The translations under genes and the position numbers were made by a program. DNA of 64,000 nucleotides from Fonticella tunisiensis (GTDB lineage: Bacteria > Bacillota > Clostridia > Clostridiales > Caloramatoraceae), in NCBI RefSeq assembly GCF_004364155.1, contig NZ_SOAZ01000002.1, positions 124,001-188,000 of the forward strand, read 5' to 3'. The notes under the pieces were generated by a model that had not been told where the DNA came from, did not search any database, and saw only the letters and a list, made by a program, of their open reading frames with translations. Shown one piece after another: positions 1 to 64,000 of this stretch. Each line of letters begins with the position of its first letter. Position 1 is the first letter of the stretch.

Positions 1-294
1 ATCGAGAAGCTCATCCAGATCTGTCGGAGGTTTTAAATCAAGGAACTTGCAGCCTTTAGATAAAAGAACATAGTAATCTGGAACTATATACCTTGGACGA
101 TAAATCGCGTAGCCTTCATTTAAGTCGCATATCATATCGTTTTCAATATACATCATTTCCTCATCGGTATACTCCAGTATTTCTCTGGGATCTAAAAGCC
201 TCTCTGCAATATTTGCAAGATTATAAAGCTTTTGTTGATATGTTAAGCCTTTACTTGTTACAACGTCTAAAATATCACTCATTTTTGACCTCAT
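1..294 (-). CDS. yjjI: YjjI-family glycyl-radical enzyme, N-terminal part (cut by window edge)
   Basis: The first 98 codons of a leftward gene are present; the rest lies outside the window. The ATG at 294 has a GGGGGAG Shine-Dalgarno 7 nt upstream. Residues 55-95 (ICDLNEGYAIYRPRYIVPDY, then a DLDELL segment) match the conserved N-terminal block of E. coli YjjI, a predicted glycyl-radical enzyme of unknown substrate (DUF3029). The radical loop with the essential Gly and Cys is C-terminal and cannot be seen. Such enzymes need a radical-SAM activase (YjjW in E. coli), which would be expected further left. The family call is by recall of the sequence and has not been tested by alignment. Confidence 0.75.
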   Translation of the reverse strand, partial: MRSKMSDILDVVTSKGLTYQQKLYNLANIAERLLDPREILEYTDEEMMYIENDMICDLNEGYAIYRPRYIVPDYYVLLSKGCKFLDLKPPTDLDELLD

Positions 295-421
295 ATTAGA
301 ACTCCCCCTTCATTTAGATAATAGATATGCTGCTGAAAAACTGCGACTTATAATTTTGAATATCTTTATGTTTTTATTTTACAACAGGGATAGGTAAGTA
401 ACAATAGATGAAAACGGTTCG

Positions 422-434
422 TCACAAAATGTGA
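422..434. promoter_or_regulatory. Inverted repeat TCACA-AAA-TGTGA between divergent genes
   Basis: A perfect 5-bp inverted repeat with a 3-bp centre lies in the 266-bp gap between the leftward yjjI-like gene and the rightward DUF2935 gene. It could be an operator serving either gene. It is not the usual Crp/Fnr arrangement (TGTGA-N6-TCACA) because the half-sites point outward. Nothing else coding was seen in 295-560. Confidence 0.25.
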
Positions 435-560
435 TTTAGTATGCTTTTACTTCATATCAGGTATTGTGAACTGTCCCTATAATCAAGAGTGAATAAGCAT
501 ATTTTAACATTATTCTCATACATATAGTATGAATAGCATGTGTTTGTGGGAGGTAGACGA

Positions 561-1370
561 TTGGCTGATAAGATAAATAAGGGTCAAATAGCTTTTGAGC
601 ATCAATTTTGGCTTCAAATTTTAGGTGATCACGCAAGATTTATTCTAAATGAACTGTCCCCGGAAGAGAGTGAGGAGGCTCTTGGGGCAAGGTATTTTAT
701 AGATACATTCGACAAGCTGCTTGAGGAATCACGAAGGGGCCTGTCAGAAACTGAACTTGAAGAATTTACAAAGAGGGCACTTAAACACGCTCAGGAGATT
801 AGGGGGTTTAAGCTAAATCTTATCAGGCAGCATCTTGTTGGAGAAATCAAAATTGGGCTTACTCCAACGTTTTTAAACCATATGGTAAATGAACTGGATG
901 AATATATAAGAATTCTTAATTGCTTCCTATCCGGCAAACTTGCACCAATGAATGATATACATCATCATCTGCTGTGGCTTTTGGATGCTTCTGGTCATGC
1001 GGAAGGTATTGCAAAGGTTCTCGATGAGGTTGAAAAGAGGCTTATTTATAAGGCAGAGGAGTTTAAAAAGGATTTTGATAATCTTTATAGAAGGGCTGTT
1101 GAAATGGCAGGCTATGTGAGAACCAGCATAGAAAAATTCCCGGCCCTTACCAGATTCAATGAAGAGGTAGAACTTGAAATGCAGCTCTTTATGGGATATC
1201 TTAATGAGATTGAAAAGATGAGACTTGATAAGGAAGTACTTGGCGGGATACTTCCACTTGTGCCTGATCACATGTACAGGGAGGAATGTTATTACTTAAC
1301 TAAGCTATCTATGGTGTCTGAGGTTAAAAGGCCCGAGTGTGATCCAGCAAAGCCACGTACAGAAACATGA
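561..1370 (+). CDS. DUF2935 family protein
   Basis: About 269 residues, mostly helical, matching the Firmicute DUF2935 family (ferritin-like helical bundle, no known function). Conserved-looking features are the early FEHQFWLQILGDHARF segment and a central HHHLLW motif (around residue 135). These histidines and acids would suit metal binding, but that is inference. I chose the TTG at 561 because GGGAGGT lies 6 nt upstream; the ATG at 540 has no ribosome site. The gene stands alone and ends at a stem-loop shared with the convergent UbiB-like gene. Confidence 0.7.
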   Translation: MADKINKGQIAFEHQFWLQILGDHARFILNELSPEESEEALGARYFIDTFDKLLEESRRGLSETELEEFTKRALKHAQEIRGFKLNLIRQHLVGEIKIGLTPTFLNHMVNELDEYIRILNCFLSGKLAPMNDIHHHLLWLLDASGHAEGIAKVLDEVEKRLIYKAEEFKKDFDNLYRRAVEMAGYVRTSIEKFPALTRFNEEVELEMQLFMGYLNEIEKMRLDKEVLGGILPLVPDHMYREECYYLTKLSMVSEVKRPECDPAKPRTET

Positions 1371-1385
1371 TTATGAAGCTGCAAC

Positions 1386-1417
1386 GGAAGGCTCCAGGCA
1401 GCAGCCTAGAGCCTTCC
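1386..1417. terminator. Stem-loop between convergent genes
   Basis: GGAAGGCTC at 1386-1394 pairs perfectly with GAGCCTTCC at 1409-1417. It lies between the DUF2935 and UbiB-like genes and overlaps the stop of the latter. The downstream T content is modest, so terminator efficiency is uncertain. Confidence 0.5.
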
Positions 1418-3001
1418 TGATTTTAATATGGATATTAAAAGCCATAATCCCATGAAGGCTGCAATTATAAATCCTGTTATTCCTATTATGGAAACGCCGT
1501 ATATCTTAGGCCCTATATTGCTGGTCAAAATGAACGAGGAACTAATTATTAATGAGGATACAATAAATGCGAATACAATTCTATTTATCATTTTGCTCAG
1601 TTCATGTATGGGCTGTGATAGGTTTCTATGCTCAAACTGAATTTTAATCCTTCCACTTAAAATTGCGTTTGAAAGCCTTATAAGCTTTGAAGGAAGGGAC
1701 ACCATATCCTTAACATATGTATGGAATCCGATTAGCAGGTCGTTAAAATCCGGTATAAGCTTAAACTCCATGTTTGATTTCACATATGGTATGGCAATGT
1801 CGAGTATTTTTATATCCGGAGAAATTTTAGCAACAACTCCTTCAATTATTACAAGGCTCCTTATAAGCAGGGTTAAATCCTTTGGCAATCTTATATTGTT
1901 TCTCTTTGATGTTTCGAATATGTCCTGAAGAAGCTGAGATATTTTTATATTTTCAAGGGACACTGAGAGATAACTGGTAAAGAGGTAATCAATATCCTCA
2001 TAAAGCTTATTTCTGTTTATATGTCCCTTTCTTATGCCAATGGCAAGAAGGGCTGAAATGAGCATATCAATATCCTTATAGGCAATGGCAACAATAACAT
2101 CGTTTAATACATTTTTAAGGGAATCAGATATTAGGCCAATTATTCCAAAATCTATATAATATATTTTCCCATTCATTACAAGAAGATTACCCGGGTGAGG
2201 ATCGCCATGGAAAAATCCATCCTCAAATATCTGTTTAAAGTATGAAAGTATAAGTTTTTTACCTATATCCTTTGGATCATAGCCCTCCTTTTCAAGCCTT
2301 GAAACATCCGTTATTTTTATTCCATCTATATATTCCATAGTAAGTATTGAATGAGAAGTGAAATCCCATATAACCTCCGGAACTCCAATATATTTAACTT
2401 CGCTATTAAGCTGTTTAAATTTTTCGATGGACTTTGCTTCGTTTATAAAGTTAAGCTCCCTCCTTGTCGATATGAGTATTTCATCCAGTGCTTCCCTTGG
2501 ATCTATGAGTGAATCCTCGAATTTAATGGCTGTGAGGCTGAGTATCCTTTTAAGTATTGCAATATCAAGCTCCATATTTTCTTTGATTTTAGGTCTCATC
2601 ACCTTGACAATAACATCTCTTCCATTTTTTAAAGTTGCCCTGTGCACCTGTGCAACGGATGCTGATGCAAGGGGAGTCTTTTCAAAGAATGAAAAGGCTT
2701 CTTCAATATCAATTTTGAATTCGCCATAAAAGGCGTTTTTGATGTCATCAAAATTAACGGAAGGAACTCTATCCTGGAGTTTTTGAAGCTCTTCGATATA
2801 TTCTGATGGAAGCAGATCTGGGCGTGTGCTTAATATCTGTCCTATTTTGATAAAGGTTGGTCCCAGCTCTTCACAGGCTTTTCTGAGGTTTTGACCAGGG
2901 TTTTTACCTTTTTTCATTTTGTTATCTACAATGTATCCAAATCCATAATAAGCAAGCACTCTTGCTATGTGCCTTAATCTCTGTGCAGCGTTCTTTGACA
3001 T
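1406..3001 (-). CDS. ABC1/UbiB (AarF) family atypical kinase
   Basis: About 531 residues with the UbiB/ADCK signature set: the N-terminal KxGQ-type motif (FIKIGQILSTRPDLLP), the ASVAQVH alanine-rich loop that replaces the kinase P-loop, the VKVMRP lysine, the HGDPHPGN catalytic loop and an IDFG metal motif. Two hydrophobic helices close the C-terminus (about residues 470-530), placing it in the membrane. Anaerobic Clostridia lack ubiquinone synthesis, so the usual label is probably misleading and a general lipid-linked ATPase role is more likely. The ATG at 3001 is chosen because GAGG lies 9 nt before it. A phasin-like gene sits 40 nt upstream, probably in the same operon. Confidence 0.88.
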   Translation of the reverse strand: MSKNAAQRLRHIARVLAYYGFGYIVDNKMKKGKNPGQNLRKACEELGPTFIKIGQILSTRPDLLPSEYIEELQKLQDRVPSVNFDDIKNAFYGEFKIDIEEAFSFFEKTPLASASVAQVHRATLKNGRDVIVKVMRPKIKENMELDIAILKRILSLTAIKFEDSLIDPREALDEILISTRRELNFINEAKSIEKFKQLNSEVKYIGVPEVIWDFTSHSILTMEYIDGIKITDVSRLEKEGYDPKDIGKKLILSYFKQIFEDGFFHGDPHPGNLLVMNGKIYYIDFGIIGLISDSLKNVLNDVIVAIAYKDIDMLISALLAIGIRKGHINRNKLYEDIDYLFTSYLSVSLENIKISQLLQDIFETSKRNNIRLPKDLTLLIRSLVIIEGVVAKISPDIKILDIAIPYVKSNMEFKLIPDFNDLLIGFHTYVKDMVSLPSKLIRLSNAILSGRIKIQFEHRNLSQPIHELSKMINRIVFAFIVSSLIISSSFILTSNIGPKIYGVSIIGITGFIIAAFMGLWLLISILKSGRL

Positions 3002-3041
3002 ATATATCATCCTCATATAATAAGCCATACATGGGTATGGC

Positions 3042-3329
3042 CTATTTGTTATTTATTTTATTTTCAAGCTCTAAAAGTTTGACCTTGATCTCTTCAAGTT
3101 CATCTCTGGTTACAAAATTCATAATATCAGCATCCTTTTTAGAAAGTGGCTTTGTACTTTCATCCTTTTCCTTTATATTTCTTTTTAATTCCTCTGAAAG
3201 ATCTTTGGCTTCATCTACTGTAAGCTGACCTTTTTTAACAAGGTTTTCAATGATATCCGATATCTTCTCATAGGTATAGGCGGCAGAACCCAACCCTAAA
3301 AATATTATCTTCTTAAAATCCTCAATCAT
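3042..3329 (-). CDS. Phasin-like coiled-coil protein
   Basis: 95 residues. A short hydrophobic start (MIEDFKKIIFLGLGSAAYTY) is followed by a long charged amphipathic helix rich in K and E, ending in a leucine-zipper-like LEEIKVKLLELENKIN. This layout is typical of small proteins annotated as polyhydroxyalkanoate-regulator or phasin-like, which often sit beside aarF/ubiB genes. Co-transcription with the downstream kinase-like gene is likely (40-nt gap). The function is unknown; a membrane-surface scaffold is inferred only. Confidence 0.6.
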   Translation of the reverse strand: MIEDFKKIIFLGLGSAAYTYEKISDIIENLVKKGQLTVDEAKDLSEELKRNIKEKDESTKPLSKKDADIMNFVTRDELEEIKVKLLELENKINNK

Positions 3330-3433
3330 ATTATCCCCCTCTGTTTACTACCTTAATCATATTATATGAATGGGAATTGGAAATAATTATGTTTTCCATT
3401 TGACGAAGGGTATTAAAGCATAAATATTTGTAT

Positions 3434-3477
3434 TGTGATATTTGTTACATATATTTTTTCAAGGAAATGTCTATAAT
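3434..3477 (+). promoter_or_regulatory. Crp/Fnr-like activator site with -10 box for the DUF1858-DUF438 operon
   Basis: TGTGATATTTGTTACA (3434-3449) fits the Crp/Fnr-superfamily pattern TGTGA-N6-TCACA with one mismatch. A TATAAT box follows at 3472-3477 with no recognisable -35. The expected transcription start (about 3484) puts the site centre at about -42, the class II activator position. A near-identical site with the same geometry precedes hcp (10776-10791). Confidence 0.55.
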
Positions 3478-3509
3478 ATAAGTAAATAAAGGAAAAGCGG
3501 TGATATTAA

Positions 3510-3734
3510 GTGAAGGTTTTGAATTTAAAGCTTACAGTATATGAAAACGTTAAAAACAATCCTGAAGCAGCTGAAATATTGAAGGACCTTGGTTTTGTTG
3601 ATATAGTAAAACCAGGTATGTTAAATACTGCAGGAAGGTTTATGACAATACCTAAGGGGGCAGCTATGAAGAAGATAAGCCTTGATACTATAAAGAAAAC
3701 TTTTATTGAGAAAGGTTATGAGGTTATAGAATAG
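3510..3734 (+). CDS. DUF1858 domain protein
   Basis: 74 residues, an entire DUF1858 domain: an N-terminal strand (LNLKLTVYENVKNNPEAAEI), the DLGF turn and the PGMLNTAGRFMTIPKGA loop, then a C-terminal helix. This domain is found alone and fused to proteins of the ScdA/RIC iron-sulfur repair type or next to hcp/prismane genes. It starts at a GTG with a GCGGTGAT-like site. It lies 11 nt upstream of the DUF438-hemerythrin gene, so the two form an operon whose promoter carries a Crp/Fnr-like site. A role in nitrosative or redox stress is inferred from this context. Confidence 0.8.
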   Translation: MKVLNLKLTVYENVKNNPEAAEILKDLGFVDIVKPGMLNTAGRFMTIPKGAAMKKISLDTIKKTFIEKGYEVIE

Positions 3735-3745
3735 GAGGGGTGTTT

Positions 3746-4963
3746 ATGAGTGAAATTATCAACAATCGGGAATATAGGCAAAGGGTTTTAAAGGAGCTTA
3801 TAAGGGAGCTTCATGATGGGAAAAGTGTTGAGGAGGTAAGGGAGAGGTTTGCAAAGCTTATTGAGGGGGTATCAGCATCTGAAATATCTCAGATGGAGCA
3901 GGCCCTTATAATGGAGGGTATGCCTATTGCTGAGGTTCAAAGGCTTTGCGATGTTCATGCAGCAGTTTTTAAGGGGTCAATCCAGGAAATACACCATCCC
4001 GACGAGATACCTGGCCATCCCGTCCATACCTTTAAAATAGAAAACAGAGAGATTGAAAAACTGCTGGAGGACATTAAAAAACACCTTGAGAATTTTAAAA
4101 AGGATGACAGTAAGGAAAGTGTTTATAAGCTTATTGAGGATTTTAACGCACTATGGGATATAGATAAGCACTACAGCCGAAAGGAAAACCTTCTGTTTCC
4201 ATATCTTGAGAAGTACGGAATTACAGCACCTCCAAAGGTTATGTGGGGTGTGGATGATGAGATAAGGGATATGATAAAGGGGACAAAGAGCATCCTCATC
4301 AGTTATTCAGGAAATAGGGATGAGGTAATATCCAGGGTAAATGAAGCTGTTGATAAAGTAAGCGAAATGATATTTAAGGAGGAAAACATTCTCCTGCCTA
4401 TGGCAATAGATACATTAACTCAGGATGAATGGATAAATATAATGAATGAAAGCGACGAGATAGGATACTGCTTAACTGAGCCACAGGGAAAATGGAAGCC
4501 TGAAAGGGTTGATGTTGAGGCAAAGGAAGAAAAAAAGATTGGAGACGAAAATTCTAAGGGATATATTAAATTCGAGACTGGAATTCTTAAGCCGGAGGAA
4601 ATATCTGCATTACTTAACCATCTTCCTGTGGATATAACCTTTATAGATAAGGACGACGTTGTAAAGTATTTTAACCAGGCTAAGGACAGGATATTTGCAA
4701 GGACGAAGGCGGTAATAGGAAGAACGGTTCAAAACTGCCATCCACCTGCAAGTGTTCATATTGTGAATAAGATGCTTGATGATTTTAAATCAGGGAAGAA
4801 AGATCATGAGGATTTTTGGATTAAGATGGGAGATAAATACGTTTTTATAAGATATTTTGCTGTAAGGGACGAAAGAGGAGAGTACATGGGAACACTTGAG
4901 GTAACGCAGGATATAAAGCCTATACAGGAGATCACTGGAGAAAAGAGGCTCCTTGGGGAATAG
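3746..4963 (+). CDS. DUF438 protein with hemerythrin-like and PAS domains
   Basis: About 405 residues in three parts. Residues 1-80 are the DUF438 domain. Residues 85-225 are a hemerythrin-like HHE bundle with candidate iron ligands in HPVHTF, KHLENF, HYSRKENLLFPYLEKYG and FKEENILLP. Residues 265-395 form a PAS-like domain (DITFIDKDDVVKYFNQAKDR and later YFAVRDERGEYMGTLEV). The protein should sense or bind O2 or NO at a di-iron site and a cofactor or ligand in the PAS domain. It has no output domain. The ATG at 3746 follows GGAGGGG by 5 nt. The gene is the second of the DUF1858 operon and is followed by a strong terminator. Confidence 0.85.
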   Translation: MSEIINNREYRQRVLKELIRELHDGKSVEEVRERFAKLIEGVSASEISQMEQALIMEGMPIAEVQRLCDVHAAVFKGSIQEIHHPDEIPGHPVHTFKIENREIEKLLEDIKKHLENFKKDDSKESVYKLIEDFNALWDIDKHYSRKENLLFPYLEKYGITAPPKVMWGVDDEIRDMIKGTKSILISYSGNRDEVISRVNEAVDKVSEMIFKEENILLPMAIDTLTQDEWINIMNESDEIGYCLTEPQGKWKPERVDVEAKEEKKIGDENSKGYIKFETGILKPEEISALLNHLPVDITFIDKDDVVKYFNQAKDRIFARTKAVIGRTVQNCHPPASVHIVNKMLDDFKSGKKDHEDFWIKMGDKYVFIRYFAVRDERGEYMGTLEVTQDIKPIQEITGEKRLLGE

Positions 4964-4969
4964 TAAATT

Positions 4970-5005
4970 AAAACCTCTGAAAATGTCAAAGATTTCAGAG
5001 GTTTT
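4970..5005 (+). terminator. Rho-independent terminator after the DUF438 gene
   Basis: AAAACCTCTGAAA (4970-4982) pairs with TTTCAGAGGTTTT (4993-5005) around a 10-nt loop, followed by a short T-rich tail. Confidence 0.85.
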
Positions 5006-5175
5006 AATTTAGGGAAAATACGATTAACAGAATACATCAATAACGAGAAAGAAATATATTAATGAAGATAATTGTCTTAAAATTCTCAGTATTGGGAATA
5101 GTCAAGTTGTTTTTTTTACTTTTATGTGATATAAATTGAATAGGGTTTTATTTTATGTCATGTAGGGGTGGTATC

Positions 5176-5583
5176 ATGGGAAAATATGTAGTCTTAAAGT
5201 GTACTTCCTGCGGTAGAGAATCGGAAATCGCCTGGGGAAAGGAATTTTATGTTTCTAGCAGAGGAGAAGAAAAGATCTATGGGTATCCAGAGCCTGTGAG
5301 CGAAGAAGCTAAAACAAGAGGAATATCGGGATTTTGGGTAGATAAAGTGTGTAAAAGCTGTGGGGAAGTAATACGAGAAAGCAGGTACATAGAGGATCCA
5401 ACGGATGAATATGCTGAGGCTTGGGTTAATTTCCCCAAGGTTGATATAATAGAGGAATGCACAAGCTGCCACAGTAAGGACATATTAACCCTTTATGAGG
5501 TTATCGTTGGAGAAGAGGCAAAAATTCCATGTTCGCGCTGTAGAGAAGGCAAGATGGAGATTAAAAAAGTAGTCAACGATTAG
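5176..5583 (+). CDS. Zinc-ribbon protein of unknown function
   Basis: About 135 residues with three separated cysteine pairs: CTSCGR near the start, CKSCGE in the middle, and CTSCHSK with CSRCREGK in the C-terminal part. The spacing suggests two or three zinc knuckles with no catalytic motif. The ATG at 5176 is preceded by GGGGTGG; the upstream ATG at 5155 has no ribosome site. It is a single-gene unit with a terminator directly after the stop. I do not recognise a named family; rubredoxin-like or RNA-binding roles are both possible. Confidence 0.65.
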   Translation: MGKYVVLKCTSCGRESEIAWGKEFYVSSRGEEKIYGYPEPVSEEAKTRGISGFWVDKVCKSCGEVIRESRYIEDPTDEYAEAWVNFPKVDIIEECTSCHSKDILTLYEVIVGEEAKIPCSRCREGKMEIKKVVND

Positions 5584-5610
5584 AAAATAGGGCTTATTAA
5601 GCCCTATTTT
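5584..5610. terminator. Bidirectional terminator between convergent genes
   Basis: AAAATAGGGCTTA pairs with TTAAGCCCTATTTT, with A-tracts and T-tracts on both sides, so it can serve both the zinc-ribbon gene and the leftward threonine aldolase gene, whose stop lies inside it. Confidence 0.85.
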
Positions 5611-6631
5611 TAATGAGTTCCTTTAATGTGTTTACAACATAGCAAATGTCTTCAGCAGTTACCCAGTAATTTGTTACAAAGCGCATCAGGCCGTTTTCGG
5701 CAGGATTTATCTTTATACCCCTGTTTAGAAACTCTTTAACAAGTTTGTTTGTATCATATCCTGTTTGTGACATATCAAAGAAAACCATGTTTATATGTAT
5801 ATCGTCAAGATTTACCTTGATTCCAGGAATTTTTGAAAGCTCTCTTCCAAGAAGAAGGGCGTTTTCATGATCATCTTTAAGCCTTTGAGTCATTTCTTTA
5901 AGTGCAACAAGCCCTGCAGCAGCAAGGAACCCTGCCTGTCTTAATCCTCCACCCATAAGCTTTCTGCCCTTTCTCGCCCTGTCTATAAACTCCCTGCTTC
6001 CGGCAAGCATTGAGCCTACGGGTGCACAAAGTCCCTTTGAGAGGCAGAACATAACGGAATCACAGTATTTTGTTATTTCCTTTACATCTACATTAAGATA
6101 TGTTGCTGCGTTAAAGAGCCTTGCTCCATCGAGGTGAACAGGAATATTATGTTCCCTTGCAATATTATGTATCTCCTGCATATTTTCAAGGGGTATTACC
6201 CTTCCGTTTGAATGGGCATTTTCAAGGCATATAAGGCCCGTTTCAGGAAAGTGTATATCCTCTTCCCTTATTTTTGCTTTAACTTCCTGAGGGTCAAGGG
6301 CTCCCTTATTGCTCCTCAATGTCCTAAGCTGAACTCCCGCAATAACCGATGATGCACCAACCTCATGCTGAACTATATGACAGTCGTCGCCAAGTATTAC
6401 TTCATCTCCTCTTTTGCAGTGCGTGAGAAGTGCAAGCTGGTTTCCAAAGGTACCGCTTGGAACAAACAGGGATGCTTCCTTCCCAACAAGCTTTGCGGCG
6501 TAATCTTCAAGCTCCTTCATGGTTGGGTCATCTCCGTATACGTCATCACCGACCTCAGCCCTAAACATAGCTTCTCTCATTTTATCAGTTGGCATTGTAA
6601 CAGTGTCGCTTCTTAAGTCTATATATCTCAT
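5597..6631 (-). CDS. ltaE: Low-specificity L-threonine aldolase
   Basis: About 344 residues of the PLP-dependent beta-eliminating lyase fold. Seen motifs: DLRSDTVTMPT and GDDVYGDDPT at the N-terminus, PSGTFGNQ, the HLDGARLFNA aspartate that contacts the PLP nitrogen, and FCLSKGLCAPVGS with the Schiff-base lysine. These are diagnostic of threonine aldolase (threonine or allo-threonine to glycine and acetaldehyde). The ATG at 6631 follows GGGAGG by 7 nt; the ATG at 6646 overlaps the ribosome site. It is a single gene. Confidence 0.93.
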   Translation of the reverse strand: MRYIDLRSDTVTMPTDKMREAMFRAEVGDDVYGDDPTMKELEDYAAKLVGKEASLFVPSGTFGNQLALLTHCKRGDEVILGDDCHIVQHEVGASSVIAGVQLRTLRSNKGALDPQEVKAKIREEDIHFPETGLICLENAHSNGRVIPLENMQEIHNIAREHNIPVHLDGARLFNAATYLNVDVKEITKYCDSVMFCLSKGLCAPVGSMLAGSREFIDRARKGRKLMGGGLRQAGFLAAAGLVALKEMTQRLKDDHENALLLGRELSKIPGIKVNLDDIHINMVFFDMSQTGYDTNKLVKEFLNRGIKINPAENGLMRFVTNYWVTAEDICYVVNTLKELIKNRA

Positions 6632-6774
6632 GTTACAACCTCCCATTAAGGTATTTATAGTTAATTATAATCTATACCTGGAAGAAGAAAAACATAAATT
6701 TTATATTAATCCGTTATGCTGCTCTGAAGAGCCCATTGGAATAAAAACGGAAAATATCTACAGGTCGACGCTGC

Positions 6775-6865
6775 GATAAAAAATATATTCCATTTAAAAG
6801 CATGCTTTACAAAGAAGTTCTAAGGCTTGAGATTTGAAAAATGTGAATTTCATATATTTTTTATC
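6775..6865. repeat. Dispersed TIR element, short copy (A)
   Basis: A 91-bp element bounded by perfect inverted ends GATAAAAAATATAT (6775-6788) and ATATATTTTTTATC (6852-6865). The left half, including AAAGAAGTTCTAAGGCT, and the right end GTGAATTTCATATATTTTTT match the longer copy at 30786-30970, so this looks like that element with its centre deleted. The left flank GACGCTGC is also shared. It fills most of the 338-bp gap 6632-6969, which holds no other gene. Confidence 0.8.
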
Positions 6866-6969
6866 GTAGAACCGATCAAAATGGTATGTCCACTGAGCAT
6901 ACGTTAAATGGCACAATTTTGTGATTAGCAGATATTATATATAGAGGAATAGTTAGAATAGGTGATGAT

Positions 6970-8355
6970 ATGAATTTTTATAATTATGATCAGGATTTGA
7001 GAAAACTTGTTGTTGGTGTGGATACAAAAATACCGCTGATTGATGGGAGTTTTGTAACTGCCATCAATTTCGACAACGCAGCAACTACACCCCCTTTTGT
7101 TTCAGTACTTGATAAGGTGTACAGATTTTGCCCATGGTATTCTTCAGTTCACAGAGGCACAGGATATAAATCCCAGATTTCATCTAACCTATTTGACGTC
7201 TCTAGAAAGATAATTTTAGATTTCGTAAACGGAGATCCAAATCACGATACTGTTATTTATGTAAAGAATACTACTGAGGCTATAAATAAGCTGGCATACA
7301 GGTTGTGCCGTGAAACAAAGGAATGCGTAGTATTATCTACGGATATGGAACATCATTCTAATGATCTTCCCTGGAGGAATAAGTATAAAATTGACTATGT
7401 AAATATAGATTCTAATGGAAGGCTATCATTAGAGGATATGGAGGAGAAGCTTCAAAAGTATATGGGAAAAGTGAGGCTCTTAACAATTGCAGGGGCCTCA
7501 AACGTTACGGGCCATATTAACCCTATCTATAGGGCAGCGGAGCTTGCCCATAAATATAACACAAAAATACTTGTAGATGGGGCGCAGCTTGTACCACATG
7601 CCAAGATGGATATGAGGCCGGTAGAATCACCCCAGCATATAGATTATCTGGTCTTTTCAGCCCATAAGATGTATGCACCCTTTGGAATAGGCGTCCTTAT
7701 AGGTCCCAGGGAAACCTTTGCTTATGGAGAGCCTGATTATTCAGGCGGCGGCACCGTAAAGATCGTAACACATGACTTTGTAGATTGGGATGCTCCTCCA
7801 GAAAAGGAGGAGGCAGGTACCCCAAATCTTATTGGCATAGTAGCACTTATAGAGGCTATTAAAACAATAAAGGACGTTGGAATGGAGAGAATAGAAGCCC
7901 ATGAGCGGAACCTGCTTAAGTATGCGGTGACAGGGCTTAAAGGTATTGGAGGTATTAGATTATATGGAGATTGTGAAGAAAATTTCAGTGAAAAGGTTGC
8001 TATCATACCCTTTAACGTAGAAGGACTTCATCATGAGACTGTTGCGAAGATACTTTCATATGAGGCAGGCATAGCAGTTAGAAATGGATGCTTCTGTGCA
8101 CAGCCCTATATTCAGAAGCTTTTAAAGGTTAATAAGGATGAAATAGGAGCGTATATGAGGGACAGAAGCATTCCAAAACCAGGTATGGTAAGGCTTAGTT
8201 TTGGGCTATACAATACTTTTGGGGAAATAGATAGGCTAATAAGGGCGCTTGACTATATTACAAGAAATAAAAAAGCATATGATGAAAAATATAAAAGGAT
8301 TAATGTAAGACTAAATGAAGATTTTCTCTATACGGTTTCATACAATATGGAATAA
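6970..8355 (+). CDS. Class V aminotransferase, cysteine-desulfurase-like
   Basis: 461 residues of fold-type I PLP enzyme. Motifs: NFDNAATTPP at the start, the STDMEHHSN and VDGAQLVPH segments typical of SufS/CsdA proteins, and FSAHKMYAPFGIG with the PLP lysine. A cysteine pair in RNGCFCAQPY sits where the sulfur-accepting cysteine of desulfurases lies. It is longer than SufS (about 410). It sits 80 nt upstream of a DsrE-like sulfur-carrier gene, suggesting a sulfur-transfer pair. No suf or isc scaffold genes are nearby, so it is not obviously the housekeeping desulfurase. The ATG has an AGGTGAT site. Confidence 0.8.
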   Translation: MNFYNYDQDLRKLVVGVDTKIPLIDGSFVTAINFDNAATTPPFVSVLDKVYRFCPWYSSVHRGTGYKSQISSNLFDVSRKIILDFVNGDPNHDTVIYVKNTTEAINKLAYRLCRETKECVVLSTDMEHHSNDLPWRNKYKIDYVNIDSNGRLSLEDMEEKLQKYMGKVRLLTIAGASNVTGHINPIYRAAELAHKYNTKILVDGAQLVPHAKMDMRPVESPQHIDYLVFSAHKMYAPFGIGVLIGPRETFAYGEPDYSGGGTVKIVTHDFVDWDAPPEKEEAGTPNLIGIVALIEAIKTIKDVGMERIEAHERNLLKYAVTGLKGIGGIRLYGDCEENFSEKVAIIPFNVEGLHHETVAKILSYEAGIAVRNGCFCAQPYIQKLLKVNKDEIGAYMRDRSIPKPGMVRLSFGLYNTFGEIDRLIRALDYITRNKKAYDEKYKRINVRLNEDFLYTVSYNME

Positions 8356-8435
8356 AGATTTGATTTAGAGTAAAAATAAGTTTATCAATAAATTATTTAA
8401 TGGTTGGAAACTTTAAATCCGGGGAGGTAAGCCTA

Positions 8436-8912
8436 TTGAGCAAGAAATTAAATATCCTTATGTTCAGCGGAGAATATGATAAGGCCCTGGCGGCACTTAT
8501 ATTAGCAAATACTGCCAGAGAGATGGAAGTAGAGGTTACAATGTTTTTTGCATTCTGGGGACTGCTTCTTTTAAGGGATCCTGGAAAGATGACCCTTGAG
8601 GACAAAACAACATTTGAAAAAATGTTTGGAATAGTAACACCAAAGGGGCCTGAAGAGCTTCCTCTATCAAGAATGAACATGGGGGGGCTTGGGGAGAGAA
8701 TGCTGCTTAAGATGATGCAGGATGATAAGGTACCTCCTTTAACTGCATTTTTAGACGGTGCGAGGAAAAAGGGTGTCAAATTCTACGGCTGTAAATTGTC
8801 CGTGGACGTGATGGGGTTTAAAAGGGAGGAATTCATTCCCGAGGTTGAGATAATAACGGCCGAGGAGTATTTAAAGGATGCCCTTGAATCGAATATGCAG
8901 CTTTTCATCTAA
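8436..8912 (+). CDS. DsrE/DsrF-like family protein
   Basis: About 158 residues of the DsrE/DrsH fold: KLNILMFSGEYDKALAALILAN at the start, a hydrophobic TMFFAFWGLLLL strand, a methionine-rich MNMGGLGERMLLKMMQ loop, and GVKFYGCKLSVDVMG with the conserved cysteine expected to carry persulfide. The TTG at 8436 is chosen because GGGGAGG lies 9 nt upstream; the ATG at 8400 has no ribosome site. The role as sulfur carrier for the upstream class V enzyme is inferred from adjacency. Confidence 0.8.
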   Translation: MSKKLNILMFSGEYDKALAALILANTAREMEVEVTMFFAFWGLLLLRDPGKMTLEDKTTFEKMFGIVTPKGPEELPLSRMNMGGLGERMLLKMMQDDKVPPLTAFLDGARKKGVKFYGCKLSVDVMGFKREEFIPEVEIITAEEYLKDALESNMQLFI

Positions 8913-8931
8913 AGTATGACAGTACAATAAA

Positions 8932-8957
8932 ACTCCCTACCAGCCAGGGTAGGGAGT
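8932..8957 (-). terminator. Terminator for hcp (also convergent boundary)
   Basis: ACTCCCTAC (8932-8940) pairs with GTAGGGAGT (8949-8957). On the minus strand it is followed by TTTTATT, giving a proper T-tail for hcp. It also lies 19 nt after the DsrE-like stop. Confidence 0.85.
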
Positions 8958-8970
8958 AAGCCAAATGGAA

Positions 8971-10638
8971 TTATTGTGCCATAAACATTTTTATATCGTC
9001 TTCAACGTTTGTAATTCCGCCGATTCCGAAGTTTTCAACAAGTACCTTGGCTACATTTGGTGACAGGAAGCCAGGCAGCGTTGGTCCAAGGTGAATGTTC
9101 TTGACTCCAAGGTAAAGCAATGCAAGTAATACTATTACAGCCTTTTGTTCATACCATGCTATGTTGTATGATATTGGTAGTTCGTTAACGCTGTCAAGGC
9201 CAAATGCTTCCTTGAGTTTTAAAGCTATTACAGCTAGTGAGTATGAGTCGTTGCACTGTCCTGCGTCAAGCACCCTTGGAATTCCATTGATGTCTCCAAG
9301 GTCAAGCTTGTTGTACTTATACTTGGCGCAGCCTGCTGTAAGGATTACCGCATCCTTTGGAAGCTTCTTAGCGAATTCTGTGTAGTATTCTCTGCTCTTC
9401 ATTCTTCCATCGCATCCAGCCATTACGAAGAATCTCTTAATTGCTCCGCTCTTAACAGCTTCTATAACTTTATCAGCAATTCCTAAAACCGTTGCATGTG
9501 CAAATCCACCAACTATTTCTCCTCTTTCTATTTCTGTTGGAGCAGGAAGTGTCTTTGCAAGCTCGATTATCTCTGAGAAGTCCTTTGTTCCATCGGCATT
9601 CGCCTCGATATGCTTTACACCATCAATACCTGTGGAACCTGTTGTAAACATTCTGTTCTTGTAGGAAGCCTTTGGAGGTACTATACAGTTTGTAGTCATT
9701 AGGATTGGTCCATTGAAGCTTTCGAATTCCTTATCCTGCAGCCACCATGCATTTCCATAGTTTCCTACAAAGTGTTCATATTTCTTGAATGCTGGATAGT
9801 AGTGAGCCGGGAGCATTTCTCCGTGGGTGTAAACGTCTACTCCAGTTCCCTTTGTTTGTTCAAGCAACTGCTCTAAATCCCTAAGATCGTGACCACTTAC
9901 AAGTATTGCAGGGTTATTTCTAACTCCTATATTAACCTTAGTTATTTCAGGATTTCCATATGTTGATGTATTAGCTTTATCAAGCAGTGCCATTACATCT
10001 ACGCCATACTTACCTGCTTCAAGGTTTAATGCAACTAACTGATCAGCAGTTAAAGCATCGTTTGTTATATCTTCAAGAGCTTTCTGCATAAATGCATTTA
10101 TGGAATCATCGTCATATCCAAGGTTGTTTGCATGTTCAAGGTAAGCAGCCATACCCTTTAATCCATAAGTCAATAGTTCTCTTAAAGATCTTATATCTTC
10201 ATTTGCTGTTGCAAGAACCCCAACTTCAGGAGCTTCAGACTTAGCTTTAAGCTCTTCGTCTGTTTCACCATACCATGTTACAAAATCGCTTGTATTTTCT
10301 ATGGATCCACCAGCTTTAACAACAGCTTCCTTGATTTCTTCCCTTAGCTTTAGTCCTGCTCTAATCTTGTCATAGAATCTGGCTGGGTCCCAATTAGCAT
10401 TTGTAATTGTCATAAACAGTGCATCAACTATAAATTTATCTGTTTCTTTTTTGTTAATACCAAGGGCTCTTGCTCTGTTATTAACAATGGCAATTCCCTT
10501 TACTACATATATTAACAGGTCCTGTATGTTTGAAAGATCACTTGTCTTACCACAAACACCTCTTATTGTACATCCAGTTCCCTTTGCAGTTTCCTGGCAC
10601 TGATAGCAGAACATGCTTACGCTGCTCCTGTTATCCAT
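8971..10638 (-). CDS. hcp: Hydroxylamine reductase / hybrid-cluster protein
   Basis: About 555 residues. The N-terminal [20 protein letters not shown] gives C-x2-C-x8-C-x5-C, the cubane [4Fe-4S] ligands of class I-type Hcp. Later hybrid-cluster ligands are visible in [40 protein letters not shown] and LDAGQCND. Hcp reduces hydroxylamine or NO and is part of nitrosative-stress defence. The ATG at 10638 follows GGAGG by 8 nt; the ATG at 10653 lacks a site. It is monocistronic here, without the ferredoxin-like hcr or frdX partner, and has a Crp/Fnr-like site upstream. Confidence 0.96.
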
Positions 10639-10748
10639 ACTTCTTACCTCCATCTCTTTATTTTTTATAATTAATTTTGACTAAATAAATGAAAATCCTA
10701 ATGGCAAATTGTTTACTTTTTAATGTATCTCATGCTGTCCATGTTTAT

Positions 10749-10791
10749 ATAATAAAACATCATTTCTCTTTTGAATGTGATATTTATCATA
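10749..10791 (-). promoter_or_regulatory. Crp/Fnr-like activator site and -10 box of hcp
   Basis: TGTGATATTTATCATA at 10776-10791 (plus-strand reading) is a near-palindrome of Crp/Fnr type. On the minus strand TATTAT at 10754-10749 would be the -10 box; the site centre (10783.5) is then about 41.5 bp upstream of the start near 10742. It shares its first ten bases with the site before the DUF1858 operon. An HcpR-like or other Crp-family regulator is the natural candidate. The rest of 10639-10937 is AT-rich with nothing recognised. Confidence 0.55.
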
Positions 10792-10937
10792 TTCTAATGA
10801 TGATATTTATTAATTTTATAAACAAAGTAACTTTATTCATTGTATTAGTTTTGGACTTAAAAGATGCTAGAATAAAAATATGTTTTATTTACAAAAATAT
10901 AAAGAGCAGGTGATGAGCCTGCCCTGTTTTAACCTGT

Positions 10938-11864
10938 TTATCCAAGCATTAGCTGCCTGTCTTCAACTTCCCTTAAATTATCAAATACATGCCTTAAAAG
11001 CTCCATATATGTTTTTGCTGTAACCTCATCCCTGTCTATGTGAGGGTTGAGTTCAACGAGGTCCATAGAAACAACCATTCCCGATGAAGCCAGCGTACCA
11101 AGTATATATTTTGCTTCATCTACTGTAAAGCCGTCCTTAACAGGCGTTCCTGTACCTGGTACAAGGGATGAATCCAGCGAATCGATGTCAAAGCTTACGT
11201 GTATTCCATCTACCTTATCCCTCAAATAAGAGAGAGTCTCATTAATAACGTTTTCAACGCCGCATTTTTTTACCTTATCCATGGTAAAGGCTTTAATGTT
11301 TGAGTTTTTAATAAGCTCAATTTCCCCTTCGTCAAGGTCCCTTGCACCTATAATGAATACATTTTCATCCTTTACCTTTATCCTGTGTTCGAAAAGATTT
11401 ACAAGCTTGTCAGGTCCAAATCCCATTGATGCAGCAAGGGGCATGCCGTGTATATTTCCGGATGGAGTTGTTTCGTGGGTGTTTATATCTCCGTGAGCAT
11501 CTATCCATATAACTCCCAGATTTTTAACATGTTTACTTACCCCTGCAATACTTCCCATTCCAAGGCTGTGATCTCCTCCAAGTACAAGGGGGAAATTTCC
11601 GCTTGAAATAGATTCATAAACCTTAAAGGCAAGCTTAGTATTGGCGTCCACAACTATGTCCAAATACTTCAGCTTTCCGTCATATTTATATTTATGGTCC
11701 TCGCCAACAACAGGAACCTCTATGTTGCCGAGATCCTTTACATCAAAGCCCATATTTTTGATTTCCTCTTCGATGTGCATTTCCCTGAACTTATCAGGGC
11801 CCGAGCTTGTTCCATGCTTTTGGGCTCCGTAACCAATGGGCATACCTATTATGTTTATTGCCAT
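10938..11864 (-). CDS. rocF: Arginase
   Basis: 308 residues of the ureohydrolase fold with the manganese-binding motifs GGDHSLGMGS, WIDAHGDINTHETTPSGNIHG and SFDIDSLDSS, plus MDLVELNP near the end. The SGNIHGMPLA segment and the overall length favour arginase (arginine to ornithine and urea) over agmatinase. The ATG follows GGGGGA. No urease or rocD/rocE neighbours are seen. Confidence 0.9.
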   Translation of the reverse strand: MAINIIGMPIGYGAQKHGTSSGPDKFREMHIEEEIKNMGFDVKDLGNIEVPVVGEDHKYKYDGKLKYLDIVVDANTKLAFKVYESISSGNFPLVLGGDHSLGMGSIAGVSKHVKNLGVIWIDAHGDINTHETTPSGNIHGMPLAASMGFGPDKLVNLFEHRIKVKDENVFIIGARDLDEGEIELIKNSNIKAFTMDKVKKCGVENVINETLSYLRDKVDGIHVSFDIDSLDSSLVPGTGTPVKDGFTVDEAKYILGTLASSGMVVSMDLVELNPHIDRDEVTAKTYMELLRHVFDNLREVEDRQLMLG

Positions 11865-12447
11865 TTTTAATTCCCCCTTAACAGAAATTTAATTAAGATA
11901 TATAATATAATTTTGGTGAATTTTTACTCTGAGCTTTATGCGCTGTTTACTTTCATTTCTGTAAGTGGGGTGAATCACTGCCCTTTACTCCAGTAAATTA
12001 AAGTTGCTTTACTATATATAAGCGCCATCAAGCCCAGTGAATAGCAAAATATCGTTTAGGTTAAATTATATTACCTAAAAGATATTTGCGCAAACAAAAA
12101 TATCTAAATTTTATATGATTTAAACTATGAAACGAATTAATTTTATAAAAGATATAGTAAAATGTCTATAATAAAAAAATACAAATATATGGTAAATGAA
12201 TTATTTTTATGTGATACATTCATTTATTTATTAATAAATATAATATAGATTAGATTTAGAATGTAGTAAAAAAAGAAAATAAAGTGTATGATATGAAATT
12301 GACAGAAAAATGAATTTAAATATAAATAATAATTTAAAATTTGCAATAAAATGTATATTACATAAAATAAATATACCTAAAAAAGTTTAAAAGCTGCCTT
12401 TATACAGGTCTAATAAATTGATATCATTGTATTGTGAGGTGATGCAG
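11865..12447. other. AT-rich intergenic region with one long hairpin
   Basis: This 583-bp divergent gap (arginase leftward, cardiolipin synthase rightward) has no convincing ORF. AAATATCGTTTAGGT at 12047-12061 pairs with ACCTAAAAGATATTT at 12073-12087 (one mismatch). It has no T-tail, so a regulator site or transcript structure is as likely as a terminator. The remainder is very AT-rich and holds the promoters of both genes, which I could not place with confidence. Confidence 0.4.
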
Positions 12448-13884
12448 TTGAAGTATGGCTTTACCTTCATATTATCATGGTTTTTTATTATCAATATCAT
12501 CATATCAACCGTAACAATAATACTTGAAAGAAAAAGGCCTGAAAAAACAATAGCGTGGCTTTTGATATTTATATTTTTGCCTCCACTGGGATTGATACTT
12601 TATATTTTTCTGGGCCGAAACTGGAAAAGAAATAAGCTCAATGAGGAGTTTTCTCCATATGTTAAGGATCTTATTCAGCGTGTAATAAAAAGGATAAACG
12701 ATCCTGATTATGTTCATCTTATAGAACTCATTGCAAATACAAGCAATTCCCCTCTTTTTGTGGATAACGAAATAACAATATTTAAGGACGGGACTGAAAA
12801 GTTTAAGGCACTTAAGGAGGAACTTGAAAAGGCTAAACATCATATTCATCTTGAGTATTACATAGTAAAAAGTGATGGTATAGGAAATGAAATAAAGGAT
12901 ATATTGATAAGAAAGGCAAAGGAAGGCGTTAAGATAAGGTTTATAATGGATAGGATGGGGGCAATAAGAACCAGTAGAAGGTACATAAAAGAGCTAAGGG
13001 ATGCAGGGGTTGACGTTGCAATATATTCATATTTTCTTGCACCGTTTCTAAGGTTTATAAACACCCAGATAAATTACCGAAACCATAGAAAGATAGCTGT
13101 AATAGACGGAAGGGTTGGATTTATTGGGGGAAATAATATTGGCGATGAGTATCTTGGGAAGGGAAAACTTGGATACTGGAGGGACACCCATATAATGGTT
13201 AAGGGGGACTTTGTCCTTGGACTTCAGGGAGTATTTATAGACGATTTCTGGGCTATTAAGAAGGTTAACGAAGGGCGTATTAGCCATGAAAAGGAGTTTG
13301 ACAAATATTTTCCAAAACCGGAGAAATCGGGAAAGAAGATTATGCAGTTAATAACAAGCGGCCCCGATTATGAAGTTCCTGCCATTATGCACAGCATTCT
13401 GAAGATGATAACCATTGCAAAGGATCATATATACATTGCAACACCATATTTCGTTCCGTCGGAGAGTATTATGGATGCCCTTAAGGTTGCAGCTTTAGGA
13501 GGCATCGATATAAGAATACTTTTTCCAGGAAGGTATGATCACTTTACAGTTTACTATGCTTCGAGAACGTACCTTGCGGAACTTTTAAAATACGGCGTAA
13601 AGGTTTATCTTTACAGGGAGGACGCTTTTGTTCATTCAAAGGTTATGACTGTCGATGGTAAGATATCCACTGTAGGAACTGCAAATATGGACATTAGAAG
13701 CTTTGAACTCAATTATGAAATAAACTCTGTAATATACGATGAAGAGGTTACAAAAAAGCTTGAGGATATGTTTTTGGAGGATATCAAGGAGAGCAGGCTT
13801 ATGACCCTTGAGGATTATGAAAATTCACCAAAGCATATCAAAGTTATTGAAGCGGTATCGAGAATTTTTTCATCTCTTCTGTAG
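12448..13884 (+). CDS. cls: Cardiolipin synthase
   Basis: About 478 residues. Two N-terminal membrane helices (FTFILSWFFIINIIISTVTI and WLLIFIFLPPLGLILYIFL) are followed by two phospholipase-D-type HKD motifs: NHRKIAVIDGRVGFIGGNN and VHSKVMTVDGKISTVGTAN. The enzyme condenses two phosphatidylglycerols to cardiolipin and glycerol at the membrane. The TTG at 12448 lies 8 nt after GAGG and is preferred; the ATG at 12442 is too close to the ribosome site. It is a single gene. Confidence 0.93.
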   Translation: MKYGFTFILSWFFIINIIISTVTIILERKRPEKTIAWLLIFIFLPPLGLILYIFLGRNWKRNKLNEEFSPYVKDLIQRVIKRINDPDYVHLIELIANTSNSPLFVDNEITIFKDGTEKFKALKEELEKAKHHIHLEYYIVKSDGIGNEIKDILIRKAKEGVKIRFIMDRMGAIRTSRRYIKELRDAGVDVAIYSYFLAPFLRFINTQINYRNHRKIAVIDGRVGFIGGNNIGDEYLGKGKLGYWRDTHIMVKGDFVLGLQGVFIDDFWAIKKVNEGRISHEKEFDKYFPKPEKSGKKIMQLITSGPDYEVPAIMHSILKMITIAKDHIYIATPYFVPSESIMDALKVAALGGIDIRILFPGRYDHFTVYYASRTYLAELLKYGVKVYLYREDAFVHSKVMTVDGKISTVGTANMDIRSFELNYEINSVIYDEEVTKKLEDMFLEDIKESRLMTLEDYENSPKHIKVIEAVSRIFSSLL

Positions 13885-13970
13885 AGTGGATTATACTTTG
13901 CAGATATTGATTTTTTTTGTTATACTTATACCAATAATTCTCAATGCAACTTTAACTGAGAGGTGTTAGG

Positions 13971-14624
13971 ATGAGCAGGGTAGGCAAAAAAATTCAAGAG
14001 GCAAGAATGAAATCAGGTATATCTGTAAAACAGCTGGCTAAAAAACTTGGCGTTTCAGAAGGTTATATTCAGGATGTTGAGTCAGGAAGAAAGATAATAA
14101 ACGAAGATTTGATTAAAAAAGTCGAAAAAATATTAAATATTGATATAAATGAAGATGTATTTGAAGGTGCTGATGTTCCGGTTGAAAACATAAAGGAAGT
14201 TAATGCCAGTGCTGCTATAAATGCTGAGTGGGAGAATGCCTTTTCACATATACTAAAAAAGATCCCCGTGTTTGATATAAATCAAAAGGAGATTTACGAT
14301 TATAAATATCTTCCTATAACGGACAAAAAAATAGAGGGATATAGTGCTGATAAAATATTTTATATAAAGGCACCCGATGACAGCATGAGGGGGTTTAGGA
14401 TTCAGAAGGACGACAGGCTTATGATTTACCAGAACCCTGAAATAATCAATAACAGCATAGCTCTTATTGAAGTTGATGGAAAAAGGTTAATACGACAGCT
14501 TAAAAGGCTCGACAGCAACAAGGTGCTTATTTTATCACATTCAAATAATCTAAAAACTGAAACAAGGGATGTAAAGTCATTTAGCGTTCTTGGAAGATGT
14601 ATTAAACTTGAAATAGATATGTAA
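13971..14624 (+). CDS. XRE regulator with LexA/S24-like C-terminal domain
   Basis: 217 residues. Residues 5-60 form an XRE helix-turn-helix (ISVKQLAKKLGVSEGYIQDV). Residues 110-215 resemble the S24 fold of LexA and phage repressors, with the serine segment APDDSMRGFRIQKDDRLMI. The expected catalytic lysine region reads DGKRLIRQLKRL, where arginine seems to replace lysine in the TVKRL-like position. It may be a non-cleaving effector domain. The ATG follows GAGGTG. It is a single gene ended by a strong terminator; its target is unknown. Confidence 0.75.
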   Translation: MSRVGKKIQEARMKSGISVKQLAKKLGVSEGYIQDVESGRKIINEDLIKKVEKILNIDINEDVFEGADVPVENIKEVNASAAINAEWENAFSHILKKIPVFDINQKEIYDYKYLPITDKKIEGYSADKIFYIKAPDDSMRGFRIQKDDRLMIYQNPEIINNSIALIEVDGKRLIRQLKRLDSNKVLILSHSNNLKTETRDVKSFSVLGRCIKLEIDM

Positions 14625-14627
14625 TAT

Positions 14628-14671
14628 AAAAACAGCAGCTGCAATTTTAGTTTATCGCAGCTGCTGTTTTT
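14628..14671 (+). terminator. Rho-independent terminator after the XRE gene
   Basis: AAAAACAGCAGCTGC (14628-14642) pairs with GCAGCTGCTGTTTTT (14657-14671) around a 14-nt loop. Confidence 0.92.
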
Positions 14672-14755
14672 ATGTAAAATTATGTTAGAAATTATTTATA
14701 AAACGGTTGAAAAAGAATAAATGTCTTGATATTTAAGCTAATTTTCCATATTTAA

Positions 14756-14784
14756 TTGAAATAGTTAACAGGTTGTGCTATATT
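14756..14784 (+). promoter_or_regulatory. SigA-type promoter of the GGDEF gene
   Basis: TTGAAA at 14756-14761 and TATATT at 14779-14784 are separated by exactly 17 bp, 38 bp before the chosen start codon. Confidence 0.55.
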
Positions 14785-14821
14785 TATCTTATATTTACTT
14801 TTATTGGTAGTGGTGAGGGGT

Positions 14822-16561
14822 ATGAAAAAAGATAAAATGTTCCATGGGATTTTTAGAACTATGCTGTACTCATCAGCTTTGCTTGTATTGTTAAAATCAG
14901 TAAAAGGTTTTCACCTTCAAAGCTCAGAAGATACCATTCTGTTTTTGCTAAGTTTTATTGCGTCAATTATCATAGGATTTATGATTATAAATGCAGGTAA
15001 AGGCCGCCATATAGAGTTTTCAGATGCAATAATCGGATTTTTGATGCTTAATCTTGGAGTAGAAACTACAACGGTTTTTTCGGCTATTAATTCAATCATT
15101 AATGGAATAATATCCGAAAGAGCTGTTGTTTATCAGAGTGACAAATCAAAAAAATACTTTAATACAGCCATGTTTACCGTAATTGCCTATGTTGTTGGAA
15201 CAATAGCCAGGCAGCTTTTAAGGTATATTTCTTTTTCCCAGAAATATTTTATGTTTTCTCTTGCTTACTCTGTAATTTTTATTGGACTATATTTGATTTT
15301 TAATGCATTGATAGTAAAAATAGAATACACATTATCTACAGGGAAGAATTTCAAATTCAGCTCTGAAAGTATAAAACTTCTTATCATCAATTTTGTTGTA
15401 TCCTCAATGCTAACAGCTACACTTTATATAATAAATGAAACTTCCGGGATACTTGGAAGCATTCTCGTTGCTGGAGACCTTATAATTCTTCATTACTGTT
15501 TCTTTATTTACAGAAAGCTTCAAGTTAGAAATGAGGCTATTAAGGCCTTGATCGATATCACAGGCAACATTGTAAAGTATGGAGACTTTAGGGACAAGTG
15601 TAAGCATTTAATTATAACCCTTAAAGACCTTATACCATATAATATCTGTGCGATGTATACATTTGAAATTGAAGACGATGACATAACCTATCCTATTGTA
15701 TACAATGGCCCGAAAGATATAGACATAGGAGAATTAAGCATAGATCTTTCAAATGAGGGAACAACTTTAAAGACCGTAAAAGAAGGAAAAATATACATTA
15801 GCCGGGATATTAAAAGGGACAGAAAGATTAATATAACAGGAAGGCTGGCAGAATACTGCAGCGCCATGATATTTGTACCGATAAAGTCAGGCGATAAGAT
15901 TGTAGGCCTTATGATGCTCGGTGGAGGACAGGATCTTATTGAGTTTTCAAACAATGAGGTTTATGATATATTTAATATACTTTCAAATCAAATGGCCCTC
16001 GCTATTGAAAACGACAGCTTTTACAATAATATAAAAAATAAAGCTGACAGGGATTATTTAACAAAGCTATTTAACAGAAGGGTACTTGAAAGGGAGCTTG
16101 ATATATTGCTTAAGACAAAAACCCCCTTTTCCCTCGTTATCTATGATATAGACGATTTTAAAGTAACGAACGACACCTATGGCCATCTGGCAGGAGATGA
16201 AGTTTTAAAGATGATTTCAGAGGTTATATTAAAATCCATCCGAAAGACGGATGTGCCATGCAGATTCGGTGGAGAAGAGATAGTTATTATATTTAAAGAT
16301 CTTTCAAAGGAAGATGCTTATATAATATCAGAAAGAATCAGACAAAATATTGAGACAACCCCGGTTCATATTGGAAGTGAAAGCATATATATAACAGTAA
16401 GTGGAGGAGTTTCCTCATATCCTGATGATGGTGATACAAAGGATAAAATTATAGGAGCTGCCGATAATATTTTGTATTCTGAGTGCAAAAGGAAGGGAAA
16501 GAACAGGGTATGTGCCGTAAGCGTTAGAGGTTCTAAAAACACATTAATGAGTCATGCATAA
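14822..16561 (+). CDS. Membrane GAF-GGDEF diguanylate cyclase
   Basis: About 579 residues. The first 220 residues hold a bundle of about seven hydrophobic helices. Residues 245-405 form a GAF-like domain (CAMYTFEIEDDDITYPIVYNG, SAMIFVPIKSGDKIVGLMML). Residues 410-570 are a GGDEF domain with RDYLTKLFNRR and an active-site RFGGEEIVIIF (GGEEI variant, accepted in active cyclases). It should make c-di-GMP in response to a membrane or cytosolic signal. No RxxD inhibitory site was seen just before the motif. The ATG at 14822 is chosen with GGTGA 5 nt upstream; there is no ribosome site for the TTG at 14804. Confidence 0.88.
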   Translation: MKKDKMFHGIFRTMLYSSALLVLLKSVKGFHLQSSEDTILFLLSFIASIIIGFMIINAGKGRHIEFSDAIIGFLMLNLGVETTTVFSAINSIINGIISERAVVYQSDKSKKYFNTAMFTVIAYVVGTIARQLLRYISFSQKYFMFSLAYSVIFIGLYLIFNALIVKIEYTLSTGKNFKFSSESIKLLIINFVVSSMLTATLYIINETSGILGSILVAGDLIILHYCFFIYRKLQVRNEAIKALIDITGNIVKYGDFRDKCKHLIITLKDLIPYNICAMYTFEIEDDDITYPIVYNGPKDIDIGELSIDLSNEGTTLKTVKEGKIYISRDIKRDRKINITGRLAEYCSAMIFVPIKSGDKIVGLMMLGGGQDLIEFSNNEVYDIFNILSNQMALAIENDSFYNNIKNKADRDYLTKLFNRRVLERELDILLKTKTPFSLVIYDIDDFKVTNDTYGHLAGDEVLKMISEVILKSIRKTDVPCRFGGEEIVIIFKDLSKEDAYIISERIRQNIETTPVHIGSESIYITVSGGVSSYPDDGDTKDKIIGAADNILYSECKRKGKNRVCAVSVRGSKNTLMSHA

Positions 16562-16578
16562 ATGATTAGTGCAATGAG

Positions 16579-16606
16579 TTGATTTATACACTGCTAGTTT
16601 TATAGT
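16579..16606 (+). promoter_or_regulatory. Possible promoter of the PAP2-radical SAM operon
   Basis: TTGATT (16579-16584), a 16-bp spacer and TATAGT (16601-16606) precede the PAP2 start by 53 bp. Confidence 0.4.
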
Positions 16607-16659
16607 ATAATTTATATGTAGCTGTTCTGGTATACATAAACAGGGAAACGGGGGATATT

Positions 16660-17355
16660 ATGAATTTCGAAGAGATGATAAACAACATTAAAACGGATTA
16701 TAAAAATATCATAATACGCCTTTTATTTACTGTATCTCTTGCAATAACGTCTTTAGGATATACATTGCTGAATAATTACAGGGGTAAGGTATATAATATA
16801 CAGACGACCCTTGATACCATTATACCTTTTAATAAGTATTTTATTGTACCATATTTAATCTGGTATCTTTACGTAGGATTTTTTATATTTTATTATTCTA
16901 TAATGGATGATAAAAGATATTTTAAGATACTTATAGGGATTAACGTGGGTATGATCATATCCTTCATAATTTTTTACTTTTTCCCAACCACAGTACCAAG
17001 ACCCTTTGTTTATGGGAAGGATATATTTGCAAAACTGGTAAGGCTTGTTTATTTAAATGACAATCCCTACAACTGTTTTCCAAGCATACATGTTCTGGAT
17101 TCGGTAATAATTGGGGCATATGTTAATAGAGATCCTAAAATTTCATCTGCAGTTAAGATAATATCAACTTCAATAGCAATATCGATTATTTTTTCTACTG
17201 TTTTTGTAAAGCAGCATTATGTGTATGATGTTGTTGGTGGAGCAGCTTTGGCATACTTCATGTATTTTGTATGCAACTATAAAGAAGTGAGCGCAAAGCT
17301 TGCTTGTAAAATGCAGGTTTCATCAGAAAAACAAGTTAATGTAGGTGAGGAATGA
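16660..17355 (+). CDS. PAP2-superfamily membrane phosphatase
   Basis: 231 residues with about six membrane helices. The phosphatase motifs are CFPSIHV (PSxH box) and VKQHYVYDVVGG (the final His-x3-Asp box). The FPTTVPRPF segment is typical of the inositol-phosphorylceramide-synthase-like PAP2 branch. It probably dephosphorylates or transfers a lipid phosphate at the outer membrane face. The substrate is unknown. The ATG follows GGGGG. The next gene begins 6 nt after its stop. Confidence 0.82.
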   Translation: MNFEEMINNIKTDYKNIIIRLLFTVSLAITSLGYTLLNNYRGKVYNIQTTLDTIIPFNKYFIVPYLIWYLYVGFFIFYYSIMDDKRYFKILIGINVGMIISFIIFYFFPTTVPRPFVYGKDIFAKLVRLVYLNDNPYNCFPSIHVLDSVIIGAYVNRDPKISSAVKIISTSIAISIIFSTVFVKQHYVYDVVGGAALAYFMYFVCNYKEVSAKLACKMQVSSEKQVNVGEE

Positions 17356-17361
17356 AAAGGC

Positions 17362-18267
17362 ATGGACAAAATTTTTAGCGAGCTTATGGAATGTAGAATT
17401 TGCCCTAGAAATTGTGGCGTAAATAGATATGAAAAAAAGGGCTACTGCAAAGCAGGTGATAAGGTCTTTGTTGCAAAGGCCTTTCTTCATACATGGGAGG
17501 AGCCATGTATATCAGGGGAAAGGGGCTCTGGAACAGTGTTTTTCTCAAACTGCAATCTCGGGTGTGTTTTTTGTCAGAACGATATTATAAGCCATGGTGG
17601 GCATGGAAAGGAAATATCTATAGTGAGATTATATGAAATATTTCTTGAACTTCAGGCAAAGGGGGCCCATAACATAAACCTTGTAACTCCTACCCATTAT
17701 ATACCTCAGATAAGGGAAGCTCTTGTAATGGCGAAGGAAAGGGGCCTTAAAATTCCTGTGATTTATAATTCAAATGCCTATGAAAGGGAAGAGGCGTTAA
17801 AGGGCCTCGAGGGATTAATAGATGTATATCTTCCTGATATAAAGTATTTTGACAATAGGTACAGCGTCAGATATTCGAAGGCACCGGACTATTTTAAGTA
17901 TGCTTCTAAAGCAGTGCTTGAAATGTTTAGACAGGTTGGCACTCCTGTTTTTGACGATAGAGGTTTACTTAAAAAGGGGCTAATGATAAGGCATTTAATG
18001 ATTCCGGGACTTCTTTTTGATTCAAAGAAAATAGTTGACTGGGTGCTTGAAAGCCTCCCCAGGGAAGTATATTTTAATATAATGTGTCAGTATACACCTT
18101 TAAATAACCTTGAGGCATATCCTGAAATAAGAAGGAAGGTAAACAGAGGACATTATGAAAGTCTTATAGACTATGCAATATCAAAGGGACTTGAAAATGG
18201 GTTTATTCAGGATTTTGAAAGTGCAACGGATGAATATGTGCCGGATTTCAACCTTGAAGGGGTATAA
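17362..18267 (+). CDS. PflX-like radical SAM protein (COG1313 type)
   Basis: 301 residues. A cysteine-rich N-terminal segment (CRICPRNCGVNR, GYCKAG) precedes the radical-SAM motif CNLGCVFCQN (C-x3-C-x2-C). The rest follows the activase-like TIM barrel (VTPTHYIPQIREAL, VYLPDIKYFDN, LMIRHLMIPG). Members are annotated as pyruvate-formate-lyase-activase-like, but their real substrate is unknown. It may form an operon with PAP2 (6-nt gap). It is not the obvious activase for the YjjI protein at the window start, which is 17 kb away. Confidence 0.82.
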   Translation: MDKIFSELMECRICPRNCGVNRYEKKGYCKAGDKVFVAKAFLHTWEEPCISGERGSGTVFFSNCNLGCVFCQNDIISHGGHGKEISIVRLYEIFLELQAKGAHNINLVTPTHYIPQIREALVMAKERGLKIPVIYNSNAYEREEALKGLEGLIDVYLPDIKYFDNRYSVRYSKAPDYFKYASKAVLEMFRQVGTPVFDDRGLLKKGLMIRHLMIPGLLFDSKKIVDWVLESLPREVYFNIMCQYTPLNNLEAYPEIRRKVNRGHYESLIDYAISKGLENGFIQDFESATDEYVPDFNLEGV

Positions 18268-18316
18268 AAAAGTCAGCTTGAATTTTTGTGTAAGCCTATC
18301 TTTTAAAGAATGCTGA

Positions 18317-18473
18317 GATAAAAAATATATGAAGCAAACTATTTTAGCGAGTAACAAGAGGTTTTTGACGAGTGGGCAGCTGGGAAGGCGAGCGAGTTTC
18401 ACGAACCCACTTGGCTTCTCAGCTGCCCTGAGCTTTAGAACCTCTTGTATAAGCGTGTAACATATTTTTTATC
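18317..18473. repeat. Dispersed TIR element, medium copy (B)
   Basis: A 157-bp element with ends GATAAAAAATATAT (18317-18330) and ATATTTTTTATC (18462-18473). Inside, ACAAGAGGTT (18354-18363) pairs with AACCTCTTGT (18439-18448), and GGGCAGCTG (18374-18382) pairs with CAGCTGCCC (18420-18428), so the whole unit can fold as nested hairpins. The TTAGAACCTCTTG segment is a diverged match to copy C. It fills the gap 18268-18504 between two convergent genes. Confidence 0.75.
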
Positions 18474-18504
18474 ACAGAGTTTTATATATCCTTTACACAG
18501 TCTT

Positions 18505-20478
18505 TTATATTATACTCCTAAAATCCTTTATTTCGACTCCATCGTAGAAGGTTAAAAGTATATCTCTGTATCCCTTTCCTGCTCTTTCAAGGGATACAAC
18601 GGCGTTTTGACTCATTCCAACGCCATGACCATAGCCACCGCCATATAATGTTATACTTCTTATTTTTCCTCCGGACGTGTATCTATCTAAATAAAAGAAT
18701 CCTGAAGGAAGAGAATAGCCGTAATTTTTAAGGGATTCCTCTTTACCCAGCTTATTAGTTAGAATTACATTGTCGCTCCTTGGAACCAGTATTTTCTTTA
18801 TATTTCTTTCTTTCTCGACTTTATATGTTCCTGTATCGGATACTATGGTCATTTCAAGAACGTTTCCCGCCCTTCCCCTTTTGCTTATGAATATATCCTG
18901 AATATTGCCTATTCCATTTTTTGCTATATTGGCTTGCCTGTATATGTTAAAATACCATTTCTTCTTGAAGCTCTTAGGATCATTCTTATATCTCTCATAA
19001 ATAGCACTGTTTACATTGTTATAAAAATCATTTACAGGTATGGATACCTTCCACCTGAAGAGTTTTTCGTCTGAATCGTAGGCTTTGATTGTCCAATCCT
19101 TGAAGAAATCCGATGCTGCCTTATCATCTGAAAGGTCCTTTATACCTGAATTTGTGTAATCCTTGAAGGTTAGGTAGGGTTCAGAATTCTTTCTTAGATC
19201 CTTTTTATTATTATACCATATCTCGTTAAATGGGGCGCCAACGCCACTGGAAGTTGAGTAATACTTTGCATCGATAATGTTGTTTTTATATGTTAAAACC
19301 TCTCCCTTTGTCTGTTCAATAGCTGCATCAACCTCGGGTTTTGAAGGCTGATTATTATACACTTGGCTCAGGGTTGTGTCATCAACATGAAATCCTGACT
19401 TTGCAAACCTTCCTGAAAGCATATCGGATAATACATATGTCCTTGCAGCTACTGCCTGAGCTTTGTAGCCCTCAGCTTTTGCATAGGGAGACATTTCCGA
19501 TGGAACTACATATCTTAAATACTTTTCAATATCAACCTCATTTATTAGCCTCATAGCCTTATCCTTTATAAAGACTTCAAAACTTCCATAATAGGCTGGT
19601 ACATACCTGTTTGGCCTTGTAAGCGTTGGTATTAATGTTGGTCCGGAGGATACAGGAGAAATGTATATTCTATCTTTAGTTGTTCCTATCTGTTGCTTTG
19701 GAGTAAAGGTATAATCCTTGCCCATTTCACCGGAGATAATTTTTATCACATCTCCTTCATAAACAAGCTGTATTGCCTCCGTACCCTTTGCGGTATAATC
19801 AATGTTTGTAGATTTTATTTGTAATCCTTTTCCAGATCCCAAATTAATATTTCCCGACCTTTCTGTCTTTGACAGGAACTCAAGTTTTGTATGGTCGAGG
19901 GATGAAAGGTCTGCGGTTGAAATTCCTACTCTTACATAGCTTATTTCAGGCTTTTCCACTATAACTGAGCGAACCATGCCATTATTATCCGTTAGAAATT
20001 TATAGGTGCTGTATCCTACAATAACTTTGTTGGGTGATACGTTAACGGCTTTTTTATCCTCTATCGTTATAAATCTTACATCAGTGGCTAAGCTTAGTGT
20101 TTTGCCTTCCAGTTCAATTTTATCGCTGCTTCGAGACAGGACCTTTCCGATATAGGTTTTACATGGAGATATTGATATAAGCCTGTTCCCCTTAAGGAAT
20201 ACATTATAGCCAGGGGAATCGGGGATGTTCAATTTTTTATCAACATGTATCCATCTTGTTCTGTCGCCGTAGGACAGCTTGAGCTTTATTAACTTACTGG
20301 ATTCTTTCCTATCTACCACAACCCCGCAATCTATCTTAACAGGGTAAAAGAAAAGAGCATAAACTACAGCTGAAATAATTGGAATAGCAATTAACAGAGT
20401 TAAAATAATCCTTTTTGTTTTGTTCCATTTGCTGAACCTGGTGGAATATGTATAGCTTCTATATCTTCTTCGTCTCAA
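18505..20478 (-). CDS. SpoIID/LytB domain protein
   Basis: About 657 residues. A basic arginine-rich start and one membrane helix (residues 25-45, ILTLLIAIPIISAVVYALFF) precede a long extracellular region. The SpoIID domain covers about 300-600: VDIEKYLRYVVPSEMSP, KAQAVAARTYVLSDM, YYSTSSG and the C-terminal GGGYGHGVGMSQNA. SpoIID proteins are lytic transglycosylases acting on denuded glycan strands; this longer, LytB-like form could act in sporulation or wall turnover. The TTG at 20478 is preferred because GGGGTGAT lies 4 nt before it and the in-frame GTG at 20487 is inside that site. Confidence 0.87.
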   Translation of the reverse strand: MRRRRYRSYTYSTRFSKWNKTKRIILTLLIAIPIISAVVYALFFYPVKIDCGVVVDRKESSKLIKLKLSYGDRTRWIHVDKKLNIPDSPGYNVFLKGNRLISISPCKTYIGKVLSRSSDKIELEGKTLSLATDVRFITIEDKKAVNVSPNKVIVGYSTYKFLTDNNGMVRSVIVEKPEISYVRVGISTADLSSLDHTKLEFLSKTERSGNINLGSGKGLQIKSTNIDYTAKGTEAIQLVYEGDVIKIISGEMGKDYTFTPKQQIGTTKDRIYISPVSSGPTLIPTLTRPNRYVPAYYGSFEVFIKDKAMRLINEVDIEKYLRYVVPSEMSPYAKAEGYKAQAVAARTYVLSDMLSGRFAKSGFHVDDTTLSQVYNNQPSKPEVDAAIEQTKGEVLTYKNNIIDAKYYSTSSGVGAPFNEIWYNNKKDLRKNSEPYLTFKDYTNSGIKDLSDDKAASDFFKDWTIKAYDSDEKLFRWKVSIPVNDFYNNVNSAIYERYKNDPKSFKKKWYFNIYRQANIAKNGIGNIQDIFISKRGRAGNVLEMTIVSDTGTYKVEKERNIKKILVPRSDNVILTNKLGKEESLKNYGYSLPSGFFYLDRYTSGGKIRSITLYGGGYGHGVGMSQNAVVSLERAGKGYRDILLTFYDGVEIKDFRSII

Positions 20479-20554
20479 AAGTATCACCCCGTTAATTTTT
20501 TTACAATAATATTTTACTCTATTTTTACAGCTTCTTCATCTATATTATAGTAAA

Positions 20555-20581
20555 TTAACTTGTTGTGCTAGATGAATTTAC
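20555..20581. repeat. Solo outer end of the dispersed repeat
   Basis: TTAACTTGTTGTGCTAG (20555-20571), then a 10-nt extension ending AATTTAC, is identical except for one base to the outer left flank of copy C at 30746-30772. No matching right end was found here. It sits 5 bp from the stop codon of the Nif3-like pseudogene. Confidence 0.7.
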
Positions 20582-20586
20582 GTATT

Positions 20587-20921
20587 CTATCTTATTATTC
20601 CACTCATTGAAGTAACTTCAATTCCCCTCTTTTCAAGTTCACCTATAAATATGTTTATTCCAATGGAGTCTGATGGCATATGTCCGGCTACAATTACATT
20701 ACCAATGTTCTGGTCTATAACTGCCTTTCTAACGTCTTCTGGTATATGCATGCATATTATTGTTCCAACACCTGCCTGAAAATATGCTTTAAATACGTTT
20801 TCTCCTCCATTTGTTCCGCTTTTATGTTCTGCCCTTCAACAATAATCCCGGAATCAGCAGGAACTTCCTCCAGGCCTGCAAGTGATAGAGCAATATCCAT
20901 TATTTCCTTTGTATTTAACAT
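20587..20921 (-). pseudogene. Nif3-like (NGG1-interacting factor 3) gene remnant, deleted and frameshifted
   Basis: The minus strand from 20921 reads MLNTKEIMDIALSLAGLEEV and on to VEGQNIK (about 35 residues), typical of the N-terminus of clostridial Nif3/YqfO-like proteins. About 200 residues are then missing. A second frame, with no start of its own, continues as GGENVFKAYFQAGVGTIICM and ends with NVIVAGHMPSDSIGIN and SMSGIIR, typical of the C-terminus, stopping at 20587. The two halves join near 20815-20830 with a change of frame. The plus-strand ORF across it is a shadow. This is a clear internal-deletion pseudogene; the parent function (metal-binding hydrolase-like) is only known by family. 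Confidence 0.75.
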
Positions 20922-20975
20922 TAAAATCCATCATTTAATTATTAAGTATATAATAACATATTTGTAAAATAAATC

Positions 20976-22025
20976 TTAAGCTTTATTTCTATTTGTCCCT
21001 AGGAATTTTATTATAGATCCTGCTAAAAATATAAGGCTTACTGCTCCATATGGAGGATATAATAGTTTGATTAAATTGGAAAAACCTATGAAAGCTGCAG
21101 GGATTGAAAAAAGCATAATAATTAAGAGCGAGGTTATATATGGTATTTTAAAGGAGTGGTGTATCCGGTTTGAAAGACTGTAAAGATCGCCAACATCCGT
21201 TGAAAACATCTCAAGCCATATAACAGCCGTTAAAATAAAAGGAATTAAATTACCAAATTTCTTTGAAATATAAAGGTTTGGGATTTCGCTTTTAAAACTT
21301 CCGGGTGCATATATAAGTATTGATGAATTTATTATGAGCATAAGCCCTATTAAAACGAGACTTCCAAGAATTGTTCCTCTTATAAAATGTTTTCCTGATC
21401 TGCTCTCGGATATCATAGGTGACAGTACACCTGTGGCACTCATGAGATTAAAGGAGGAATATAGAACTGCAGATAAAATCCAGTTTTTTTTGACGGATGG
21501 GGCGGCGGCCATAGATATTTGGAAATTGTACGGTGATGGTATATTAATGAAAACCAGTATACCCATAATAAGTATAGTTATGGTTGACAGAGGTACTATT
21601 ATGGAATTTACTGCAACTACTCCCTTTGTTGAAAAAACTGCAGCGAGAAAAGTAAGACCAGCCATGATGAATATTCCCCAAGCTTTGTCCACATTTGCAT
21701 ATTCATGAAGCATTGCACCTCCGCCTGAGATCATGATTGTATTGCTGCCAAAAATGAAAAAGGTTAGAAATAAATCGATAAAAAAACCTGTTCTTTTTCC
21801 TAAGACAAAATCGACGGCTTCCTTATAGGAGTGAAACTTATACCTAAAACAGAGCCTTACAATTATGGACGTAAAGAATATGTAAAGGAAACAGCATATA
21901 AGTATTCCGTAAAATCCCTTTGTACCGTATAACGAAAAAAACTGAAGTATCTCCTGTCCTGATGCAAGCCCTGCACCTATAATAGTTCCTATAAAAACAG
22001 ATGCAACTTTAAAATCCTCCTTCAA
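20976..22025 (-). CDS. YkvI-family membrane transporter
   Basis: 349 residues with ten or so membrane helices. The N-terminal VFIGTIIGAGLASGQEILQFF is the unwound first helix typical of the YkvI branch of the APC/LeuT superfamily. The substrate is unknown, with amino-acid-like solutes most likely. It begins at a TTG (22025) with GGGGGGC 5 nt upstream. It is a single gene, between the Nif3 remnant and a divergent lipoprotein gene. Confidence 0.82.
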   Translation of the reverse strand: MKEDFKVASVFIGTIIGAGLASGQEILQFFSLYGTKGFYGILICCFLYIFFTSIIVRLCFRYKFHSYKEAVDFVLGKRTGFFIDLFLTFFIFGSNTIMISGGGAMLHEYANVDKAWGIFIMAGLTFLAAVFSTKGVVAVNSIIVPLSTITILIMGILVFINIPSPYNFQISMAAAPSVKKNWILSAVLYSSFNLMSATGVLSPMISESRSGKHFIRGTILGSLVLIGLMLIINSSILIYAPGSFKSEIPNLYISKKFGNLIPFILTAVIWLEMFSTDVGDLYSLSNRIHHSFKIPYITSLLIIMLFSIPAAFIGFSNLIKLLYPPYGAVSLIFLAGSIIKFLGTNRNKA

Positions 22026-22186
22026 AATAAGCCCCCCAAAAAGTGTTTCAAATAATCATATTCATTTTTTTTATAAAAAATTCCCGATCCCGTATCCATA
22101 TAATCTATAGGGTAAATATTGTTTCTGTAATAAAAAAAATCCTATTTGGAATACTATATATAAGACTCTAAGAATGGGTGATTGCT

Positions 22187-23347
22187 ATGAAAAAACTGGC
22201 TTTAATACTTGTTTTGGTTATGTCAATATTTTTTACTGCATGCCCCGGACCAGAGGAAGAGGGAGAGAAAGGAGAGGGCACCAATAATGTTCAAACCAAA
22301 GAAATCAATATGCAGTCAGCAAAGGAATTTATGGATAATTACATGAGATACGTAATAAAAATGGATATGGATGTAATGAGATCCTTTTATACTAAAAGGT
22401 TCAGAGAGCAAATAAAGGATATACCTAAAACCAATAACCCTCATCCTATAGGATATAGTGTAGGAGAGGGGGAAAACAAGGGTGAAAATGGAGAGTTTAC
22501 AGTTAAGATATTCAACGGAAGTACAGGTTCTCCATACTATTCAAGTGATACCTACAAATACAAAATAGTAATGGAGGATGGAAAGATGCTTATTGATGAT
22601 ATAACTAAGGAAAAAGAAGTAGAGGTTTATGGAAAGGGAAAAAACCTTTTAATGAAGGAGGGAGGAGATGTTGAAGAAAGGTATATACTTTCGGTGGATG
22701 AACTTCCATCCTACGCTTCTCCCCTTGCATCGCCTGAGAGAAAGCTTGCTGTTTCAAAGGATGGCCTGGGGCCCTGTGCTCTGTCTCCCGATGAAAGGAG
22801 TATAGTTATAACCAGTACAGGAAAGAACAGCCTTGTGGTTACAGGAGAATTTCAGGAGGCAGAATCAGCAATGAAGCAGCAGGAAGGTGACAAAAAGACC
22901 GGTGGAAAAGAGGATAAAAAAGGTGGGAAAGGGGAGGAAGAGAATGGCGGTAAGGAGGAAGATAAAGAAGAAAAGCAGGATATAGATAAAAATATTCTTC
23001 AAAAAGCTGAAGTGAAATTGAACCCTGTAGATGTTTATGTAGATGCAAAGATTAATACAATAACCTTTTCACCCGATGGAAAAATCTTTGCCGTGCAGAT
23101 AGCGCCAGTTGGTGGGCTGGATCAAATAAAGCTTTATAGATCTGATAAGGGAGAGCCCATAAAAACCTATAAAATAAATACTAATTTTAGGAGCGATAGA
23201 TTTTCTTTAACAAATCCATATTTCACATCCCCGGAGGCACTAAGCTTTACTGTAACGGCAGTAAGTGGTGCCCAGGCTGAAGAAAGTGCACTTGAAGGAG
23301 AATGGAGCTATGACATCAAATCCGATAATTTAAAGAAAACGAGATAA
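22187..23347 (+). CDS. Secreted lipoprotein with low-complexity linker
   Basis: About 386 residues. A lipoprotein signal peptide (MKKLALILVLVMSIFFTAC) ends at a lipobox-like FTAC. Residues 40-150 resemble an NTF2-like fold (AKEFMDNYMRYVIKMDMDVM). Residues 225-265 are a Lys/Glu/Gly low-complexity stretch. The remainder has beta-propeller-like phrases (LSPDERSIVITSTG, TFSPDGKIFAVQI), possibly a single WD40/TolB-like repeat pair. The function is unknown. The ATG at 22187 has GGGTGAT 4 nt upstream. It converges on rsgI with a shared terminator. Confidence 0.7.
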   Translation: MKKLALILVLVMSIFFTACPGPEEEGEKGEGTNNVQTKEINMQSAKEFMDNYMRYVIKMDMDVMRSFYTKRFREQIKDIPKTNNPHPIGYSVGEGENKGENGEFTVKIFNGSTGSPYYSSDTYKYKIVMEDGKMLIDDITKEKEVEVYGKGKNLLMKEGGDVEERYILSVDELPSYASPLASPERKLAVSKDGLGPCALSPDERSIVITSTGKNSLVVTGEFQEAESAMKQQEGDKKTGGKEDKKGGKGEEENGGKEEDKEEKQDIDKNILQKAEVKLNPVDVYVDAKINTITFSPDGKIFAVQIAPVGGLDQIKLYRSDKGEPIKTYKINTNFRSDRFSLTNPYFTSPEALSFTVTAVSGAQAEESALEGEWSYDIKSDNLKKTR

Positions 23348-23390
23348 AAAAGTCAGAGATGTGTGTTAGTTATCACATTCCTGACTTTTT
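23347..23390. terminator. Terminator between the lipoprotein gene and rsgI
   Basis: AAAAAGTCAG-A-GATGTG pairs with CACATTC-CTGACTTTTT, with flanking T-tracts in both directions. Confidence 0.88.
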
Positions 23391-23397
23391 ATTGCTG

Positions 23398-24180
23398 CTA
23401 CTTTTTATTATGCTGCTTACTGTTATTTTCCTTATCCTTCTTTGATTCAGAATCCTTTTCTTTACTTTTATTACCATTATCCTTTTTCGCATCATAGGTT
23501 TGGGTTTCATCGCTATTATAATTCGTCTCCCTTAAAGCTTTTTTGTTGACCGAATTTTCATTAGATGAAGAATTGTTGTTTGAGTTCTTTTCTGACTTAT
23601 CTTCGTTTTTGTGATTTATGTTGCTTTTTTCATTGTTTTCATGTTTTTGTTCATCTTCTTTAAATTGCTTAATATTGTTATCTTTATTTTTATTATTTAT
23701 TGCCTTTTCAAGCCTATCCCTTATATTATTAATGTCAACATCCGAGTCCTTAAGCTGAGTAGAGGATATTACTGGTTTAGAATTGCTGCTTAAGGCTCCT
23801 TCCTCTATTCCAGCATCCTCAATTTTTTGAGCCGCTTCGTCAAGTGTAAGCCCTTTAAATTTTTCAGCGTTTTTGAGGCCTTCGATCCTTTGAATCGTTC
23901 CCTTTCTATTTATATAAAGTCTGATATTTTTATCACCGTTTATATCTACAAAGCCTACAATTTGGTTGGCGTAGGCTGTAATGCCGGTATAGGTTGATAT
24001 AATTATAAGCATTATTGAAGCTGCTGCAGCATAGTAGTATGGGAATTTACCGCAGGGCCTTCCCTTATAAACATCGCCTATATTTACATTACCTTTTTTT
24101 CTAAGTTTTAAAAATTCACCGCTGCTTGTTAATACAACTACATATTTATTATGGACTTCTAAGACCATTCCCTCTTTCAT
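23398..24180 (-). CDS. rsgI: RsgI-type anti-sigma factor
   Basis: 260 residues. Residues 1-45 are the RsgI N-terminal domain that binds SigI (GMVLEVHNKYVVVLTSSGEF). A single membrane helix follows (residues 48-68, AAAASIMLIIISTYTGI), then an extracellular domain to about residue 140 (VDINGDKNIRLYINRKG). The last 110 residues are a Lys/Asn/Ser/Glu low-complexity tail with no carbohydrate-binding module of the kind seen in cellulolytic Clostridia. The ATG has GAGGTGAT 4 nt upstream, and the gene begins 12 nt after sigI. It should hold SigI at the membrane until an envelope signal arrives. Confidence 0.88.
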   Translation of the reverse strand: MKEGMVLEVHNKYVVVLTSSGEFLKLRKKGNVNIGDVYKGRPCGKFPYYYAAAASIMLIIISTYTGITAYANQIVGFVDINGDKNIRLYINRKGTIQRIEGLKNAEKFKGLTLDEAAQKIEDAGIEEGALSSNSKPVISSTQLKDSDVDINNIRDRLEKAINNKNKDNNIKQFKEDEQKHENNEKSNINHKNEDKSEKNSNNNSSSNENSVNKKALRETNYNSDETQTYDAKKDNGNKSKEKDSESKKDKENNSKQHNKK

Positions 24181-24192
24181 AGCATCACCTCG

Positions 24193-24840
24193 TTAAACTA
24201 TAAATTCCCTAAGGGAATCCAGCCGTTTATCACTGAATATTATAATAAGAGCAATTATATATTTTCTCCAGTCTTCAAGGGTCTTTCTGGATATTTCACT
24301 TATAAGCAGTATCTCTTTAATGGGAAGGATTTTTTTAATTTTTATTACAGTAATAATTTCATCTATGGTTGCAAGGTGTTTAGCCAGCTCAATAAGCTTT
24401 TCACGGGTATCCCTGTGCTTTGGGGATTTTCTTGTTAAATCTTCAAGGGTAATGTTGAAATCTTCCATTATCTCTTTAAAAAGATTTATCTGGGAAACCC
24501 TATCAAGCTTTTCATCTATGGAATGGGTGTAAGATGTATAGTTTTGAATGCTTTCATCCTCAATAGGAATTTCATTTCTGGAGTTTTTCCTGAAGTAATC
24601 AATAAGTCTGTTTTTCATTATTATCTTACTATATGTTTCAAAGTTCCCTTCTTTAAATGTATCTATTGCATCATTAAAAGCCATTAAGGCTATGCTGAGT
24701 TCATCATCATTTTCCCAGGATAGATATCTTTTACATATTAGCGATGCATATTGATGGATATAAGGCTTGTTTGATTCTATAAAGTAGTTTCTGGCATCCA
24801 TATCGCCCTTCTGAGCTAAATTGAGTAGCCGTAAATCCAT
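24193..24840 (-). CDS. sigI: RNA polymerase sigma factor SigI
   Basis: About 215 residues with the SigI layout: a shortened region 2 (ENDDELSIALMAFNDAIDTF and NFETYSKIIMKNRLIDYFRK) and a SigI-type C-terminal region (EISRKTLEDWRKYIIALIIIFSDKRLD). In Bacilli and Clostridia this factor answers heat or envelope/polysaccharide signals through RsgI. The ATG at 24840 follows AGGTGAT by 3-4 nt; the upstream ATG at 24855 has no site. It is the first gene of the sigI-rsgI operon and seems to be autoregulated (see the promoter at 24867-24895). Confidence 0.92.
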   Translation of the reverse strand: MDLRLLNLAQKGDMDARNYFIESNKPYIHQYASLICKRYLSWENDDELSIALMAFNDAIDTFKEGNFETYSKIIMKNRLIDYFRKNSRNEIPIEDESIQNYTSYTHSIDEKLDRVSQINLFKEIMEDFNITLEDLTRKSPKHRDTREKLIELAKHLATIDEIITVIKIKKILPIKEILLISEISRKTLEDWRKYIIALIIIFSDKRLDSLREFIV

Positions 24841-24866
24841 GTAATCACCTGCCATTCACTATAAAT

Positions 24867-24895
24867 ATACGAAATCTATAAAAATTTTAGAGGGG
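24867..24895 (-). promoter_or_regulatory. SigI-type promoter of sigI-rsgI
   Basis: On the minus strand CCCCTC (24895-24890), a 17-bp spacer and TCGTAT (24872-24867) resemble SigI promoters, which have a C-rich -35 and a CGWA -10. The predicted start is about 20 nt before the sigI ATG. Confidence 0.5.
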
Positions 24896-24905
24896 AATAA
24901 TATTA

Positions 24906-24934
24906 CCCACCGAAATACATTTTTTTATACGAAC
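24906..24934 (+). promoter_or_regulatory. SigI-type promoter facing the DUF5667 gene
   Basis: CCCACC (24906-24911), a 17-bp spacer and ACGAAC (24929-24934) mirror the sigI promoter in spacing and composition. It points to the DUF5667 gene, with an untranslated leader of about 100 nt. Confidence 0.42.
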
Positions 24935-25044
24935 TATTTAATGTCAACGTTGATGAATCCTTAAGGTGCATTGACTTAAAAATATCCAGAAATCAAGCAA
25001 AATAAAAGTTACTCTAATTATACTTTACATAGGGAGGTTTATGT

Positions 25045-26226
25045 ATGAAAAAAATATTGTCAACGCTGGTTATTACTTCAATTTTATTTGGAAGTGTAAA
25101 TCTTCCAGCCTTTGCAGCAGAAGAGGATAACAATGCGGGAATTACACCGGACAGCATATTATATCCAATCGACAGGGCAGTGGAGAAGGTACAGCTTGCT
25201 TTAACATCTGATCCTGCTGAAAAAATAGAACTTTTAACCAATAATGCCGATGAAAGAATTGACGAAGCACAGGTTATGGCAGAGGAGCAGAAGGAGGATT
25301 TATCCTTAAAGGTCATTGAAGACAGTCAGGCTGCTCAAGAAAAGGCTGAAGAAATAGTAAATGAAAATGATGAGAAAGTTTTAGAGGCGGATCAGGAGAA
25401 GAATGAAGAGGTAAAGAACGTTCAGAAGAACCTTGATGAATATGTGAAAAATAGTATTGAAAGGCTAAAGGAAATACTTGAAAAGGTTCCAGAAGGGGCT
25501 AAACCAGCCATTGAAAAGGCCATTGCCATTCAAACATTAAAGCTTGATGAAAAGTCAAGGATTGCAGAGGCTTCAAAAAATATTGAGGAAGCAAAAAAGA
25601 GAGCTGAGGAGACTAAAAAACAGATAGAAGAGCAGAAAAAGTCCATAGAGGAACTTCAAAAAGCACTTGAGGAGGCCAATAAAGCCCTTGAGGAAGCAAA
25701 AAAGTCAGGGGATACCGCAAAAATGGATGAGCTTACAGGTAAGATTTTAGAACTTCAAGCAAAGCTTGATATGGCAAATGCAAAGCTTAATGAGCTTAAC
25801 GGTACCCTTGCAGAAGTTGAAAAGAATATGGAAGGCCTTCAAATATCTTTGAAAACAATAAAAGAGGAAGCAAAGTCCAAGAGAGAAGAAATAATGGCTG
25901 CATTTAAGAAGGCAAAGGAAGGCGCGAAGGCAGAAAAAAATAGTAAGAAGTCAGAGGATGGGAAAAAAGAGGACGTAAATGAAGAGAAAGAGCAGAAGAA
26001 TACAGAGGCTGTGAACAATGTTCAGCAAAAGGAATTTGGAAGCTTAAATGTGATTCAAAATAGTGAGGTAAAGAATCACGCCCAGCAGATAAAGAAAGAA
26101 GTAAAGGAAAAGGTAGAGGATAGTAAGGAAGAGATTAAAAGAAAAATAGAACAGAAAAAAGAGGAAATGAAAAATGAAAAGGAGCAAGAAAAAGATAATA
26201 AAGCGCAGGGAAAAAACAAAAATTAA
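25045..26226 (+). CDS. Secreted DUF5667 coiled-coil protein
   Basis: 393 residues. A signal peptide (MKKILSTLVITSILFGSVN, then LPAFAA) leads to a DUF5667 domain (ITPDSILYPIDRAVEKVQLA and LTSDPAEKIELL) at residues 30-130. Residues 150-290 are a long heptad-type coiled coil, and the C-terminal 90 residues are Lys/Glu low complexity. It is probably exported and wall- or surface-associated. The ATG follows GGGAGG. Its position divergent from sigI, with a SigI-like promoter, suggests it is an envelope-stress target. Confidence 0.8.
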   Translation: MKKILSTLVITSILFGSVNLPAFAAEEDNNAGITPDSILYPIDRAVEKVQLALTSDPAEKIELLTNNADERIDEAQVMAEEQKEDLSLKVIEDSQAAQEKAEEIVNENDEKVLEADQEKNEEVKNVQKNLDEYVKNSIERLKEILEKVPEGAKPAIEKAIAIQTLKLDEKSRIAEASKNIEEAKKRAEETKKQIEEQKKSIEELQKALEEANKALEEAKKSGDTAKMDELTGKILELQAKLDMANAKLNELNGTLAEVEKNMEGLQISLKTIKEEAKSKREEIMAAFKKAKEGAKAEKNSKKSEDGKKEDVNEEKEQKNTEAVNNVQQKEFGSLNVIQNSEVKNHAQQIKKEVKEKVEDSKEEIKRKIEQKKEEMKNEKEQEKDNKAQGKNKN

Positions 26227-26245
26227 AATAAAAGATTAATTTGTC

Positions 26246-26267
26246 AAAGGAGTCTTAGGGCTCCTTT
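26246..26267 (+). terminator. Terminator after the DUF5667 gene
   Basis: AAAGGAG (26246-26252) pairs with CTCCTTT (26261-26267), followed by ATTTTATTT. Confidence 0.82.
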
Positions 26268-26361
26268 ATTTTATTTATTAATTGGTTGTAAAGAAGCCTG
26301 CAATTTTATATAATTAATAAAAAGAATATTTAGAAAAGTGAATCTGGGGAGTGTTGATTAG

Positions 26362-26541
26362 GTGGTTGGGGGGAATGAAAGCAAGGTAATAAGCTTAAAA
26401 GAGTTTAAGAACAGAAGAAGACTTAAAAAGATTATGGATTTATGGTCAAAGGTTTCTTCGATTTTCAGAATCAAAAGCAAGAAGATAAAGAAAAATAAAC
26501 AACAGGGCAGGAAGAACACAAACAATAAAAAGCATATGTGA
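26362..26541 (+). CDS. Small basic protein of 59 residues
   Basis: A GTG-started ORF preceded by GGGGAG at 10 nt. The product begins MVGGNESKVISLKEFKNRRR and is extremely lysine/arginine rich, with a central hydrophobic patch (MDLWSKVSSIF). It lies alone in the 463-bp gap between the DUF5667 and ABC ATPase genes, with a CCGGTA-TACCGG hairpin 16 nt after its stop. It has no recognisable family; it could bind nucleic acid or the wall, or be a spurious ORF. Confidence 0.45.
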   Translation: MVGGNESKVISLKEFKNRRRLKKIMDLWSKVSSIFRIKSKKIKKNKQQGRKNTNNKKHM

Positions 26542-26556
26542 TGATTTTAAAATACC

Positions 26557-26574
26557 CCGGTAATTTTATACCGG
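26557..26574 (+). terminator. Possible weak terminator hairpin
   Basis: CCGGTA and TACCGG flank a 6-nt loop, followed by CTAAATTTTG. The T-tail is poor. Confidence 0.35.
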
Positions 26575-26689
26575 CTAAATTTTGTGAAAATTGTACAATG
26601 CATTCATATATCTTTGCCATGTTGAGAAGATTAAAATAATGTTAGAATGAAAATAGTCCAAGTATTATGTAGGGATGGGGAGGTTTAAT

Positions 26690-27799
26690 ATGGCAAAGGT
26701 AATTTTAAAAAACATTTATAAAGTATACCCCGGAAACGTTGCTGCCGTGAAGGATGTTAACCTTAATATTGAGGACAAGGAATTTGTAGTTTTAGTTGGG
26801 CCTTCAGGGTGCGGAAAGTCAACTACTCTTAGAATGATTGCAGGTCTTGAGGAAATAACGTCAGGAGAGCTCTATATTGGAGATAGGCTCTGTAATGATG
26901 TTGCTCCAAAGGACAGGGATATAGCTATGGTTTTCCAGAACTATGCCCTGTATCCACATATGACAGTTTATGAAAACATGGCCTTTGGACTTAAACTTAG
27001 AAAGACACCAAAAAATGAAATTGACAGAAAGGTTAGGGAAGCAGCTAAAATACTTGATATAGAACATCTTTTAGATAGGAAGCCAAAGGCTCTGTCAGGC
27101 GGGCAGAGGCAGAGAGTTGCCCTTGGTAGGGCCATAGTCAGGGAGCCAAAGGTGTTTTTGATGGATGAACCTTTGTCAAACCTTGATGCAAAGCTCAGGG
27201 TTCAGATGAGAACTGAGATACTTAAGCTTCACAGGAGGCTCAATACAACTTTTATATATGTAACACATGACCAGACTGAAGCTATGACAATGGGTACAAG
27301 AATAGTTGTTATGAAGGATGGGGTTGTACAGCAGGTGGATACTCCCAAGAATATTTATGAAAACCCTGCCAATGTGTTTGTTGCAGGCTTCATTGGAAGT
27401 CCACAGATGAACTTTATAAGCAGCATAATCACAAAAGAAGGGAATAGACTATATGTAAAAATTGGAGGACAGAAGCTTCCGGTTCCCATAGATAAAGCTA
27501 AGGTTCTTGAGGAAAAGGGATATGTAAATAAGGAGGTTATCTTTGGAATAAGGCCTGAAAACATGGATGACAATTCCGACTTCCTAAATAAATATAGCGA
27601 AAGCACAATAAATGCAAAGGTTGAGGTTATGGAAAATATGGGGTCGGAAACATACCTTTACCTGCTATTTGAAGGAAACAGTATAATAGCTCGGGTTGAG
27701 CCAACAAGCAATGCAAAGATCGACCATACAGTAAAGCTTGCGGTTGATATGAATAGAATGCATATATTTGACAAGGATACTGAAGAAGCAGTAATATAA
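26690..27799 (+). CDS. Sugar ABC transporter ATP-binding protein (UgpC/MsmX type)
   Basis: About 369 residues. Walker [17 protein letters not shown], signature [17 protein letters not shown], Walker [16 protein letters not shown] and a switch histidine in [12 protein letters not shown] are all intact. Residues 240-369 are the regulatory TOBE/OB domain (FGIRPENM) typical of MalK/UgpC/MsmX. Such ATPases can energise several sugar permeases encoded elsewhere; no permease or binding protein is adjacent here. The ATG at 26690 follows GGGGAGG by 6 nt. It is first in an operon with PucR-like and LacI-type regulators. Confidence 0.92.
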
Positions 27800-27810
27800 G
27801 GGGGATTAAT

Positions 27811-28740
27811 ATGACATTCTGCGATACGCTGCAAAATGCACTGGGCTGCAGTATAGGGATTTACAATCTTGAGGGAAGGCTCATTGAGGGTGAGGATATT
27901 GGTTTCAAAGTTACTGAAAACGTTATCTATAATGATGTAAATACCTATATTAGGACAGGAAATTACATTATAAGTGCCAGAGCCAACCTTTCGCAGGATG
28001 CATGTAGTATAATAAGGGTAATGTGGAGTGCATCGTTAGAAAAAGAGGCTGCAGATTATATGCAGCCTCTTGAGCATATTTTAAAGAGCAATGTATCATA
28101 CGAAAGCGTTAGGGGCAGATATTTGGATAATACTGTATTATATATATATGCTAACAGGAATATATTGGGCATGCTGAAGAGCATATATGAAGGATATAAC
28201 GCTCATATAGTGTATGATGGAGAAGGATATTATCTTGTAAATCGGGCTGAAGATATTGAACAGGAGGCTCAGTCCATATTAAGCGATATAAGACAGGAAT
28301 GCGGTGTGAATGTTATAATAGGGTGTGGGAGAAGGGTTAGCGACAGCTATACAATAAAACAATCTGCTGACCATGCTAAAAAGGCCTTCTATTTAGCACG
28401 GAGCCTCGGGTTTAAAGAAGGTTTTTACCATATAGATAAAATGATTTTGTATGGTATTATTGATGAAGTTTCCGCTGATGATATAGATTTTTATGTTAAG
28501 GGTGGGTACGAAGGTTTTAATGAAGTTATGAGAGATAAGGAACTTATAGATACTGCTGAAGAGCTTTTAAGGTGTCATTTAAATATAAGTGAAGCAGCAA
28601 GAAGGCTCTATCTTCATAGGAATACACTTTTATACAGAGTTGAAAAGATAAAAAACCTTACAGGGCTTGATATAAAAAAGTTTGAGGAAGCTGTTATATT
28701 TAGAACGATTATGTCAATTTATAAACTTAAATGGAGATAA
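27811..28740 (+). CDS. PucR/CdaR-like helix-turn-helix regulator
   Basis: 309 residues. The C-terminal 60 residues are the PucR-type HTH (LNISEAARRLYLHRNTLLYRVEKIKNLTG; here read only as its core NISEAARRLYLHRNTLLYR). The middle has the GGDEF-derived phrase NVIIGCGRRVSD and the AFYLARSLG segment found in CdaR proteins. The first 100 residues are a putative ligand-sensing region. It starts 11 nt after the ABC ATPase and is followed by the LacI-type gene, so it probably controls or senses carbohydrate or organic-acid use. The ligand is unknown. Confidence 0.82.
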   Translation: MTFCDTLQNALGCSIGIYNLEGRLIEGEDIGFKVTENVIYNDVNTYIRTGNYIISARANLSQDACSIIRVMWSASLEKEAADYMQPLEHILKSNVSYESVRGRYLDNTVLYIYANRNILGMLKSIYEGYNAHIVYDGEGYYLVNRAEDIEQEAQSILSDIRQECGVNVIIGCGRRVSDSYTIKQSADHAKKAFYLARSLGFKEGFYHIDKMILYGIIDEVSADDIDFYVKGGYEGFNEVMRDKELIDTAEELLRCHLNISEAARRLYLHRNTLLYRVEKIKNLTGLDIKKFEEAVIFRTIMSIYKLKWR

Positions 28741-28751
28741 AGGGTGATTAT

Positions 28752-29777
28752 ATGGTTACTATTAAAGAAGTTGCAGAAAGGGCTGGAGTTTCGCCTTCTA
28801 CGGTTTCGAGGGTAATATCAGACAGTCCAAGAATAAGCGATGAAACCAAACAGAAGGTAAGAAGGGCAATGGAGGAGCTTGGATACCATCCAAACGCAAT
28901 CGCAAGAAGTCTAGTAAATAGAGCTACTAATACCATTGGAATCGTTATGCCGCGTTCGGCAGAGGATGTATTCTTGAACCCCTTTTTCCCTGAGGCACTT
29001 AGAGGGATTGCTAAATGTACACATGATGAAGGCTTTTGTGTGCTTTTGACAACAGGCAATTCCGATGATGAGCAGATAGAGTCCCTTCTTTCCGTTGTGA
29101 GAGGAGGAAGGGTTGATGGGGTAATTCTTATGTACTCAAAGCTTGATGACCCCATACTTGAAATGCTTACAGAAATGAACATACCTTTTTCAATGATTGG
29201 AAGGCCAACGATTAGCGAAGATATAAATTTCGTAGACAATGATAACGTGAATGCTGCTTATGAGGCTGCAAATTACCTTATAAGTATGGGGCATAGAAGG
29301 ATTGGGCTTATAAATGGTTCTTTAAACCTTGTGGTTTCCATTGATAGATATGAGGGTTACAAAAGGGCACTTGCTAAAAATAAAATTGAACTGGATGAAA
29401 GCATTATCATGTCAAGCGAATTTGTCCAGGAGGGCGGATATGAGAGCATGAAAAAAATGCTCAGCGTGGAAAACCCTCCATCGGCGGTGCTTGTTACAGA
29501 CGATTTAATAGCCTTCGGTGCCATAAGAGCAGCAAGGGATATGAAGGTAAAGATTCCAGATGAAATGTCAATAATCAGCTTTAACAATATTCCCCTTGCA
29601 GATTTTGCAACACCTCCTTTAACATCCGTTGATATAAATGCATACAGTCTGGGATATAAGGCTGCGAAGCTGGTTATCGATGATATTAAGGGTAAAAAAC
29701 ATAAACCGTCATGTTATATAGTTGAAACCAGGATAGTTTTCAGGGATTCAGTAATTTCTAAAAATAACATCAGTTAG
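28752..29777 (+). CDS. LacI/GalR-family repressor
   Basis: About 341 residues. It starts with the LacI HTH (MVTIKEVAERAGVSPSTVSR and hinge segment YHPNAIARSLVN), followed by a periplasmic-binding-like effector domain (IGIVMPRSAEDVF, DGVILMYSK, FVDNDNVNAAYEAANYL, ILVTDDLIAFGA-type region, SIISFNNIPLADFATPPLTS). The ATG at 28752 has AGGGTGAT; the upstream in-frame ATG overlaps the previous gene. A palindromic candidate operator lies just after the gene at 29820. CcpA-like proteins are related, but identity as CcpA is not supported by context. Confidence 0.9.
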   Translation: MVTIKEVAERAGVSPSTVSRVISDSPRISDETKQKVRRAMEELGYHPNAIARSLVNRATNTIGIVMPRSAEDVFLNPFFPEALRGIAKCTHDEGFCVLLTTGNSDDEQIESLLSVVRGGRVDGVILMYSKLDDPILEMLTEMNIPFSMIGRPTISEDINFVDNDNVNAAYEAANYLISMGHRRIGLINGSLNLVVSIDRYEGYKRALAKNKIELDESIIMSSEFVQEGGYESMKKMLSVENPPSAVLVTDDLIAFGAIRAARDMKVKIPDEMSIISFNNIPLADFATPPLTSVDINAYSLGYKAAKLVIDDIKGKKHKPSCYIVETRIVFRDSVISKNNIS

Positions 29778-29819
29778 ATTGGCAGATAATTGTGTATATT
29801 AAAAATGGTTTTGTTAAAA

Positions 29820-29833
29820 TACAAACGTTTGCA
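29820..29833. promoter_or_regulatory. LacI-type (cre-like) operator
   Basis: TACAAACGTTTGCA contains the perfect palindrome CAAACGTTTG. Read on the minus strand it matches the catabolite-response consensus TGNAANCGNTNNCA with one mismatch. It lies between the LacI-type gene and comB. Confidence 0.4.
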
Positions 29834-29881
29834 AAAGATCTTCTCCATTCATCATTCCGATAAGGGTACTGCTTCCGTCAA

Positions 29882-29935
29882 CCTTAGAACTTTTCTGGGC
29901 AAGCGAAGCAATGAATGAAATATATTTTTTCAGCG
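29882..29935 (-). repeat. Dispersed TIR element, degenerate partial copy (D)
   Basis: CCTTAGAACTT at 29882 and ATGAATGAAATATATTTTTT followed by CAGCG match, in inverted orientation, the left end of copy C (GCTGCG, then AAAAAATATATTTCATTCA, then AAGTTCTAAGG). The other half is missing or unrecognisable. It sits in the 257-bp gap between the LacI-type gene and comB. Confidence 0.6.
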
Positions 29936-30034
29936 TATTTTAAAGACAAAAACCTGCAAAGTAATTTAGTTTAAGGATAAAAATAATTATGCATTTTGAA
30001 AAATGCAGGATGCAAAATAAAATGGGGTGATATT

Positions 30035-30736
30035 ATGAACATAAGCCTGATTCCATCTGTGGAACATATAAAAGAAGAAGAGCTTAAGGATAAAGTAGTT
30101 ATAGTAATTGATGTTTTAAGGGCTACATCAGTTATAGTAACAGCGCTGGCAAATGGTGCAAAGGAGGTTATTCCTGTACTTGAAATTGAGGATGCATTAG
30201 AGCTTAAAAGTGATATGGAACTTCTAGGAGGTGAAAGAAAGGGGCTTAAGATAGATGGATTTGACCTTTCAAACTCTCCACTTGAATATACAAGGGAAAT
30301 GGTTGAAGGCAGAAGTATAATAATGACTACAACCAATGGCACAAGGGCTCTACATAAGGCAAAAGAAGGGGATAAAATTTACATAGGAGCTGTTATAAAC
30401 GGGGTGTCGGCGGCGAAAAAGGCCTCAGATGAGAAAAAGGATATGGCTATTATATGCGCTGGAACCTATGGGAAGTTTTCACTTGATGACTTTCTGTGCG
30501 CCGGGAAAATTATATATGAAGTTCTTAAAAGAGGAGAATATGAGCTTGATGATTTCGCAGCAGCAGCATATATGGCATACAGGGACAACAAGCATGATCT
30601 AATATCATATGTCAAAATGGCAAAGCACTGCAAGTATCTTATATCCATAGGCCTTGAAGAGGATATAAAGTACTGCTTTACGGAAGATATAGCAGACGTT
30701 GTTCCGGAATACAGGGACGGTGTTATAAAATTATAA
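30035..30736 (+). CDS. comB: 2-phosphosulfolactate phosphatase (ComB family)
   Basis: About 233 residues matching ComB: VIVIDVLRATSVIVTALANG, LLGGERKGLKIDGFDLSNSP, MTTTNGTRAL, VINGVSAAKKA and ICAGTYGKFSLDDFLCAG. ComB is a Mg-dependent phosphatase of methanogen coenzyme M synthesis; the many clostridial homologues act in sulfolactate metabolism or on an unknown phosphate. The ATG at 30035 follows GGGGTGAT. No comA or comC is present here. The stop codon lies inside a 10-bp sequence repeated at 31006-31015, beyond repeat copy C. Confidence 0.88.
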   Translation: MNISLIPSVEHIKEEELKDKVVIVIDVLRATSVIVTALANGAKEVIPVLEIEDALELKSDMELLGGERKGLKIDGFDLSNSPLEYTREMVEGRSIIMTTTNGTRALHKAKEGDKIYIGAVINGVSAAKKASDEKKDMAIICAGTYGKFSLDDFLCAGKIIYEVLKRGEYELDDFAAAAYMAYRDNKHDLISYVKMAKHCKYLISIGLEEDIKYCFTEDIADVVPEYRDGVIKL

Positions 30737-30745
30737 GAAGATTAT

Positions 30746-31004
30746 TTAACTTGTTGTGCTAGATAAATTTACAGATCGGCGCTGCGATAAAAAATATATT
30801 TCATTCACCAGCACGCTTAGCAAAGAAGTTCTAAGGCTCGGGACTTGAAAAATCAAGAACTTTCGTTAAACTCCCCTTGCTTAAGTCACGAAAGTTCTAG
30901 GATTTTTCTGCGTCCCTTCGCCTAGAACTTCTAATTGCCCGCTTTATGTGAATTTCATATATTTTTTATCTCCGCTCAGTCTCAAAACTAGCACAACAAG
31001 TTAA
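30746..31004. repeat. Dispersed TIR element, full copy (C) with outer inverted repeats
   Basis: The outer perfect 17-bp inverted repeats are TTAACTTGTTGTGCTAG (30746-30762) and its complement (30988-31004). The inner ends are GATAAAAAATATAT (30786-30799) and ATATATTTTTTATC (30957-30970). Nested inside, AGAAGTTCT-A-AGGC (30824-30837) pairs with GCCTAGAACTTCT (30920-30932), and AGAACTTTCGT (30856-30866) pairs with ACGAAAGTTCT (30888-30898). There is no ORF. It fills the 330-bp gap between comB and the convergent methyltransferase gene. Confidence 0.85.
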
Positions 31005-31066
31005 TTTATAAGAAGCTTAGGAGAAAATTTTCATTTTAATTAAAACCCCTTTAAAACAATTACTTA

Positions 31067-32239
31067 CTATATTACCTGAAGTATCAAAAATTTAAGATAT
31101 AAGGTTTCCTCCGAGTTGAAAAGCACAGGATGGTCCTTTGCCTGGTTTCTATATTCAACGAGGCGTATTGTCTTTTTAGCATCCTTTGCAGCATCCATTA
31201 TAATCTCCATGAAAAGCTCAGGATACATAAAATGGGAGCAGGAGGCCGTCACTAAAAAACCACCTGATCTTACAAGCTTCATAGCCCTTAAATTTATTTC
31301 CTTATATCCCCTTATTGCACTTTCAACGGCAGAACGGCTTTTTGTAAACGCAGGGGGATCAAGTATGACCACATCAAACTGCCTTTTTTCCTTAACCCAT
31401 TCAGGCAGTACGTCAAATGTGTTTGAAACTTGAAATTTACATACGTCAGATAATCCGTTTAACTCAGCGTTTTTTCTTGCAAATTCAATTGCATGCTCGG
31501 ATATATCAACCCCAAGAACGCTTTTTGCTCCGTAATGTCCTGCGTGGAGTGAGAAGGAGCCTGTATGGCAGAAGCAGTCAAGCACATCTGCATCCTTTAC
31601 TATTCCTTTAATAGACGCTCTGTTTTCCTTCTGATCGAGGAAATAGCCTGTTTTCTGGCCGTTTTCAATATCAACATAAAATTTAACACCGTTTTCTTCA
31701 GTTTCAACCATGGTATCGAAGGGTTCGGTTAAAAAACCCTTTCTTTCTTCAAGTCCTTCAAGCTTTCTAACGGGTACATCGCTTCTTTCATATATACCCC
31801 TTGGTTTAAATATTTCCTTTAAAACCTTAACAATTGTGTCCCTCCATCTGTCCATTCCAAGGGATAGAATCTGAACTACAAGATAATCGCCGTACTTATC
31901 TATAACAAGTGCAGGAAGAAAATCAGCCTCTCCAAATACAACCCTGCAGGAGGTTGTTTCTATAACTTTCTTCCTATAATCCCAGGCAGCCTGAATCCTT
32001 CTTCTGAAAAAGTCTTCATTTATTTCTTCATTTATATCTCTAGTTAAAATTCTAATTGTGATTTTAGAATGTGGATTTATGTATCCCTTTCCAATGAATC
32101 TACCCTTAAAGTTATAAACCTCAACTATATCGCCAGGTTCGAAGTCCCCTTCATATCTTTCTATCTCGTTTGAATATACCCAAGGGTGGCCATCCTCAAC
32201 CCTTTTTCCTTTTTTAAAGCCAAGAAAAACCTTTGCCAT
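31067..32239 (-). CDS. Class I rRNA large-subunit methyltransferase, RlmI-like (PUA plus SAM domain)
   Basis: 390 residues. Residues 1-75 form a PUA domain (HPWVYSNEIER, EPGDIVEVYNFKGRFIGKGY). The SAM methyltransferase domain covers about 190-390: YFLDQKENR, VLDCFCHTGSFSLHAG (SAM motif I), VLGVDISEHAIEFARKNA, DVVILDPPAFTKSR and TASCSHFM. RlmI methylates 23S rRNA C1962 (E. coli numbering) to m5C. The ATG follows GGAGG by 7 nt. It is a single gene, read toward the repeat element. Confidence 0.92.
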   Translation of the reverse strand: MAKVFLGFKKGKRVEDGHPWVYSNEIERYEGDFEPGDIVEVYNFKGRFIGKGYINPHSKITIRILTRDINEEINEDFFRRRIQAAWDYRKKVIETTSCRVVFGEADFLPALVIDKYGDYLVVQILSLGMDRWRDTIVKVLKEIFKPRGIYERSDVPVRKLEGLEERKGFLTEPFDTMVETEENGVKFYVDIENGQKTGYFLDQKENRASIKGIVKDADVLDCFCHTGSFSLHAGHYGAKSVLGVDISEHAIEFARKNAELNGLSDVCKFQVSNTFDVLPEWVKEKRQFDVVILDPPAFTKSRSAVESAIRGYKEINLRAMKLVRSGGFLVTASCSHFMYPELFMEIIMDAAKDAKKTIRLVEYRNQAKDHPVLFNSEETLYLKFLILQVI

Positions 32240-32437
32240 ATGTATTCCTCCATTATCTTTTGTTACAAATGTAGTATACCATAAGCAGGGAAAAAATAAA
32301 CAAGCAATGTCCCATTATAAAAATCTATTAAGATGTAAACAATATCTATAGAAGACACCGGCGGCACTTACAGAAAATAGGACTGGTTATTCATTCTTTT
32401 AAATGAGTGCTTTTGAACCAACTATAGGAGGGATATT

Positions 32438-32758
32438 ATGAGTATAGTTTTAAAGTTTGCACTGCTGGATCTTGTTATCTTCGTAGTAAGTTTTGCAGTT
32501 TTTTCAGCTTTAATTCCCGGAAATAAAAGGCATATAATATGGGAAAAGTATATAAGTTCCTTTGCAAAATTCGTTATATATATTTTCATTCTGGCACTGG
32601 CAATAAACATTTTAACTGCGGTTATAGTATATGCATTGAGATATGAGCGCTATCTGAACATGATAGCGCCTGCAGTTCAAGCAGTTCTAATAGGGTTTGT
32701 AGCAGCATGTGTTCCAAGGCGCGGTGTTGGAGATAAAGGAGAAGAAATGGCAAAGTGA
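32438..32758 (+). CDS. Small membrane protein
   Basis: 106 residues with three hydrophobic helices (about 3-25, 43-68 and 76-93) and a charged cytoplasmic tail (RRGVGDKGEEMAK). The ATG follows GGAGGG. I know no family for it. It is a single gene with a terminator touching its stop. Confidence 0.65.
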   Translation: MSIVLKFALLDLVIFVVSFAVFSALIPGNKRHIIWEKYISSFAKFVIYIFILALAINILTAVIVYALRYERYLNMIAPAVQAVLIGFVAACVPRRGVGDKGEEMAK

Positions 32759-32759
32759 C

Positions 32760-32783
32760 AAAGGCGATTTACCATCGCCTTTT
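32760..32783 (+). terminator. Terminator of the small membrane protein gene
   Basis: AAAGGCGA pairs with TCGCCTTT around a 7-nt loop, followed by TAATC. Confidence 0.8.
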
Positions 32784-32867
32784 AATCTACATAAAATTCT
32801 ATGAAAAAATAGTATCTAATATGTTGCAAAATAGACGAGTATAATATATAATAAACTATGTCAGCAG

Positions 32868-32943
32868 CGGGGTGTGGCGCAGATGGGAGCGCGCGTGGTT
32901 TGGGACCATGAGGTCGCAGGTTCAATCCCTGTCACCCCGACCA
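32868..32943 (+). tRNA. tRNA-Pro (anticodon TGG)
   Basis: A 76-nt cloverleaf with acceptor stem CGGGGTG/CACCCCG, encoded CCA, D-arm GGCGCAGATGGGAGCGC, anticodon stem CGTGG/CCATG with loop TTTGGGA, and T-arm GCAGGTTCAATCCCTGT. The anticodon TGG gives proline. Confidence 0.97.
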
Positions 32944-32946
32944 TAA

Positions 32947-32968
32947 AGGCTTAGTGAGTGCTAAGCCT
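32947..32968 (+). terminator. Terminator between the two tRNA genes
   Basis: AGGCTTAG pairs with CTAAGCCT around a 6-nt loop, then ATTTTATT. The two tRNAs are therefore probably transcribed separately. Confidence 0.75.
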
Positions 32969-32997
32969 ATTTTATTACATTTATAAGGAAAAAATAT

Positions 32998-33073
32998 CGG
33001 GGTGTGGCGCAGATGGGAGCGCGCATGGTTCGGGACCATGAGGTCGCAGGTTCGAGCCCTGTCACCCCGACCA
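32998..33073 (+). tRNA. tRNA-Pro (anticodon CGG), prophage attachment gene
   Basis: A 76-nt cloverleaf differing from the upstream tRNA-Pro in only four positions: the anticodon first base (loop TTCGGGA), one anticodon-stem base, and two T-loop-region bases (TTCGAGCCC against TTCAATCCC). The encoded CCA is present. The prophage integrase lies 109 bp downstream and faces it, so the 3' end is the likely attachment core (attL). The matching attR would be outside this window. Confidence 0.95.
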
Positions 33074-33076
33074 GTT

Positions 33077-33110
33077 AAAAGCCTGTTATCTCAAAGGATT
33101 TCAGGCTTTT
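33077..33110 (+). terminator. Terminator after tRNA-Pro(CGG)
   Basis: AAAAGCCTG (33077-33085) pairs with CAGGCTTTT (33102-33110), followed by ATATTTTTG. Confidence 0.82.
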
Positions 33111-33116
33111 ATATTT

Positions 33117-33161
33117 TTGTTGTCATGACAACAAATTATTAAATGACAACATATTGACAAC
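33117..33161. promoter_or_regulatory. Candidate integrase arm-type sites
   Basis: The heptamer TGACAAC occurs at 33126-33132, 33144-33150 and 33155-33161, and inverted (GTTGTCA) at 33119-33125. The first inverted pair makes the perfect 18-bp palindrome 33117-33134. They lie between the tRNA end and the integrase gene, where arm or excisionase sites are expected in an att region. Confidence 0.55.
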
Positions 33162-33168
33162 ATGCAAA

Positions 33169-33194
33169 AAAGAAGGCTTTTTTAAGCCTTCTTT
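33169..33194 (-). terminator. Terminator of the integrase gene
   Basis: AAAGAAGGCTT pairs with AAGCCTTCTTT around TTTT and overlaps the integrase stop. On the minus strand it is followed by a T-run (TTTTTTTGC). Confidence 0.82.
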
Positions 33195-34315
33195 AAGAAC
33201 AAATCGTTAAGTTTTTCAGCAGCCTCCTTTTGCATTGTTGGAAGAACGTGGCTATATATATCAAGTGTAATATCTATGCTTGCATGACCTAATCTTTCGC
33301 TAACTATCTTAGGATTTACCCCTTGGAGCAATAACAACGTTGCGTGAGTATGTCTAAGATCATGGAAACGTATATCAGGTAACTCTAACTTTCTTAGTAG
33401 CTTTTTAAATGCATGTGTGATATAATCAGGTTTAAGTTCTTCGCCATTAGGCCATGAACAAACAAGGTTAGTATCTTTATATTCACTACCGAAAAGCAGC
33501 TTATTTTCAAGCTGTTTTTTTCTATGTTGTTTTAAAATAGGTATTACAAACGAAGGTAATTCAACAATTCTCTCTCCAGCATCAGTTTTAGTGTCTAAAA
33601 TAATGTTTTTCCCATTTTTTCTAATAGCAGCACTTTCACTAATAATGATATGTCCTTTTTCTAAATTTACATTAGACCATTTCAAAGCAATTATTTCACC
33701 GCGTCTTAAACCGCAGGTTAGAGCTAATAAGAGAGGAATATGCATAACTTCCTGTGAATTATGTGCATAATCTAAAAGCAAATTCACCTGTTCAGGAGTT
33801 AAAACTTGCATTTTTTTCTTTTCTCTTTTTGGTGGTTCAACAGCTTCACAAGGATTTGAAGGTATAAGTTGCCATTTTACTGCTTGGTTTAAAGCTGTTT
33901 TAAGTGTAGTGTAGTAATGCTTAATTGTAGTAGAATTAATATCTTCTCTTTCATAAAGTTTTGATATAAAACTTTGAATATGAATAGGTTTAAGCTTTGA
34001 TAGTTCTGTAGAACCTAATCCGGGAATCAAGATATTATTAACTATCTTCTCATAGAAAATATAAGTTGTAGGCTTAAGCAAAGGTTTTTTATTTTCAAGC
34101 CATTTTAATAAAAAGTCCTTTAAGGTTGAATTTTTATATTCAACATATTCTCCTTGTTCTATCTTTGCAATCAACTCCGCTAGGGCCTTCTCGGCTTCTT
34201 TTTTTGTCTTGAATCCCCCAACTGATTTTTGTTTACGTTTGCCCGTCAACGGATCCCTGCCTACATCAACAACTATTTGATATCCTGCACCACGCTTTCG
34301 GATATGTCCTCTCAT
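33182..34315 (-). CDS. int: Phage tyrosine recombinase (integrase)
   Basis: About 377 residues. It has an N-terminal arm-binding AP2-like domain (residues 1-55), a SAM-like core-binding domain (about 60-165) and a C-terminal catalytic domain. The catalytic residues are visible: Arg in CGLRRGEI, His/Arg in HDLRHTHATLLL, His in RLGHASIDIT and Tyr in LDIYSHVLP. The ATG at 34315 follows GGAGG by 7 nt. It is transcribed toward the tRNA-Pro, as is usual for tRNA-integrated prophages of Firmicutes. Confidence 0.96.
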   Translation of the reverse strand: MRGHIRKRGAGYQIVVDVGRDPLTGKRKQKSVGGFKTKKEAEKALAELIAKIEQGEYVEYKNSTLKDFLLKWLENKKPLLKPTTYIFYEKIVNNILIPGLGSTELSKLKPIHIQSFISKLYEREDINSTTIKHYYTTLKTALNQAVKWQLIPSNPCEAVEPPKREKKKMQVLTPEQVNLLLDYAHNSQEVMHIPLLLALTCGLRRGEIIALKWSNVNLEKGHIIISESAAIRKNGKNIILDTKTDAGERIVELPSFVIPILKQHRKKQLENKLLFGSEYKDTNLVCSWPNGEELKPDYITHAFKKLLRKLELPDIRFHDLRHTHATLLLLQGVNPKIVSERLGHASIDITLDIYSHVLPTMQKEAAEKLNDLFLKKA

Positions 34316-34520
34316 TTTCATTCCTCCTTTTACCAAAAAATAAAAACCCAACACACATATAGTGCATTGGGTTTCATGAACCTCTCAACGGATTTCATTG
34401 AATCTCTTTTTGGGTTTCTAATATTATTTTAACGAACAAATGTTTGTGTGTCAAGAATAAAATAGACATACTAATTATATATTATATTTAGTAACGTTAA
34501 AAAGTAAATTTTTTAACATA

Positions 34521-35723
34521 TTAATTTATTTCCAATTTTCTTTGTACTGATTCTAACCGTTCTAAGAGTTTTGGATTTGGACCACCAGGCCCTTTTTTTT
34601 GTTGAGAATAACGTTCCAATATTTCAATTTCTTTTGATAAATTTTTTTGTTTTCTATAAATTATTGCTAATTGTTCATAGTACCATGGGGCAACACCCCA
34701 ATTTTCTTTTTTACTTTCACTTTCTACAGCTTCAACTAAACATAGTAATAATTTTTCAGCTTTATCATATTCCCCAGCTCTTTTTAATTCTTTTACTAAA
34801 TCAACATAATCTGTATAATGCTTACCCTGATAATAACCTGGTTTTTCGTTTTGGAACATTGGAGGAAAATCTAATTCAGAAAAAGACGAAGGTTCAATTT
34901 TAGGTTTGCTGGGTTCTTTTTTTTGTTTAGGCAAAGTTTTATCAAATTTAATATAATCAAGATAGATTTGGGCTGTAACAAGTGTATCATCATGAGCTCT
35001 ATGACTGTTTAGATTTATATCAAGGTATTCTTTTATTGTAGTTAGCTTATGATTTGGCAGGTTAGGATATATTTTTCTTGCAACCTTAACTGTGTCTATA
35101 AATTTATTGGTTATCATATCTTCCCCCAAATTATATAGAACAGCATATTTCAAAAACTTAGCATCAAAAGGTGCATTATGTGCAACGATTGGTAAATCCC
35201 CAATAAAGTCAATTAACAAAGGTAAAACTTCTTTTATAGTTGGTTTGTCTTTTACCATATTATTAGATATGCCAGTAATTCTTGTTATTTCAGGAGGTAT
35301 TTTAATCAAAGGGTTAATAAGTGTTTGAAATTCATCAATTAAGACACCATTTTTATATTTGAGAATTGAAACTTCAATAATTTTATCAGTAGAAGGGTTA
35401 AGACCTGTCGTTTCAAAGTCTAACACAACAAATTCATCAAATGCTTCAAGTGAATAATTAGGATTGTTTATTATTTTTTCAGGTTTATTTTCAAAGTTAA
35501 TATTTTCATTGTTGTTAATTTCTATTTTTATATCTTTAATTTTATTATATTTGAAGAGTTTATTTGCTAATTTGAAGCCTAACTTGTATGAAATGTAAAT
35601 AGCAATAAATAAAACGAAAAAACCTAAAAAAGGATTTTCGATTTTTTCAAAAATAGGTGAAAAAAAACTTGTAATTATAATTGTTAATATAACTCCTATT
35701 ATTTTTCTTGAAATATTTTTCAT
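34521..35723 (-). CDS. Membrane-anchored DEDDh 3'-5' exonuclease with C-terminal helical repeats
   Basis: 400 residues. Two N-terminal membrane helices (about 8-24 and 32-52) precede a PolC/DnaQ-type exonuclease domain at 97-260. The catalytic set is complete: DFETTGL (D102, E104), HNAPFD (D187) and HRAHDD (H241, D246). Residues 295-395 form TPR-like helices (AGEYDKAEKLLLCLVEAVES). The ATG follows GGAGG by 8 nt. It is the last gene of the leftward block repressor - ImmA - small ORF - exonuclease, so it is likely expressed in the lysogen. A superinfection-exclusion or defence function is inferred, not shown. It is not a replication proofreader, given the membrane anchor. Confidence 0.85.
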   Translation of the reverse strand: MKNISRKIIGVILTIIITSFFSPIFEKIENPFLGFFVLFIAIYISYKLGFKLANKLFKYNKIKDIKIEINNNENINFENKPEKIINNPNYSLEAFDEFVVLDFETTGLNPSTDKIIEVSILKYKNGVLIDEFQTLINPLIKIPPEITRITGISNNMVKDKPTIKEVLPLLIDFIGDLPIVAHNAPFDAKFLKYAVLYNLGEDMITNKFIDTVKVARKIYPNLPNHKLTTIKEYLDINLNSHRAHDDTLVTAQIYLDYIKFDKTLPKQKKEPSKPKIEPSSFSELDFPPMFQNEKPGYYQGKHYTDYVDLVKELKRAGEYDKAEKLLLCLVEAVESESKKENWGVAPWYYEQLAIIYRKQKNLSKEIEILERYSQQKKGPGGPNPKLLERLESVQRKLEIN

Positions 35724-35735
35724 ATCCCCAACCTC

Positions 35736-35909
35736 CTAATAAAATTTATATTCTAATAATTCTTTAGGCACATCAAAGTAAAATTTTATTTGTTCAACTG
35801 TCACGCTTTTGAACTGATGCTTATCCAAATCTATTTCATTGATTAGTAATTCTGTGGCAAATATAGTATCCAACAGCCCCATAACAACATATGTAAGGTT
35901 GGTGCTCAA
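35736..35909 (-). CDS. Small protein of 57 residues upstream of the exonuclease gene
   Basis: A TTG-started ORF beginning MSTNLTYVVMGLLDTIFATE and ending VPKELLEYKFY. Its TAG stop overlaps the GGAGG ribosome site of the exonuclease gene, 12 nt before that start, as in translationally coupled pairs. Its own ribosome site is weak, so the start is uncertain. The sequence has protein-like composition but I do not recognise it. It could also be the leftover C-terminus of a larger gene. Confidence 0.45.
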   Translation of the reverse strand: MSTNLTYVVMGLLDTIFATELLINEIDLDKHQFKSVTVEQIKFYFDVPKELLEYKFY

Positions 35910-35937
35910 AGGCTCTCGAATTTTGGTCGCCTATTTT

Positions 35938-36360
35938 TTATCTAATCATAAGTAATTCAACTGGTATATTAAAAGTTGCGGCAATATACTCTAATGAATA
36001 TCCAGAGTATTGATTTAAAACATCATCAGGAATTAAAAGGTATGAACAAAATTGATTAGCTTCATGTTCAAATCTATTTACATTAAAGAGAGTATATTGT
36101 CTTAAAAAAGTACAATTAATTTTAGTATGAAGTACAGCATGTCCAAGTTCATGACCACAAACATACATTCTCTCGTGATAAGATAACTGACTATTTAGGT
36201 AAATAAATTTATTTTTCTTTTCATATTGGTAAATACCTTTGACCTCTGCAGGGAAATCAAAGGTTTTAACAGTTACACCTAAAAAATCAGCAATTTCAAA
36301 AGGATTATTTGTTTTATATTTCTTTGTTAATTTATTAACTTTATTCTTGATGTAATTCAA
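35938..36360 (-). CDS. ImmA/IrrE-type metallopeptidase
   Basis: 140 residues with the zinc-peptidase motif GHELGHAVLH and the third ligand region FEHEANQFCSYLLIP. ImmA-type proteins cleave the cognate phage or ICE repressor to trigger induction. It lies 46 nt downstream of the repressor gene in the same leftward block. The ATG follows GGGGAG. Confidence 0.9.
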   Translation of the reverse strand: MNYIKNKVNKLTKKYKTNNPFEIADFLGVTVKTFDFPAEVKGIYQYEKKNKFIYLNSQLSYHERMYVCGHELGHAVLHTKINCTFLRQYTLFNVNRFEHEANQFCSYLLIPDDVLNQYSGYSLEYIAATFNIPVELLMIR

Positions 36361-36406
36361 AAAATCCCCTCCCCAAATTGGCGACCATATAACCTAAAAG
36401 GGAGAA

Positions 36407-36886
36407 TTATTCTTTATTATTATCTTTTCTATATTTTTTAGGAGTATATTTTTTATTGATAATCTTAGCTTGCCTTATACCAAACTCAAGAGCAGCTAAA
36501 ATACTTTCTACAGCTTCCTCTGAAACTGGTTCCCCATAAAACATAAGACCTTGTTGTTGAAGTAAATCCTCACGCATTTTTTCTAATCTCTTTGCAATGT
36601 CTTTCTCTTCTTTAGGGGTGAATCGTGGCATATCTGGATTGGAAGGTTCATTTTTTTCAATATATCCAGCGGCCATAAACATATATTCTTCATCAACATC
36701 TAAAGATTGAGCAAGAATTTTTATTGTTTCAGCATCAGGCTTTTCTGTAATTCCACTTTCAATTCTACTTATAGTAGTATTACTCAACCCAGTTAATTGT
36801 GCTAATTTCCTCTGGCTGTAACCTTTACTCTGCCTTAGTCTAACAATATATTCACCGAAGGTTTCGTTATTTTTCTTTTCTATCAT
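36407..36886 (-). CDS. Phage XRE-family repressor (CI-like)
   Basis: About 159 residues. The HTH is at residues 8-65 (YSQRKLAQLTGLSNTTISRI) and the C-terminal part is a helical dimerisation or ImmA-target region (YGEPVSEEAVESILAALEFG). It has no S24 protease domain, consistent with cleavage by the adjacent ImmA-type peptidase. I prefer the ATG at 36886, with GGAGGAG about 10 nt upstream; the longer frame adds an unlikely hydrophobic leader. It is divergent from cro across an operator region. Confidence 0.88.
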   Translation of the reverse strand: MIEKKNNETFGEYIVRLRQSKGYSQRKLAQLTGLSNTTISRIESGITEKPDAETIKILAQSLDVDEEYMFMAAGYIEKNEPSNPDMPRFTPKEEKDIAKRLEKMREDLLQQQGLMFYGEPVSEEAVESILAALEFGIRQAKIINKKYTPKKYRKDNNKE

Positions 36887-36936
36887 AGATTTACTTCTCC
36901 TCCTTATTCTTGCTCTAATAATAATTATATCAAAAA

Positions 36937-37033
36937 CGTTGCACACAAGGAACAAAATTAAATAAATTTTTCAAAAAAGTGTTGCATAAAAGCTACATTT
37001 TAGGTTATAATAAAAGTGTCACATAAAAGCAAC
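36937..37033. promoter_or_regulatory. Repressor/Cro operator region
   Basis: Three related sites lie between repressor and cro: CGTTGCACACAAGGAAC (36937-36953), GTTGCATAAAAGCTAC (36981-36996) and GTCACATAAAAGCAAC (37018-37033). The half-site pattern is GTTGC-N6-GCAAC. The last two are spaced 37 bp apart and share ATAAAAGC. Confidence 0.55.
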
Positions 37034-37051
37034 GAAAATGGAGGTGATTAT

Positions 37052-37294
37052 ATGGTTTTGGTTGCAAATACAAATGAATTTAATAAATTAAAAAAGGAAT
37101 TAGGTCTAAATTATAGCCAATTAGCTCAAAAAATCGGTGTTTCAAGGACACAATTATGGAGAGTTTTAAATCAACAATGTGTTCCTGGAGAACAATTTAT
37201 TACAGGATTTAAGATAGCTTTCCCAAATTGTGAATTTGAAAAATTTTTTTTACTTCAAACGTTGCAACAAAGTGACACACAATCAACAGCTTAG
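37052..37294 (+). CDS. Cro-like XRE regulator
   Basis: 80 residues with one HTH (YSQLAQKIGVSRTQLWRVLN) and a short C-terminal tail. The ATG at 37052 follows GGAGGTGAT by 4 nt. It is the first gene of the rightward early operon and is divergent from the repressor, the usual cro position. Confidence 0.82.
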   Translation: MVLVANTNEFNKLKKELGLNYSQLAQKIGVSRTQLWRVLNQQCVPGEQFITGFKIAFPNCEFEKFFLLQTLQQSDTQSTA

Positions 37295-37395
37295 TTACCT
37301 AATATAGTTTATGCAAAATAAAACAAAAAACTTCATAAAAATTCTGGGTTTCGTGGAAAAGGGAGATGTGGGGCAATAAAGAGGAGGAAATAGAT

Positions 37396-37542
37396 ATGGA
37401 TGTATTTGAAGGAATGAACGAGTTTAGATGCCCCAAGTGTAATAGACTATTCCTAAGATACAAGTTAAAAGGTGAGCTAGTGGCTCAAATAAAATGCACA
37501 AGGTGTAAGACAGTAGCAACCCTGCAAGTTACAGGGAGGTGA
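37396..37542 (+). CDS. Com-like zinc-finger protein (48 residues)
   Basis: A small ORF, MDVFEGMNEFRCPKCNRLFL and onward, with two CxxC pairs (CPKC and CTRC) separated by about 22 residues. This resembles the Mu Com-family zinc fingers found in phage early regions. The ATG follows GAGGAGG. The stop overlaps the ribosome site (GGGAGGTGA) of the next gene. Confidence 0.65.
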   Translation: MDVFEGMNEFRCPKCNRLFLRYKLKGELVAQIKCTRCKTVATLQVTGR

Positions 37543-37547
37543 ATTAA

Positions 37548-37724
37548 TTGGAAACTAAAGTATATAAAGTTGATGAAGTGGCACAAATGTTGAGATGTGG
37601 CAAAACAAGCATATATGAAATGATTCGACAGAAAAAGCTCAAGTGCATCAGAGTTGGAAGAAAGATTTTGATACCAGAGATGTTTATTGAAGAATTTCTT
37701 TCTAAAGGAGGTGAACTAAGTTGA
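37548..37724 (+). CDS. Excisionase-family helix-turn-helix protein (58 residues)
   Basis: A TTG-started ORF with GGGAGGTG upstream. The product METKVYKVDEVAQMLRCGKT and RVGRKILIPEMFIEEFL is a complete MerR-like winged helix of the excisionase/HTH_17 family. It may act as an excisionase or early regulator. Its TGA overlaps the TTG of the next gene by 4 nt. Confidence 0.8.
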   Translation: METKVYKVDEVAQMLRCGKTSIYEMIRQKKLKCIRVGRKILIPEMFIEEFLSKGGELS

Positions 37725-38032
37725 CAGAAGTACAAAAGCTGCAAAGTGAGAGGCGAATATACCAGGACTTGTTGATACTGAAAGAGCTTCCGTACTGGAG
37801 GAAGAAAATACAGGAACTTGGAGACGTAGCAATAGCCGAACTACTAAAAATGTCTTATGACGCAGAGGTCCGGGCACAAGTGGCAGAGAGGGAGCTCAAG
37901 AAGTTAGAACAAAACTTTGAATTAGACTCCTTTGAAGTTGAATTTCTGTCAAGAAGCGAAATAAAGCTAACTGATAAAGTTGGCGGAACAATGACATTTA
38001 GATATGAGGATGAAAAGGTAGTATGTGAATAA
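37721..38032 (+). CDS. Phage early protein of unknown function
   Basis: 103 residues, helical and charged in the first 65 (YRRIY-like LQSERRIYQDLLILKELP), then a small beta-rich end (GGTMTFRYEDEKVVCE). It starts at a TTG overlapping the previous stop (TTGA), so it is translationally coupled. The family is not recognised. Confidence 0.6.
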   Translation: MTEVQKLQSERRIYQDLLILKELPYWRKKIQELGDVAIAELLKMSYDAEVRAQVAERELKKLEQNFELDSFEVEFLSRSEIKLTDKVGGTMTFRYEDEKVVCE

Positions 38033-38054
38033 AGCACAAAGGAGGTAAAGTGAT

Positions 38055-38594
38055 ATGGATTTAAGATTAAGTGATGTATTCCTACCAGTGGAAGAAACAG
38101 AGCAAGAAGGGTTTAGAGTTGATGATGATTTAAAGGCTGATTGGTGCTTAGACAAAATAAGAGAAGCAAACGCAGAATATAACAGGTTTGAAATGGTTGT
38201 AAATGCAAAGATTGAACAACTACAACAAGCTTTAAAGAAGGCACAGGAAAAAAGAGATAGAGAAGTTGGTTTCTTTGAAGGCAAGCTTAGAGAATACTTT
38301 GAAACAGTAAAAGCAAAAGAGACTAAAACACAAAAGAGTTACTCATTACCAAGTGGCAAATTGGTGCTTAAATATCAGCAACCAGAGTTTAAAAGAGACG
38401 AAGACACTTTATTAAACTGGGTTGAGAATAATAAACCTCAATTTATAAAAATTAAAAAATCAGTGGATTGGAGTAACTTAAAGAAAAATGTAAAAGTAGT
38501 AAATGACTTAATAATTGATAGTCAAACTGGAGAAATCATTGAAGGGGTAACGATTGAAGAAAGAGAACCAAAGTTTGTTGTGGAGGTGGAATAA
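38055..38594 (+). CDS. Host-nuclease inhibitor Gam-like protein
   Basis: 179 residues. A long N-terminal helix pair (DKIREANAEYNRFEMVVNAK) leads to KSYSLPSGKLVLKYQQPEF, the segment seen in Gam-family phage proteins that bind DNA ends and block exonucleases. It lies immediately upstream of the ERF annealing protein (no gap), forming a recombination module. The ATG follows GGAGG by about 9 nt. Confidence 0.72.
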   Translation: MDLRLSDVFLPVEETEQEGFRVDDDLKADWCLDKIREANAEYNRFEMVVNAKIEQLQQALKKAQEKRDREVGFFEGKLREYFETVKAKETKTQKSYSLPSGKLVLKYQQPEFKRDEDTLLNWVENNKPQFIKIKKSVDWSNLKKNVKVVNDLIIDSQTGEIIEGVTIEEREPKFVVEVE

Positions 38595-39170
38595 ATGTCA
38601 GTAAATCAAAAACTTTTAGATATACAACAAGAACTTAAAGCACCAAAAAATCAATTTAATTCATTTGGTAATTATCATTATAGAAGTTGTGAGGATATTC
38701 TTGAAGGATTAAAGCCTTTATTAAAAAAGAATAAAGCTACTCTAATAATTACTGATGAATTAGTTCTGATAGGACAAAGATATTACATTAAAGCAACTGC
38801 AAGACTTATAGATGCCGAAACAGGAGATTTTATAGAAACAACAGCATATGCAAGAGAAGAAGAACAGAAAAAAGGAATGGATGGCTCACAAATAACAGGT
38901 GCAAGCTCAAGCTATGCTAGAAAATATGCGCTTAATGGATTATTTGCTATTGATGATACAAATGACAGTGATGTAACTAATACAGGTGAAAATAAATCAA
39001 ATGAAAACAAAACAAGTTCTAAACAACAAACAAAGAATACTGCGAATGAAATGAAATGTAGCAAATGCGGAGTTGAAATCACACAAGCAGTAAAAACATA
39101 TAGTGAAAAGTTCTATGGTAAACCTTTATGTCAGAATTGTCAAAAGACAGAGAAAAAACAAGGGCAATAG
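38595..39170 (+). CDS. erf: ERF-family single-strand annealing protein with zinc ribbon
   Basis: 191 residues. The ERF domain covers 1-130 (YHYRSCEDILEGLKPLLKKN and QITGASSSYARKYALNGLFA). A Ser/Asn/Lys linker and a C-terminal zinc ribbon (MKCSKCGVEI, PLCQNCQ) follow. ERF proteins anneal complementary ssDNA in phage recombination and circularisation. The start abuts the Gam stop. The zinc ribbon is an addition seen in some Firmicute phages. Confidence 0.87.
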   Translation: MSVNQKLLDIQQELKAPKNQFNSFGNYHYRSCEDILEGLKPLLKKNKATLIITDELVLIGQRYYIKATARLIDAETGDFIETTAYAREEEQKKGMDGSQITGASSSYARKYALNGLFAIDDTNDSDVTNTGENKSNENKTSSKQQTKNTANEMKCSKCGVEITQAVKTYSEKFYGKPLCQNCQKTEKKQGQ

Positions 39171-39214
39171 AAAAAGCCCTCGGCAAAGGGCTCTGGAATT
39201 AGTGATGAAATTTT

Positions 39215-39246
39215 GGGGTATTGGGAACTGCAACTCCCTGTACCCC
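39215..39246 (+). other. Leader hairpin before the LysM gene
   Basis: GGGGTA...GGGA pairs with TCCC...TACCCC around an 8-nt loop. There is no T-tail, and it lies 30 nt before the LysM start, so it may shape translation or mRNA stability. A shorter hairpin (AGCCCT/AGGGCT, 39175-39192) lies just upstream. Confidence 0.4.
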
Positions 39247-39276
39247 CCATTATATCACAAACGGGGGATGATAAAA

Positions 39277-39588
39277 ATGTGTAAAAAGAAAAACGGGGTA
39301 AAATTTCTTTTAATATTGGCCGTTTCCATAGGGGTCCTTACTATTAGTATATACAGAGGGATAGAACTTTATACCTCAAAAAACGAAAAATTTTCTTATG
39401 CATATCAGGTACATGTGGTAATGCCAGGGGAAACTCTATGGGATATATCAAAACAATATAAAACACCAGATCAGGACATAAGAGAGCTTATATACAACAT
39501 AAGGCAAGCCAATAAACTTGATTCAGTAATAATCAAACCAGGACAAGAGATATTAATTCCAAAAACTAAGGAGGATGGGGGGAATTGA
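39277..39588 (+). CDS. YneA-like membrane LysM protein
   Basis: 103 residues. A short basic start and one membrane helix (residues 8-27, VKFLLILAVSIGVLTISIY) precede a LysM domain (YQVHVVMPGETLWDISKQYK to IIKPGQEILIP). The layout and length match YneA, the SOS-induced cell-division inhibitor of Bacillus. Here it is in the phage early operon between the recombination and antirepressor genes, so a host division block during infection is plausible but unproven. I prefer the ATG at 39277, 8 nt after GGGG. Its stop overlaps the next TTG. Confidence 0.75.
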   Translation: MCKKKNGVKFLLILAVSIGVLTISIYRGIELYTSKNEKFSYAYQVHVVMPGETLWDISKQYKTPDQDIRELIYNIRQANKLDSVIIKPGQEILIPKTKEDGGN

Positions 39589-39746
39589 AAATTAAAGACT
39601 TAAAAGAATTGATAAAACAATTTAATGATGAGGACGATGTTGTAATAGAAATCGAAGAAAACTTATATGACTGCTACGGTTATGATGACGATTGGTGCAG
39701 GAGGGAAGGTCATCCATGCCTAGTAATAGCAATGGAGGAAATCTAG
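39585..39746 (+). CDS. Small acidic phage protein (53 residues)
   Basis: A TTG-started ORF with GGGGGGA upstream, overlapping the LysM stop by 4 nt. The product begins MKIKDLKELIKQFNDEDDVV, is acidic, and ends with NLYDCYGYDDDWCRREGHPC-like Cys/His residues, possibly a small metal site. Similar short proteins are common in phage early operons; the function is unknown. Confidence 0.6.
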   Translation: MKIKDLKELIKQFNDEDDVVIEIEENLYDCYGYDDDWCRREGHPCLVIAMEEI

Positions 39747-39762
39747 AAAAGAGGTGATATTC

Positions 39763-40365
39763 TTGGAGTCACAGCTAAGTATTTTCCCTGAACAATCAGT
39801 GCCTAAATCTCAAAAGATTGAGAAAAATCCCAGTATTATGAAGATGATACTGAGATATGAAAAATCTCTTGAGCAAAAAGATGAATTGATTAAACTGCTT
39901 CGCGAAGAAAACAAGGCCTTAAAAGCTGAAATAAATAACTTGAATGAAAAATATAAGCAAGTAGCAAAAGAGAATATTGACGCATTCGGAATTACAAAAT
40001 CAAGTAATAGACCAATGATAGCCATATTTGCAGATTGGATAGGGTATAGAATGTTTGTCAAGGATGGTAAATTCGATAAGTTGCCCGCTGAAACGCAGAA
40101 GATCTATGAGAAGATACATAAAGAATGTGTTTTAGAAGCATACGAAGCGTTTACTAATAGATTTGGTGATGGGGCTGATTATATCGAATCAATATCCTTC
40201 TCTCATGAGAGACAACGATTAAGAGGAGAAATAATAAGGCTGGAAAATCAGTTGGAGAAATACGTGAAAAAATTTGGGAAGATAGGGTCTGAAAAAGTAA
40301 AGCACTGGCCCAAATCTATAAAGAAAAGTGAAGCTGGAAAAAGGTACTTCAGGCTTAAAGATTGA
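39763..40365 (+). CDS. Phage protein with coiled coil, function unknown
   Basis: About 200 residues. A predicted coiled coil (residues 30-70, EQKDELIKLLREENKALKAE) is followed by a globular segment (RPMIAIFADWIGYRMFVKDG) and a second helical stretch. The TTG at 39763 has GAGGTGAT 4 nt upstream. No family was recognised. The position before the antirepressor suggests an early regulatory or replication-associated role. Confidence 0.6.
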   Translation: MESQLSIFPEQSVPKSQKIEKNPSIMKMILRYEKSLEQKDELIKLLREENKALKAEINNLNEKYKQVAKENIDAFGITKSSNRPMIAIFADWIGYRMFVKDGKFDKLPAETQKIYEKIHKECVLEAYEAFTNRFGDGADYIESISFSHERQRLRGEIIRLENQLEKYVKKFGKIGSEKVKHWPKSIKKSEAGKRYFRLKD

Positions 40366-40406
40366 TTAGGACTTCAAAGATTAAATTACTAAGGAGGATG
40401 GGAAAA

Positions 40407-41156
40407 ATGAATAACTTACAAATTTTCAAGAATACGGAGTTTGGTCAGATAAGGGTAATTGAAAAAGATGGGCAACCATGGTTTGTAGGGAAAGATGTTG
40501 CTGAAGCATTAGGATACAAAGACACAGCAGATGCAATAAAAAGACATGTAGACGAGGATGATAAGGGGGCCGGTGAAATACCGACACCTGGTGGAATACA
40601 AGCCATGATATTAATTAATGAAAGTGGACTTTACAGCTTAGTTTTAAGCTCAAAATTAGAAAGTGCAAAGAAATTCAAGCGCTGGGTAACATCAGAAGTA
40701 CTGCCAACTATCAGAAAAACCGGTGGTTATGTTAGCAATGATGATATGTTCATTAATACATATCTACCGTTTGCAGATGAATCTACTAAAGTAATGTTCA
40801 AGAGCACTTTAGAGATAGTCAGAAAACAAAACGAGCAAATACAGCTTATGAAACCTAAGGTAGATTATTTTGACGCGTTGGTTGAACGTAATCTTCTAAC
40901 AAACTTTAGAGATACAGCCAAGGAACTCAAAGTTCCAGAAAGGACATTCATGCAGTGGCTTGAGGATAAAAAGTTCATTTATAGGGACATCAAAGGTAAA
41001 GCTCTTCCATATGCAAAATATGTACCGGAACTATTTGAGCTCAAGGAATGGGCAAGAAATGAAAAGACAGGCAATCAAACACTTGTAACACCAAAGGGAA
41101 GAGAGACATTCAGGTTGTTGCTAATAAAAGATGGATTGATTAAGGAGGCAGTATAA
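40407..41156 (+). CDS. Phage antirepressor (BRO-N plus KilA-C)
   Basis: About 249 residues. An N-terminal BRO domain (FGQIRVIEKDGQPWFVGKDV, AEALGYKDTADAIKRHV) is joined to a C-terminal KilAC/ANT domain (LTNFRDTAKELKVPERTFMQ, FIYRDIKGKALPYAKY). It should counter the repressor or modulate lytic entry. The ATG at 40407 has GGAGG 9 nt upstream. Confidence 0.9.
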   Translation: MNNLQIFKNTEFGQIRVIEKDGQPWFVGKDVAEALGYKDTADAIKRHVDEDDKGAGEIPTPGGIQAMILINESGLYSLVLSSKLESAKKFKRWVTSEVLPTIRKTGGYVSNDDMFINTYLPFADESTKVMFKSTLEIVRKQNEQIQLMKPKVDYFDALVERNLLTNFRDTAKELKVPERTFMQWLEDKKFIYRDIKGKALPYAKYVPELFELKEWARNEKTGNQTLVTPKGRETFRLLLIKDGLIKEAV

Positions 41157-41214
41157 AAGGAGCAAGCCCTGGCGGCTGCTCCGTACAAAGGCAAAATATA
41201 AGGCAGGTGATTAT

Positions 41215-42114
41215 ATGCCGCAACAAGGTTGGATATGTCTATATAGAAAAATTAGTGATAGTTGGTTATGGGATGATAGACCATTTAGTAAAGGTCAGGC
41301 ATGGATTGATTTAATATTACTTGCTAATCACGAAGATAGAAAAATTCTCTTGGGTAATGAGCTCATAACTATTCCCAGAGGCAGTTTTATAACCTCTGAA
41401 CTTAAACTTATGAAGCGTTGGGGATGGAGTAAAGAGAAGGTTAGAAACTTTTTAAAACTGCTTCAAGATGATGGAATGATTGTAAAAATTAGCGATAAAA
41501 AAAAGACCACTATAAACATAGTAAATTACAGTATTTATCAAGATATGCCAGACCATAAACAGACCACAGAAAGACCACAAAAAGACCAAGAGCAGACCAC
41601 GAGCAGACTGCCAGCCGACACAAACAACAATGATAACAATTACAACAATGATAACAAAGATATAAATAATATGTGTGTCACCCCGGCTGAGAAACCTGAG
41701 GAAGGTGGAGCGCAGGAAAATAATCCTGGCAAAGGTGAGTACACAGAGGATTTTGAACGATTTTGGTCCTTGTATCCAAGACGTAAGGAAAAAATAAGAG
41801 CTTTTAAAGCATGGAAGGCAAGGCTTAAGGAAAAGGTGAATCCTGAGGAACTAATTAAAGCTGCTAGCAATTATGCTATGTACTGTAAGCTTAATCACAC
41901 TGAGGAGCGGTACATAAAACACGCAAGTACATTCCTTGGTCCTGATAAGCCCTTTATGGAGTATATCGAGTGGCACCCAGAGCATGAAGTGAGTGTTACT
42001 GCTGATGCTTTTAAAGGGCAGAAAAAGAATATCTTCCGGGATTATGGTGGGCAAAGGCAATATGACGTTCAAGAGCTGAAAAAACAATTATTAGGGAGGT
42101 CGGGGCATGACTAA
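41215..42114 (+). CDS. Phage replication initiation (DnaD/O-like) protein
   Basis: 299 residues. The N-terminal winged-helix region (GWICLYRKISDSWLWDD, KRWGWSKEKVRNFLKLLQDD) is that of phage replisome-organiser proteins. A low-complexity Asn/Asp linker follows (about 130-160), then a C-terminal domain with FERFWSLYPRRKEKIRAFKA and KHASTFLGPDKPF typical of phage O-like proteins. It probably opens the phage origin and loads helicase. No DnaC/DnaB-like gene is seen nearby, so host loader use is likely. Confidence 0.82.
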   Translation: MPQQGWICLYRKISDSWLWDDRPFSKGQAWIDLILLANHEDRKILLGNELITIPRGSFITSELKLMKRWGWSKEKVRNFLKLLQDDGMIVKISDKKKTTINIVNYSIYQDMPDHKQTTERPQKDQEQTTSRLPADTNNNDNNYNNDNKDINNMCVTPAEKPEEGGAQENNPGKGEYTEDFERFWSLYPRRKEKIRAFKAWKARLKEKVNPEELIKAASNYAMYCKLNHTEERYIKHASTFLGPDKPFMEYIEWHPEHEVSVTADAFKGQKKNIFRDYGGQRQYDVQELKKQLLGRSGHD

Positions 42115-42147
42115 AGAAAATAACTACAGGCTAAAGGGAGTGGTTTA

Positions 42148-42390
42148 GTGGATGACAAATATCTAATCCTCTCCCTTGCAAAGAGGGAGATAGAAAAGAA
42201 ACTTGAGAGAGCCCAGGCTGATATAAAAAAGAAAAGCGAGAAACTGCGACAACTGGATGTATTCCGAGACAGTAAAGCTAGGCGTAGAAATGCCAGAATA
42301 GCCTTGACGTGTGCATGTGAGGAAAGGGACAGATGGGAAAGAAGGCTTGAAATAGTCAATAAATGGATGGAGGAAATAAAGAATGAATAA
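42148..42390 (+). CDS. Small coiled-coil phage protein
   Basis: 80 residues, nearly all charged helix (LAKREIEKKLERAQADIKKK). The GTG start has GGGAG 7 nt before it. It overlaps ssb by 8 nt, indicating coupling. The function is unknown. Confidence 0.6.
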   Translation: MDDKYLILSLAKREIEKKLERAQADIKKKSEKLRQLDVFRDSKARRRNARIALTCACEERDRWERRLEIVNKWMEEIKNE

Positions 42391-42775
42391 AGTTTTTTTA
42401 ATAGGCAGATTAACTCGTGAACCGGAGCTTAGATTTACTCCAGGAACGGGAATTGCGGTAGCTAACTTTACACTGGCAGTTGATAGAAATTATGTAGGGC
42501 AAGACGGACAAAAGCAAGCTGATTTTATTCCGGTTATATGCTGGAGAAAGCTTGCTGAAGTTGTTGCAAACAATCTTGGGAAGGGAAGGCTTGTTGCTGT
42601 ATCGGGTTCTATCCAGACAAGCAGCTATCAAGCACAGGATGGGAGCAAGAGATATAAGGTAGAGGTCGTTGCAGATGAGGTAAAGTTTTTAGATTGGCCG
42701 AAGGATAACAAAGATGACGGCGGAGTAGATGGATTCTACCCGGTTGATGGGGACGAGGATATCCCTTTTAGGTAA
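42383..42775 (+). CDS. ssb: Single-stranded DNA-binding protein
   Basis: 130 residues: an OB fold (KVFLIGRLTREPELRFTPGT, GIAVANFTLAVDRN) and a short acidic tail ending DEDIPFR. The tail nearly matches the bacterial DDDIPF interaction tip but carries an extra arginine. The ATG follows GGAGG. It serves phage replication. Confidence 0.95.
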   Translation: MNKVFLIGRLTREPELRFTPGTGIAVANFTLAVDRNYVGQDGQKQADFIPVICWRKLAEVVANNLGKGRLVAVSGSIQTSSYQAQDGSKRYKVEVVADEVKFLDWPKDNKDDGGVDGFYPVDGDEDIPFR

Positions 42776-42833
42776 GGAGTTTATCTATTCTCCGTAATCA
42801 AAAATAGATGGCACGCAAGAGGGGATGGTTAAA

Positions 42834-43430
42834 GTGGGATATATACAAGGGATAAAGTGGACAGAAGAAAAAATAGAGCAAGAAATCAGAAAAGTCATGG
42901 CTGCTCTGCATATTTATCGAATGCCAAGTAGGAGTGAGATTAAAAGCGTCTTAAAGGACAACGCTCTTTGTAATAAAATTTCAAGAACTGGTGGATTCAA
43001 ATATTGGGCTGATAGACTTGGACTGGATATGAAAGAAAGTGACACTAAAACAGGGAAAAGATATGAAGTTGAAGCTGCCAATATGTTAAGAGCCCGAGGA
43101 TATGAAGTCGAACAGATGTCTATAAAGCATCCGTACGATTTGCTGGTAAATGGAAAGATAAAAATTGATGTTAAAGTTGGTAGACCATATATGCTAAGGG
43201 GCGAAAGTAGGGTACATACGTTCAGAACTGAAAAAAGACATGCTACTTGTGATTTATATTTAATATTCGCCCTGGATGAACATGAGGAGATTGAAAGAAT
43301 ATTTATTATCCCTGGGTATGAGTTAAAAGTTGTCACTATGTGCATTGGGCGAGACAGCAAGTATAACAAATTCATAGGAAGATGGGACCTTATAGAGCAG
43401 TATGATAGGTTCTACAAGAGCTTAAAGTGA
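42834..43430 (+). CDS. PD-(D/E)XK nuclease-like phage protein
   Basis: About 198 residues. The first 75 resemble a helical DNA-binding module (MPSRSEIKSVLKD, CNKISRTGGFKYWADRLGLD). The C-terminal half has a nuclease-like core: KRYEVEAANMLRARGYEVEQ, HPYDLLVNGKIKIDVKVGR (D then D-x-K). I prefer the GTG at 42834, 9 nt after GGGG. It could be a Holliday-junction or restriction-like nuclease; the exact activity is unknown. Confidence 0.6.
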   Translation: MGYIQGIKWTEEKIEQEIRKVMAALHIYRMPSRSEIKSVLKDNALCNKISRTGGFKYWADRLGLDMKESDTKTGKRYEVEAANMLRARGYEVEQMSIKHPYDLLVNGKIKIDVKVGRPYMLRGESRVHTFRTEKRHATCDLYLIFALDEHEEIERIFIIPGYELKVVTMCIGRDSKYNKFIGRWDLIEQYDRFYKSLK

Positions 43431-43474
43431 CTAAGACGCAATTTGATTAAAAAACGAACAAAGGGGATGGTAAG

Positions 43475-43675
43475 GTGGATGAATTGAGAAGGAACGTGCT
43501 GAGCTTGGCGACAAGCTTGGCACTGCAGGCTAGCGCAGAGCAAGGTGTAGATTATACGAAAGCTATTCCAGGGGCGCTGGAAGAGGCCTGCTTGAGATTA
43601 GGCGTAGATAGGAAGAAATTCATAAGAATGTTTGCATGGTCAAGGGGAAAGGAAAATGGAAAGAAAAAACTATAA
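43475..43675 (+). CDS. Small phage protein (66 residues)
   Basis: A GTG-started helical protein (LATSLALQASAEQGVDYTKA) with a basic C-terminus (RGKENGKKKL). GGGGATGG lies upstream. It overlaps the next gene by 20 nt. The function is unknown. Confidence 0.55.
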   Translation: MDELRRNVLSLATSLALQASAEQGVDYTKAIPGALEEACLRLGVDRKKFIRMFAWSRGKENGKKKL

Positions 43676-43922
43676 TAATCTTGATTTTAATAAACTAATA
43701 GTTTCAATCATCGCACAAGCTGTAAGAGATTATAAAAATCCTAGATGTTTCCATGAAAATAAAAATACAGAACTGAAGAAAAAGCAGATTAAGGAAAGTG
43801 CTATAAGTTTCCTTAAAAGTGAGGATTGCAGATATATGTGTGATGTGCTGAATATAGACCACAAGAAAATATTATTTAAGTTGGGACTGGAGGGACAGAA
43901 CGGTGGACATATTAGTGCTTAA
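43656..43922 (+). CDS. Small phage protein (88 residues)
   Basis: The ATG at 43656 is preceded by AAGGGGAAAGG. It is mixed charged and helical with two cysteines (KSEDCRYMCDVL). It overlaps both neighbours, typical of tightly packed early genes. The function is unknown. Confidence 0.55.
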   Translation: MERKNYNNLDFNKLIVSIIAQAVRDYKNPRCFHENKNTELKKKQIKESAISFLKSEDCRYMCDVLNIDHKKILFKLGLEGQNGGHISA

Positions 43923-44196
43923 GAAGAATGACACAATAAAAGAAATGCTAAGCAAGCTCGATGAAGAAGTATTAGAGGTAATACATGCTGCAACCGCTGA
44001 AAATGAGGAAAGGGTTGCAGAGGAAGTATTTGACACTATTCAGGTTTGTATAGGTATATTGGACAAGCTAGAAAGATTTGGAGCAGACATAAAAGGATCT
44101 TTGGAAAGGCATAATAAAAAACTTCTTGAGCGTGGATGGGAGTATGAGAAGGTTATACATATCAACGTTGTGAGGGGTGAAGCATATGAAGGTTAG
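43903..44196 (+). CDS. MazG-like nucleotide pyrophosphohydrolase domain protein
   Basis: 97 residues. The central EEVLEVIHAATAENEERVAE and EEVFDTIQVCIGILDKLER carry the ExxE...ExxD-like pattern of all-alpha NTP pyrophosphatases (MazG/dUTPase-like). The GTG at 43903 follows GGAGGG by 8 nt. It may hydrolyse nucleotides during phage replication. It overlaps rusA by 11 nt. Confidence 0.65.
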   Translation: MDILVLKKNDTIKEMLSKLDEEVLEVIHAATAENEERVAEEVFDTIQVCIGILDKLERFGADIKGSLERHNKKLLERGWEYEKVIHINVVRGEAYEG

Positions 44197-44584
44197 TTTT
44201 ACTGTGCCGGGGCGGCCTATGGGTAAGCAAAGACCGAGGGTGATGAAGTCAGGCATCACCTTCACCCCCAAGGAAACTATATCATATGAAAATCTTGTAA
44301 AGATGGTATATATGCAGAGTGGTTCAAAGATGTTTGAAGGGCCAATCAAAATGAGAATAATAGCTTATTATGAGATACCTAAATCTACTTCAAAGAAAAA
44401 AGCAGAGCTCATGAGAGCACATATCGAGAGGCCAACTAAGAAGCCGGACGTGGATAATATAGTTAAAATCATTTGTGATGCTCTAAATAAAGTTGCATAC
44501 CATGATGATTCACAAATTGTAAGTTGCGAGATACAGAAATACTATTCAGATAATCCGCGTGTGGAAGTTGAAATTTGGGAATAG
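44186..44584 (+). CDS. rusA: RusA-like Holliday junction resolvase
   Basis: About 132 residues. The N-terminal FTVPGRPMGKQRPRV and KPDVDNIVKIICDALNKVAY with the catalytic aspartates, then HDDSQIVSCEIQKY, are diagnostic of RusA. It resolves recombination and replication junctions before packaging. The ATG at 44186 follows GAGGGGTG. Confidence 0.92.
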   Translation: MKVSFTVPGRPMGKQRPRVMKSGITFTPKETISYENLVKMVYMQSGSKMFEGPIKMRIIAYYEIPKSTSKKKAELMRAHIERPTKKPDVDNIVKIICDALNKVAYHDDSQIVSCEIQKYYSDNPRVEVEIWE

Positions 44585-44595
44585 GAGGGGTTGAT

Positions 44596-44877
44596 ATGAA
44601 CAGGGCCATGCGCAGGAAAATGGACAAACAGCTTAGGGCAAAACTTACTGATGAGCAGTTTCAGGAGCTTAAAAGCAAGACAATATCCGAAATGATTGAC
44701 ATTGAAGTAAAAAGACGACTTGATGATACATGGAGTAAGATGAGTAGCGTGCTTATTGAAATTATGCGCAAAAACAGAATTAGTCAGGAGAGGATACACA
44801 AGATAGTATCTGAGTTCTCTGAGGAAATATATAAAAGATATGGGAGGGACAATGATGAAGGATTATCTCAATGCTGA
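44596..44877 (+). CDS. Small helical phage protein
   Basis: About 93 residues, basic N-terminus (MNRAMRRKMDKQLRAKLTDE) and helical throughout. The ATG at 44596 follows AGGAGGGG. It overlaps the next gene by 23 nt. The function is unknown. Confidence 0.55.
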   Translation: MNRAMRRKMDKQLRAKLTDEQFQELKSKTISEMIDIEVKRRLDDTWSKMSSVLIEIMRKNRISQERIHKIVSEFSEEIYKRYGRDNDEGLSQC

Positions 44878-45433
44878 AGAAAGAAATCAATTAATGGTAT
44901 TAATGACAGTAATCCAAATGTTTGACGGTAATAGAGGTATAAATGGCCCTACAATGCAGAACATAGTAGATTCATGGTCAAGTAGAGGTAATCTAACTAA
45001 GGATGAGCAAAGGAGCCTTAAGATGGCTCAAACTTATCTCAATAAGTTTTGTAAGAGCGTCTACAATAGGATGCATGCTAACGAAAAGGAAACAATAGCG
45101 AAAAGACTTGCTAAGTTTGATTTCAGGTTAGTAGATGATTATACGTTGCAGAAGATATATAGAGATATCAAAGATAGGATGAAAAACGCTATTGTGCCCA
45201 GGGAACAATTTGAGAACTGGTGCAGGGACATCATGGAGGTTCACTGCAAGGGATGTACAAAGCATCATGCTGAGTGTGAATTGCATACTTACTTTGAAGA
45301 TAACTTTGTTCCTGAGAGCTCCTGGGGCCTTGAAAATTGCAGATATGCTTACAAGGAAGTTGATGTGAAGAAGGATGAGAAGAAAATCAAAGAGTTTCAA
45401 GAGTTCAAGGCTAAGAAGGCAAAGGCGGTATGA
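44855..45433 (+). CDS. Phage protein, DUF5651-like
   Basis: About 192 residues. Features are LNAEERNQLMVLMTVIQMFD at the start and a cysteine-rich region (CRDIMEVHCKGCTKHHAECE) with LENCRYAY that could bind zinc. The ATG at 44855 has GGGAGGG 6 nt upstream. This type occurs in the early-to-middle region of clostridial siphophages. The function is unknown. Confidence 0.6.
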   Translation: MKDYLNAEERNQLMVLMTVIQMFDGNRGINGPTMQNIVDSWSSRGNLTKDEQRSLKMAQTYLNKFCKSVYNRMHANEKETIAKRLAKFDFRLVDDYTLQKIYRDIKDRMKNAIVPREQFENWCRDIMEVHCKGCTKHHAECELHTYFEDNFVPESSWGLENCRYAYKEVDVKKDEKKIKEFQEFKAKKAKAV

Positions 45434-45828
45434 AGTACTACTATTATGGCTCAGCCAATTATATCGAGCTTGAAGATGATGAAAAAATCATAGAGAAACC
45501 TGTGGAACTGGGAGACAAGCTCCTGGTTCCCGGGGACTTCGTGAAGAAGATAGGTGAAAAAGAGCGTAGTAGTTTTGAAATGCAAGAAGGATATTTTTTA
45601 AAATATATGGGATATGTAGAAAGCGAATACGGCAAGGATCTGCTTTTCGGAACAAATGTTATATCAGCAGATACACGACGATTTTACTATTCCTTTGCAT
45701 ACATAGACAAAAATACTCTACTTGTACAAGGTAATCAAACAGGTTTCTGGGATATAAGAGTTGAAAAGCTTGAAGTATTCAAGGATGTTGAGATGAAATA
45801 TATTCATAGACAGTTAAGCTTCATTTAG
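45430..45828 (+). CDS. Phage protein of unknown function
   Basis: 132 residues, mixed alpha/beta, aromatic start (MKYYYYGSANYIELEDDEK). Its ATG overlaps the previous stop (ATGA), so it is translationally coupled. No family was recognised. Confidence 0.55.
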   Translation: MKYYYYGSANYIELEDDEKIIEKPVELGDKLLVPGDFVKKIGEKERSSFEMQEGYFLKYMGYVESEYGKDLLFGTNVISADTRRFYYSFAYIDKNTLLVQGNQTGFWDIRVEKLEVFKDVEMKYIHRQLSFI

Positions 45829-45839
45829 GCGGTGATAAC

Positions 45840-46172
45840 ATGGCGCTGGACATGATAGACATAGGACAGGCTATATACGAAACAAGCAAAAGAATAGAAA
45901 AAGGTGTAAATGAGTTATACAAGTACGCAAAGGCATATGCAGAAGCTGAAAAAGATTACAGGTTAGCCCTAGCAAGAGAAATAATATCTCTTAGAGACGC
46001 AGGGCTACCTGCAACCTTAATAAATGATGTGGCCCGAGGGAACATAAGTGATTTGAAATATAAAAGGGATTTAGCAGAGGTAAGCTACAAAACAGCAAGA
46101 GATATGCTTGAAGCACTTGAAGCAGAACTGAGCGGACTGCAAAGCATATACAAAAATCAAAAAGAAATATAA
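45840..46172 (+). CDS. Helical phage protein of unknown function
   Basis: 110 residues forming long helices (YAEAEKDYRLALAREIISLR) with a short loop (GLPATLINDVARGN). GGCGGTGAT precedes the ATG. Similar proteins occur near the end of siphophage early operons. The function is unknown. Confidence 0.58.
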   Translation: MALDMIDIGQAIYETSKRIEKGVNELYKYAKAYAEAEKDYRLALAREIISLRDAGLPATLINDVARGNISDLKYKRDLAEVSYKTARDMLEALEAELSGLQSIYKNQKEI

Positions 46173-46230
46173 CAAATAAGCATTTTATTATAAAGATCAG
46201 CATTTAAATTAAAATTGTGAAGGTGTTTAC

Positions 46231-46602
46231 ATGAAAAATACACTTGAAGGACAAATAACTTTTGATGATTTAATAAAAACATCTAAAATTGATGAAGCTT
46301 CAAAGGATTTATCTAGGCAAGCAATAAATGAACTCAATGAAATTGGAATCAGCGGGATAGTTGATTATGTCGACTTTAGAAACGTACAAGCTTATGTAAT
46401 TTTTAAAAACAAATTTCAATGTTTACCTGAAACACTCAATTTATCATATAAGTCTTGGTGTTTTTGGTATGGAGGCGGAATTTACATTTATGGACGAAAA
46501 TTTAATCTTATAAATACAGAATACTGTGGACTTGTAGGAACAGTTAGATCAAGGATAGAAGAAATAGACAAAAACAGGAGGGCTAAAGTATGGATTACAT
46601 AA
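46231..46602 (+). CDS. Phage protein of unknown function
   Basis: 123 residues. A helical first half (SKDLSRQAINELNEIGISGI) is followed by an aromatic-rich second half (YKSWCFWYGGGIYIYGRK). GAAGGTG precedes the ATG. It overlaps the next gene by 13 nt. No family was recognised. Confidence 0.55.
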   Translation: MKNTLEGQITFDDLIKTSKIDEASKDLSRQAINELNEIGISGIVDYVDFRNVQAYVIFKNKFQCLPETLNLSYKSWCFWYGGGIYIYGRKFNLINTEYCGLVGTVRSRIEEIDKNRRAKVWIT

Positions 46603-47012
46603 GAGAAACAGAAAAGTGGCTTTATAACTACAAAACTATTAAAGCAAGTATAGAAAACCTTCAAAGGTTATATGCTGAGAAAGAGAAAGAAGTAAAAGAG
46701 GGAAGACCAATTAGGTACGATAAGGACAAGCTAAGCCCTACATATGCATTCAATAGCGAGGCTGAAAATATAGCAATAGACTTGGCAACTATAAAAAGCA
46801 GAATAGAAAGAATGAAAGCAAAAGTTGAAATAATAGAAACTGCTATAGAAGGCTTAAATGAGATTGAGAAAAAAATAATCCTGATGAAATATATAGAAGG
46901 TCATCATTGGTGGCGTATAGCTTATGAGGTGAGATACAATGAACGATGGTGCAGACAATTAAAAAATATTGCTTTAAAGAAATTATCAGTTGCAATATTT
47001 GGAGAAGAATAA
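46590..47012 (+). CDS. ArpU/sigma-region-4-like late transcription regulator
   Basis: 140 residues. An N-terminal coiled region leads to LNEIEKKIILMKYIEGHHWW and RIAYEVRYNERWCRQLKNIA, a sigma-70 region-4-like HTH typical of ArpU-family proteins that switch on late genes of Firmicute phages. It is the last gene before the early-late terminator, the usual position. Its target promoter is probably in 47013-47225. Confidence 0.78.
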   Translation: MDYIRETEKWLYNYKTIKASIENLQRLYAEKEKEVKEGRPIRYDKDKLSPTYAFNSEAENIAIDLATIKSRIERMKAKVEIIETAIEGLNEIEKKIILMKYIEGHHWWRIAYEVRYNERWCRQLKNIALKKLSVAIFGEE

Positions 47013-47116
47013 ACACAGCCGTTTTACAGCCGATTTTTTGGTAAAAAGCATGATAAAATAGTAATATGAAAATCTATAGCCGAGCAGGTGCGGCATACCA
47101 AAGAATACATCTGCAG

Positions 47117-47148
47117 AAACCTCCATGGCGGTCCCGTGGGGGTTTTCT
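47117..47148 (+). terminator. Terminator at the early-late boundary
   Basis: AAACCTCC (47117-47124) pairs with GGGGGTTT (47138-47145, one G-T pair), followed by TCTTATT. The GC-rich loop could extend the fold. Confidence 0.72.
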
Positions 47149-47225
47149 TATTGAAATAAACTTATTAACAATATATTGTGTATAATGTGGATAATAAACA
47201 CAAAATATAGAAAGGAGGGAGAGGT

Positions 47226-47399
47226 GTGAAACTTGGACAAGTACTCCGGGAGAAACAGCCTAATGAGTATCGTAAATTGAATAAGCGTAAGAAGAAGGAG
47301 AGGAAAGCCAAGGAGCACCTCTCCTTTTATGATATTTTGGAACTTATGAAGCATGATAGTTATGAAAGGCATAGAGGAGCTTTAAGGCAAAGGTATTAA
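47226..47399 (+). CDS. Small basic phage protein before the terminase genes (57 residues)
   Basis: A GTG-started ORF with GAAAGGAGGGAGAG upstream. It begins MKLGQVLREKQPNEYRKLNK, has a stretch of Lys/Arg/Glu, and ends ERHRGALRQRY. Such short proteins are frequent just upstream of terS. The function is unknown. Confidence 0.6.
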   Translation: MKLGQVLREKQPNEYRKLNKRKKKERKAKEHLSFYDILELMKHDSYERHRGALRQRY

Positions 47400-47496
47400 A
47401 TTTTTTATTTTATGTTTTTGAGATGTTACTGGAACAGGATACAATATTAAACACATAAAATAAAAAAGCATTCCGAAAGAAGAGTAAATGATAGTT

Positions 47497-47524
47497 AAAA
47501 GAGCTCCTAACCGGGCTCTTTTTT
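47497..47524 (+). terminator. Terminator upstream of terS
   Basis: AAAAGAGC pairs with GCTCTTTT around a 10-nt loop and is followed by more T residues. Confidence 0.82.
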
Positions 47525-47571
47525 CATGCAAAAAACAAACTCGAATAAGCGATTAGCGTTGAGGTGGTGAT

Positions 47572-48345
47572 ATGGCCAGACAGAGAAGTCCAGATAGCTT
47601 AAAAGCTGAACAGATGTATCTCGAAAGCGGTGGAAAGCTTGAATTAATTGATATTGCAAAAGAATTAGGTGTATCTGATGGCACGGTTAGATCATGGAAA
47701 AATCGATATAAATGGGATGAATTATTAAATGCAACGTTGCAAAAGGATAAACGCAACGTTGCGAATAAAAAACGTAAAAGAGGAGGCCAGCCTGGCAATA
47801 AAAATGCCATCGGTAATTCTGGAGGAGCAGCTCCGCCAGGTAACCTTAATGCAATTAAACACGGAGCCTATCAATCCTTATATGCTGATATGCTATCACC
47901 AGAGGAAAAAGCCATATATGAGCAGACTACAGCTGAGGTAAACATAGATGAAGAAATAAAACTGTTAAGGCTTAAAATAGTAAGGCTACTCAACAGAGAT
48001 AAGACATTTTTTTATGATGTCTTTGGCAACAAAATAGAGAAAGAATTGACAGAGGAAGAAAGAGAAGCTGGAGTTTTGGCATGTATGGACCAGTTAAGAA
48101 GGCTTATAGAAACGAAAGCTACTATAGCTGATGATACAGAAAGACTTGCCTTTGATAAGTACAAATTTGAAGTTGAGATGCAGCTCAAGAAGGAAAAAAT
48201 TGATATTGATAAGCAGAAGCTTGAAATAGCCAAAATTAAGGCCGGCAGCGTAGAACAGGAAGAGGTTGAGGATGATGGATTTATTGATGCACTGAAGGGT
48301 GAAGTAGAGGAAGTGTGGGCAGATGGCGATAGTGAAGAGAATTAA
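47572..48345 (+). CDS. terS: Terminase small subunit
   Basis: 257 residues. It has an N-terminal HTH (LELIDIAKELGVSDGTVRSW), the GNKNAIGNSGGAAPPGNLNA motif typical of PBSX/YqaS-type small terminases, and a C-terminal coiled coil. It recognises the phage DNA packaging site and loads the large subunit. The ATG has GAGGTGGTGAT upstream. It overlaps terL by 23 nt. Two identical 10-bp palindromes inside the gene could be the packaging site. Confidence 0.88.
   Translation: MARQRSPDSLKAEQMYLESGGKLELIDIAKELGVSDGTVRSWKNRYKWDELLNATLQKDKRNVANKKRKRGGQPGNKNAIGNSGGAAPPGNLNAIKHGAYQSLYADMLSPEEKAIYEQTTAEVNIDEEIKLLRLKIVRLLNRDKTFFYDVFGNKIEKELTEEEREAGVLACMDQLRRLIETKATIADDTERLAFDKYKFEVEMQLKKEKIDIDKQKLEIAKIKAGSVEQEEVEDDGFIDALKGEVEEVWADGDSEEN
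47731..47762. repeat. Paired GCAACGTTGC palindromes, candidate packaging site
   Basis: GCAACGTTGC occurs at 47731-47740 and 47753-47762, start-to-start 22 bp (about two helical turns). They lie in the region of terS just after the HTH codons, where pac sites of several headful phages lie. Confidence 0.45.
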
Positions 48346-49603
48346 AAAAACTGTATTCAAGTTTAGCCCATTCTCAGTAAAGCAAAAGAAAGTTCTCACC
48401 TGGTGGCTGCCTAACTCTCCTGTGAAGGATAAGGATGGAATAATAGCTGATGGATCAATAAGAAGTGGGAAAACCCTTTCAATGTCATTGTCCTTTGTCA
48501 TGTGGGCTATGGAGAGTTTTGATAATCAAAACTTTGGTATGTGTGGTAAGACTATAGGTTCCTTTAGGCGCAACGTTCTATTCTGGCTCAAGCTAATGCT
48601 CAAGGCAAGAAAATATAAAGTAGAGGACCTGAGGGCTGATAATCTTCTTGTAGTTAGCAGAAATGGCAAGACAAACTACTTTTATATTTTCGGTGGGAAG
48701 GATGAGCGTTCCCAGGACTTAATCCAAGGTATTACTCTTGCTGGAGTTTTCTTTGATGAAGTTGCCCTAATGCCTGAAAGTTTTGTTAACCAGGCAACCG
48801 GTAGATGTTCCGTTGAAGGCTCAAAATATTGGTTTAACTGCAACCCGGATGGGCCGTATCACTGGTTTAAGCTTAACTGGATTGATAAGCGTAAGGAAAA
48901 GAATCTTATATATCTCCATTTCACTATGGATGATAATCTTTCCTTAAGTGAATCCATCAAAGCAAGGTACAGGAAAATGTATTCCGGTGTGTTCTATAAG
49001 CGGTACATTTTAGGTTTATGGGTAATGGCCGAGGGTATTATCTATGACATGTTTAATGAGGACATACACAAGGTTCCTACAGTTGACAGGCCTTACACTG
49101 AATATTATGTGTCCTGTGACTATGGTACTCAAAACCCTACTACCTTTGGATTGTGGGGAAAGTATCAGGGGAAATGGTATAAGGTGAAGGAATACTACTA
49201 TTCGGGAAGAGATCAGGCAAAGCAAAAAACTGATGAGGAGTTCTACCGGGACCTTGAGAAGTTTGTTGGAGACTTAAAAATAAAAGCTGTTATAGTTGAC
49301 CCGAGTGCTGCATCCTTCATAGCAACTATAAAGAAACATGGTAAATTTGCAGTTAAGAAAGCAAAAAATGATGTGCTTGATGGAATAAGGAACGTTTCAA
49401 CGGCGCTAAATCAAGGAATGATACTCTTTAATGATTGTTGCACAAATACATTTAAAGAGTATTTTTCTTATGTTTGGGATTCAAAGGCAGCTCAGCGCGG
49501 TGAAGATAAGCCTGTAAAAGAAAATGACCATACATGTGATAGCGATAGATACTTTGTAAATACAATTCTGTTCAAAGGCAATTCAGTATCAGTTTTAAAA
49601 TAA
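48323..49603 (+). CDS. terL: Terminase large subunit
   Basis: 426 residues, PBSX/SPP1 type. ATPase motifs: Walker A GSIRSGKTLS and Walker B VFFDEVALMPE. Nuclease motifs: SCDYGTQNPT, VIVDPSAASF and DHTCDSDRYF with acidic residues. It powers DNA translocation and cuts concatemers. It overlaps terS. Confidence 0.95.
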   Translation: MAIVKRIKKTVFKFSPFSVKQKKVLTWWLPNSPVKDKDGIIADGSIRSGKTLSMSLSFVMWAMESFDNQNFGMCGKTIGSFRRNVLFWLKLMLKARKYKVEDLRADNLLVVSRNGKTNYFYIFGGKDERSQDLIQGITLAGVFFDEVALMPESFVNQATGRCSVEGSKYWFNCNPDGPYHWFKLNWIDKRKEKNLIYLHFTMDDNLSLSESIKARYRKMYSGVFYKRYILGLWVMAEGIIYDMFNEDIHKVPTVDRPYTEYYVSCDYGTQNPTTFGLWGKYQGKWYKVKEYYYSGRDQAKQKTDEEFYRDLEKFVGDLKIKAVIVDPSAASFIATIKKHGKFAVKKAKNDVLDGIRNVSTALNQGMILFNDCCTNTFKEYFSYVWDSKAAQRGEDKPVKENDHTCDSDRYFVNTILFKGNSVSVLK

Positions 49604-49618
49604 AGGCAGGTGAGGAAG

Positions 49619-51058
49619 ATGTTTGGATTGGTTTTCAATAATAGCATAAATATGATGACAGATGAGGAAATACTGGCCAATGAGATAAAAATATTTAACA
49701 GCTCTGAGGAAAGGCAGTGGATGCTCATAGGAGATAAGTACTATGATGCCGACAATGATATCAACGAAAGAGTCATTCTTAAGCCTCTGCCGGATGGAGG
49801 GTATGAAGAAGATAGGTCCAAGGCAAACAACAAATTAGCCCATGGATTTATGAAGAATCTTGTTGATGAGAAAATAGCTTATCTACTTACCAAGGATTAT
49901 ACCCTTCAGTGTGAAGATAAGACAGTTATAGAGAAGGTTAAAAAGGTCCTTGGAAAGGACTTTGGATATATTCTTGCAGGACTTGGTTATGAGGCAAGTA
50001 ATAAGGGTAAGGCTTGGCTGCAGCCCTATATAGATGAAAAGGGACAATTTAAGATGATGATAATACCGGCTGAACAGTGCTGCCCGATATGGAAAGATAA
50101 CAGCCATACAGAGCTTGATGGAATGCTTAGGTATTATGTTATAGAAACTTATGAGGGCAGGCAAAAGAAAGATGTAACTAAGGTTGAGTACTGGACAGCT
50201 GAAGGTGTAACTTATTATATCCTTCAGGATGATAAGCTCATCCTGGACAGTGAGAAATACTTTGAAGTTGAAGAATATGGGCATTTTACTAAAGGGGATG
50301 AACTTAAAAGCTGGGGTAAGGTACCTTTCATATGCTTTAAAAACAACCGAAGAGAGCGCCCTGACATAAGGTTTGTAAAGTCCCTAATAGATAACTATGA
50401 TAAATCTAGAAGTGACGTGGCAAATTTTCTTGAGGAGGTAAAAAATCTTATTTACGTGCTTAAGAATTATGGTGGACAAGATCTGGCCGAGTTTATGAGA
50501 GACCTTAATTACTACAGGGCAATAAAGGTTGATGATGATGGCGGAGTTGATACATTAAACCCTGAACTTGATATCACAGCAGCCAAGGAGCATTATGAGC
50601 AGCTTAAGAGGGATATCATAGAGTTTGGACAGGGAACTAATAAGGACCTTGATAAATTTGGTTCTAGTCCTTCAGGTATTGCCCTTAAATTTCTTTACAG
50701 TGGCCTTGATTTAAAGTGTAACCATCTAGAAACTGAGTTTAAAAGAGGCTTTAAGGAGCTTATGTACTTTGTGAATGTTTTCCTGGCTGAAACTGGACAA
50801 GGTTCCTTTGATGTTGATGTGGAGATAATTTTTAATAGAGATGTAACCATCAACGAGACAGAAGCAATCAATAACTGTGTGGCTTCCCAGGGAGTAATAT
50901 CTGATGAAACTATAGTTGCTAACCATCCATGGGTAAAGGATGTTGAGGAAGAAATGAAGAAGGTTACTGCAGAGAAAAAACAAAAGCTAAAGGAGCAGCA
51001 GGAGGCCTTTGGAATGAATATAGAGAATAACCCTGCCGGTGGCGGTATAAATGAGTAA
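49619..51058 (+). CDS. SPP1 gp6-like portal protein
   Basis: About 479 residues. Motifs typical of the SPP1-type portal: NKLAHGFMKNLVDEKIAYLL, NRRERPDIRFVKSLIDNYD, GQGTNKDLDKFGSSPSGIAL and the stem-crown helices near the C-terminus. It forms the dodecameric DNA gate. The ATG at 49619 has AGGTGA 6 nt upstream. It overlaps the MuF gene by 8 nt. Confidence 0.92.
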   Translation: MFGLVFNNSINMMTDEEILANEIKIFNSSEERQWMLIGDKYYDADNDINERVILKPLPDGGYEEDRSKANNKLAHGFMKNLVDEKIAYLLTKDYTLQCEDKTVIEKVKKVLGKDFGYILAGLGYEASNKGKAWLQPYIDEKGQFKMMIIPAEQCCPIWKDNSHTELDGMLRYYVIETYEGRQKKDVTKVEYWTAEGVTYYILQDDKLILDSEKYFEVEEYGHFTKGDELKSWGKVPFICFKNNRRERPDIRFVKSLIDNYDKSRSDVANFLEEVKNLIYVLKNYGGQDLAEFMRDLNYYRAIKVDDDGGVDTLNPELDITAAKEHYEQLKRDIIEFGQGTNKDLDKFGSSPSGIALKFLYSGLDLKCNHLETEFKRGFKELMYFVNVFLAETGQGSFDVDVEIIFNRDVTINETEAINNCVASQGVISDETIVANHPWVKDVEEEMKKVTAEKKQKLKEQQEAFGMNIENNPAGGGINE

Positions 51059-52595
51059 AGGCTATTGGGCTAAAAGGGCTCTCCGGAGAATGGATGAATA
51101 TCACAGAGATGCGGACAGGGTAATAGGAAAGGTACTTGAAGCTTACCAAGGTTCTATAGCTGATATAAACGAGGAAATGATGAAGATACTTAACACTTAT
51201 TCAAAGAATAGTAAACTATCACCTGAGGAAGCTAAGCAGTATCTCACTAACATTGAGAGCAAAGAGTACCTAAACAGGCTTAAGGAAAGGATAAAGACAA
51301 TTACTGACGAGGACTTAAAAACTGAACTACTCAGAAGGATAAATGCTCCAGCATATCGGGCAAGGCTCACAAGGCTTCAGGCATTGAAGGAAAAGCTCAA
51401 CATAGAAGTAAAAAGACTTGCGGATGTTCAAATAAGGGAAATGGAGCAAGGATTATTTAATACAGCTCATAGAGCCTATTACAGTACAATATTTGATATT
51501 CAAAGACGTACTGGTATAGGCTTTAGTTTTGCTGAAATACCTGCAAAGCAGATAGAGGAAATATTAAAGAATCCCTGGAGTGGAAAGCATTTCAGTAAAA
51601 GAATATGGGGCAACACTGATAAGCTAGCAGTGGAGCTTGAGCATATACTCACTAAGGGTTTTATGTCAGGGGCAAGCATTCAAAAAATGTCTAAGGAAAT
51701 AGCTGACACAATGCAAGTTGGTGAATTTGCTGCTACAAGGCTTATAAGGACAGAGACAACATACGTAGCTAATATGGCAGAACTTGCAGCATACAAAGAG
51801 GCTGGGGTTGAAAAGCTTATGTTCTTAGCCACGTTGGATTCAAGGACCTCGGAGATATGCAGGAGCAATGATGGGAATATAATACCGGTAGATAAGGCGA
51901 TTCCAGGTGAGAATATACCTCCTCTTCATCCTAATTGTAGAAGTACTACAATAGAAGTCTTTGAAGATGATGATTTAAGTAAACTTAAAAGAAGGGCAAG
52001 AGACCCTGTAACCGGGGAGAGCAAGACTGTACCTGCAAACATAACTTATAAAGAGTGGTATGAGGAGAATGTGGCCAATAACCCTAAAGCTCAGGCAGAG
52101 GAAAAGAAATTTAAGAATAGGGCATCGGATAAAAAGCAGTATAGTATGTATAGAGAAGTTTTAGGAGAAGATTTACCTGTAAAAGATTTTGCAGAGTTCC
52201 AGGATTTGAAGTATAATGATAATGAGGAATGGGAAAAGTTAAAGAGTGATTATAGATATAAAAACATGCTAAACAAAAGAAAAATAGTAAATGAGGATAA
52301 AAATAATCGTTCATTGCCATTAGAAAGCGAGCCTAACTCTATAACTGATTTAATTTATGACGGGAAGGTAAAACAACGTAGAATTTATGATGATAATGGA
52401 AAAGCTGTAAAAGATATAGACACCACTGATCATAATAAGCCTAAATATCATCCTATGGGAGCGCATAAACATGAGTATAACTACAATGATAAAAATCCTC
52501 GTGGTAAACCAGAATATTTTACAGAGGACGAGTTAAGGCAAAATAAAGATATTATTAAAGAAGGAGAGAATTATAATGGCAATAAATCTAAATGA
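51051..52595 (+). CDS. MuF/SPP1 gp7-like head protein with C-terminal toxin-like domain
   Basis: 514 residues. Residues 1-300 are a head-morphogenesis protein (MuF domain with RLIRTETTYVANMAELAAYK, DSRTSEICRSNDG and IPPLHPNCRS). Residues 420-514 are unrelated to capsid work: LPLESEPNSITDLIYDGKVK followed by a His/Asp-rich segment (TTDHNKPKYHPMGAHKHEY) typical of polymorphic-toxin C-termini. Such MuF-toxin fusions are a known class in temperate phages of Firmicutes. The toxic activity here is unknown; the His cluster could be a nuclease site. A small immunity-like gene overlaps the 3' end. Confidence 0.85.
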   Translation: MSKGYWAKRALRRMDEYHRDADRVIGKVLEAYQGSIADINEEMMKILNTYSKNSKLSPEEAKQYLTNIESKEYLNRLKERIKTITDEDLKTELLRRINAPAYRARLTRLQALKEKLNIEVKRLADVQIREMEQGLFNTAHRAYYSTIFDIQRRTGIGFSFAEIPAKQIEEILKNPWSGKHFSKRIWGNTDKLAVELEHILTKGFMSGASIQKMSKEIADTMQVGEFAATRLIRTETTYVANMAELAAYKEAGVEKLMFLATLDSRTSEICRSNDGNIIPVDKAIPGENIPPLHPNCRSTTIEVFEDDDLSKLKRRARDPVTGESKTVPANITYKEWYEENVANNPKAQAEEKKFKNRASDKKQYSMYREVLGEDLPVKDFAEFQDLKYNDNEEWEKLKSDYRYKNMLNKRKIVNEDKNNRSLPLESEPNSITDLIYDGKVKQRRIYDDNGKAVKDIDTTDHNKPKYHPMGAHKHEYNYNDKNPRGKPEYFTEDELRQNKDIIKEGENYNGNKSK

Positions 52596-52815
52596 TTTTA
52601 AAAAAGCTATAGAGTTTGGTAGTGATATAGAGTTTAGATACAAAAATAAAGATTATACAATATTGCCGTGGACTGATGAAGGAATTGTAATTGGGCCTCA
52701 AAATACAGATGATGATACTATTTATAAAACAGCGGATGAATTAATTAATAATCATAAAATTGATGGGAAATATATCAAAGATATCATAAATGATATAGAA
52801 GTTTTATTAATGTAA
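52576..52815 (+). CDS. Candidate immunity protein for the MuF toxin
   Basis: 79 residues, acidic, predicted small alpha/beta fold (FKKAIEFGSDIEFRYKNKDY, TADELINNHKIDGKYIKDII). It overlaps the toxin-bearing gene by 20 nt with its own GGAGAG site, and a strong terminator follows immediately. Small acidic proteins directly after a polymorphic toxin are usually its antidote. This is inference; I know no structural role for it in heads. Confidence 0.7.
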   Translation: MAINLNDFKKAIEFGSDIEFRYKNKDYTILPWTDEGIVIGPQNTDDDTIYKTADELINNHKIDGKYIKDIINDIEVLLM

Positions 52816-52849
52816 AGGCACTTACTAAGTGAAAATAGTAGGTGCTTTT
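52814..52849 (+). terminator. Strong terminator after the immunity-like gene
   Basis: A 14-bp stem AAAGGCACTTACTA (52814-52827) / TAGTAGGTGCTTTT (52836-52849), with G-T pairs and a TTTTATT tail. It is unusual to find one within a head operon; it suggests the toxin/immunity cassette is a separate unit. Confidence 0.82.
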
Positions 52850-52876
52850 ATTATGCCTGAAAGTGAGGTAAGAATA

Positions 52877-53086
52877 ATGAGTGATAATTGGAAGCATAGA
52901 AGTGAGAGCATGAGATGTAAAACTTGTATATGGTTCTGCCCGAAAGAGAGTCTGGACGGGGTTACACATTTGGGGAGGTGTAGAAGACATGCTCCTACAA
53001 TGAATGGATACCCTGTAGTATTTGTAAATGATTGGTGCGGTGACCATAAGCTAAATGAAAATAACTTTATAGAACCAAATGAATGA
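52877..53086 (+). CDS. Small cysteine-rich phage protein
   Basis: About 69 residues with CKTCIWFCP, GRCRRH and DWCGDH, a zinc-binding-like set. It recurs in the head regions of Firmicute siphophages, but the role is unknown. The ATG at 52877 follows GAGGTAAG. The in-frame ATG at 52853 is also possible but lies on the terminator tail. Confidence 0.62.
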   Translation: MSDNWKHRSESMRCKTCIWFCPKESLDGVTHLGRCRRHAPTMNGYPVVFVNDWCGDHKLNENNFIEPNE

Positions 53087-53090
53087 AAGT

Positions 53091-53114
53091 AAGTCTTAGC
53101 AATAAGGCTTTTTT
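53091..53114 (+). terminator. Terminator before the scaffold gene
   Basis: AAGTCTTA (53091-53098) pairs with TAAGGCTT (53103-53110) around GCAA, followed by TTTTTATTTT. A CGTGG/CCACG hairpin (53174-53190) lies in the scaffold leader further on. Confidence 0.82.
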
Positions 53115-53221
53115 ATTTTCGCCTTTTTACAGTAGTTAATTGCAGGCGTAAAAGAACAAAGGCTACAAACTATCTCGTGGACACAACCACGGTAAAAAGT
53201 GAAGATAGGAGGTTTTGAAAT

Positions 53222-53779
53222 ATGGAGTGGTTAATTAAATTGCTTGAAAAGCATGGTGCCTCTGCTGAACTTATTGCAGCAATAAAAGAGGACACCAAGA
53301 ATCAAAACTATATTCCCAAGGAGAGATTTGACGAGGTTAATAACTCCCTTAAGGAGCTCAAGGGGCAGTTAGCAGAACGAGACAAACAGCTCAAGGAACT
53401 TGGGGAGAAGGTAAAGGACAACGAGGAACTGACAAAACAGATTCAGGCCCTTCAGGAAGCTAATAAAAAGGCTGCTGCAGATTATGAGGCTAAGATTAGA
53501 AACATTACCCTGGACAATGCCATAAAGCAGAAGCTTACAGAGGGGAAGGCAAAATACACTGACCTTCTCATGAGTAAGTTTGACAGGGAAAAGCTTAAGA
53601 TCAAGGATGATGGCAGCATAGAGGGGCTTGAAGAGCAATTTAACGCTATCAAGGAGAGTTACAAGGACCTATTTGAACAACCTATCAGTGGTAAAACACC
53701 AATCAATTCAGGTGGTTCACCACAGGGAGAGGAGCTTATAAGAACTCAAATAGCAAACGCTATAAACGGCAAATTTTAA
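53222..53779 (+). CDS. Phage capsid scaffolding protein (GP20-like)
   Basis: 185 residues, long central coiled coil (LKELKGQLAERDKQLKELGE) with a basic/acidic C-terminus. It lies immediately before the major capsid gene, the canonical order. The ATG follows AGGAGG. Confidence 0.83.
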   Translation: MEWLIKLLEKHGASAELIAAIKEDTKNQNYIPKERFDEVNNSLKELKGQLAERDKQLKELGEKVKDNEELTKQIQALQEANKKAAADYEAKIRNITLDNAIKQKLTEGKAKYTDLLMSKFDREKLKIKDDGSIEGLEEQFNAIKESYKDLFEQPISGKTPINSGGSPQGEELIRTQIANAINGKF

Positions 53780-53804
53780 TTAAAGGAAAAGGAGATGTTA
53801 AATT

Positions 53805-54728
53805 ATGCCTAACGTATTAGAGTATGCAAAGATATTTCAACAGGAACTAGACAAGCAGGTTGTTGCAGAGGCAACCTCAGGATGGATGGAAACTAATGCA
53901 GGTTTGGTTAAGTATAACGGAGGAAACGAAGTCAAGATTCCTAAGATGGTTATGGATGGACTTGGTAATTATGACAGGACCAATGGTTTCGTTGAAGGTT
54001 CTGTAACACTTGAATATGAAACCAGGACTCTTACTCAGGACAGAGGTAGGACATTCCAGCTTGATAGGATGGATGTTGATGAGACAAATTTCGTAGCAAC
54101 CGCTGCAGCTGTAATGGGTGAATTCCAGAGAACAAAAGTTATACCTGAAATAGATGCATACAGATATTCTTCTATAGCATCTCAGGCAATAGCTAAGGGA
54201 AGGGCAGTTGGAGGATATACTGCTTCTGAGTCTGATATCATCAAGAAGCTTAAGTATGACATTGCAGAAATATATGATGTGGCTGGGGAAATACCTCTGG
54301 TAATCATACTGAGTGGAGCTATAGCTCAAATCCTAGATACATCTACCGAACTAACTAAGCAGCTTGGAGTTGTTGAGTTTACCAAGGGAACAATCAACAC
54401 CAAGGTAAAAGCTATTGATGAAGTACCTATCCTAAAGGTTCCATCAGCAAGAATGAAGACAGCTTATGTGTTCAATGATGGTAAAACTACCGGACAAACA
54501 GCTGGAGGATTCGTTCCTGCAGCCGGTGCAAAGAATATCAACTGGATCATCTGTCCAAGAACAGCGCCTATAGCAGTATCAAAGACCGATAAGATTAGAA
54601 TATTTGAACCTGATACCAACCAAAAGGCTGACGCTTGGAAAATCGACTACAGAAAGTACCATGACCTTTGGATACTTGATAACCAGTTTGACAACATCAA
54701 GGTTAACATCAAAGAAGCTCTTGCATAG
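53805..54728 (+). CDS. Major capsid protein (HK97-like)
   Basis: 307 residues. It begins VLEYAKIFQQELDKQVVAEA and contains LEYETRTLTQDRGRTFQLDR and RTAPIAVSKTDKIRIFEPDT, patterns of SPP1/HK97-fold capsids of clostridial siphophages. Context (scaffold before, connectors after) supports the call. The ATG follows AAAGGAG. Confidence 0.9.
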   Translation: MPNVLEYAKIFQQELDKQVVAEATSGWMETNAGLVKYNGGNEVKIPKMVMDGLGNYDRTNGFVEGSVTLEYETRTLTQDRGRTFQLDRMDVDETNFVATAAAVMGEFQRTKVIPEIDAYRYSSIASQAIAKGRAVGGYTASESDIIKKLKYDIAEIYDVAGEIPLVIILSGAIAQILDTSTELTKQLGVVEFTKGTINTKVKAIDEVPILKVPSARMKTAYVFNDGKTTGQTAGGFVPAAGAKNINWIICPRTAPIAVSKTDKIRIFEPDTNQKADAWKIDYRKYHDLWILDNQFDNIKVNIKEALA

Positions 54729-54741
54729 GAGGGGATTCTGA

Positions 54742-54885
54742 TTGTTTACGTTGCAAAGACTTAATGTAGTTAGAATAGTGGCTACTGAAGAAGAAAAGAA
54801 AAGGTTAATCGCGGAGGGTTTCAAAGAAGTAGCTTTGCAGGAGGAAGCAGAAGAAACTAAAAATAACAAAAAGGGTGGCAAATAG
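54742..54885 (+). CDS. Small phage protein after the capsid gene (47 residues)
   Basis: A TTG-started ORF with AGGAGGGG upstream. It begins MFTLQRLNVVRIVATEEEKK and is charged with a Lys-rich end (KNNKKGGK). Similar short proteins follow the capsid gene in many siphophages. A terminator overlaps its end. Confidence 0.6.
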   Translation: MFTLQRLNVVRIVATEEEKKRLIAEGFKEVALQEEAEETKNNKKGGK

Positions 54886-54895
54886 TCACCCTTTT
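54869..54895 (+). terminator. Terminator after the small capsid-linked gene
   Basis: AAAAGGGTG (54869-54877) pairs with CACCCTTTT (54887-54895), then CTATTT. Confidence 0.75.
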
Positions 54896-54915
54896 CTATT
54901 TAAGGGGTGATTAAT

Positions 54916-55215
54916 TTGACACAAATTGAAAGGTTAAAGTGCAAGCTTGGTATTGCGATTGATGATAATTCCCAAGACAACCTGTTGAATATTTATCTGG
55001 AGGATGCAGCGGATTTCATAACCTCTATTACAAATACTGATGAGGTTCCAGCTAAGCTGCTATCTACACAAGAGGATTTAGCTGTAATGGCTTACAATAA
55101 ACAGGGCATAGAAGGGCAGACATCCCACTCAGAAGGCGGTATAAGCAGGAGTTTTAGTGATATACCTGAAAGTATGATGAAGAAGATAAGGTCCTTTAGA
55201 AAGCTTCCGAGGTGA
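54916..55215 (+). CDS. Head-tail connector (gp6/gp15-like)
   Basis: About 99 residues. NLLNIYLEDAADFITSITN and the GISRSFSDIPESMMKKI segment are typical of phage DNA-packaging connector proteins. The TTG at 54916 has GGGGTGAT 4 nt upstream. It joins the portal to the tail completion proteins. Confidence 0.82.
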   Translation: MTQIERLKCKLGIAIDDNSQDNLLNIYLEDAADFITSITNTDEVPAKLLSTQEDLAVMAYNKQGIEGQTSHSEGGISRSFSDIPESMMKKIRSFRKLPR

Positions 55216-55219
55216 CAGT

Positions 55220-55546
55220 ATGAGGCTTAGAAAAAGGGATTTAAGAACAGTGTATGTAAGGCCTAGGGTGTCGGTTAAGGATATTGAAGGAGATATCGCT
55301 AACGATTATGGTCAAGCTTATAGGGTGGATGCCTCTATACAACCTTTGAGCGGTCAGGTGGCTGCTGCTGAATATGGAGAAACTCTTAAATATATGCTTT
55401 CAATGAGGGTGGAGAGTATAGGAACCATTAAAGAGAAAGATGGCGTGTGTGTTTACGTTGCCCCTACTGAAAAGCCTGACTATGAGGTTGTAAGTATTAA
55501 GCCCTGGACTATTCCTGTATTGGAGCTTAAGAAACGAGGTGTTTAA
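55220..55546 (+). CDS. Head closure / head-tail adaptor protein
   Basis: 108 residues, beta-rich, with ASIQPLSGQVAAAEYGETLK. Position between the connector and the gp10-like gene supports a head-closure role. AGGTGAC precedes the ATG. Confidence 0.72.
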   Translation: MRLRKRDLRTVYVRPRVSVKDIEGDIANDYGQAYRVDASIQPLSGQVAAAEYGETLKYMLSMRVESIGTIKEKDGVCVYVAPTEKPDYEVVSIKPWTIPVLELKKRGV

Positions 55547-55548
55547 TT

Positions 55549-55986
55549 ATGGCCAGGACAAGTATAGAAGGACTTGACGGGCTTCTTTTAAAACTTGAAA
55601 GTCTTGGAGGAAATACAGAAAAGGCTCTTGAGAAAGGCATAGATAAGGCTGTAAGGAGAGTTAAAAGAGATGCGAAGCTATTAGCTCCTGTTGATACTGG
55701 AAGGCTTAGAAATAGCATACAACATAAAACAACAAATGATTCAGGGAAAATAGAGGGGATTGTATCCACTAATGTTAAGTATGCTCCGTATGTTGAGTTT
55801 GGTACAGGTCAGCGCGGAGAAAATGCACAAATAGATAGACCTGAGGGAATATCATACAGGCAGGATTGGACAGGGCAAGATCCGCAGCCTTTTCTTTTTC
55901 CAGCACTGGTGCAAAATCAAAGCAATATCAAGAAGGATATCATAAGCGAAGTGAAAAAGGCTATAAAGGAGGTTTGTGAGAAGTGA
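55549..55986 (+). CDS. HK97 gp10-like tail-component protein
   Basis: 145 residues with APVDTGRLRNSIQHK and YAPYVEFGTGQRGE, the signature of the HK97 gp10 family. It overlaps the next gene by 4 nt. Confidence 0.9.
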   Translation: MARTSIEGLDGLLLKLESLGGNTEKALEKGIDKAVRRVKRDAKLLAPVDTGRLRNSIQHKTTNDSGKIEGIVSTNVKYAPYVEFGTGQRGENAQIDRPEGISYRQDWTGQDPQPFLFPALVQNQSNIKKDIISEVKKAIKEVCEK

Positions 55987-56348
55987 TTAACATAAAACCT
56001 CTGATTTTAAGTGCATTAGAAACAATATCCGGCATTGCTCAGATATGTAAAGATTTCCCCAAAGACTTTGCAAAGATGCCTACAATAACCTATAAGATAG
56101 AAGATAATAGCACTCACACCAGGGTAGACGGGAAAGAAGTGCTTTCAAACATTCGATTTCAGATTGATGTGTGGGCTGAAAGAGCAAGTGAAGGTTCGGC
56201 AATCTGTAGTAAGGTTGATGAAATTTTCTCTGGAATGGGTTTTGAAAGGAACTTTTATCAAGATATCGAGGATGGAGAACTAAATCACTCCATCATGAAA
56301 TATCATGGCATTGTTGACAGTGAAATGAAATACGTATATCAAGAATAA
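55983..56348 (+). CDS. Tail completion / tail terminator protein
   Basis: 121 residues from a GTG overlapping the previous stop. FPKDFAKMPTITYKIEDNST and RFQIDVWAERASEGSAIC match gp17-like tail-completion proteins. It caps the tail tube. Confidence 0.82.
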   Translation: MINIKPLILSALETISGIAQICKDFPKDFAKMPTITYKIEDNSTHTRVDGKEVLSNIRFQIDVWAERASEGSAICSKVDEIFSGMGFERNFYQDIEDGELNHSIMKYHGIVDSEMKYVYQE

Positions 56349-56360
56349 GGAGGGAAAAAG

Positions 56361-56771
56361 ATGTTAGCAAATGGAATAAAGCTTGGATATAAAGTTGGGG
56401 CTGAAACTACTTATACAAATTTAACTGGACTTCAGGAAGTCCCTGAATTCGGTATGGAACCTGAAAAGGTTGATGTAACTACACTTGATGATACTGTAAA
56501 GCAATATGAGTTTGGTATAGGTGATTACGGAGATCTAGAATTTACATTTAAATATGAAAATTCATCAGCTAACAGTCCTTATAGGATATTAAGGGAACTA
56601 GCTGATAATAAAACAGTAGCTGACTTTGAAATGACATTGCCAGATGGTACTAAGTTTAACTGGAAAGCCATGGTCAATGTTAAATTAAGCGGTGGAGGTG
56701 TAAATGCACCAATAACTTTTAAATTAACAATGGCTTTACAGAGCGAAATAACTGTAACAGATCCAGCATAA
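56361..56771 (+). CDS. Major tail protein
   Basis: 136 residues, beta-rich tube-forming type (GLQEVPEFGMEPEKVDVTTL, FKYENSSANSPYRILRELAD). It lies directly after the tail terminator and before the chaperones. AAGGAGGG precedes the ATG, and a terminator follows. Confidence 0.87.
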   Translation: MLANGIKLGYKVGAETTYTNLTGLQEVPEFGMEPEKVDVTTLDDTVKQYEFGIGDYGDLEFTFKYENSSANSPYRILRELADNKTVADFEMTLPDGTKFNWKAMVNVKLSGGGVNAPITFKLTMALQSEITVTDPA

Positions 56772-56772
56772 T

Positions 56773-56797
56773 AGAGAGGGATATTCCTCTCTTTTTT
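56773..56797 (+). terminator. Terminator after the major tail protein gene
   Basis: AGAGAGG (56773-56779) pairs with CCTCTCT (56786-56792), followed by TTTTTATT. It may set the high ratio of tube protein to downstream tail genes. Confidence 0.8.
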
Positions 56798-56823
56798 ATT
56801 TTTAATTAAGGAGGAATTAAAGT

Positions 56824-57165
56824 ATGAAATATCATGTTATAAACATGGCAGGTAGAGAATTGAAATGCAGGTTAAACACACAAAATACTATAGCTGTTGA
56901 GAAAAAGCTTGGTGGAAAGAACATACTTAAGATTCTTATGGATGATCAGATTCCAAGTCTTGATATGGTTTTAAATATACTTCATGCTTCACTACAGGCG
57001 TTGGAGCATGGATATACTCTTGAAAAGGTTTATGAATTGTATGATGAGTACGTTGATGAGGGGAAGACCTATATTGACCTGGTTCCGGAACTTATCAATG
57101 TGCTTGAGGTAAGCGGTTTTTTCAAAAGACCTCCACAGGAGGAACAGAAGGATCAGGAGAACTAG
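56824..57165 (+). CDS. Tail assembly chaperone G
   Basis: 113 residues, unshifted product. ATG with GGAGG upstream. The TLEKVYELYDEYVDEGKTYI helix and acidic end match siphophage G-type chaperones. It ends at TAG 57163-57165, after the T-TTT-TTC slippery site at 57117-57123. Confidence 0.82.
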   Translation: MKYHVINMAGRELKCRLNTQNTIAVEKKLGGKNILKILMDDQIPSLDMVLNILHASLQALEHGYTLEKVYELYDEYVDEGKTYIDLVPELINVLEVSGFFKRPPQEEQKDQEN

Positions 57166-57575
57166 AGGTAAATGAGAGTCAAAGAAAGCAATATAACAGT
57201 TTAACAGAAGCTATAGAAGATGTTTACCCAATAGCATTAGAGTGTGGTATATCTGCATTAGATTTTTGGATAATGACCTATGGAGAGGTACTGGATACTA
57301 TAAGTGCCTATGTCAAAAAGGAGAAACAAAGGCAAAAGGAAGTAGCATCAAACATTTATACCCTAGCCTCTTTGATAAAGCTAGGAATAGGAAGCTTACT
57401 TGGCAAGGATGTACAGTATCCTTCTATAAATGAATTGTATCCTGGAATGTTTGATGAGGAAATAAAAAAGGCTCAGGAACAACAGGCAGAGAAAGAGCTT
57501 ATCATCTGGAAGCAAAGGATGATTGAATATGCAGAATGGCACAATAACAATAGAAAGTGGGGTGAGAAGAAGTGA
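56824..57575 (+). CDS. Tail assembly chaperone GT (-1 frameshift fusion)
   Basis: The -1 frame is open from before the slippery heptamer T-TTT-TTC (57117-57123) through 57575. A -1 slip after Phe at 57121-57123 resumes at CAA 57123, giving 100 residues of G plus 150 residues of T, about 250 in all. The T part (YNSLTEAIEDVYPIALECGI, DFWIMTYGEVLDTISAYVKK, WKQRMIEYAEWHNNN) has no ribosome site of its own; the ATG at 57273 is internal. The G/GT arrangement just before the tape measure gene is the classic siphovirus pattern. Confidence 0.85.
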
Positions 57576-59980
57576 CACTGGAAGAGTTGAAAGTAGTTAT
57601 ATCTGCTGAGACAGAACCCTTAAAACAACAGCTTAGCAAAATAAAGGATCAGATGAGCGGGCTTGAGAAAAGTACCAACCAAATAACATCAGGGATTAAA
57701 GGGGCTTTTAAAAAACTTTTAGCTGGAGTTATAGCCTTAAAAATAGGTCAGAAGATTGGACAAGCCATTACAAGCGGTGTAAGAGAGTCCTTAAAAGTTG
57801 AAGCAGCGATTCAGCAGATAAAAAGGATCATGGGGGAAAGCAGCAACCAGTTCTTAAAATGGGCTGAAACGCAGGCATTAGCATTTAATATGTCACAGGG
57901 GCAGGCTATAAGATATGGAGCAGTGTTTGGAAACTTAGTAAGTGGTTTTGCAAAGAATTCTCAGGAAGCTATGACCTATACGACTGACTTACTCAAAGCA
58001 TCTTCCATAATTGCATCAAGCACAGGTAGATCTATGGAAGACGTTATGGAGCGTATCCGTTCCGGATTGCTTGGAAATACAGAGGCAATTGAGGACCTTG
58101 GCGTAAATGTAAATGTGGCCATGATAGAAAGCACAGAGGCCTTCAGAAAGTTTGCTAACGGCAAGTCATGGCAGCAATTAGATTTCCAAACACAGCAACA
58201 AATAAGGCTTATGGCAATTCTTGAGCAGACTACAAAGAAATATGGGGATACTGTTGCTCAAAATACAAGTTCACAGCTTCAGCAACTTGTTGCAATACTA
58301 GATAATGTAAGACTAAAACTTGGGCAGGCATTTACTCCGATACTTCAGATAATCCTTCCTGCTCTTACAGCTCTAGCTCAGAAACTTTATTATGTTACGG
58401 ACATCATAGCTCAATTTTCTCAGGCCTTGTTTGGTAAGACAAATAACCAGGGTGGAGTGACACAAAAGCAGATACAAAACACAAATAATCAAGCTAAAGC
58501 AATGACCAAGCTTGGAAATGCTACCGAGAAGGCTGGTAAACAGGCAAAGGGGGCACTGGCTGGATTTGATGAAATAAATAGCCTTAGTAAAGGTTCATCC
58601 AGTGCGGGAGATGAAGGTACTGCTGGCCCAGTAGGAGGTGTAGCGAGTGCAGTTCCTGGCTTTGATACAGGGGGCTTTGCAAGTGCAACTACAGAGGTAT
58701 CTGAAAAAGTAAAAAATATGGCTGATTCTATTAAAAAGGCTTTCAAGGATATTAGCAACACACTTAAGAAAAATAAAAATCAAATAGTATCTTCACTTTC
58801 TGGAATTGGAGCAGGTATAGGTACTTATCTGATAGGTACACATTGGGACGATATCATGAAGATAGTTCCTAAGGCTATGGAGGTAGCTAAAAAGGCATTA
58901 ACATCAATCAATGGTCCTATTTTAGTTGCGTCAGTATTTGTAGCGTTATTCACTAAGGCTGTAATCGAACTATGGCAAGAAAATGAGGAATTTAGAGATA
59001 ACATTATAAAGGCTTGGAACGGGATTAAAGATACTCTAAACAACATATGGAATATTGTTTTAAAGCCTATCTTTGACGCATTTGTTGATATGCTACTTGA
59101 TATATACAACGAAGGTATAAAACCACTATGGGACAAGTGGAAAGAGTTTGTTAATCAGATTGTATTGTTAATGACAGATTTATGGAATAATGGCATGAAG
59201 CCTGTGGTTGATTGGATAGTAAAAACATTTGGACCTAATATTGTTGATACTTTTAAATGGTTATTTAACGAAATAAAAAGAGTTGTATTATTGATAATTG
59301 ATATAGTATCAAATATTTTAGGCACATTTTCAGGTGTAATAAGTGGTGTTAGGCAAATATTTAATGGACTAATAGACTTCGTGGCTGGAGTATTTACAGG
59401 GAATTGGTCCCGAGCTTGGAATGGTATAAAAGAGATATTTAGTGGTGTATTCAACATCCTGAAAAGTATAGCAAGTGGCGTATTTAATTCTATAGGCGAC
59501 ATTATATTCTGGGTAGTAGACAGAATAAAATCTAATATTAGTGGAATTAAAAATACTTTTAGTGGTGTATTCAACAGCTTATATTCAATAATAAAAGCTC
59601 CGTTAAATAATGTGATTAGTGCTATTAATAATTCCCTTGGCAAAATTCGTATTGATATTCCTTGGTGGGTTCCAGGAATAGGCGGAAGGACATTTTCGGT
59701 TCCTAAGATTCCTTACCTTGCACAAGGTGGTTATGTAGGAGCTAACAATCCTATGTTAGCAGTAATAGGCGATAATAGGACAGAGGGTGAAATCGTTGCT
59801 CCTGAATCTAAAATATATGAACAAACGTATAGAGCTATAAAAGATGCGCTTGGTAGTAATAGCGGAGATAAAACGTTGGTTCTAAATTTAAATGTTGGTA
59901 ATTCTACTATAGCAAGAATCGTAATTGATTCTCTAAGGGAATATGCAAGGCAGCATGGAGAAATACCTATACCAATATAA
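57572..59980 (+). CDS. Tape measure protein
   Basis: 802 residues. It starts at a GTG overlapping the T stop by 4 nt. An N-terminal coiled coil (LKQQLSKIKDQMSGLEKSTN), several hydrophobic stretches (AGVIALKIGQKIGQAI, GPILVASVFVALFTKAVIEL) and a glycine-rich end with GGYVGANNPMLAVIGDNRTE are typical. The length predicts a tail of about 120 nm by the usual 1.5 angstrom per residue. Confidence 0.93.
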   Translation: MTLEELKVVISAETEPLKQQLSKIKDQMSGLEKSTNQITSGIKGAFKKLLAGVIALKIGQKIGQAITSGVRESLKVEAAIQQIKRIMGESSNQFLKWAETQALAFNMSQGQAIRYGAVFGNLVSGFAKNSQEAMTYTTDLLKASSIIASSTGRSMEDVMERIRSGLLGNTEAIEDLGVNVNVAMIESTEAFRKFANGKSWQQLDFQTQQQIRLMAILEQTTKKYGDTVAQNTSSQLQQLVAILDNVRLKLGQAFTPILQIILPALTALAQKLYYVTDIIAQFSQALFGKTNNQGGVTQKQIQNTNNQAKAMTKLGNATEKAGKQAKGALAGFDEINSLSKGSSSAGDEGTAGPVGGVASAVPGFDTGGFASATTEVSEKVKNMADSIKKAFKDISNTLKKNKNQIVSSLSGIGAGIGTYLIGTHWDDIMKIVPKAMEVAKKALTSINGPILVASVFVALFTKAVIELWQENEEFRDNIIKAWNGIKDTLNNIWNIVLKPIFDAFVDMLLDIYNEGIKPLWDKWKEFVNQIVLLMTDLWNNGMKPVVDWIVKTFGPNIVDTFKWLFNEIKRVVLLIIDIVSNILGTFSGVISGVRQIFNGLIDFVAGVFTGNWSRAWNGIKEIFSGVFNILKSIASGVFNSIGDIIFWVVDRIKSNISGIKNTFSGVFNSLYSIIKAPLNNVISAINNSLGKIRIDIPWWVPGIGGRTFSVPKIPYLAQGGYVGANNPMLAVIGDNRTEGEIVAPESKIYEQTYRAIKDALGSNSGDKTLVLNLNVGNSTIARIVIDSLREYARQHGEIPIPI

Positions 59981-59992
59981 GGGAGTGGTAAT

Positions 59993-60340
59993 ATGCTGAA
60001 AGTGAACGGGGTGGTAATTGCCACTCCTAAAACTTTTAAGGTAACAATCAGTGATTTAGACGGAGAAAGTAACAGAAATGCAAAGGGAGAGCTTATAAGA
60101 GATAGGATTGCAGTAAAAAGAAAACTTGAATGTGAATGGCCTCCTCTTACTATGGCTGAAATATCTGCAATACTACAGGCTGTCAAGGATATATATTTTC
60201 AAGTAGAATACCCTGACCCAATGGAGGGTACCATGGTAACTAAAACCTTTTACGTAGGGGATAGGACTTCCCCAATGTATAGAAATAATAATGGGAATAT
60301 ACTTTGGGAAGGCTTAAGTATGAATTTTATTGAGAAATAG
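59993..60340 (+). CDS. Tail protein (DUF6711-like)
   Basis: 115 residues. FKVTISDLDGESNRNAKGEL and RKLECEWPPLTMAEISAIL match short tail proteins between the tape measure and tail-tip genes. It may be a Dit-like or tail-tip connector. Confidence 0.72.
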   Translation: MLKVNGVVIATPKTFKVTISDLDGESNRNAKGELIRDRIAVKRKLECEWPPLTMAEISAILQAVKDIYFQVEYPDPMEGTMVTKTFYVGDRTSPMYRNNNGNILWEGLSMNFIEK

Positions 60341-60354
60341 GGAGGAGGCATACA

Positions 60355-62133
60355 ATGTACAACACGAGTTTAGACTTTAAAAACTATATAAAAATGCCAT
60401 CACGTACCCTATCATCAAGATTAGTTGTAGGGTACAATACCTATACAGATACAGATATAGTAGATATGTCTTTAGAGAGTAACTTAGTCCCTGGGGAAGA
60501 ATTTACCCTAGGGACTACTATTTGCAATAAGTTTGAAGCTACGATAATGACTAGTAATAATATATTGGCACTTAATGTAGTTGAGCCATATATAGGCTTA
60601 GATATCGGGGGCACAGTAGAGGAAGTCCCTCTAGGTGTGTTTATCGTAGATGATGTTAAGACTGTAAAAGGGACTAAACAGATAGTAGCCTATGACAACA
60701 TGATTAAATTTGAAAAAGCTTATTTCAGCGATTTGGTTTATCCCGCAACTATACAAGCAGTTGCAACGGAGATATGTCAAAAAGCTGGAGTAAGCTTTAA
60801 TTCTACTCTCCCAAACTATACTATAGATAAAATTGAAGGTAAAACCCTACGTGAAGCTATAGGAATAATAGCTGGTATATGTGGAGGATTTGCAAGGATA
60901 AATCGAACTGGAGCGCTTGAAATATTTGGGTTAACATCAACAGATATAAACATTACATCAGAAAACTTCTTTGGAAGTATAGAAAAGGCAGATAAGGATT
61001 TTACAATTAAAAAGATAACTGCCATACGGGAGGGCAACTCCACAATAAGCTCTGGAAGTGGTTTAGCCAGCGAAGAAGTTACTTTTAGTAACAATTTCAT
61101 TACTCAGGCTCAATTAGATACTATCCTAACTACCTACAATAATTACAGCTATAGACCATTGAAATTAAACTGGCAGGGCAACCCTGCTCTTGACGTAGGC
61201 GATAAAATAACCATAACTGATATAGACAATACAGTATATACAATTCCAGTAATGCGATTAAAACTAACATATTCAGGAGGGCTAAAGAGTGAAATATCCT
61301 CCGTTGCAAAGAGTGATAGTAAAAGTGAATACAACTATAAGGGCTCTATAACTAAAAAAGTTGAAAACATAGTTACAGAGCAGGCTAATATTAAAGTACT
61401 TTTAGCAAAAAAAGCTACTATTGAAGATTTAAACGCAGTAAATGCTAGAATAGATAATCTAACAGTTAGTACTGCTATGATTGAAGATGCATCAATAACA
61501 AGCGCAAAGATACAAGATGGGGCAATTACTACCGCTAAAATAGGTGATGCTCAAATAACAGGAGCAAAAATAGCCAGTGCCACTATTGATACTGCGAATA
61601 TAAAAGATGCAGCAATAACGAATGCAAAAATAGCAACAGCAGCAATAGAAACCGCAAATATAAAAGACGGTGCTATCACAAACGCTAAAATCGCAAACGG
61701 CGCAATTGACAATGCCAAAATAACCAATGCAGCGGTTGATACCGCTAATATAAAAGATGCAGCTATAACTACTGCAAAAATTGCCGTAGGTGCTATTGAT
61801 ACAGCACTAATCAAAGATGGTGCAATAGGCACAGCGCAGATTGCAGATGGTAGTATAACGGATGCTAAAATTGTTGGGCTTACAGCAAGCAAAATCACGG
61901 CAGGAACTATTGATGCTTCTGAAATAGAGGTTATCAATCTAAAGGCCGCAAATATAACTGTAGGCACAATAAATGGACATCAAATATCTGATGGAGCTAT
62001 AACTGTGGAAAAAATAGCACAGGGAGCAGTGACAGGAGATAAAATTGCAGCTGGAGCTATAACAGCTGATAAAATTCCTGTAGGAACTATAACCGAGGAA
62101 CAGGTTAATTGGAAAACACATTTATTATTCTAA
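60355..62133 (+). CDS. Tail-tip/baseplate protein with decapeptide repeats
   Basis: 592 residues. Residues 1-330 form a tail-associated domain (beta-rich, with TLREAIGIIAGICGGFARIN and LKLNWQGNPALDVGDKITIT, as in Tal-like or baseplate proteins). Residues 365-585 are about 20 repeats of a roughly 10-residue unit, A-I-x-x-A-K-I-x-x-G, expected to form a fibrous beta-helix. It ends with WKTHLLF, like the next gene (QHLLF), and probably reaches the receptor. Confidence 0.8.
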   Translation: MYNTSLDFKNYIKMPSRTLSSRLVVGYNTYTDTDIVDMSLESNLVPGEEFTLGTTICNKFEATIMTSNNILALNVVEPYIGLDIGGTVEEVPLGVFIVDDVKTVKGTKQIVAYDNMIKFEKAYFSDLVYPATIQAVATEICQKAGVSFNSTLPNYTIDKIEGKTLREAIGIIAGICGGFARINRTGALEIFGLTSTDINITSENFFGSIEKADKDFTIKKITAIREGNSTISSGSGLASEEVTFSNNFITQAQLDTILTTYNNYSYRPLKLNWQGNPALDVGDKITITDIDNTVYTIPVMRLKLTYSGGLKSEISSVAKSDSKSEYNYKGSITKKVENIVTEQANIKVLLAKKATIEDLNAVNARIDNLTVSTAMIEDASITSAKIQDGAITTAKIGDAQITGAKIASATIDTANIKDAAITNAKIATAAIETANIKDGAITNAKIANGAIDNAKITNAAVDTANIKDAAITTAKIAVGAIDTALIKDGAIGTAQIADGSITDAKIVGLTASKITAGTIDASEIEVINLKAANITVGTINGHQISDGAITVEKIAQGAVTGDKIAAGAITADKIPVGTITEEQVNWKTHLLF

Positions 62134-62145
62134 GGGAGGGGTAAT

Positions 62146-63084
62146 ATGAGAAAGAAAAGAGAGCAAAGTATTGATTTTAAGCAGTTCATTAGTGATGTAA
62201 TTGATGAGGCTTTAGATAAAAAATTTAAAGCGATTTTGGATGACATAACTTATAGAATTGGCGTACTATATGACGTCGCTAATGGTACAAGGGTAACCTC
62301 AACCGATTTAAATGTGGCGTTTCATGTTTTAGACGGTTTTTTGTTTGAAGATAATAAACCTACTCCAGGTTATGTACAATGGACAGACTGTAATATCGTT
62401 TACAAAGGAACAAAAGTAACTATTCAAAACGGTAATACAAATAAGAAATATATATGGTGGGATTATGATGCTAACCCAAATAACGTATTCCAGTGTTCTG
62501 ATACTAAACCTACTCTAACAGATGACGACGTTTTAGTATGTGTAAATGAAGGTGGAATACATTATTTAACAATAGGTCAAGGGAAAATGAGGCATGGTGC
62601 AACTTTAGTAGATAGTTCGGTAGATTCAAATATAATTAAGGATAATGCAATAACTGCAACAAAAATATTAGATGGTGCTATAGGTGCCACAAAAATAGCA
62701 TCGGGTGCTGTAGGAACAGCCCAGCTAGCAGCAAATGCAGTTGATAGCACAAAACTTGCTAATAGCGCGGTTACATCTGCGAAGTTAGCATCAGGTGCAG
62801 TCACCTCAGCTGCTATTGCTTCTGGAGCAGTAACTTCAAGCGCATTAGCATCAGGAGCAGTAACCTCTACTGCGTTGGCTTCCGGAGCAGTTAATACTAC
62901 TCATTTAGCAAATAATGCTGTAGATGGTACAAAAATAGCATCGGGTGCTGTAGGAACAGCCCAATTAGCAAACAATGCGGTAGATAGTACAAAGTTAGCA
63001 GATGGTTCAGTAGTAAGTTCTAAAATTGGTGCAGGAGCAGTTGCAACAGATAAATTAAATTTAGCGCAACATCTACTATTCTAA
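62146..63084 (+). CDS. Tail fibre protein with decapeptide repeats
   Basis: 312 residues. Residues 60-150 form a globular domain (YVQWTDCNIVYKGTKVTIQ, YIWWDYDANPNNVF, TKPTLTDDDVLVCVNEGGIH). Residues 155-305 are the A-x-x-S/A-x-x-L/I-A-x-G repeats. The C-terminus NLAQHLLF copies the end of the previous protein. The same globular domain recurs in the next gene. GGGAGGGG precedes the ATG. Confidence 0.78.
   Translation: MRKKREQSIDFKQFISDVIDEALDKKFKAILDDITYRIGVLYDVANGTRVTSTDLNVAFHVLDGFLFEDNKPTPGYVQWTDCNIVYKGTKVTIQNGNTNKKYIWWDYDANPNNVFQCSDTKPTLTDDDVLVCVNEGGIHYLTIGQGKMRHGATLVDSSVDSNIIKDNAITATKILDGAIGATKIASGAVGTAQLAANAVDSTKLANSAVTSAKLASGAVTSAAIASGAVTSSALASGAVTSTALASGAVNTTHLANNAVDGTKIASGAVGTAQLANNAVDSTKLADGSVVSSKIGAGAVATDKLNLAQHLLF
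62689..62963 (+). repeat. 35-bp exact direct repeat pair in the fibre gene
   Basis: An identical 35-nt stretch encoding KIASGAVGTAQ lies at 62689-62723 and 62929-62963, 240 bp apart (eight 30-bp units). The DNA identity exceeds what the protein repeat alone requires. Confidence 0.7.
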
Positions 63085-63097
63085 AGGATGTGGTTTC

Positions 63098-64000
63098 GTG
63101 ATACCTTCACTTTTTCTTAATATTAATCATCATTTAATAGATGGCTACCTTGTGCAGGATAATACCCCTGCACAAGGTTTTATTTCATGGTCAGATTTGC
63201 ATATAACTTACAAAGGAATTACCTATAATATCCAAGATGGTTACACTAACTACAAATATGCCTGGTGGGATTACGATTATCCAAACAACTTAGTTGTTGG
63301 GGATACATTGCCTACATTAACAGATGATGATGTGCTGCTGTTTTTCAATAAAAATGGTATTCACATGACGATACCAAAAGCCACTGTTATTGATGGTGGT
63401 TTAATTGTATCAGAAAGCATTATGACTAATGCTATAGCTGCTAATGCTATCACCTCTGAAAAAATAGCTGCGGGTGCGGTTACTGCAAGCGAAATAGCCG
63501 CAAATGCTATACAGTCTATGCACATAGCGGCAGGTGCTATTACAGCTGATAAGATTGCGGCTAACGCTATCGGAGCGAGCGCTATAGCTGCTGGGGTAAT
63601 TACTGGTGATAAATTAGTAGCAGATACAATAACCGCTAGAGAAATAGCCCCAAGAACGATTACAGCTAATGAAATAGCAACAAATACAATAACAGCGGCT
63701 AGTGGAGTAATAGCTGATGCGGCTATTACTACTGCAAAAATTGCTGATGGTGCTATAACAAATACTAAGATAGCTAATGCCTCAATAGATAACGCAAAAA
63801 TAGCAAACGTAGATGCTTCAAAAATAACAACGGGAACGCTTGATGCAAATAGAATAGGTGCAGGAAGTATAACTGCTGATAAAATTTTAGTTGGAAACTT
63901 TACAAATTTAGTTGAAAATGGTGGATTTGAATTGGATAGTGCCGGTTGGTCATTACCCACAGGTGCAAGTATAGATACTACATCTCCACATACCGGAAAT
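63098..64000 (+). CDS. Third tail fibre protein with repeats (cut by window edge)
   Basis: A GTG-started frame (AAGGATGTGG upstream) stays open to the last base, 301 codons. Residues 10-95 (HHLIDGYLVQDNTPAQGFIS, YKYAWWDYDYPNNL, TLPTLTDDDVLLFFNKNGIH) are paralogous to residues 62-148 of the preceding fibre protein. Residues 105-260 are A-I-x-x-x-x-I-A repeats, then NLVENGGFELDSAGWSLPTG begins a carbohydrate-binding-like domain, cut by the window edge. It is likely the receptor-binding fibre. Confidence 0.78.
   Translation, partial: MIPSLFLNINHHLIDGYLVQDNTPAQGFISWSDLHITYKGITYNIQDGYTNYKYAWWDYDYPNNLVVGDTLPTLTDDDVLLFFNKNGIHMTIPKATVIDGGLIVSESIMTNAIAANAITSEKIAAGAVTASEIAANAIQSMHIAAGAITADKIAANAIGASAIAAGVITGDKLVADTITAREIAPRTITANEIATNTITAASGVIADAAITTAKIADGAITNTKIANASIDNAKIANVDASKITTGTLDANRIGAGSITADKILVGNFTNLVENGGFELDSAGWSLPTGASIDTTSPHTGN

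Follow-up and report, generated by a model that had tools for sequence, protein, structure and literature searches.

The repeats dispersed over the window (the whole stretch of 64,000 nucleotides analysed here) are copies of a MITE with a fold-constrained core, which different transposases have probably mobilised in different lineages; we put the probability of this reading at roughly 0.78. The inner module of the element is conserved in its fold, its CTAA/AG motif and its tip across the order, and it also occurs inside elements with other ends.

Three copies lie in the window. Copy 3 is a full 253-bp MITE (30749-31001, forward strand) with the terminal inverted repeats (TIRs) ACTTGTTGTGCTAG and CTAGCACAACAAGT, flanked by the target duplications TTATTTA (30742-30748) and TAATTTA (31002-31008), which match at six of seven positions. 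Its core, from box GATAAAAAATATAT to box ATATATTTTTTATC, spans 30786-30970 (forward strand) and encloses the nested hairpin module of about 105 nt that is common to the order (30826-30930, forward strand; model R1). Copy 1 (6709-6904, forward strand) is an older element with a variant left arm (CTCTGAAGAGCCCATTGGAATAAAA) and a core of the 91-bp form (6775-6865, forward strand). Its inner hairpin is mostly missing (R1 E=0.15), and its flanks, TATATTA and TAAATGG, do not form a clear duplication. Copy 2 (18283-18501, bounds approximate; core 18317-18473) is decayed. It is assigned to the reverse strand by its inner module (18359-18443, reverse strand), a diverged sequence from outside the R1 training set (R1 E=0.0011). 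Its ends, TGTGTAAG and CTTTACACA, are still complementary, and a duplication is not recognisable. A solo left family end (ACTTGTTGTGCTAGATGAATTTA) with TAAATTA just before it was found at 20558-20580 (forward strand), and no adjoining core or right end was seen.

The original prediction had located the three places and their end boxes correctly, the right box of copy 2 carrying one mismatch. Allowing two mismatches, GATAAAAAATATAT has 14 matches in the window; shuffled sequence yields 4.77 on average and never more than 11. However, the boxes GATAAAAAATATAT and ATATATTTTTTATC, which had been taken for the element ends, are internal. Those boundaries were rejected because the flanks of different copies are still alike outside the boxes; the true inverted repeats lie 30-70 bp further out. 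The internal arms are likewise not conserved in all three copies, as had been proposed, since AAGTTCTAAGG and CCTAGAACTT occur together in copy 3 only. That none of the copies encodes a protein agrees with our results: no closed ORF that overlaps copy 3 exceeds 36 aa (ATG, GTG and TTG starts), and at copies 1 and 2 ORFs were listed at 120 aa or more only.

The family extends well beyond the window. Arm matches in the genome cluster into at least 134 places, a lower bound as the clustering used 199 positions and the arm matches total 253 and 99. Both boxes together (exact, 60-90 bp apart) recur at 20 places, versus none in the reversed control, and at least 40 places, the query included, share 87% identity or more with a 271-base query. 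These are thus neither the only copies nor a similarity limited to AT-rich ends. The absence of copies from the 31 kb of prophage is unsurprising given a density of about one place per 23 kb.

The true ends of the family are A[CT]YCGTTGTGCTAG inverted repeats. The TIR CGTTGTGCTAG, with at most one mismatch, matches the genome 128 times, compared to ten in the reversed control. With three clusters (C21:10055, C21:16760 and C24:8710) left out of the element-level work, 47 complete elements had both ends recognisable at up to two mismatches. They measure 100-345 bp, and 34 of them fall at either 158-162 or 252-254 bp. An exact 7-bp target duplication flanks 22 of the 47 (permuted flanks: mean 4.7, maximum 11), and a duplication at six or more of the seven positions flanks 40 (permuted flanks: mean 19.8, maximum 28). 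At 8 bp in the same register, only one element is duplicated. The target site is AT-rich, TAAWTTA. The proposal that the repeats are miniature mobile elements is well supported by their TIRs, their 7-bp duplications and the presence in the genome of an IS982-family IS that matches them. When the joined flanks of the 47 complete elements were compared with stretches of their own genome, no empty site was found, all 12 junction-spanning rows being the query element's own locus. Neither transposition nor strain polymorphism was seen within this single genome, the only one of its genus. Among plasmids (72,556 records) and phages (50,697 records), blastn found nothing that matches copy 3.

The genome encodes an IS982 transposase (NF033520, E=2.2e-75, 253.4 bits, cut-off 130). 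Three IS982 copies have coding sequence, and only one of them, C39, is open throughout (321 aa), which leaves present activity uncertain. The TIR of the IS is ACTCGTTGTGCTA, from which the right end of C39 differs at two positions, and 7-bp duplications were recognised by eye at C39 (TAACCTT) and at C36 (TAAATTA). The MITE ends A[CT]YCGTTGTGCTAG match this IS end, and the duplication length is 7 bp in both. From the same ends, the same duplications and the one open transposase it follows that the repeats are new additions to a kind already known, the IS982-type MITEs. The identity of ends and duplications with the IS is observed directly, while mobilisation in trans is what we infer from it. 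Compared by eye, MITE and IS agree at the ends and at a few inner bases only; the inside of the MITE does not appear to be leftover IS sequence. Among 17 genomes of the family Caloramatoraceae, IS982 (E<=1e-10) was detected only in the own genome; six of the 16 others have R1 core matches.

The inner module is a nested hairpin with compensatory changes, a CTAA/AG internal loop and a conserved tip, AAACTCG..CGCTCAAAC. Altogether it forms a long imperfect palindrome with conserved mismatched internal loops. Against dinucleotide shuffles, the folding energies of the three window copies reach z-scores of -13.3 (copy 3), -5.3 (copy 2) and -2.8 (copy 1, for which one of 200 shuffles was as good). 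From 101 candidate modules in the genome, five were removed as misplaced or truncated. When 50 modules including more divergent sub-types were aligned, the sub-types differed too much for RNAalifold, which gave only 7 pairs, 3 of them with double changes. Covariation was therefore tested on 22 sequences from a single sub-type (A4), aligned with MAFFT. In this alignment, 92.0% of the paired cells can pair, versus 82.1% in shuffles, and 75 cells are changed on both sides, versus 23.6; none of 500 shuffles reached either value. Slid versions of the structure paired at 27-56%, a comparison that favours the tested structure, which came from the same alignment. Further pair types were no more numerous than in shuffles (22 vs 23.0; 444 of 500 shuffles as high). 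Folding and covariation support the view that the repeats are structured. Relatedness, or correction between the palindrome arms at the DNA level, could also produce covariation.

The module is not restricted to one genome. Model R1 was trained on 20 own-genome sequences only, copy 3 among them. Of the 225 order genomes searched, 46 have R1 matches, the own genome included; they belong to 20 of 56 genera and to three families. Outside the own genome the E values go down to 3e-19, and 105-position matches at 1e-19 to 1e-10, spread over the three families, share the tip and the CTAA/AG motif. At class level, six of 391 genomes matched, three of them beyond the order. The core is often present in many copies per positive genome; these copy numbers are lower bounds, with up to 17 (order) or up to 10 (class) candidates per genome scored by R1, and up to 40 or up to 3 in the other per-genome searches. 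Where examined, the ends outside the own genome mostly differ from those of the own genome. In the CALCDS01 lineage, the ends are GGCTMTGTT and the duplications 8 bp long, matching at seven or more of eight positions in six of ten copies (permuted mean 0.59, maximum 4); 21 flanked copies were available, and the other 11 are without recognisable ends. No partner IS for these ends, sought as end pairs 600-3000 bp apart with frames judged by eye, was found in the 154 kb of the CALCDS01 MAG. The ends of the remaining lineages were judged by eye from few copies each, covering a minority of the 46 genomes. In one genome (G006), a core copy lies in the spacer between the 23S and 5S rRNA genes.

Could the MITE carry a structured RNA that works as a regulatory or processing signal once transcription from neighbouring genes reads into it? 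The covariation together with the conserved tip, as well as the rRNA-spacer copy, would fit such a role. However, among 38 copies in gaps between tandem genes the two strands are equally frequent (19 and 19). Rfam 15 matched only two tRNAs over the window and nothing in six loci of other genomes; for copy 3 it gave two sub-threshold miRNA-model matches (E 0.088 and 0.74). The promoter-like sites in copy 3 are weak consensus matches only (three, shuffled mean 0.8), and copy 2 has none. We therefore regard an RNA function of this kind as doubtful, albeit worth keeping in mind.

The repeats could also be ordinary IS982 MITEs, the inside being arbitrary filler and the look-alikes elsewhere unrelated palindromes. 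The forms of about 159 bp lack most of the inner hairpin and still have TIRs and duplications, and MITECca01 is a known example of an IS982-derived MITE about 240 bp long (PMC9769881). Nevertheless, a model built from one genome retrieves 105-position matches in three families, all sharing tip and CTAA/AG motif, and the class search of 391 genomes has only three matching genomes beyond the order. This explanation is disfavoured and, in our view, unlikely.

By analogy with integron attC sites or IS200/IS605 ends, a recombinase or transposase that recognises hairpins might instead act on the folded single strand itself, the outer DDE ends being secondary. The long imperfect palindrome and its conserved mismatched loops would suit such an enzyme, and so would the different combinations in which inner hairpins and outer arms of different types occur within the genome. 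The 7-bp and 8-bp target duplications at the outer ends are those of DDE transposition, and we consider this scenario quite improbable.

The gene context bears on the last alternative, bidirectional terminators amplified in gene gaps. As originally stated, convergent genes flank two of the three copies in the window, but this does not hold for the family. Among 127 elements assessed, 38 lie in tandem, 8 in divergent and 7 in convergent gaps, and 74 are unclear; the underlying set of 134 distinct elements is another than the 134 clusters, with two-core places counted twice. Despite the T6 tracts at the core ends, the terminator family was rejected as very improbable, with no intrinsic terminator in scans of copies 2 and 3, no convergent excess among 53 classifiable gaps (7 convergent, 38 tandem) and the T tract lying outside the module common to the order.

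In the reading that we prefer, a fold-constrained core moved by different transposases, the MITEs are probably moved by the IS982-family DDE transposase that their own genome encodes. This enzyme would bind the A[CT]YCGTTGTGCTAG ends, insert the element at TAAWTTA sites and leave 7-bp duplications. Most likely, the core acquired new terminal repeats again and again, either by receiving them or by being inserted between them, and so came to be spread in each lineage by the transposase available there. We can only guess that the fold is selected as a single strand, RNA or DNA, and keeps the element tolerated or transposition-competent. More tentatively, the hairpin of about 105 nt may be an independent selfish or functional module that switches terminal repeats between unrelated transposition systems, is selected for fold and tip, and has spread through the order, even into an rRNA spacer.

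The usual definition of a MITE rests on its ends, and what lies between them counts as filler. In the present case, genera have the inside in common and the ends differ, in one lineage along with the duplication length. If confirmed, this would provide a concrete system for how a non-autonomous element outlives its transposase and obtains a new one. A further outcome is a structured, covarying family of repeats that no Rfam model represents; about one in five of the order genomes searched carry it (46/225).

Several known repeats share features with the present family. BOX is modular and folds, and RUP is thought to be mobilised by an IS in trans; we know of no report on either of one fold under different ends across genera. 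REPs have RAYT transposases and are not known to have target duplications. TIMEs are short, TIR-bounded, moved in trans and mosaic in form, as the present elements appear to be, with other ends and another transposase family, and to our knowledge no conserved internal fold. No description of the present family was found in the literature, a search whose scope excluded most subscription papers, and four of its sequence strings retrieved no bacterial-repeat paper by title among the matches listed. BOX and RUP of Streptococcus pneumoniae are likewise short dispersed repeats (PMC3049150), and TIMEs are Tn3-derived miniature elements (PMC4133298). REP/REPIN sequences are similarly dispersed, hairpin-forming mobile DNA, but REPs are 20-40 bp long (PMC3116915, PMC3733652), whereas the present elements mostly have 158-162 or 252-254 bp. 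With this larger size and 7-bp duplications, the family does not fit REP/REPIN. The stem-loop families Clop-1 of C. perfringens (93 bp) and Clot-1 of C. tetani (74 bp; PMC2267715) could be relatives. Another close parallel is MITECca01 of a Cardinium endosymbiont, about 240 bp long, which comes from ISCca4 of the IS982 family and is judged a likely derivative of its parental IS (PMC9769881). It shares with the present family the size, the lack of a transposase gene, the IS982-like ends in the same genome and the many copies. Unlike MITECca01, the present family matches its IS, by eye, little beyond the ends, and its inside is a nested hairpin that other genera carry within different ends.

All three repeats of the window (copies 1, 2 and 3) are present where they had been reported, but the boxes GATAAAAAATATAT and ATATATTTTTTATC proposed as their ends are not the ends, because the copies are alike outside them and alignments reach terminal inverted repeats (TIRs) 30-odd bp beyond. 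Sequence left of the box is common to copies 1 and 3, and BLAST alignments of copy 3 in the F. tunisiensis genome extend to these outer TIRs. The real unit of copy 3 spans 253 bp (30749-31001), with the ends ACTTGTTGTGCTAG...CTAGCACAACAAGT and the flanks TTATTTA and TAATTTA. Together with short flanks, it forms a single imperfect hairpin from end to end (-99.6 kcal/mol, z -13.3). A solo left end of the family at 20558-20580 (ACTTGTTGTGCTAGATGAATTTA) adjoins TAAATTA, has neither core (the part between the boxes) nor right end nearby, and looks like a truncated copy. At the prophage edge, two tRNA genes (32868-33070) lie beside an integrase-like ORF named by eye (33182-34354, minus strand), likely an attachment region.

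The predicted dispersed family proved to have many more copies than three. With up to three mismatches, the left-arm pattern GCTGCGATAAAAAATATAT matched the genome 253 times, and the right-arm pattern matched 99 times, each against one match in a reversed control. Clustering of 199 listed arm positions gave at least 134 places, about one per 23 kb, and 134 distinct elements were counted independently in the genome stretches examined. Among 47 complete elements from these stretches (both TIRs within two mismatches), the 7-bp flanks were identical in 22 and matched at six or more positions in 40. Permuting the right flanks 2000 times gave means of 4.7 (maximum 11) and 19.8 (maximum 28), respectively. 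An 8-bp match at the same register occurred once in the 47. The commonest targets among the 22 exact duplications were TAATTTA and TAAATTA (six each), and 34 of the complete elements were 158-162 or 252-254 bp long.

Isolated TIRs pointed to four contigs of the same genome, C39, C36, C1 and C15, that carry copies or ends of an insertion sequence (IS). The C39 copy carries an ORF of 321 aa from the IS982 family, which matches NF033520 at E = 2.2e-75 and Pfam DDE_Tnp_1_3 at E = 1.4e-22. Its left end is ACTCGTTGTGCTA, from which the right end has two differences. Reading the sequence gave the flanks TAACCTT for this IS and TAAATTA for the C36 copy; the copies on C36 and C1 are broken. The TIRs, the 7-bp duplications and the resident IS982-family IS bear out the suggestion of miniature mobile elements, here miniature non-coding elements (MITEs) of the IS982 group. 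IS982 matches at E ≤ 1e-10 were restricted to F. tunisiensis among 17 family genomes. Four of 20 chosen genomes had a match: F. tunisiensis, G130, G128 and G146. The G130 match is a remnant with stops, and one core element there has GTTGTACTAG/CTAGCACAGC ends; in G128, of the same genus, it is an 84-residue fragment. The G146 match has 29% identity, and its ends may differ from those of the C39 IS. An IS110-family transposase gene (L065, 2644-3483) and an IS3-like one slightly under the curated cut-off (L068, 1213-1881) also lie near IS982 copies.

Within F. tunisiensis, outer arms of one kind may surround any of several inner hairpins or lack one altogether, and the arms themselves occur in several combinations among the matches listed. 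The inner module, a nested hairpin of about 105 nt within the core, is laid out as AAGTTCTAAGGC...AAGAACTTTCG-loop-CGAAAGTTCTAGG...GCCAAGAACTT, with the tip AAACTCGCTTCGCTCAAAC. By BLAST, parts of the element turned up in three of the 17 genomes of the family and seven of the 225 of the order, counts that include F. tunisiensis. R1, a model of the module built from 20 F. tunisiensis sequences, matched 46 of the 225 order genomes, in 20 of 56 genera and three families (f1-f3), and at class level six of 391 genomes (E ≤ 1e-5), of which three do not belong to the order. When the genome contig collection, possibly without the F. tunisiensis records, was scanned with an exact DNA pattern, 26 stretches were returned, all from the uncultured Clostridiaceae MAG CALCDS01. 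This is probably the same MAG as G223, as contig numbers and positions coincide.

In CALCDS01 the module lies between GGCTMTGTTTAACA-like ends. Both ends could be scored in 10 of 21 copies with 120-bp flanks; 8-bp flanks were identical in three of these and matched at seven or more positions in six (permuted mean 0.59, maximum 4). Still other ends were seen by eye in G016, G005, G224 and G081. Thus, the ends vary while the module stays, and the module may have been inserted into other MITEs or may have gained new ends by recombination. Flanks in L083 and L004 contain outer MITE arms joined directly without a core, e.g. CTAGATAAATTTACAG..CCCCTGAACTAG. Another repeat in these flanks, CTAGCTCTGCATGAAACAAAATTCACCAC.., borders many copies. 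Core pairs within a few hundred bases of one another in L125, L121, L077 and L029 suggest composite two-core elements. A further hairpin repeat, GGGAACGGTCAAGACCGTTCC or near it, lies inside core elements of G016 (L055, L061, L062, L064).

Copies in tandem gaps face both ways equally (19 and 19 among 38), and this speaks against a role in neighbouring genes that depends on the strand. One core hairpin of G006 (L212, C1:1525629-1525733) lies in the spacer between 23S and 5S rRNA; two other R1 matches of equal score in this genome may belong to further rRNA operons. For covariation, the RNAalifold structure, extended by hand, was scored on 22 sequences (F. tunisiensis, G005, G224, G223 and CALCDS01) that MAFFT had aligned without regard to structure. 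Paired cells reached 92.0% against 82.1% in shuffles, and cells changed on both sides 75 against 23.6 (0 of 500 shuffles reaching either value); double changes occurred in 11 of 33 pairs against 8.4 (1 of 500). These results are read as selection on the fold. Scores of this kind are inflated by relatedness, and DNA-level correction between palindrome arms can yield them too. Further standard pair types showed no excess (22 against 23.0, with 444 of 500 shuffles as high), which counts against selection on the fold. Letters kept in at least 80% of 84 aligned matches, which include some second-strand matches to the same sites, are concentrated at the unpaired tip AAACTCG, CTAA and AG; the latter two adjoin internal loops and are partly paired in the model.

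The elements are IS982-group MITEs, and their kind is known from an earlier description in Cardinium (PMC9769881). The new part of the finding is the core shared under different ends.

Follow-up and report, generated by a model that had tools for sequence, protein, structure and literature searches.

A putative membrane-anchored DEDDh exonuclease in the lysogeny operon of a Fonticella tunisiensis prophage, a candidate guard of DNA entry

Introduction

Why would the lysogeny operon of a prophage encode an exonuclease that is predicted to sit in the membrane? Prophages carry cargo beside the repressor, some of it excluding other phages at the cell surface or the membrane. The sie genes of lactococcal prophages belong to the lysogeny module and specify membrane proteins that the lysogen expresses (PMC6127208), and ltp lies within the lysogeny module of phage TP-J34 (PMC3952083). 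A preliminary description of 64,000 nucleotides of the F. tunisiensis genome (the window, located on contig C2 of a 3.10-Mb assembly) proposed that an exonuclease encoded behind a phage repressor is made in the lysogen and degrades incoming DNA at the membrane. Here we examined the gene, the protein and the same locus in other elements. Beyond that description, we report a recurrent anchored architecture, swapped cargo at the locus, and a C-terminal tail that on sequence comparison is a mobile module.

Results

The element is an integrated, complete-looking prophage of about 42 kb, since a 51-bp att repeat in a tRNA-Pro gene (Table 1) has an exact second copy at C2 198961-199011, about 42 kb away, and the element also carries terminase, portal, major head, tape measure and tail fibre genes. 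The same prophage has been binned in IMG/VR as a 37-kb virus. The first tRNA-Pro gene of the window (32868-32943) also matches the att repeat (48 bp at 94%). Near attR, a HipA_2-like kinase gene is followed by a DUF3037 gene (C2 about 192728-194370; 68728-70370 on the scale of the window, beyond its end), and the pair is possibly a second cargo or a toxin-antitoxin-like pair of the same element.

Table 1. Features of the immunity-integrase region, in positions of the window
Feature	Position	Strand	Basis or detail
attL, 51-bp repeat in the 3' part of tRNA-Pro(cgg) (32998-33073)	33025-33075	+	
Tyrosine integrase	33182-34354	-	Pfam 2.8e-28
Terminator-like hairpin between exonuclease and integrase	34343-34375	-	
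Sigma-70-like promoter for integrase	34426-34454	-	TTGACA-17-TAAAAT
2TM-DEDDh-TPR-like exonuclease gene, 400 aa	34521-35723	-	ORF, Pfam, hydropathy, structure model, active site
Exonuclease parts	TM about residues 7-50; exonuclease 97-263; tail about 300-399		
57-codon ORF, probably what is left of a second immA-type gene (3' end)	35736-35909	-	Peptidase_M78 C-terminal match
ImmA-type metalloprotease (Peptidase_M78)	35938-36360	-	Pfam 1.3e-20
Immunity repressor (HTH_3), ATG at 36884-36886	36407-36886	-	Pfam 2.2e-14
Extended -10 (TGATATAAT), probable repressor-operon promoter	36924-36932	-	sequence; inferred
Three operator-like direct repeats between divergent promoters	36925-36953, 36968-36996, 37005-37033		
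Divergent Cro-like HTH gene, lytic operon start	37016-37294	+	ORF, Pfam, PHROG

Read leftward, the ORF list and the Pfam matches give the order repressor, ImmA-type protease, 57-codon ORF, 400-residue exonuclease, integrase and tRNA-Pro. The ORFs of the exonuclease, the 57-codon ORF, the protease and the repressor reported in the preliminary description were all found again in place, and its assignment of the exonuclease to the repressor-immA operon, in the same direction, was confirmed by the ORF positions and by a sequence scan of the operon, which found no terminator-like site between repressor and exonuclease. Promoter-like matches within this operon were at chance level. The integrase has a promoter-like site of its own, past a gap downstream of the exonuclease. 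Because no terminator-like site separates the exonuclease from the repressor, the probable repressor promoter lies under operator-like repeats, and a good Shine-Dalgarno sequence (AGGAGG) stands before the exonuclease ATG, the exonuclease is likely expressed in the lysogen together with the repressor and immA, as judged from gene order.

Three members of the four-gene lysogeny operon described earlier, the repressor, ImmA and the exonuclease, stood, whereas the 57-codon ORF appears to be a gene remnant instead of an independent gene. It resembles the last ~45 residues of an ImmA protease (Peptidase_M78 positions 79-122, E=0.01), aligns with the C-termini of immA products and has a PHROG metallo-protease match (E=0.09), and no other copy of it was found in the genome. 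The ORF is thus probably the 3' end of a second immA, left as a recombination scar of the kind expected from cargo swapping at this place. On the simplest reading, recombination inside or beside immA brought in the exonuclease gene together with the 3' end of an immA from another prophage. We rejected the idea that the 57-codon ORF is a functional partner of the exonuclease.

The exonuclease matched RNase_T of Pfam at residues 99-254 (4.4e-38). Its best match among solved structures was the PolC exonuclease 2p1j (2.2e-33), to which Foldseek also matched the predicted model (2e-14); the structure search gave 41% identity to 2p1j. The AlphaFold model has a mean pLDDT of 85.6, with values above 90 through most of the exonuclease domain. 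The catalytic residues D102, E104, D187, H241 and D246 are present in every one of the 18 aligned proteins (the exonuclease and 17 relatives), which indicates that catalysis is selected. By fold and catalytic set the protein is a DEDDh (RNase T / PolC-type) exonuclease, as first described, and we infer a 3'-5' DNase activity for its DEDDh domain.

In the tree, the domain clusters with chromosomal, single-domain exonucleases from the host family (support 97). This grouping and the adjoining gene remnant could also point to a host exonuclease that was recently captured and now drifts after recombination with no current function. We give that explanation next to no credence: the 400-codon frame is open, the active site is complete and the ribosome-binding site is good, and the captured domain has been given an anchor and a tail in an architecture that recurs elsewhere.

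Hydropathy alone was used to call the membrane segments, and it marks two hydrophobic stretches at residues 7-25 and 32-50 (mean hydropathy about 2.0). The N-terminus and the stretch after the second helix are basic, and the 5-residue loop between the helices is neutral. From this positive-inside charge pattern, which is also present in the relatives L123, L124, L136, L138 and L061, the protein is predicted to form a two-helix hairpin whose ends, like the nuclease, lie in the cytosol. The two membrane helices proposed earlier therefore hold as a prediction from hydropathy, charge pattern and the helices of the model. The C-terminal 100 residues form five helices in the AlphaFold model; their match to TPR_12 (6.9e-4) is weak and below the Pfam cut-off, but the five helices and the conservation of the tail as a module (see below) agree with the TPR-like repeats noted before.

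Several assignments were considered and rejected. A replicative proofreading exonuclease, which the preliminary description had already argued against, does not fit a protein with a membrane anchor and a TPR-like tail in place of a polymerase link. Replication initiation of the prophage is DnaD-like, the ORF list holds no polymerase-sized ORF in the prophage part of the window, and the PolC-like gene of the host is separate, on another contig. PADLOC returned its generic DEDDh model and a weaker match to the candidate PDC-S48 (profile positions 5-236 of 411); membership of PDC-S48 was rejected because the match is weaker than that of the DEDDh model and the relatives match by the exonuclease domain only. 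In a search of phage records with the full protein, 235 records matched, all by the exonuclease domain only and none covering 80%.

Comparison of the same locus in related prophages, the check that had been suggested for this reading, was positive: the slot between the immunity genes and the integrase holds varied genes across prophages, as a scan with an integrase profile showed. Anchored DEDDh genes lie in this slot in unrelated prophages, on different DEDDh lineages: L124, L129, L136, L138, L061/L242 and L123, and L211 and L217, which the integrase scan added. The order is repressor, exonuclease, integrase in L124, and repressor, probable ImmA, exonuclease, integrase in L136 and L138; the L129 protein is an anchored DEDDh-BRCT. 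The same order, with an anchored DEDDh gene, is seen in the unverified record of Staphylococcus phage O1-69, and the Streptococcus satellite Javan739 (L151) encodes at this place a DEDDh protein with a different anchor, a C-terminal TM2 domain. Used as a query in IMG/VR, the Javan739 protein matched nothing but itself. DUF3800-like proteins also recur in the slot (L211 4413-5165; L062 7598-8386; L217 4485-5297; L210 2049-2882), where their genes, Pfam-matched for L211, adjoin anchored DEDDh, soluble DEDDh or HIRAN-tail genes. In L034 (6642-7808), a soluble DEDDh gene with another C-terminal domain stands beside DNA methyltransferase-like and, by sequence, apparent Tn7-like transposition genes.

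To quantify the association, we scanned IMG/VR with a DEDDh profile whose seed included anchored and slot members, and obtained 80 loci, 71 of them scorable. An anchor was called in 7 of the 15 viral DEDDh proteins encoded at most 2.5 kb from an integrase and in 2 of the 56 others (Fisher p=1.4e-4, kinship ignored); at 1.5 kb the counts were 6/13 and 3/58 (p=7.5e-4, kinship ignored). The threshold and the distance behind these counts were set by us, some of the loci are related (e.g. L136/L138), and many contigs end before any integrase is visible. A relatedness-corrected test gave an independent-pairs p of about 0.5 with 4 pairs only and is underpowered. On the tree, the label of being both anchored and near an integrase changes at least five times, on well supported branches. 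These changes, together with the grouping of the window domain with single-domain chromosomal exonucleases, indicate that anchoring was gained repeatedly. Anchoring is not universal at the slot, since some of the exonucleases there are soluble (DEDDh-BRCT and DEDDh-tail proteins); L125, L126, L128, L131, L150 and L070 have no anchor.

The place of the gene next to int, and the many slot members with a repair-like DEDDh-BRCT architecture, could also indicate that the enzyme handles the phage's own DNA, processing ends in integration, excision or recombination, and that its anchoring is incidental. We consider this highly unlikely. Tyrosine recombinases need no exonuclease, the slot is often occupied by unrelated genes, so the function is dispensable, and the phage has recombination genes of its own in the lytic operon, Gam and ERF. 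The two lie at 38055-39170 (+), a gene for a Mu Gam-like DNA-end-binding protein being followed by an ERF-family annealing gene. As a speculation, Gam could in principle shield the phage's own DNA ends from its exonuclease. Gam is present here and in L061. Of 159 viral loci that were fetched, 4 have it and these four lack an anchored exonuclease, a count that is uninformative because the flanks of the fetched loci are mostly short.

The satellite Javan739, with its anchored DEDDh gene, comes from S. pneumoniae, which is competent, and the host genome studied here has ComEC. Both observations bear on a different guard, one against incoming single-stranded DNA from competence or conjugation, which would prevent deletion of the prophage by recombination as well as the entry of rivals. 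Such a role would suit the substrate preference of the fold: the DEDDh domain of S. aureus DinG, a close relative, degrades ssDNA to mononucleotides (PMC12345164). Blocking of transformation is a known trait of mobile elements, and some of them use DNases for it (PMC4774983). However, the known blockers work through secreted DNases or the disruption of competence genes and not through membrane exonucleases; ComEC is no proof of competence, as the same family also matches control genomes such as E. coli; and not every host of a slot exonuclease is known as competent. We regard this explanation as unlikely.

The tail was followed with a profile of its own, which found 53 loci in named genomes. 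It was absent from 225 other genomes of the same order and from phage records, and was found in plasmids, distant genomes and IMG/VR. DEDDh-tail fusions occur in Atopobacter phocae and two Clostridia/Bacillota MAGs, and in Bradyrhizobium the tail is joined to DEDDh-BRCT in both domain orders. The MAG proteins L063 and L064 have the whole anchor-DEDDh-tail plan, but their DEDDh domains belong to a different branch of the tree. In haloarchaea the tail is fused to an Mrr-type nuclease and hydrophobic helices, and an Mrr-tail fusion was found beside CRISPR genes; in some plasmids the tail lies near Abi, HipA or R-M genes. HIRAN-tail fusions are present in many Actinobacteria (assigned by sequence appearance). 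By these sequence comparisons the tail is a mobile module common to HIRAN, Mrr nuclease and other DEDDh domains, and it probably binds a partner. In prophage L211, two separate genes side by side encode a TPR protein and an anchored DEDDh enzyme; in L061, one operon encodes both an anchored DEDDh protein and an anchored protein with the tail. Since nuclease and tail are fused in one genome and adjacent in others, a functional link between them is supported.

At the slot of Thermovorax subterraneus the order is repressor, immA, HIRAN-tail gene, DUF3800-like gene, broken integrase and tRNA-Thr. The same tail fused to HIRAN in this place, and the reading of our exonuclease together with repressor and immA, might suggest a damper or sensor of prophage induction, which would trim ssDNA or 3' ends, limit RecA filaments and so tune the ImmA/repressor switch. 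Precedents exist: in pneumococcal prophages the lysogeny-module gene szaL alters induction separately from ImmAR, the lysogeny module of another prophage includes thaL, whose product is a transmembrane HIRAN protein (PMC12637031), and genes of ICEBs1 reduce RecA filaments (PMC11841131). Even so, the repeated membrane anchoring is left unexplained. No exonuclease is described among the products of szaL, thaL and the ram genes, and the ram genes come into play only once the element has been activated. An effect on induction is, in our judgement, rather improbable.

Discussion

The strongest reading of the locus is a nuclease that would be made in the lysogen, face the cytosol and act on DNA near the membrane. 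In our favoured interpretation, which we hold at just short of an even chance, it is a cargo nuclease of the lysogeny operon that guards DNA entry, chiefly against superinfecting phages or other mobile elements. The exonuclease would be made alongside the repressor and ImmA, and the two-helix hairpin would hold the 3'-5' DEDDh exonuclease at the inner face of the membrane, where its TPR-like tail probably binds a partner. Its targets would be the ends of such incoming DNA close to the membrane, a place where the resident chromosome has no free ends. Given the precedent of the sie and ltp genes in lysogeny modules, superinfection exclusion by such an anchored exonuclease is plausible.

Guarding of DNA entry is favoured by the intact active site, the predicted cytosolic topology, the repeated anchoring at the slot, the swapping of cargo and the fusions of the tail. 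Several points count against it. The exclusion proteins known to us from this location work at the membrane or stop DNA from being injected, and do not digest DNA. The usual preference of DEDDh enzymes is for single strands or 3' ends, whereas phages inject double-stranded DNA. Several exonucleases in the slot have no anchor, the PADLOC matches are confined to the generic DEDDh model and the weaker PDC-S48, and the test of the anchor-integrase association that corrects for kinship is underpowered. More tentatively still, and at somewhat below an even chance, we propose that the slot recurrently takes membrane-tethered, cytosol-facing DEDDh exonucleases with different anchors, which would form an undescribed class of entry guards of lysogens with a shuffled TPR-like/HIRAN module. 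Our searches of PMC, a collection that mostly leaves subscription journals outside its coverage, yielded no publication on DEDDh enzymes anchored in the membrane and encoded in lysogeny modules.

The gene resembles the sie2009-type genes and ltp of TP-J34 in its place in the lysogeny module, its reading in the repressor direction, its expected expression in the lysogen and its predicted membrane product (PMC6127208, PMC3952083). By description, the Sie and Ltp proteins differ in having no known nuclease, while the nuclease predicted here faces the cytosol; Ltp lies outside the membrane and prevents injection, and the exonuclease would act on the cytosolic side. With 2p1j and the exonuclease domain of S. 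aureus DinG it shares a PolC/DnaQ-type DEDDh domain with a full active site, but unlike these relatives it has no polymerase or helicase part, carries a predicted anchor and a TPR-like tail, and is encoded in a prophage immunity operon. Like the thaL product as described, it is a predicted transmembrane, DNA-related protein of a lysogeny module, and HIRAN is the partner of the tail in the Thermovorax slot; HIRAN, however, is a DNA-binding type of domain and not a DEDDh nuclease. The diDNases are also DEDD nucleases of mobile elements, found beside HTH or HIRAN and HipA genes and with a suggested role in immunity (PMC11706625). Compared by description, they belong to the dinucleotide-specific NrnC/Orn-like branch with no membrane anchor described. 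The best Foldseek, Pfam and NCBIfam matches of our exonuclease are PolC/DnaQ-type. Among DEDDh nucleases linked to anti-phage defence is Cap18, an effector of CBASS; unlike Cap18, the exonuclease here has no CBASS partners.

If the favoured interpretation is true, it would represent a different principle of exclusion, in which DNA is destroyed where it enters, gained repeatedly at one locus. The tail shared with HIRAN, Mrr and DEDDh domains would then provide a sequence handle for finding more such systems. HIRAN-TPR-like fusions were seen in L062 (6461-7372), L060 (6258-6926, where the HIRAN part seems degraded), L075, L080 and the Actinobacterial loci L089-L110; in L062 and L060 the genes lie between immA and the integrase, with a tRNA gene adjoining. 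HIRAN-TPR-like is apparently an unnamed module that recurs in the immunity operons of mobile elements.
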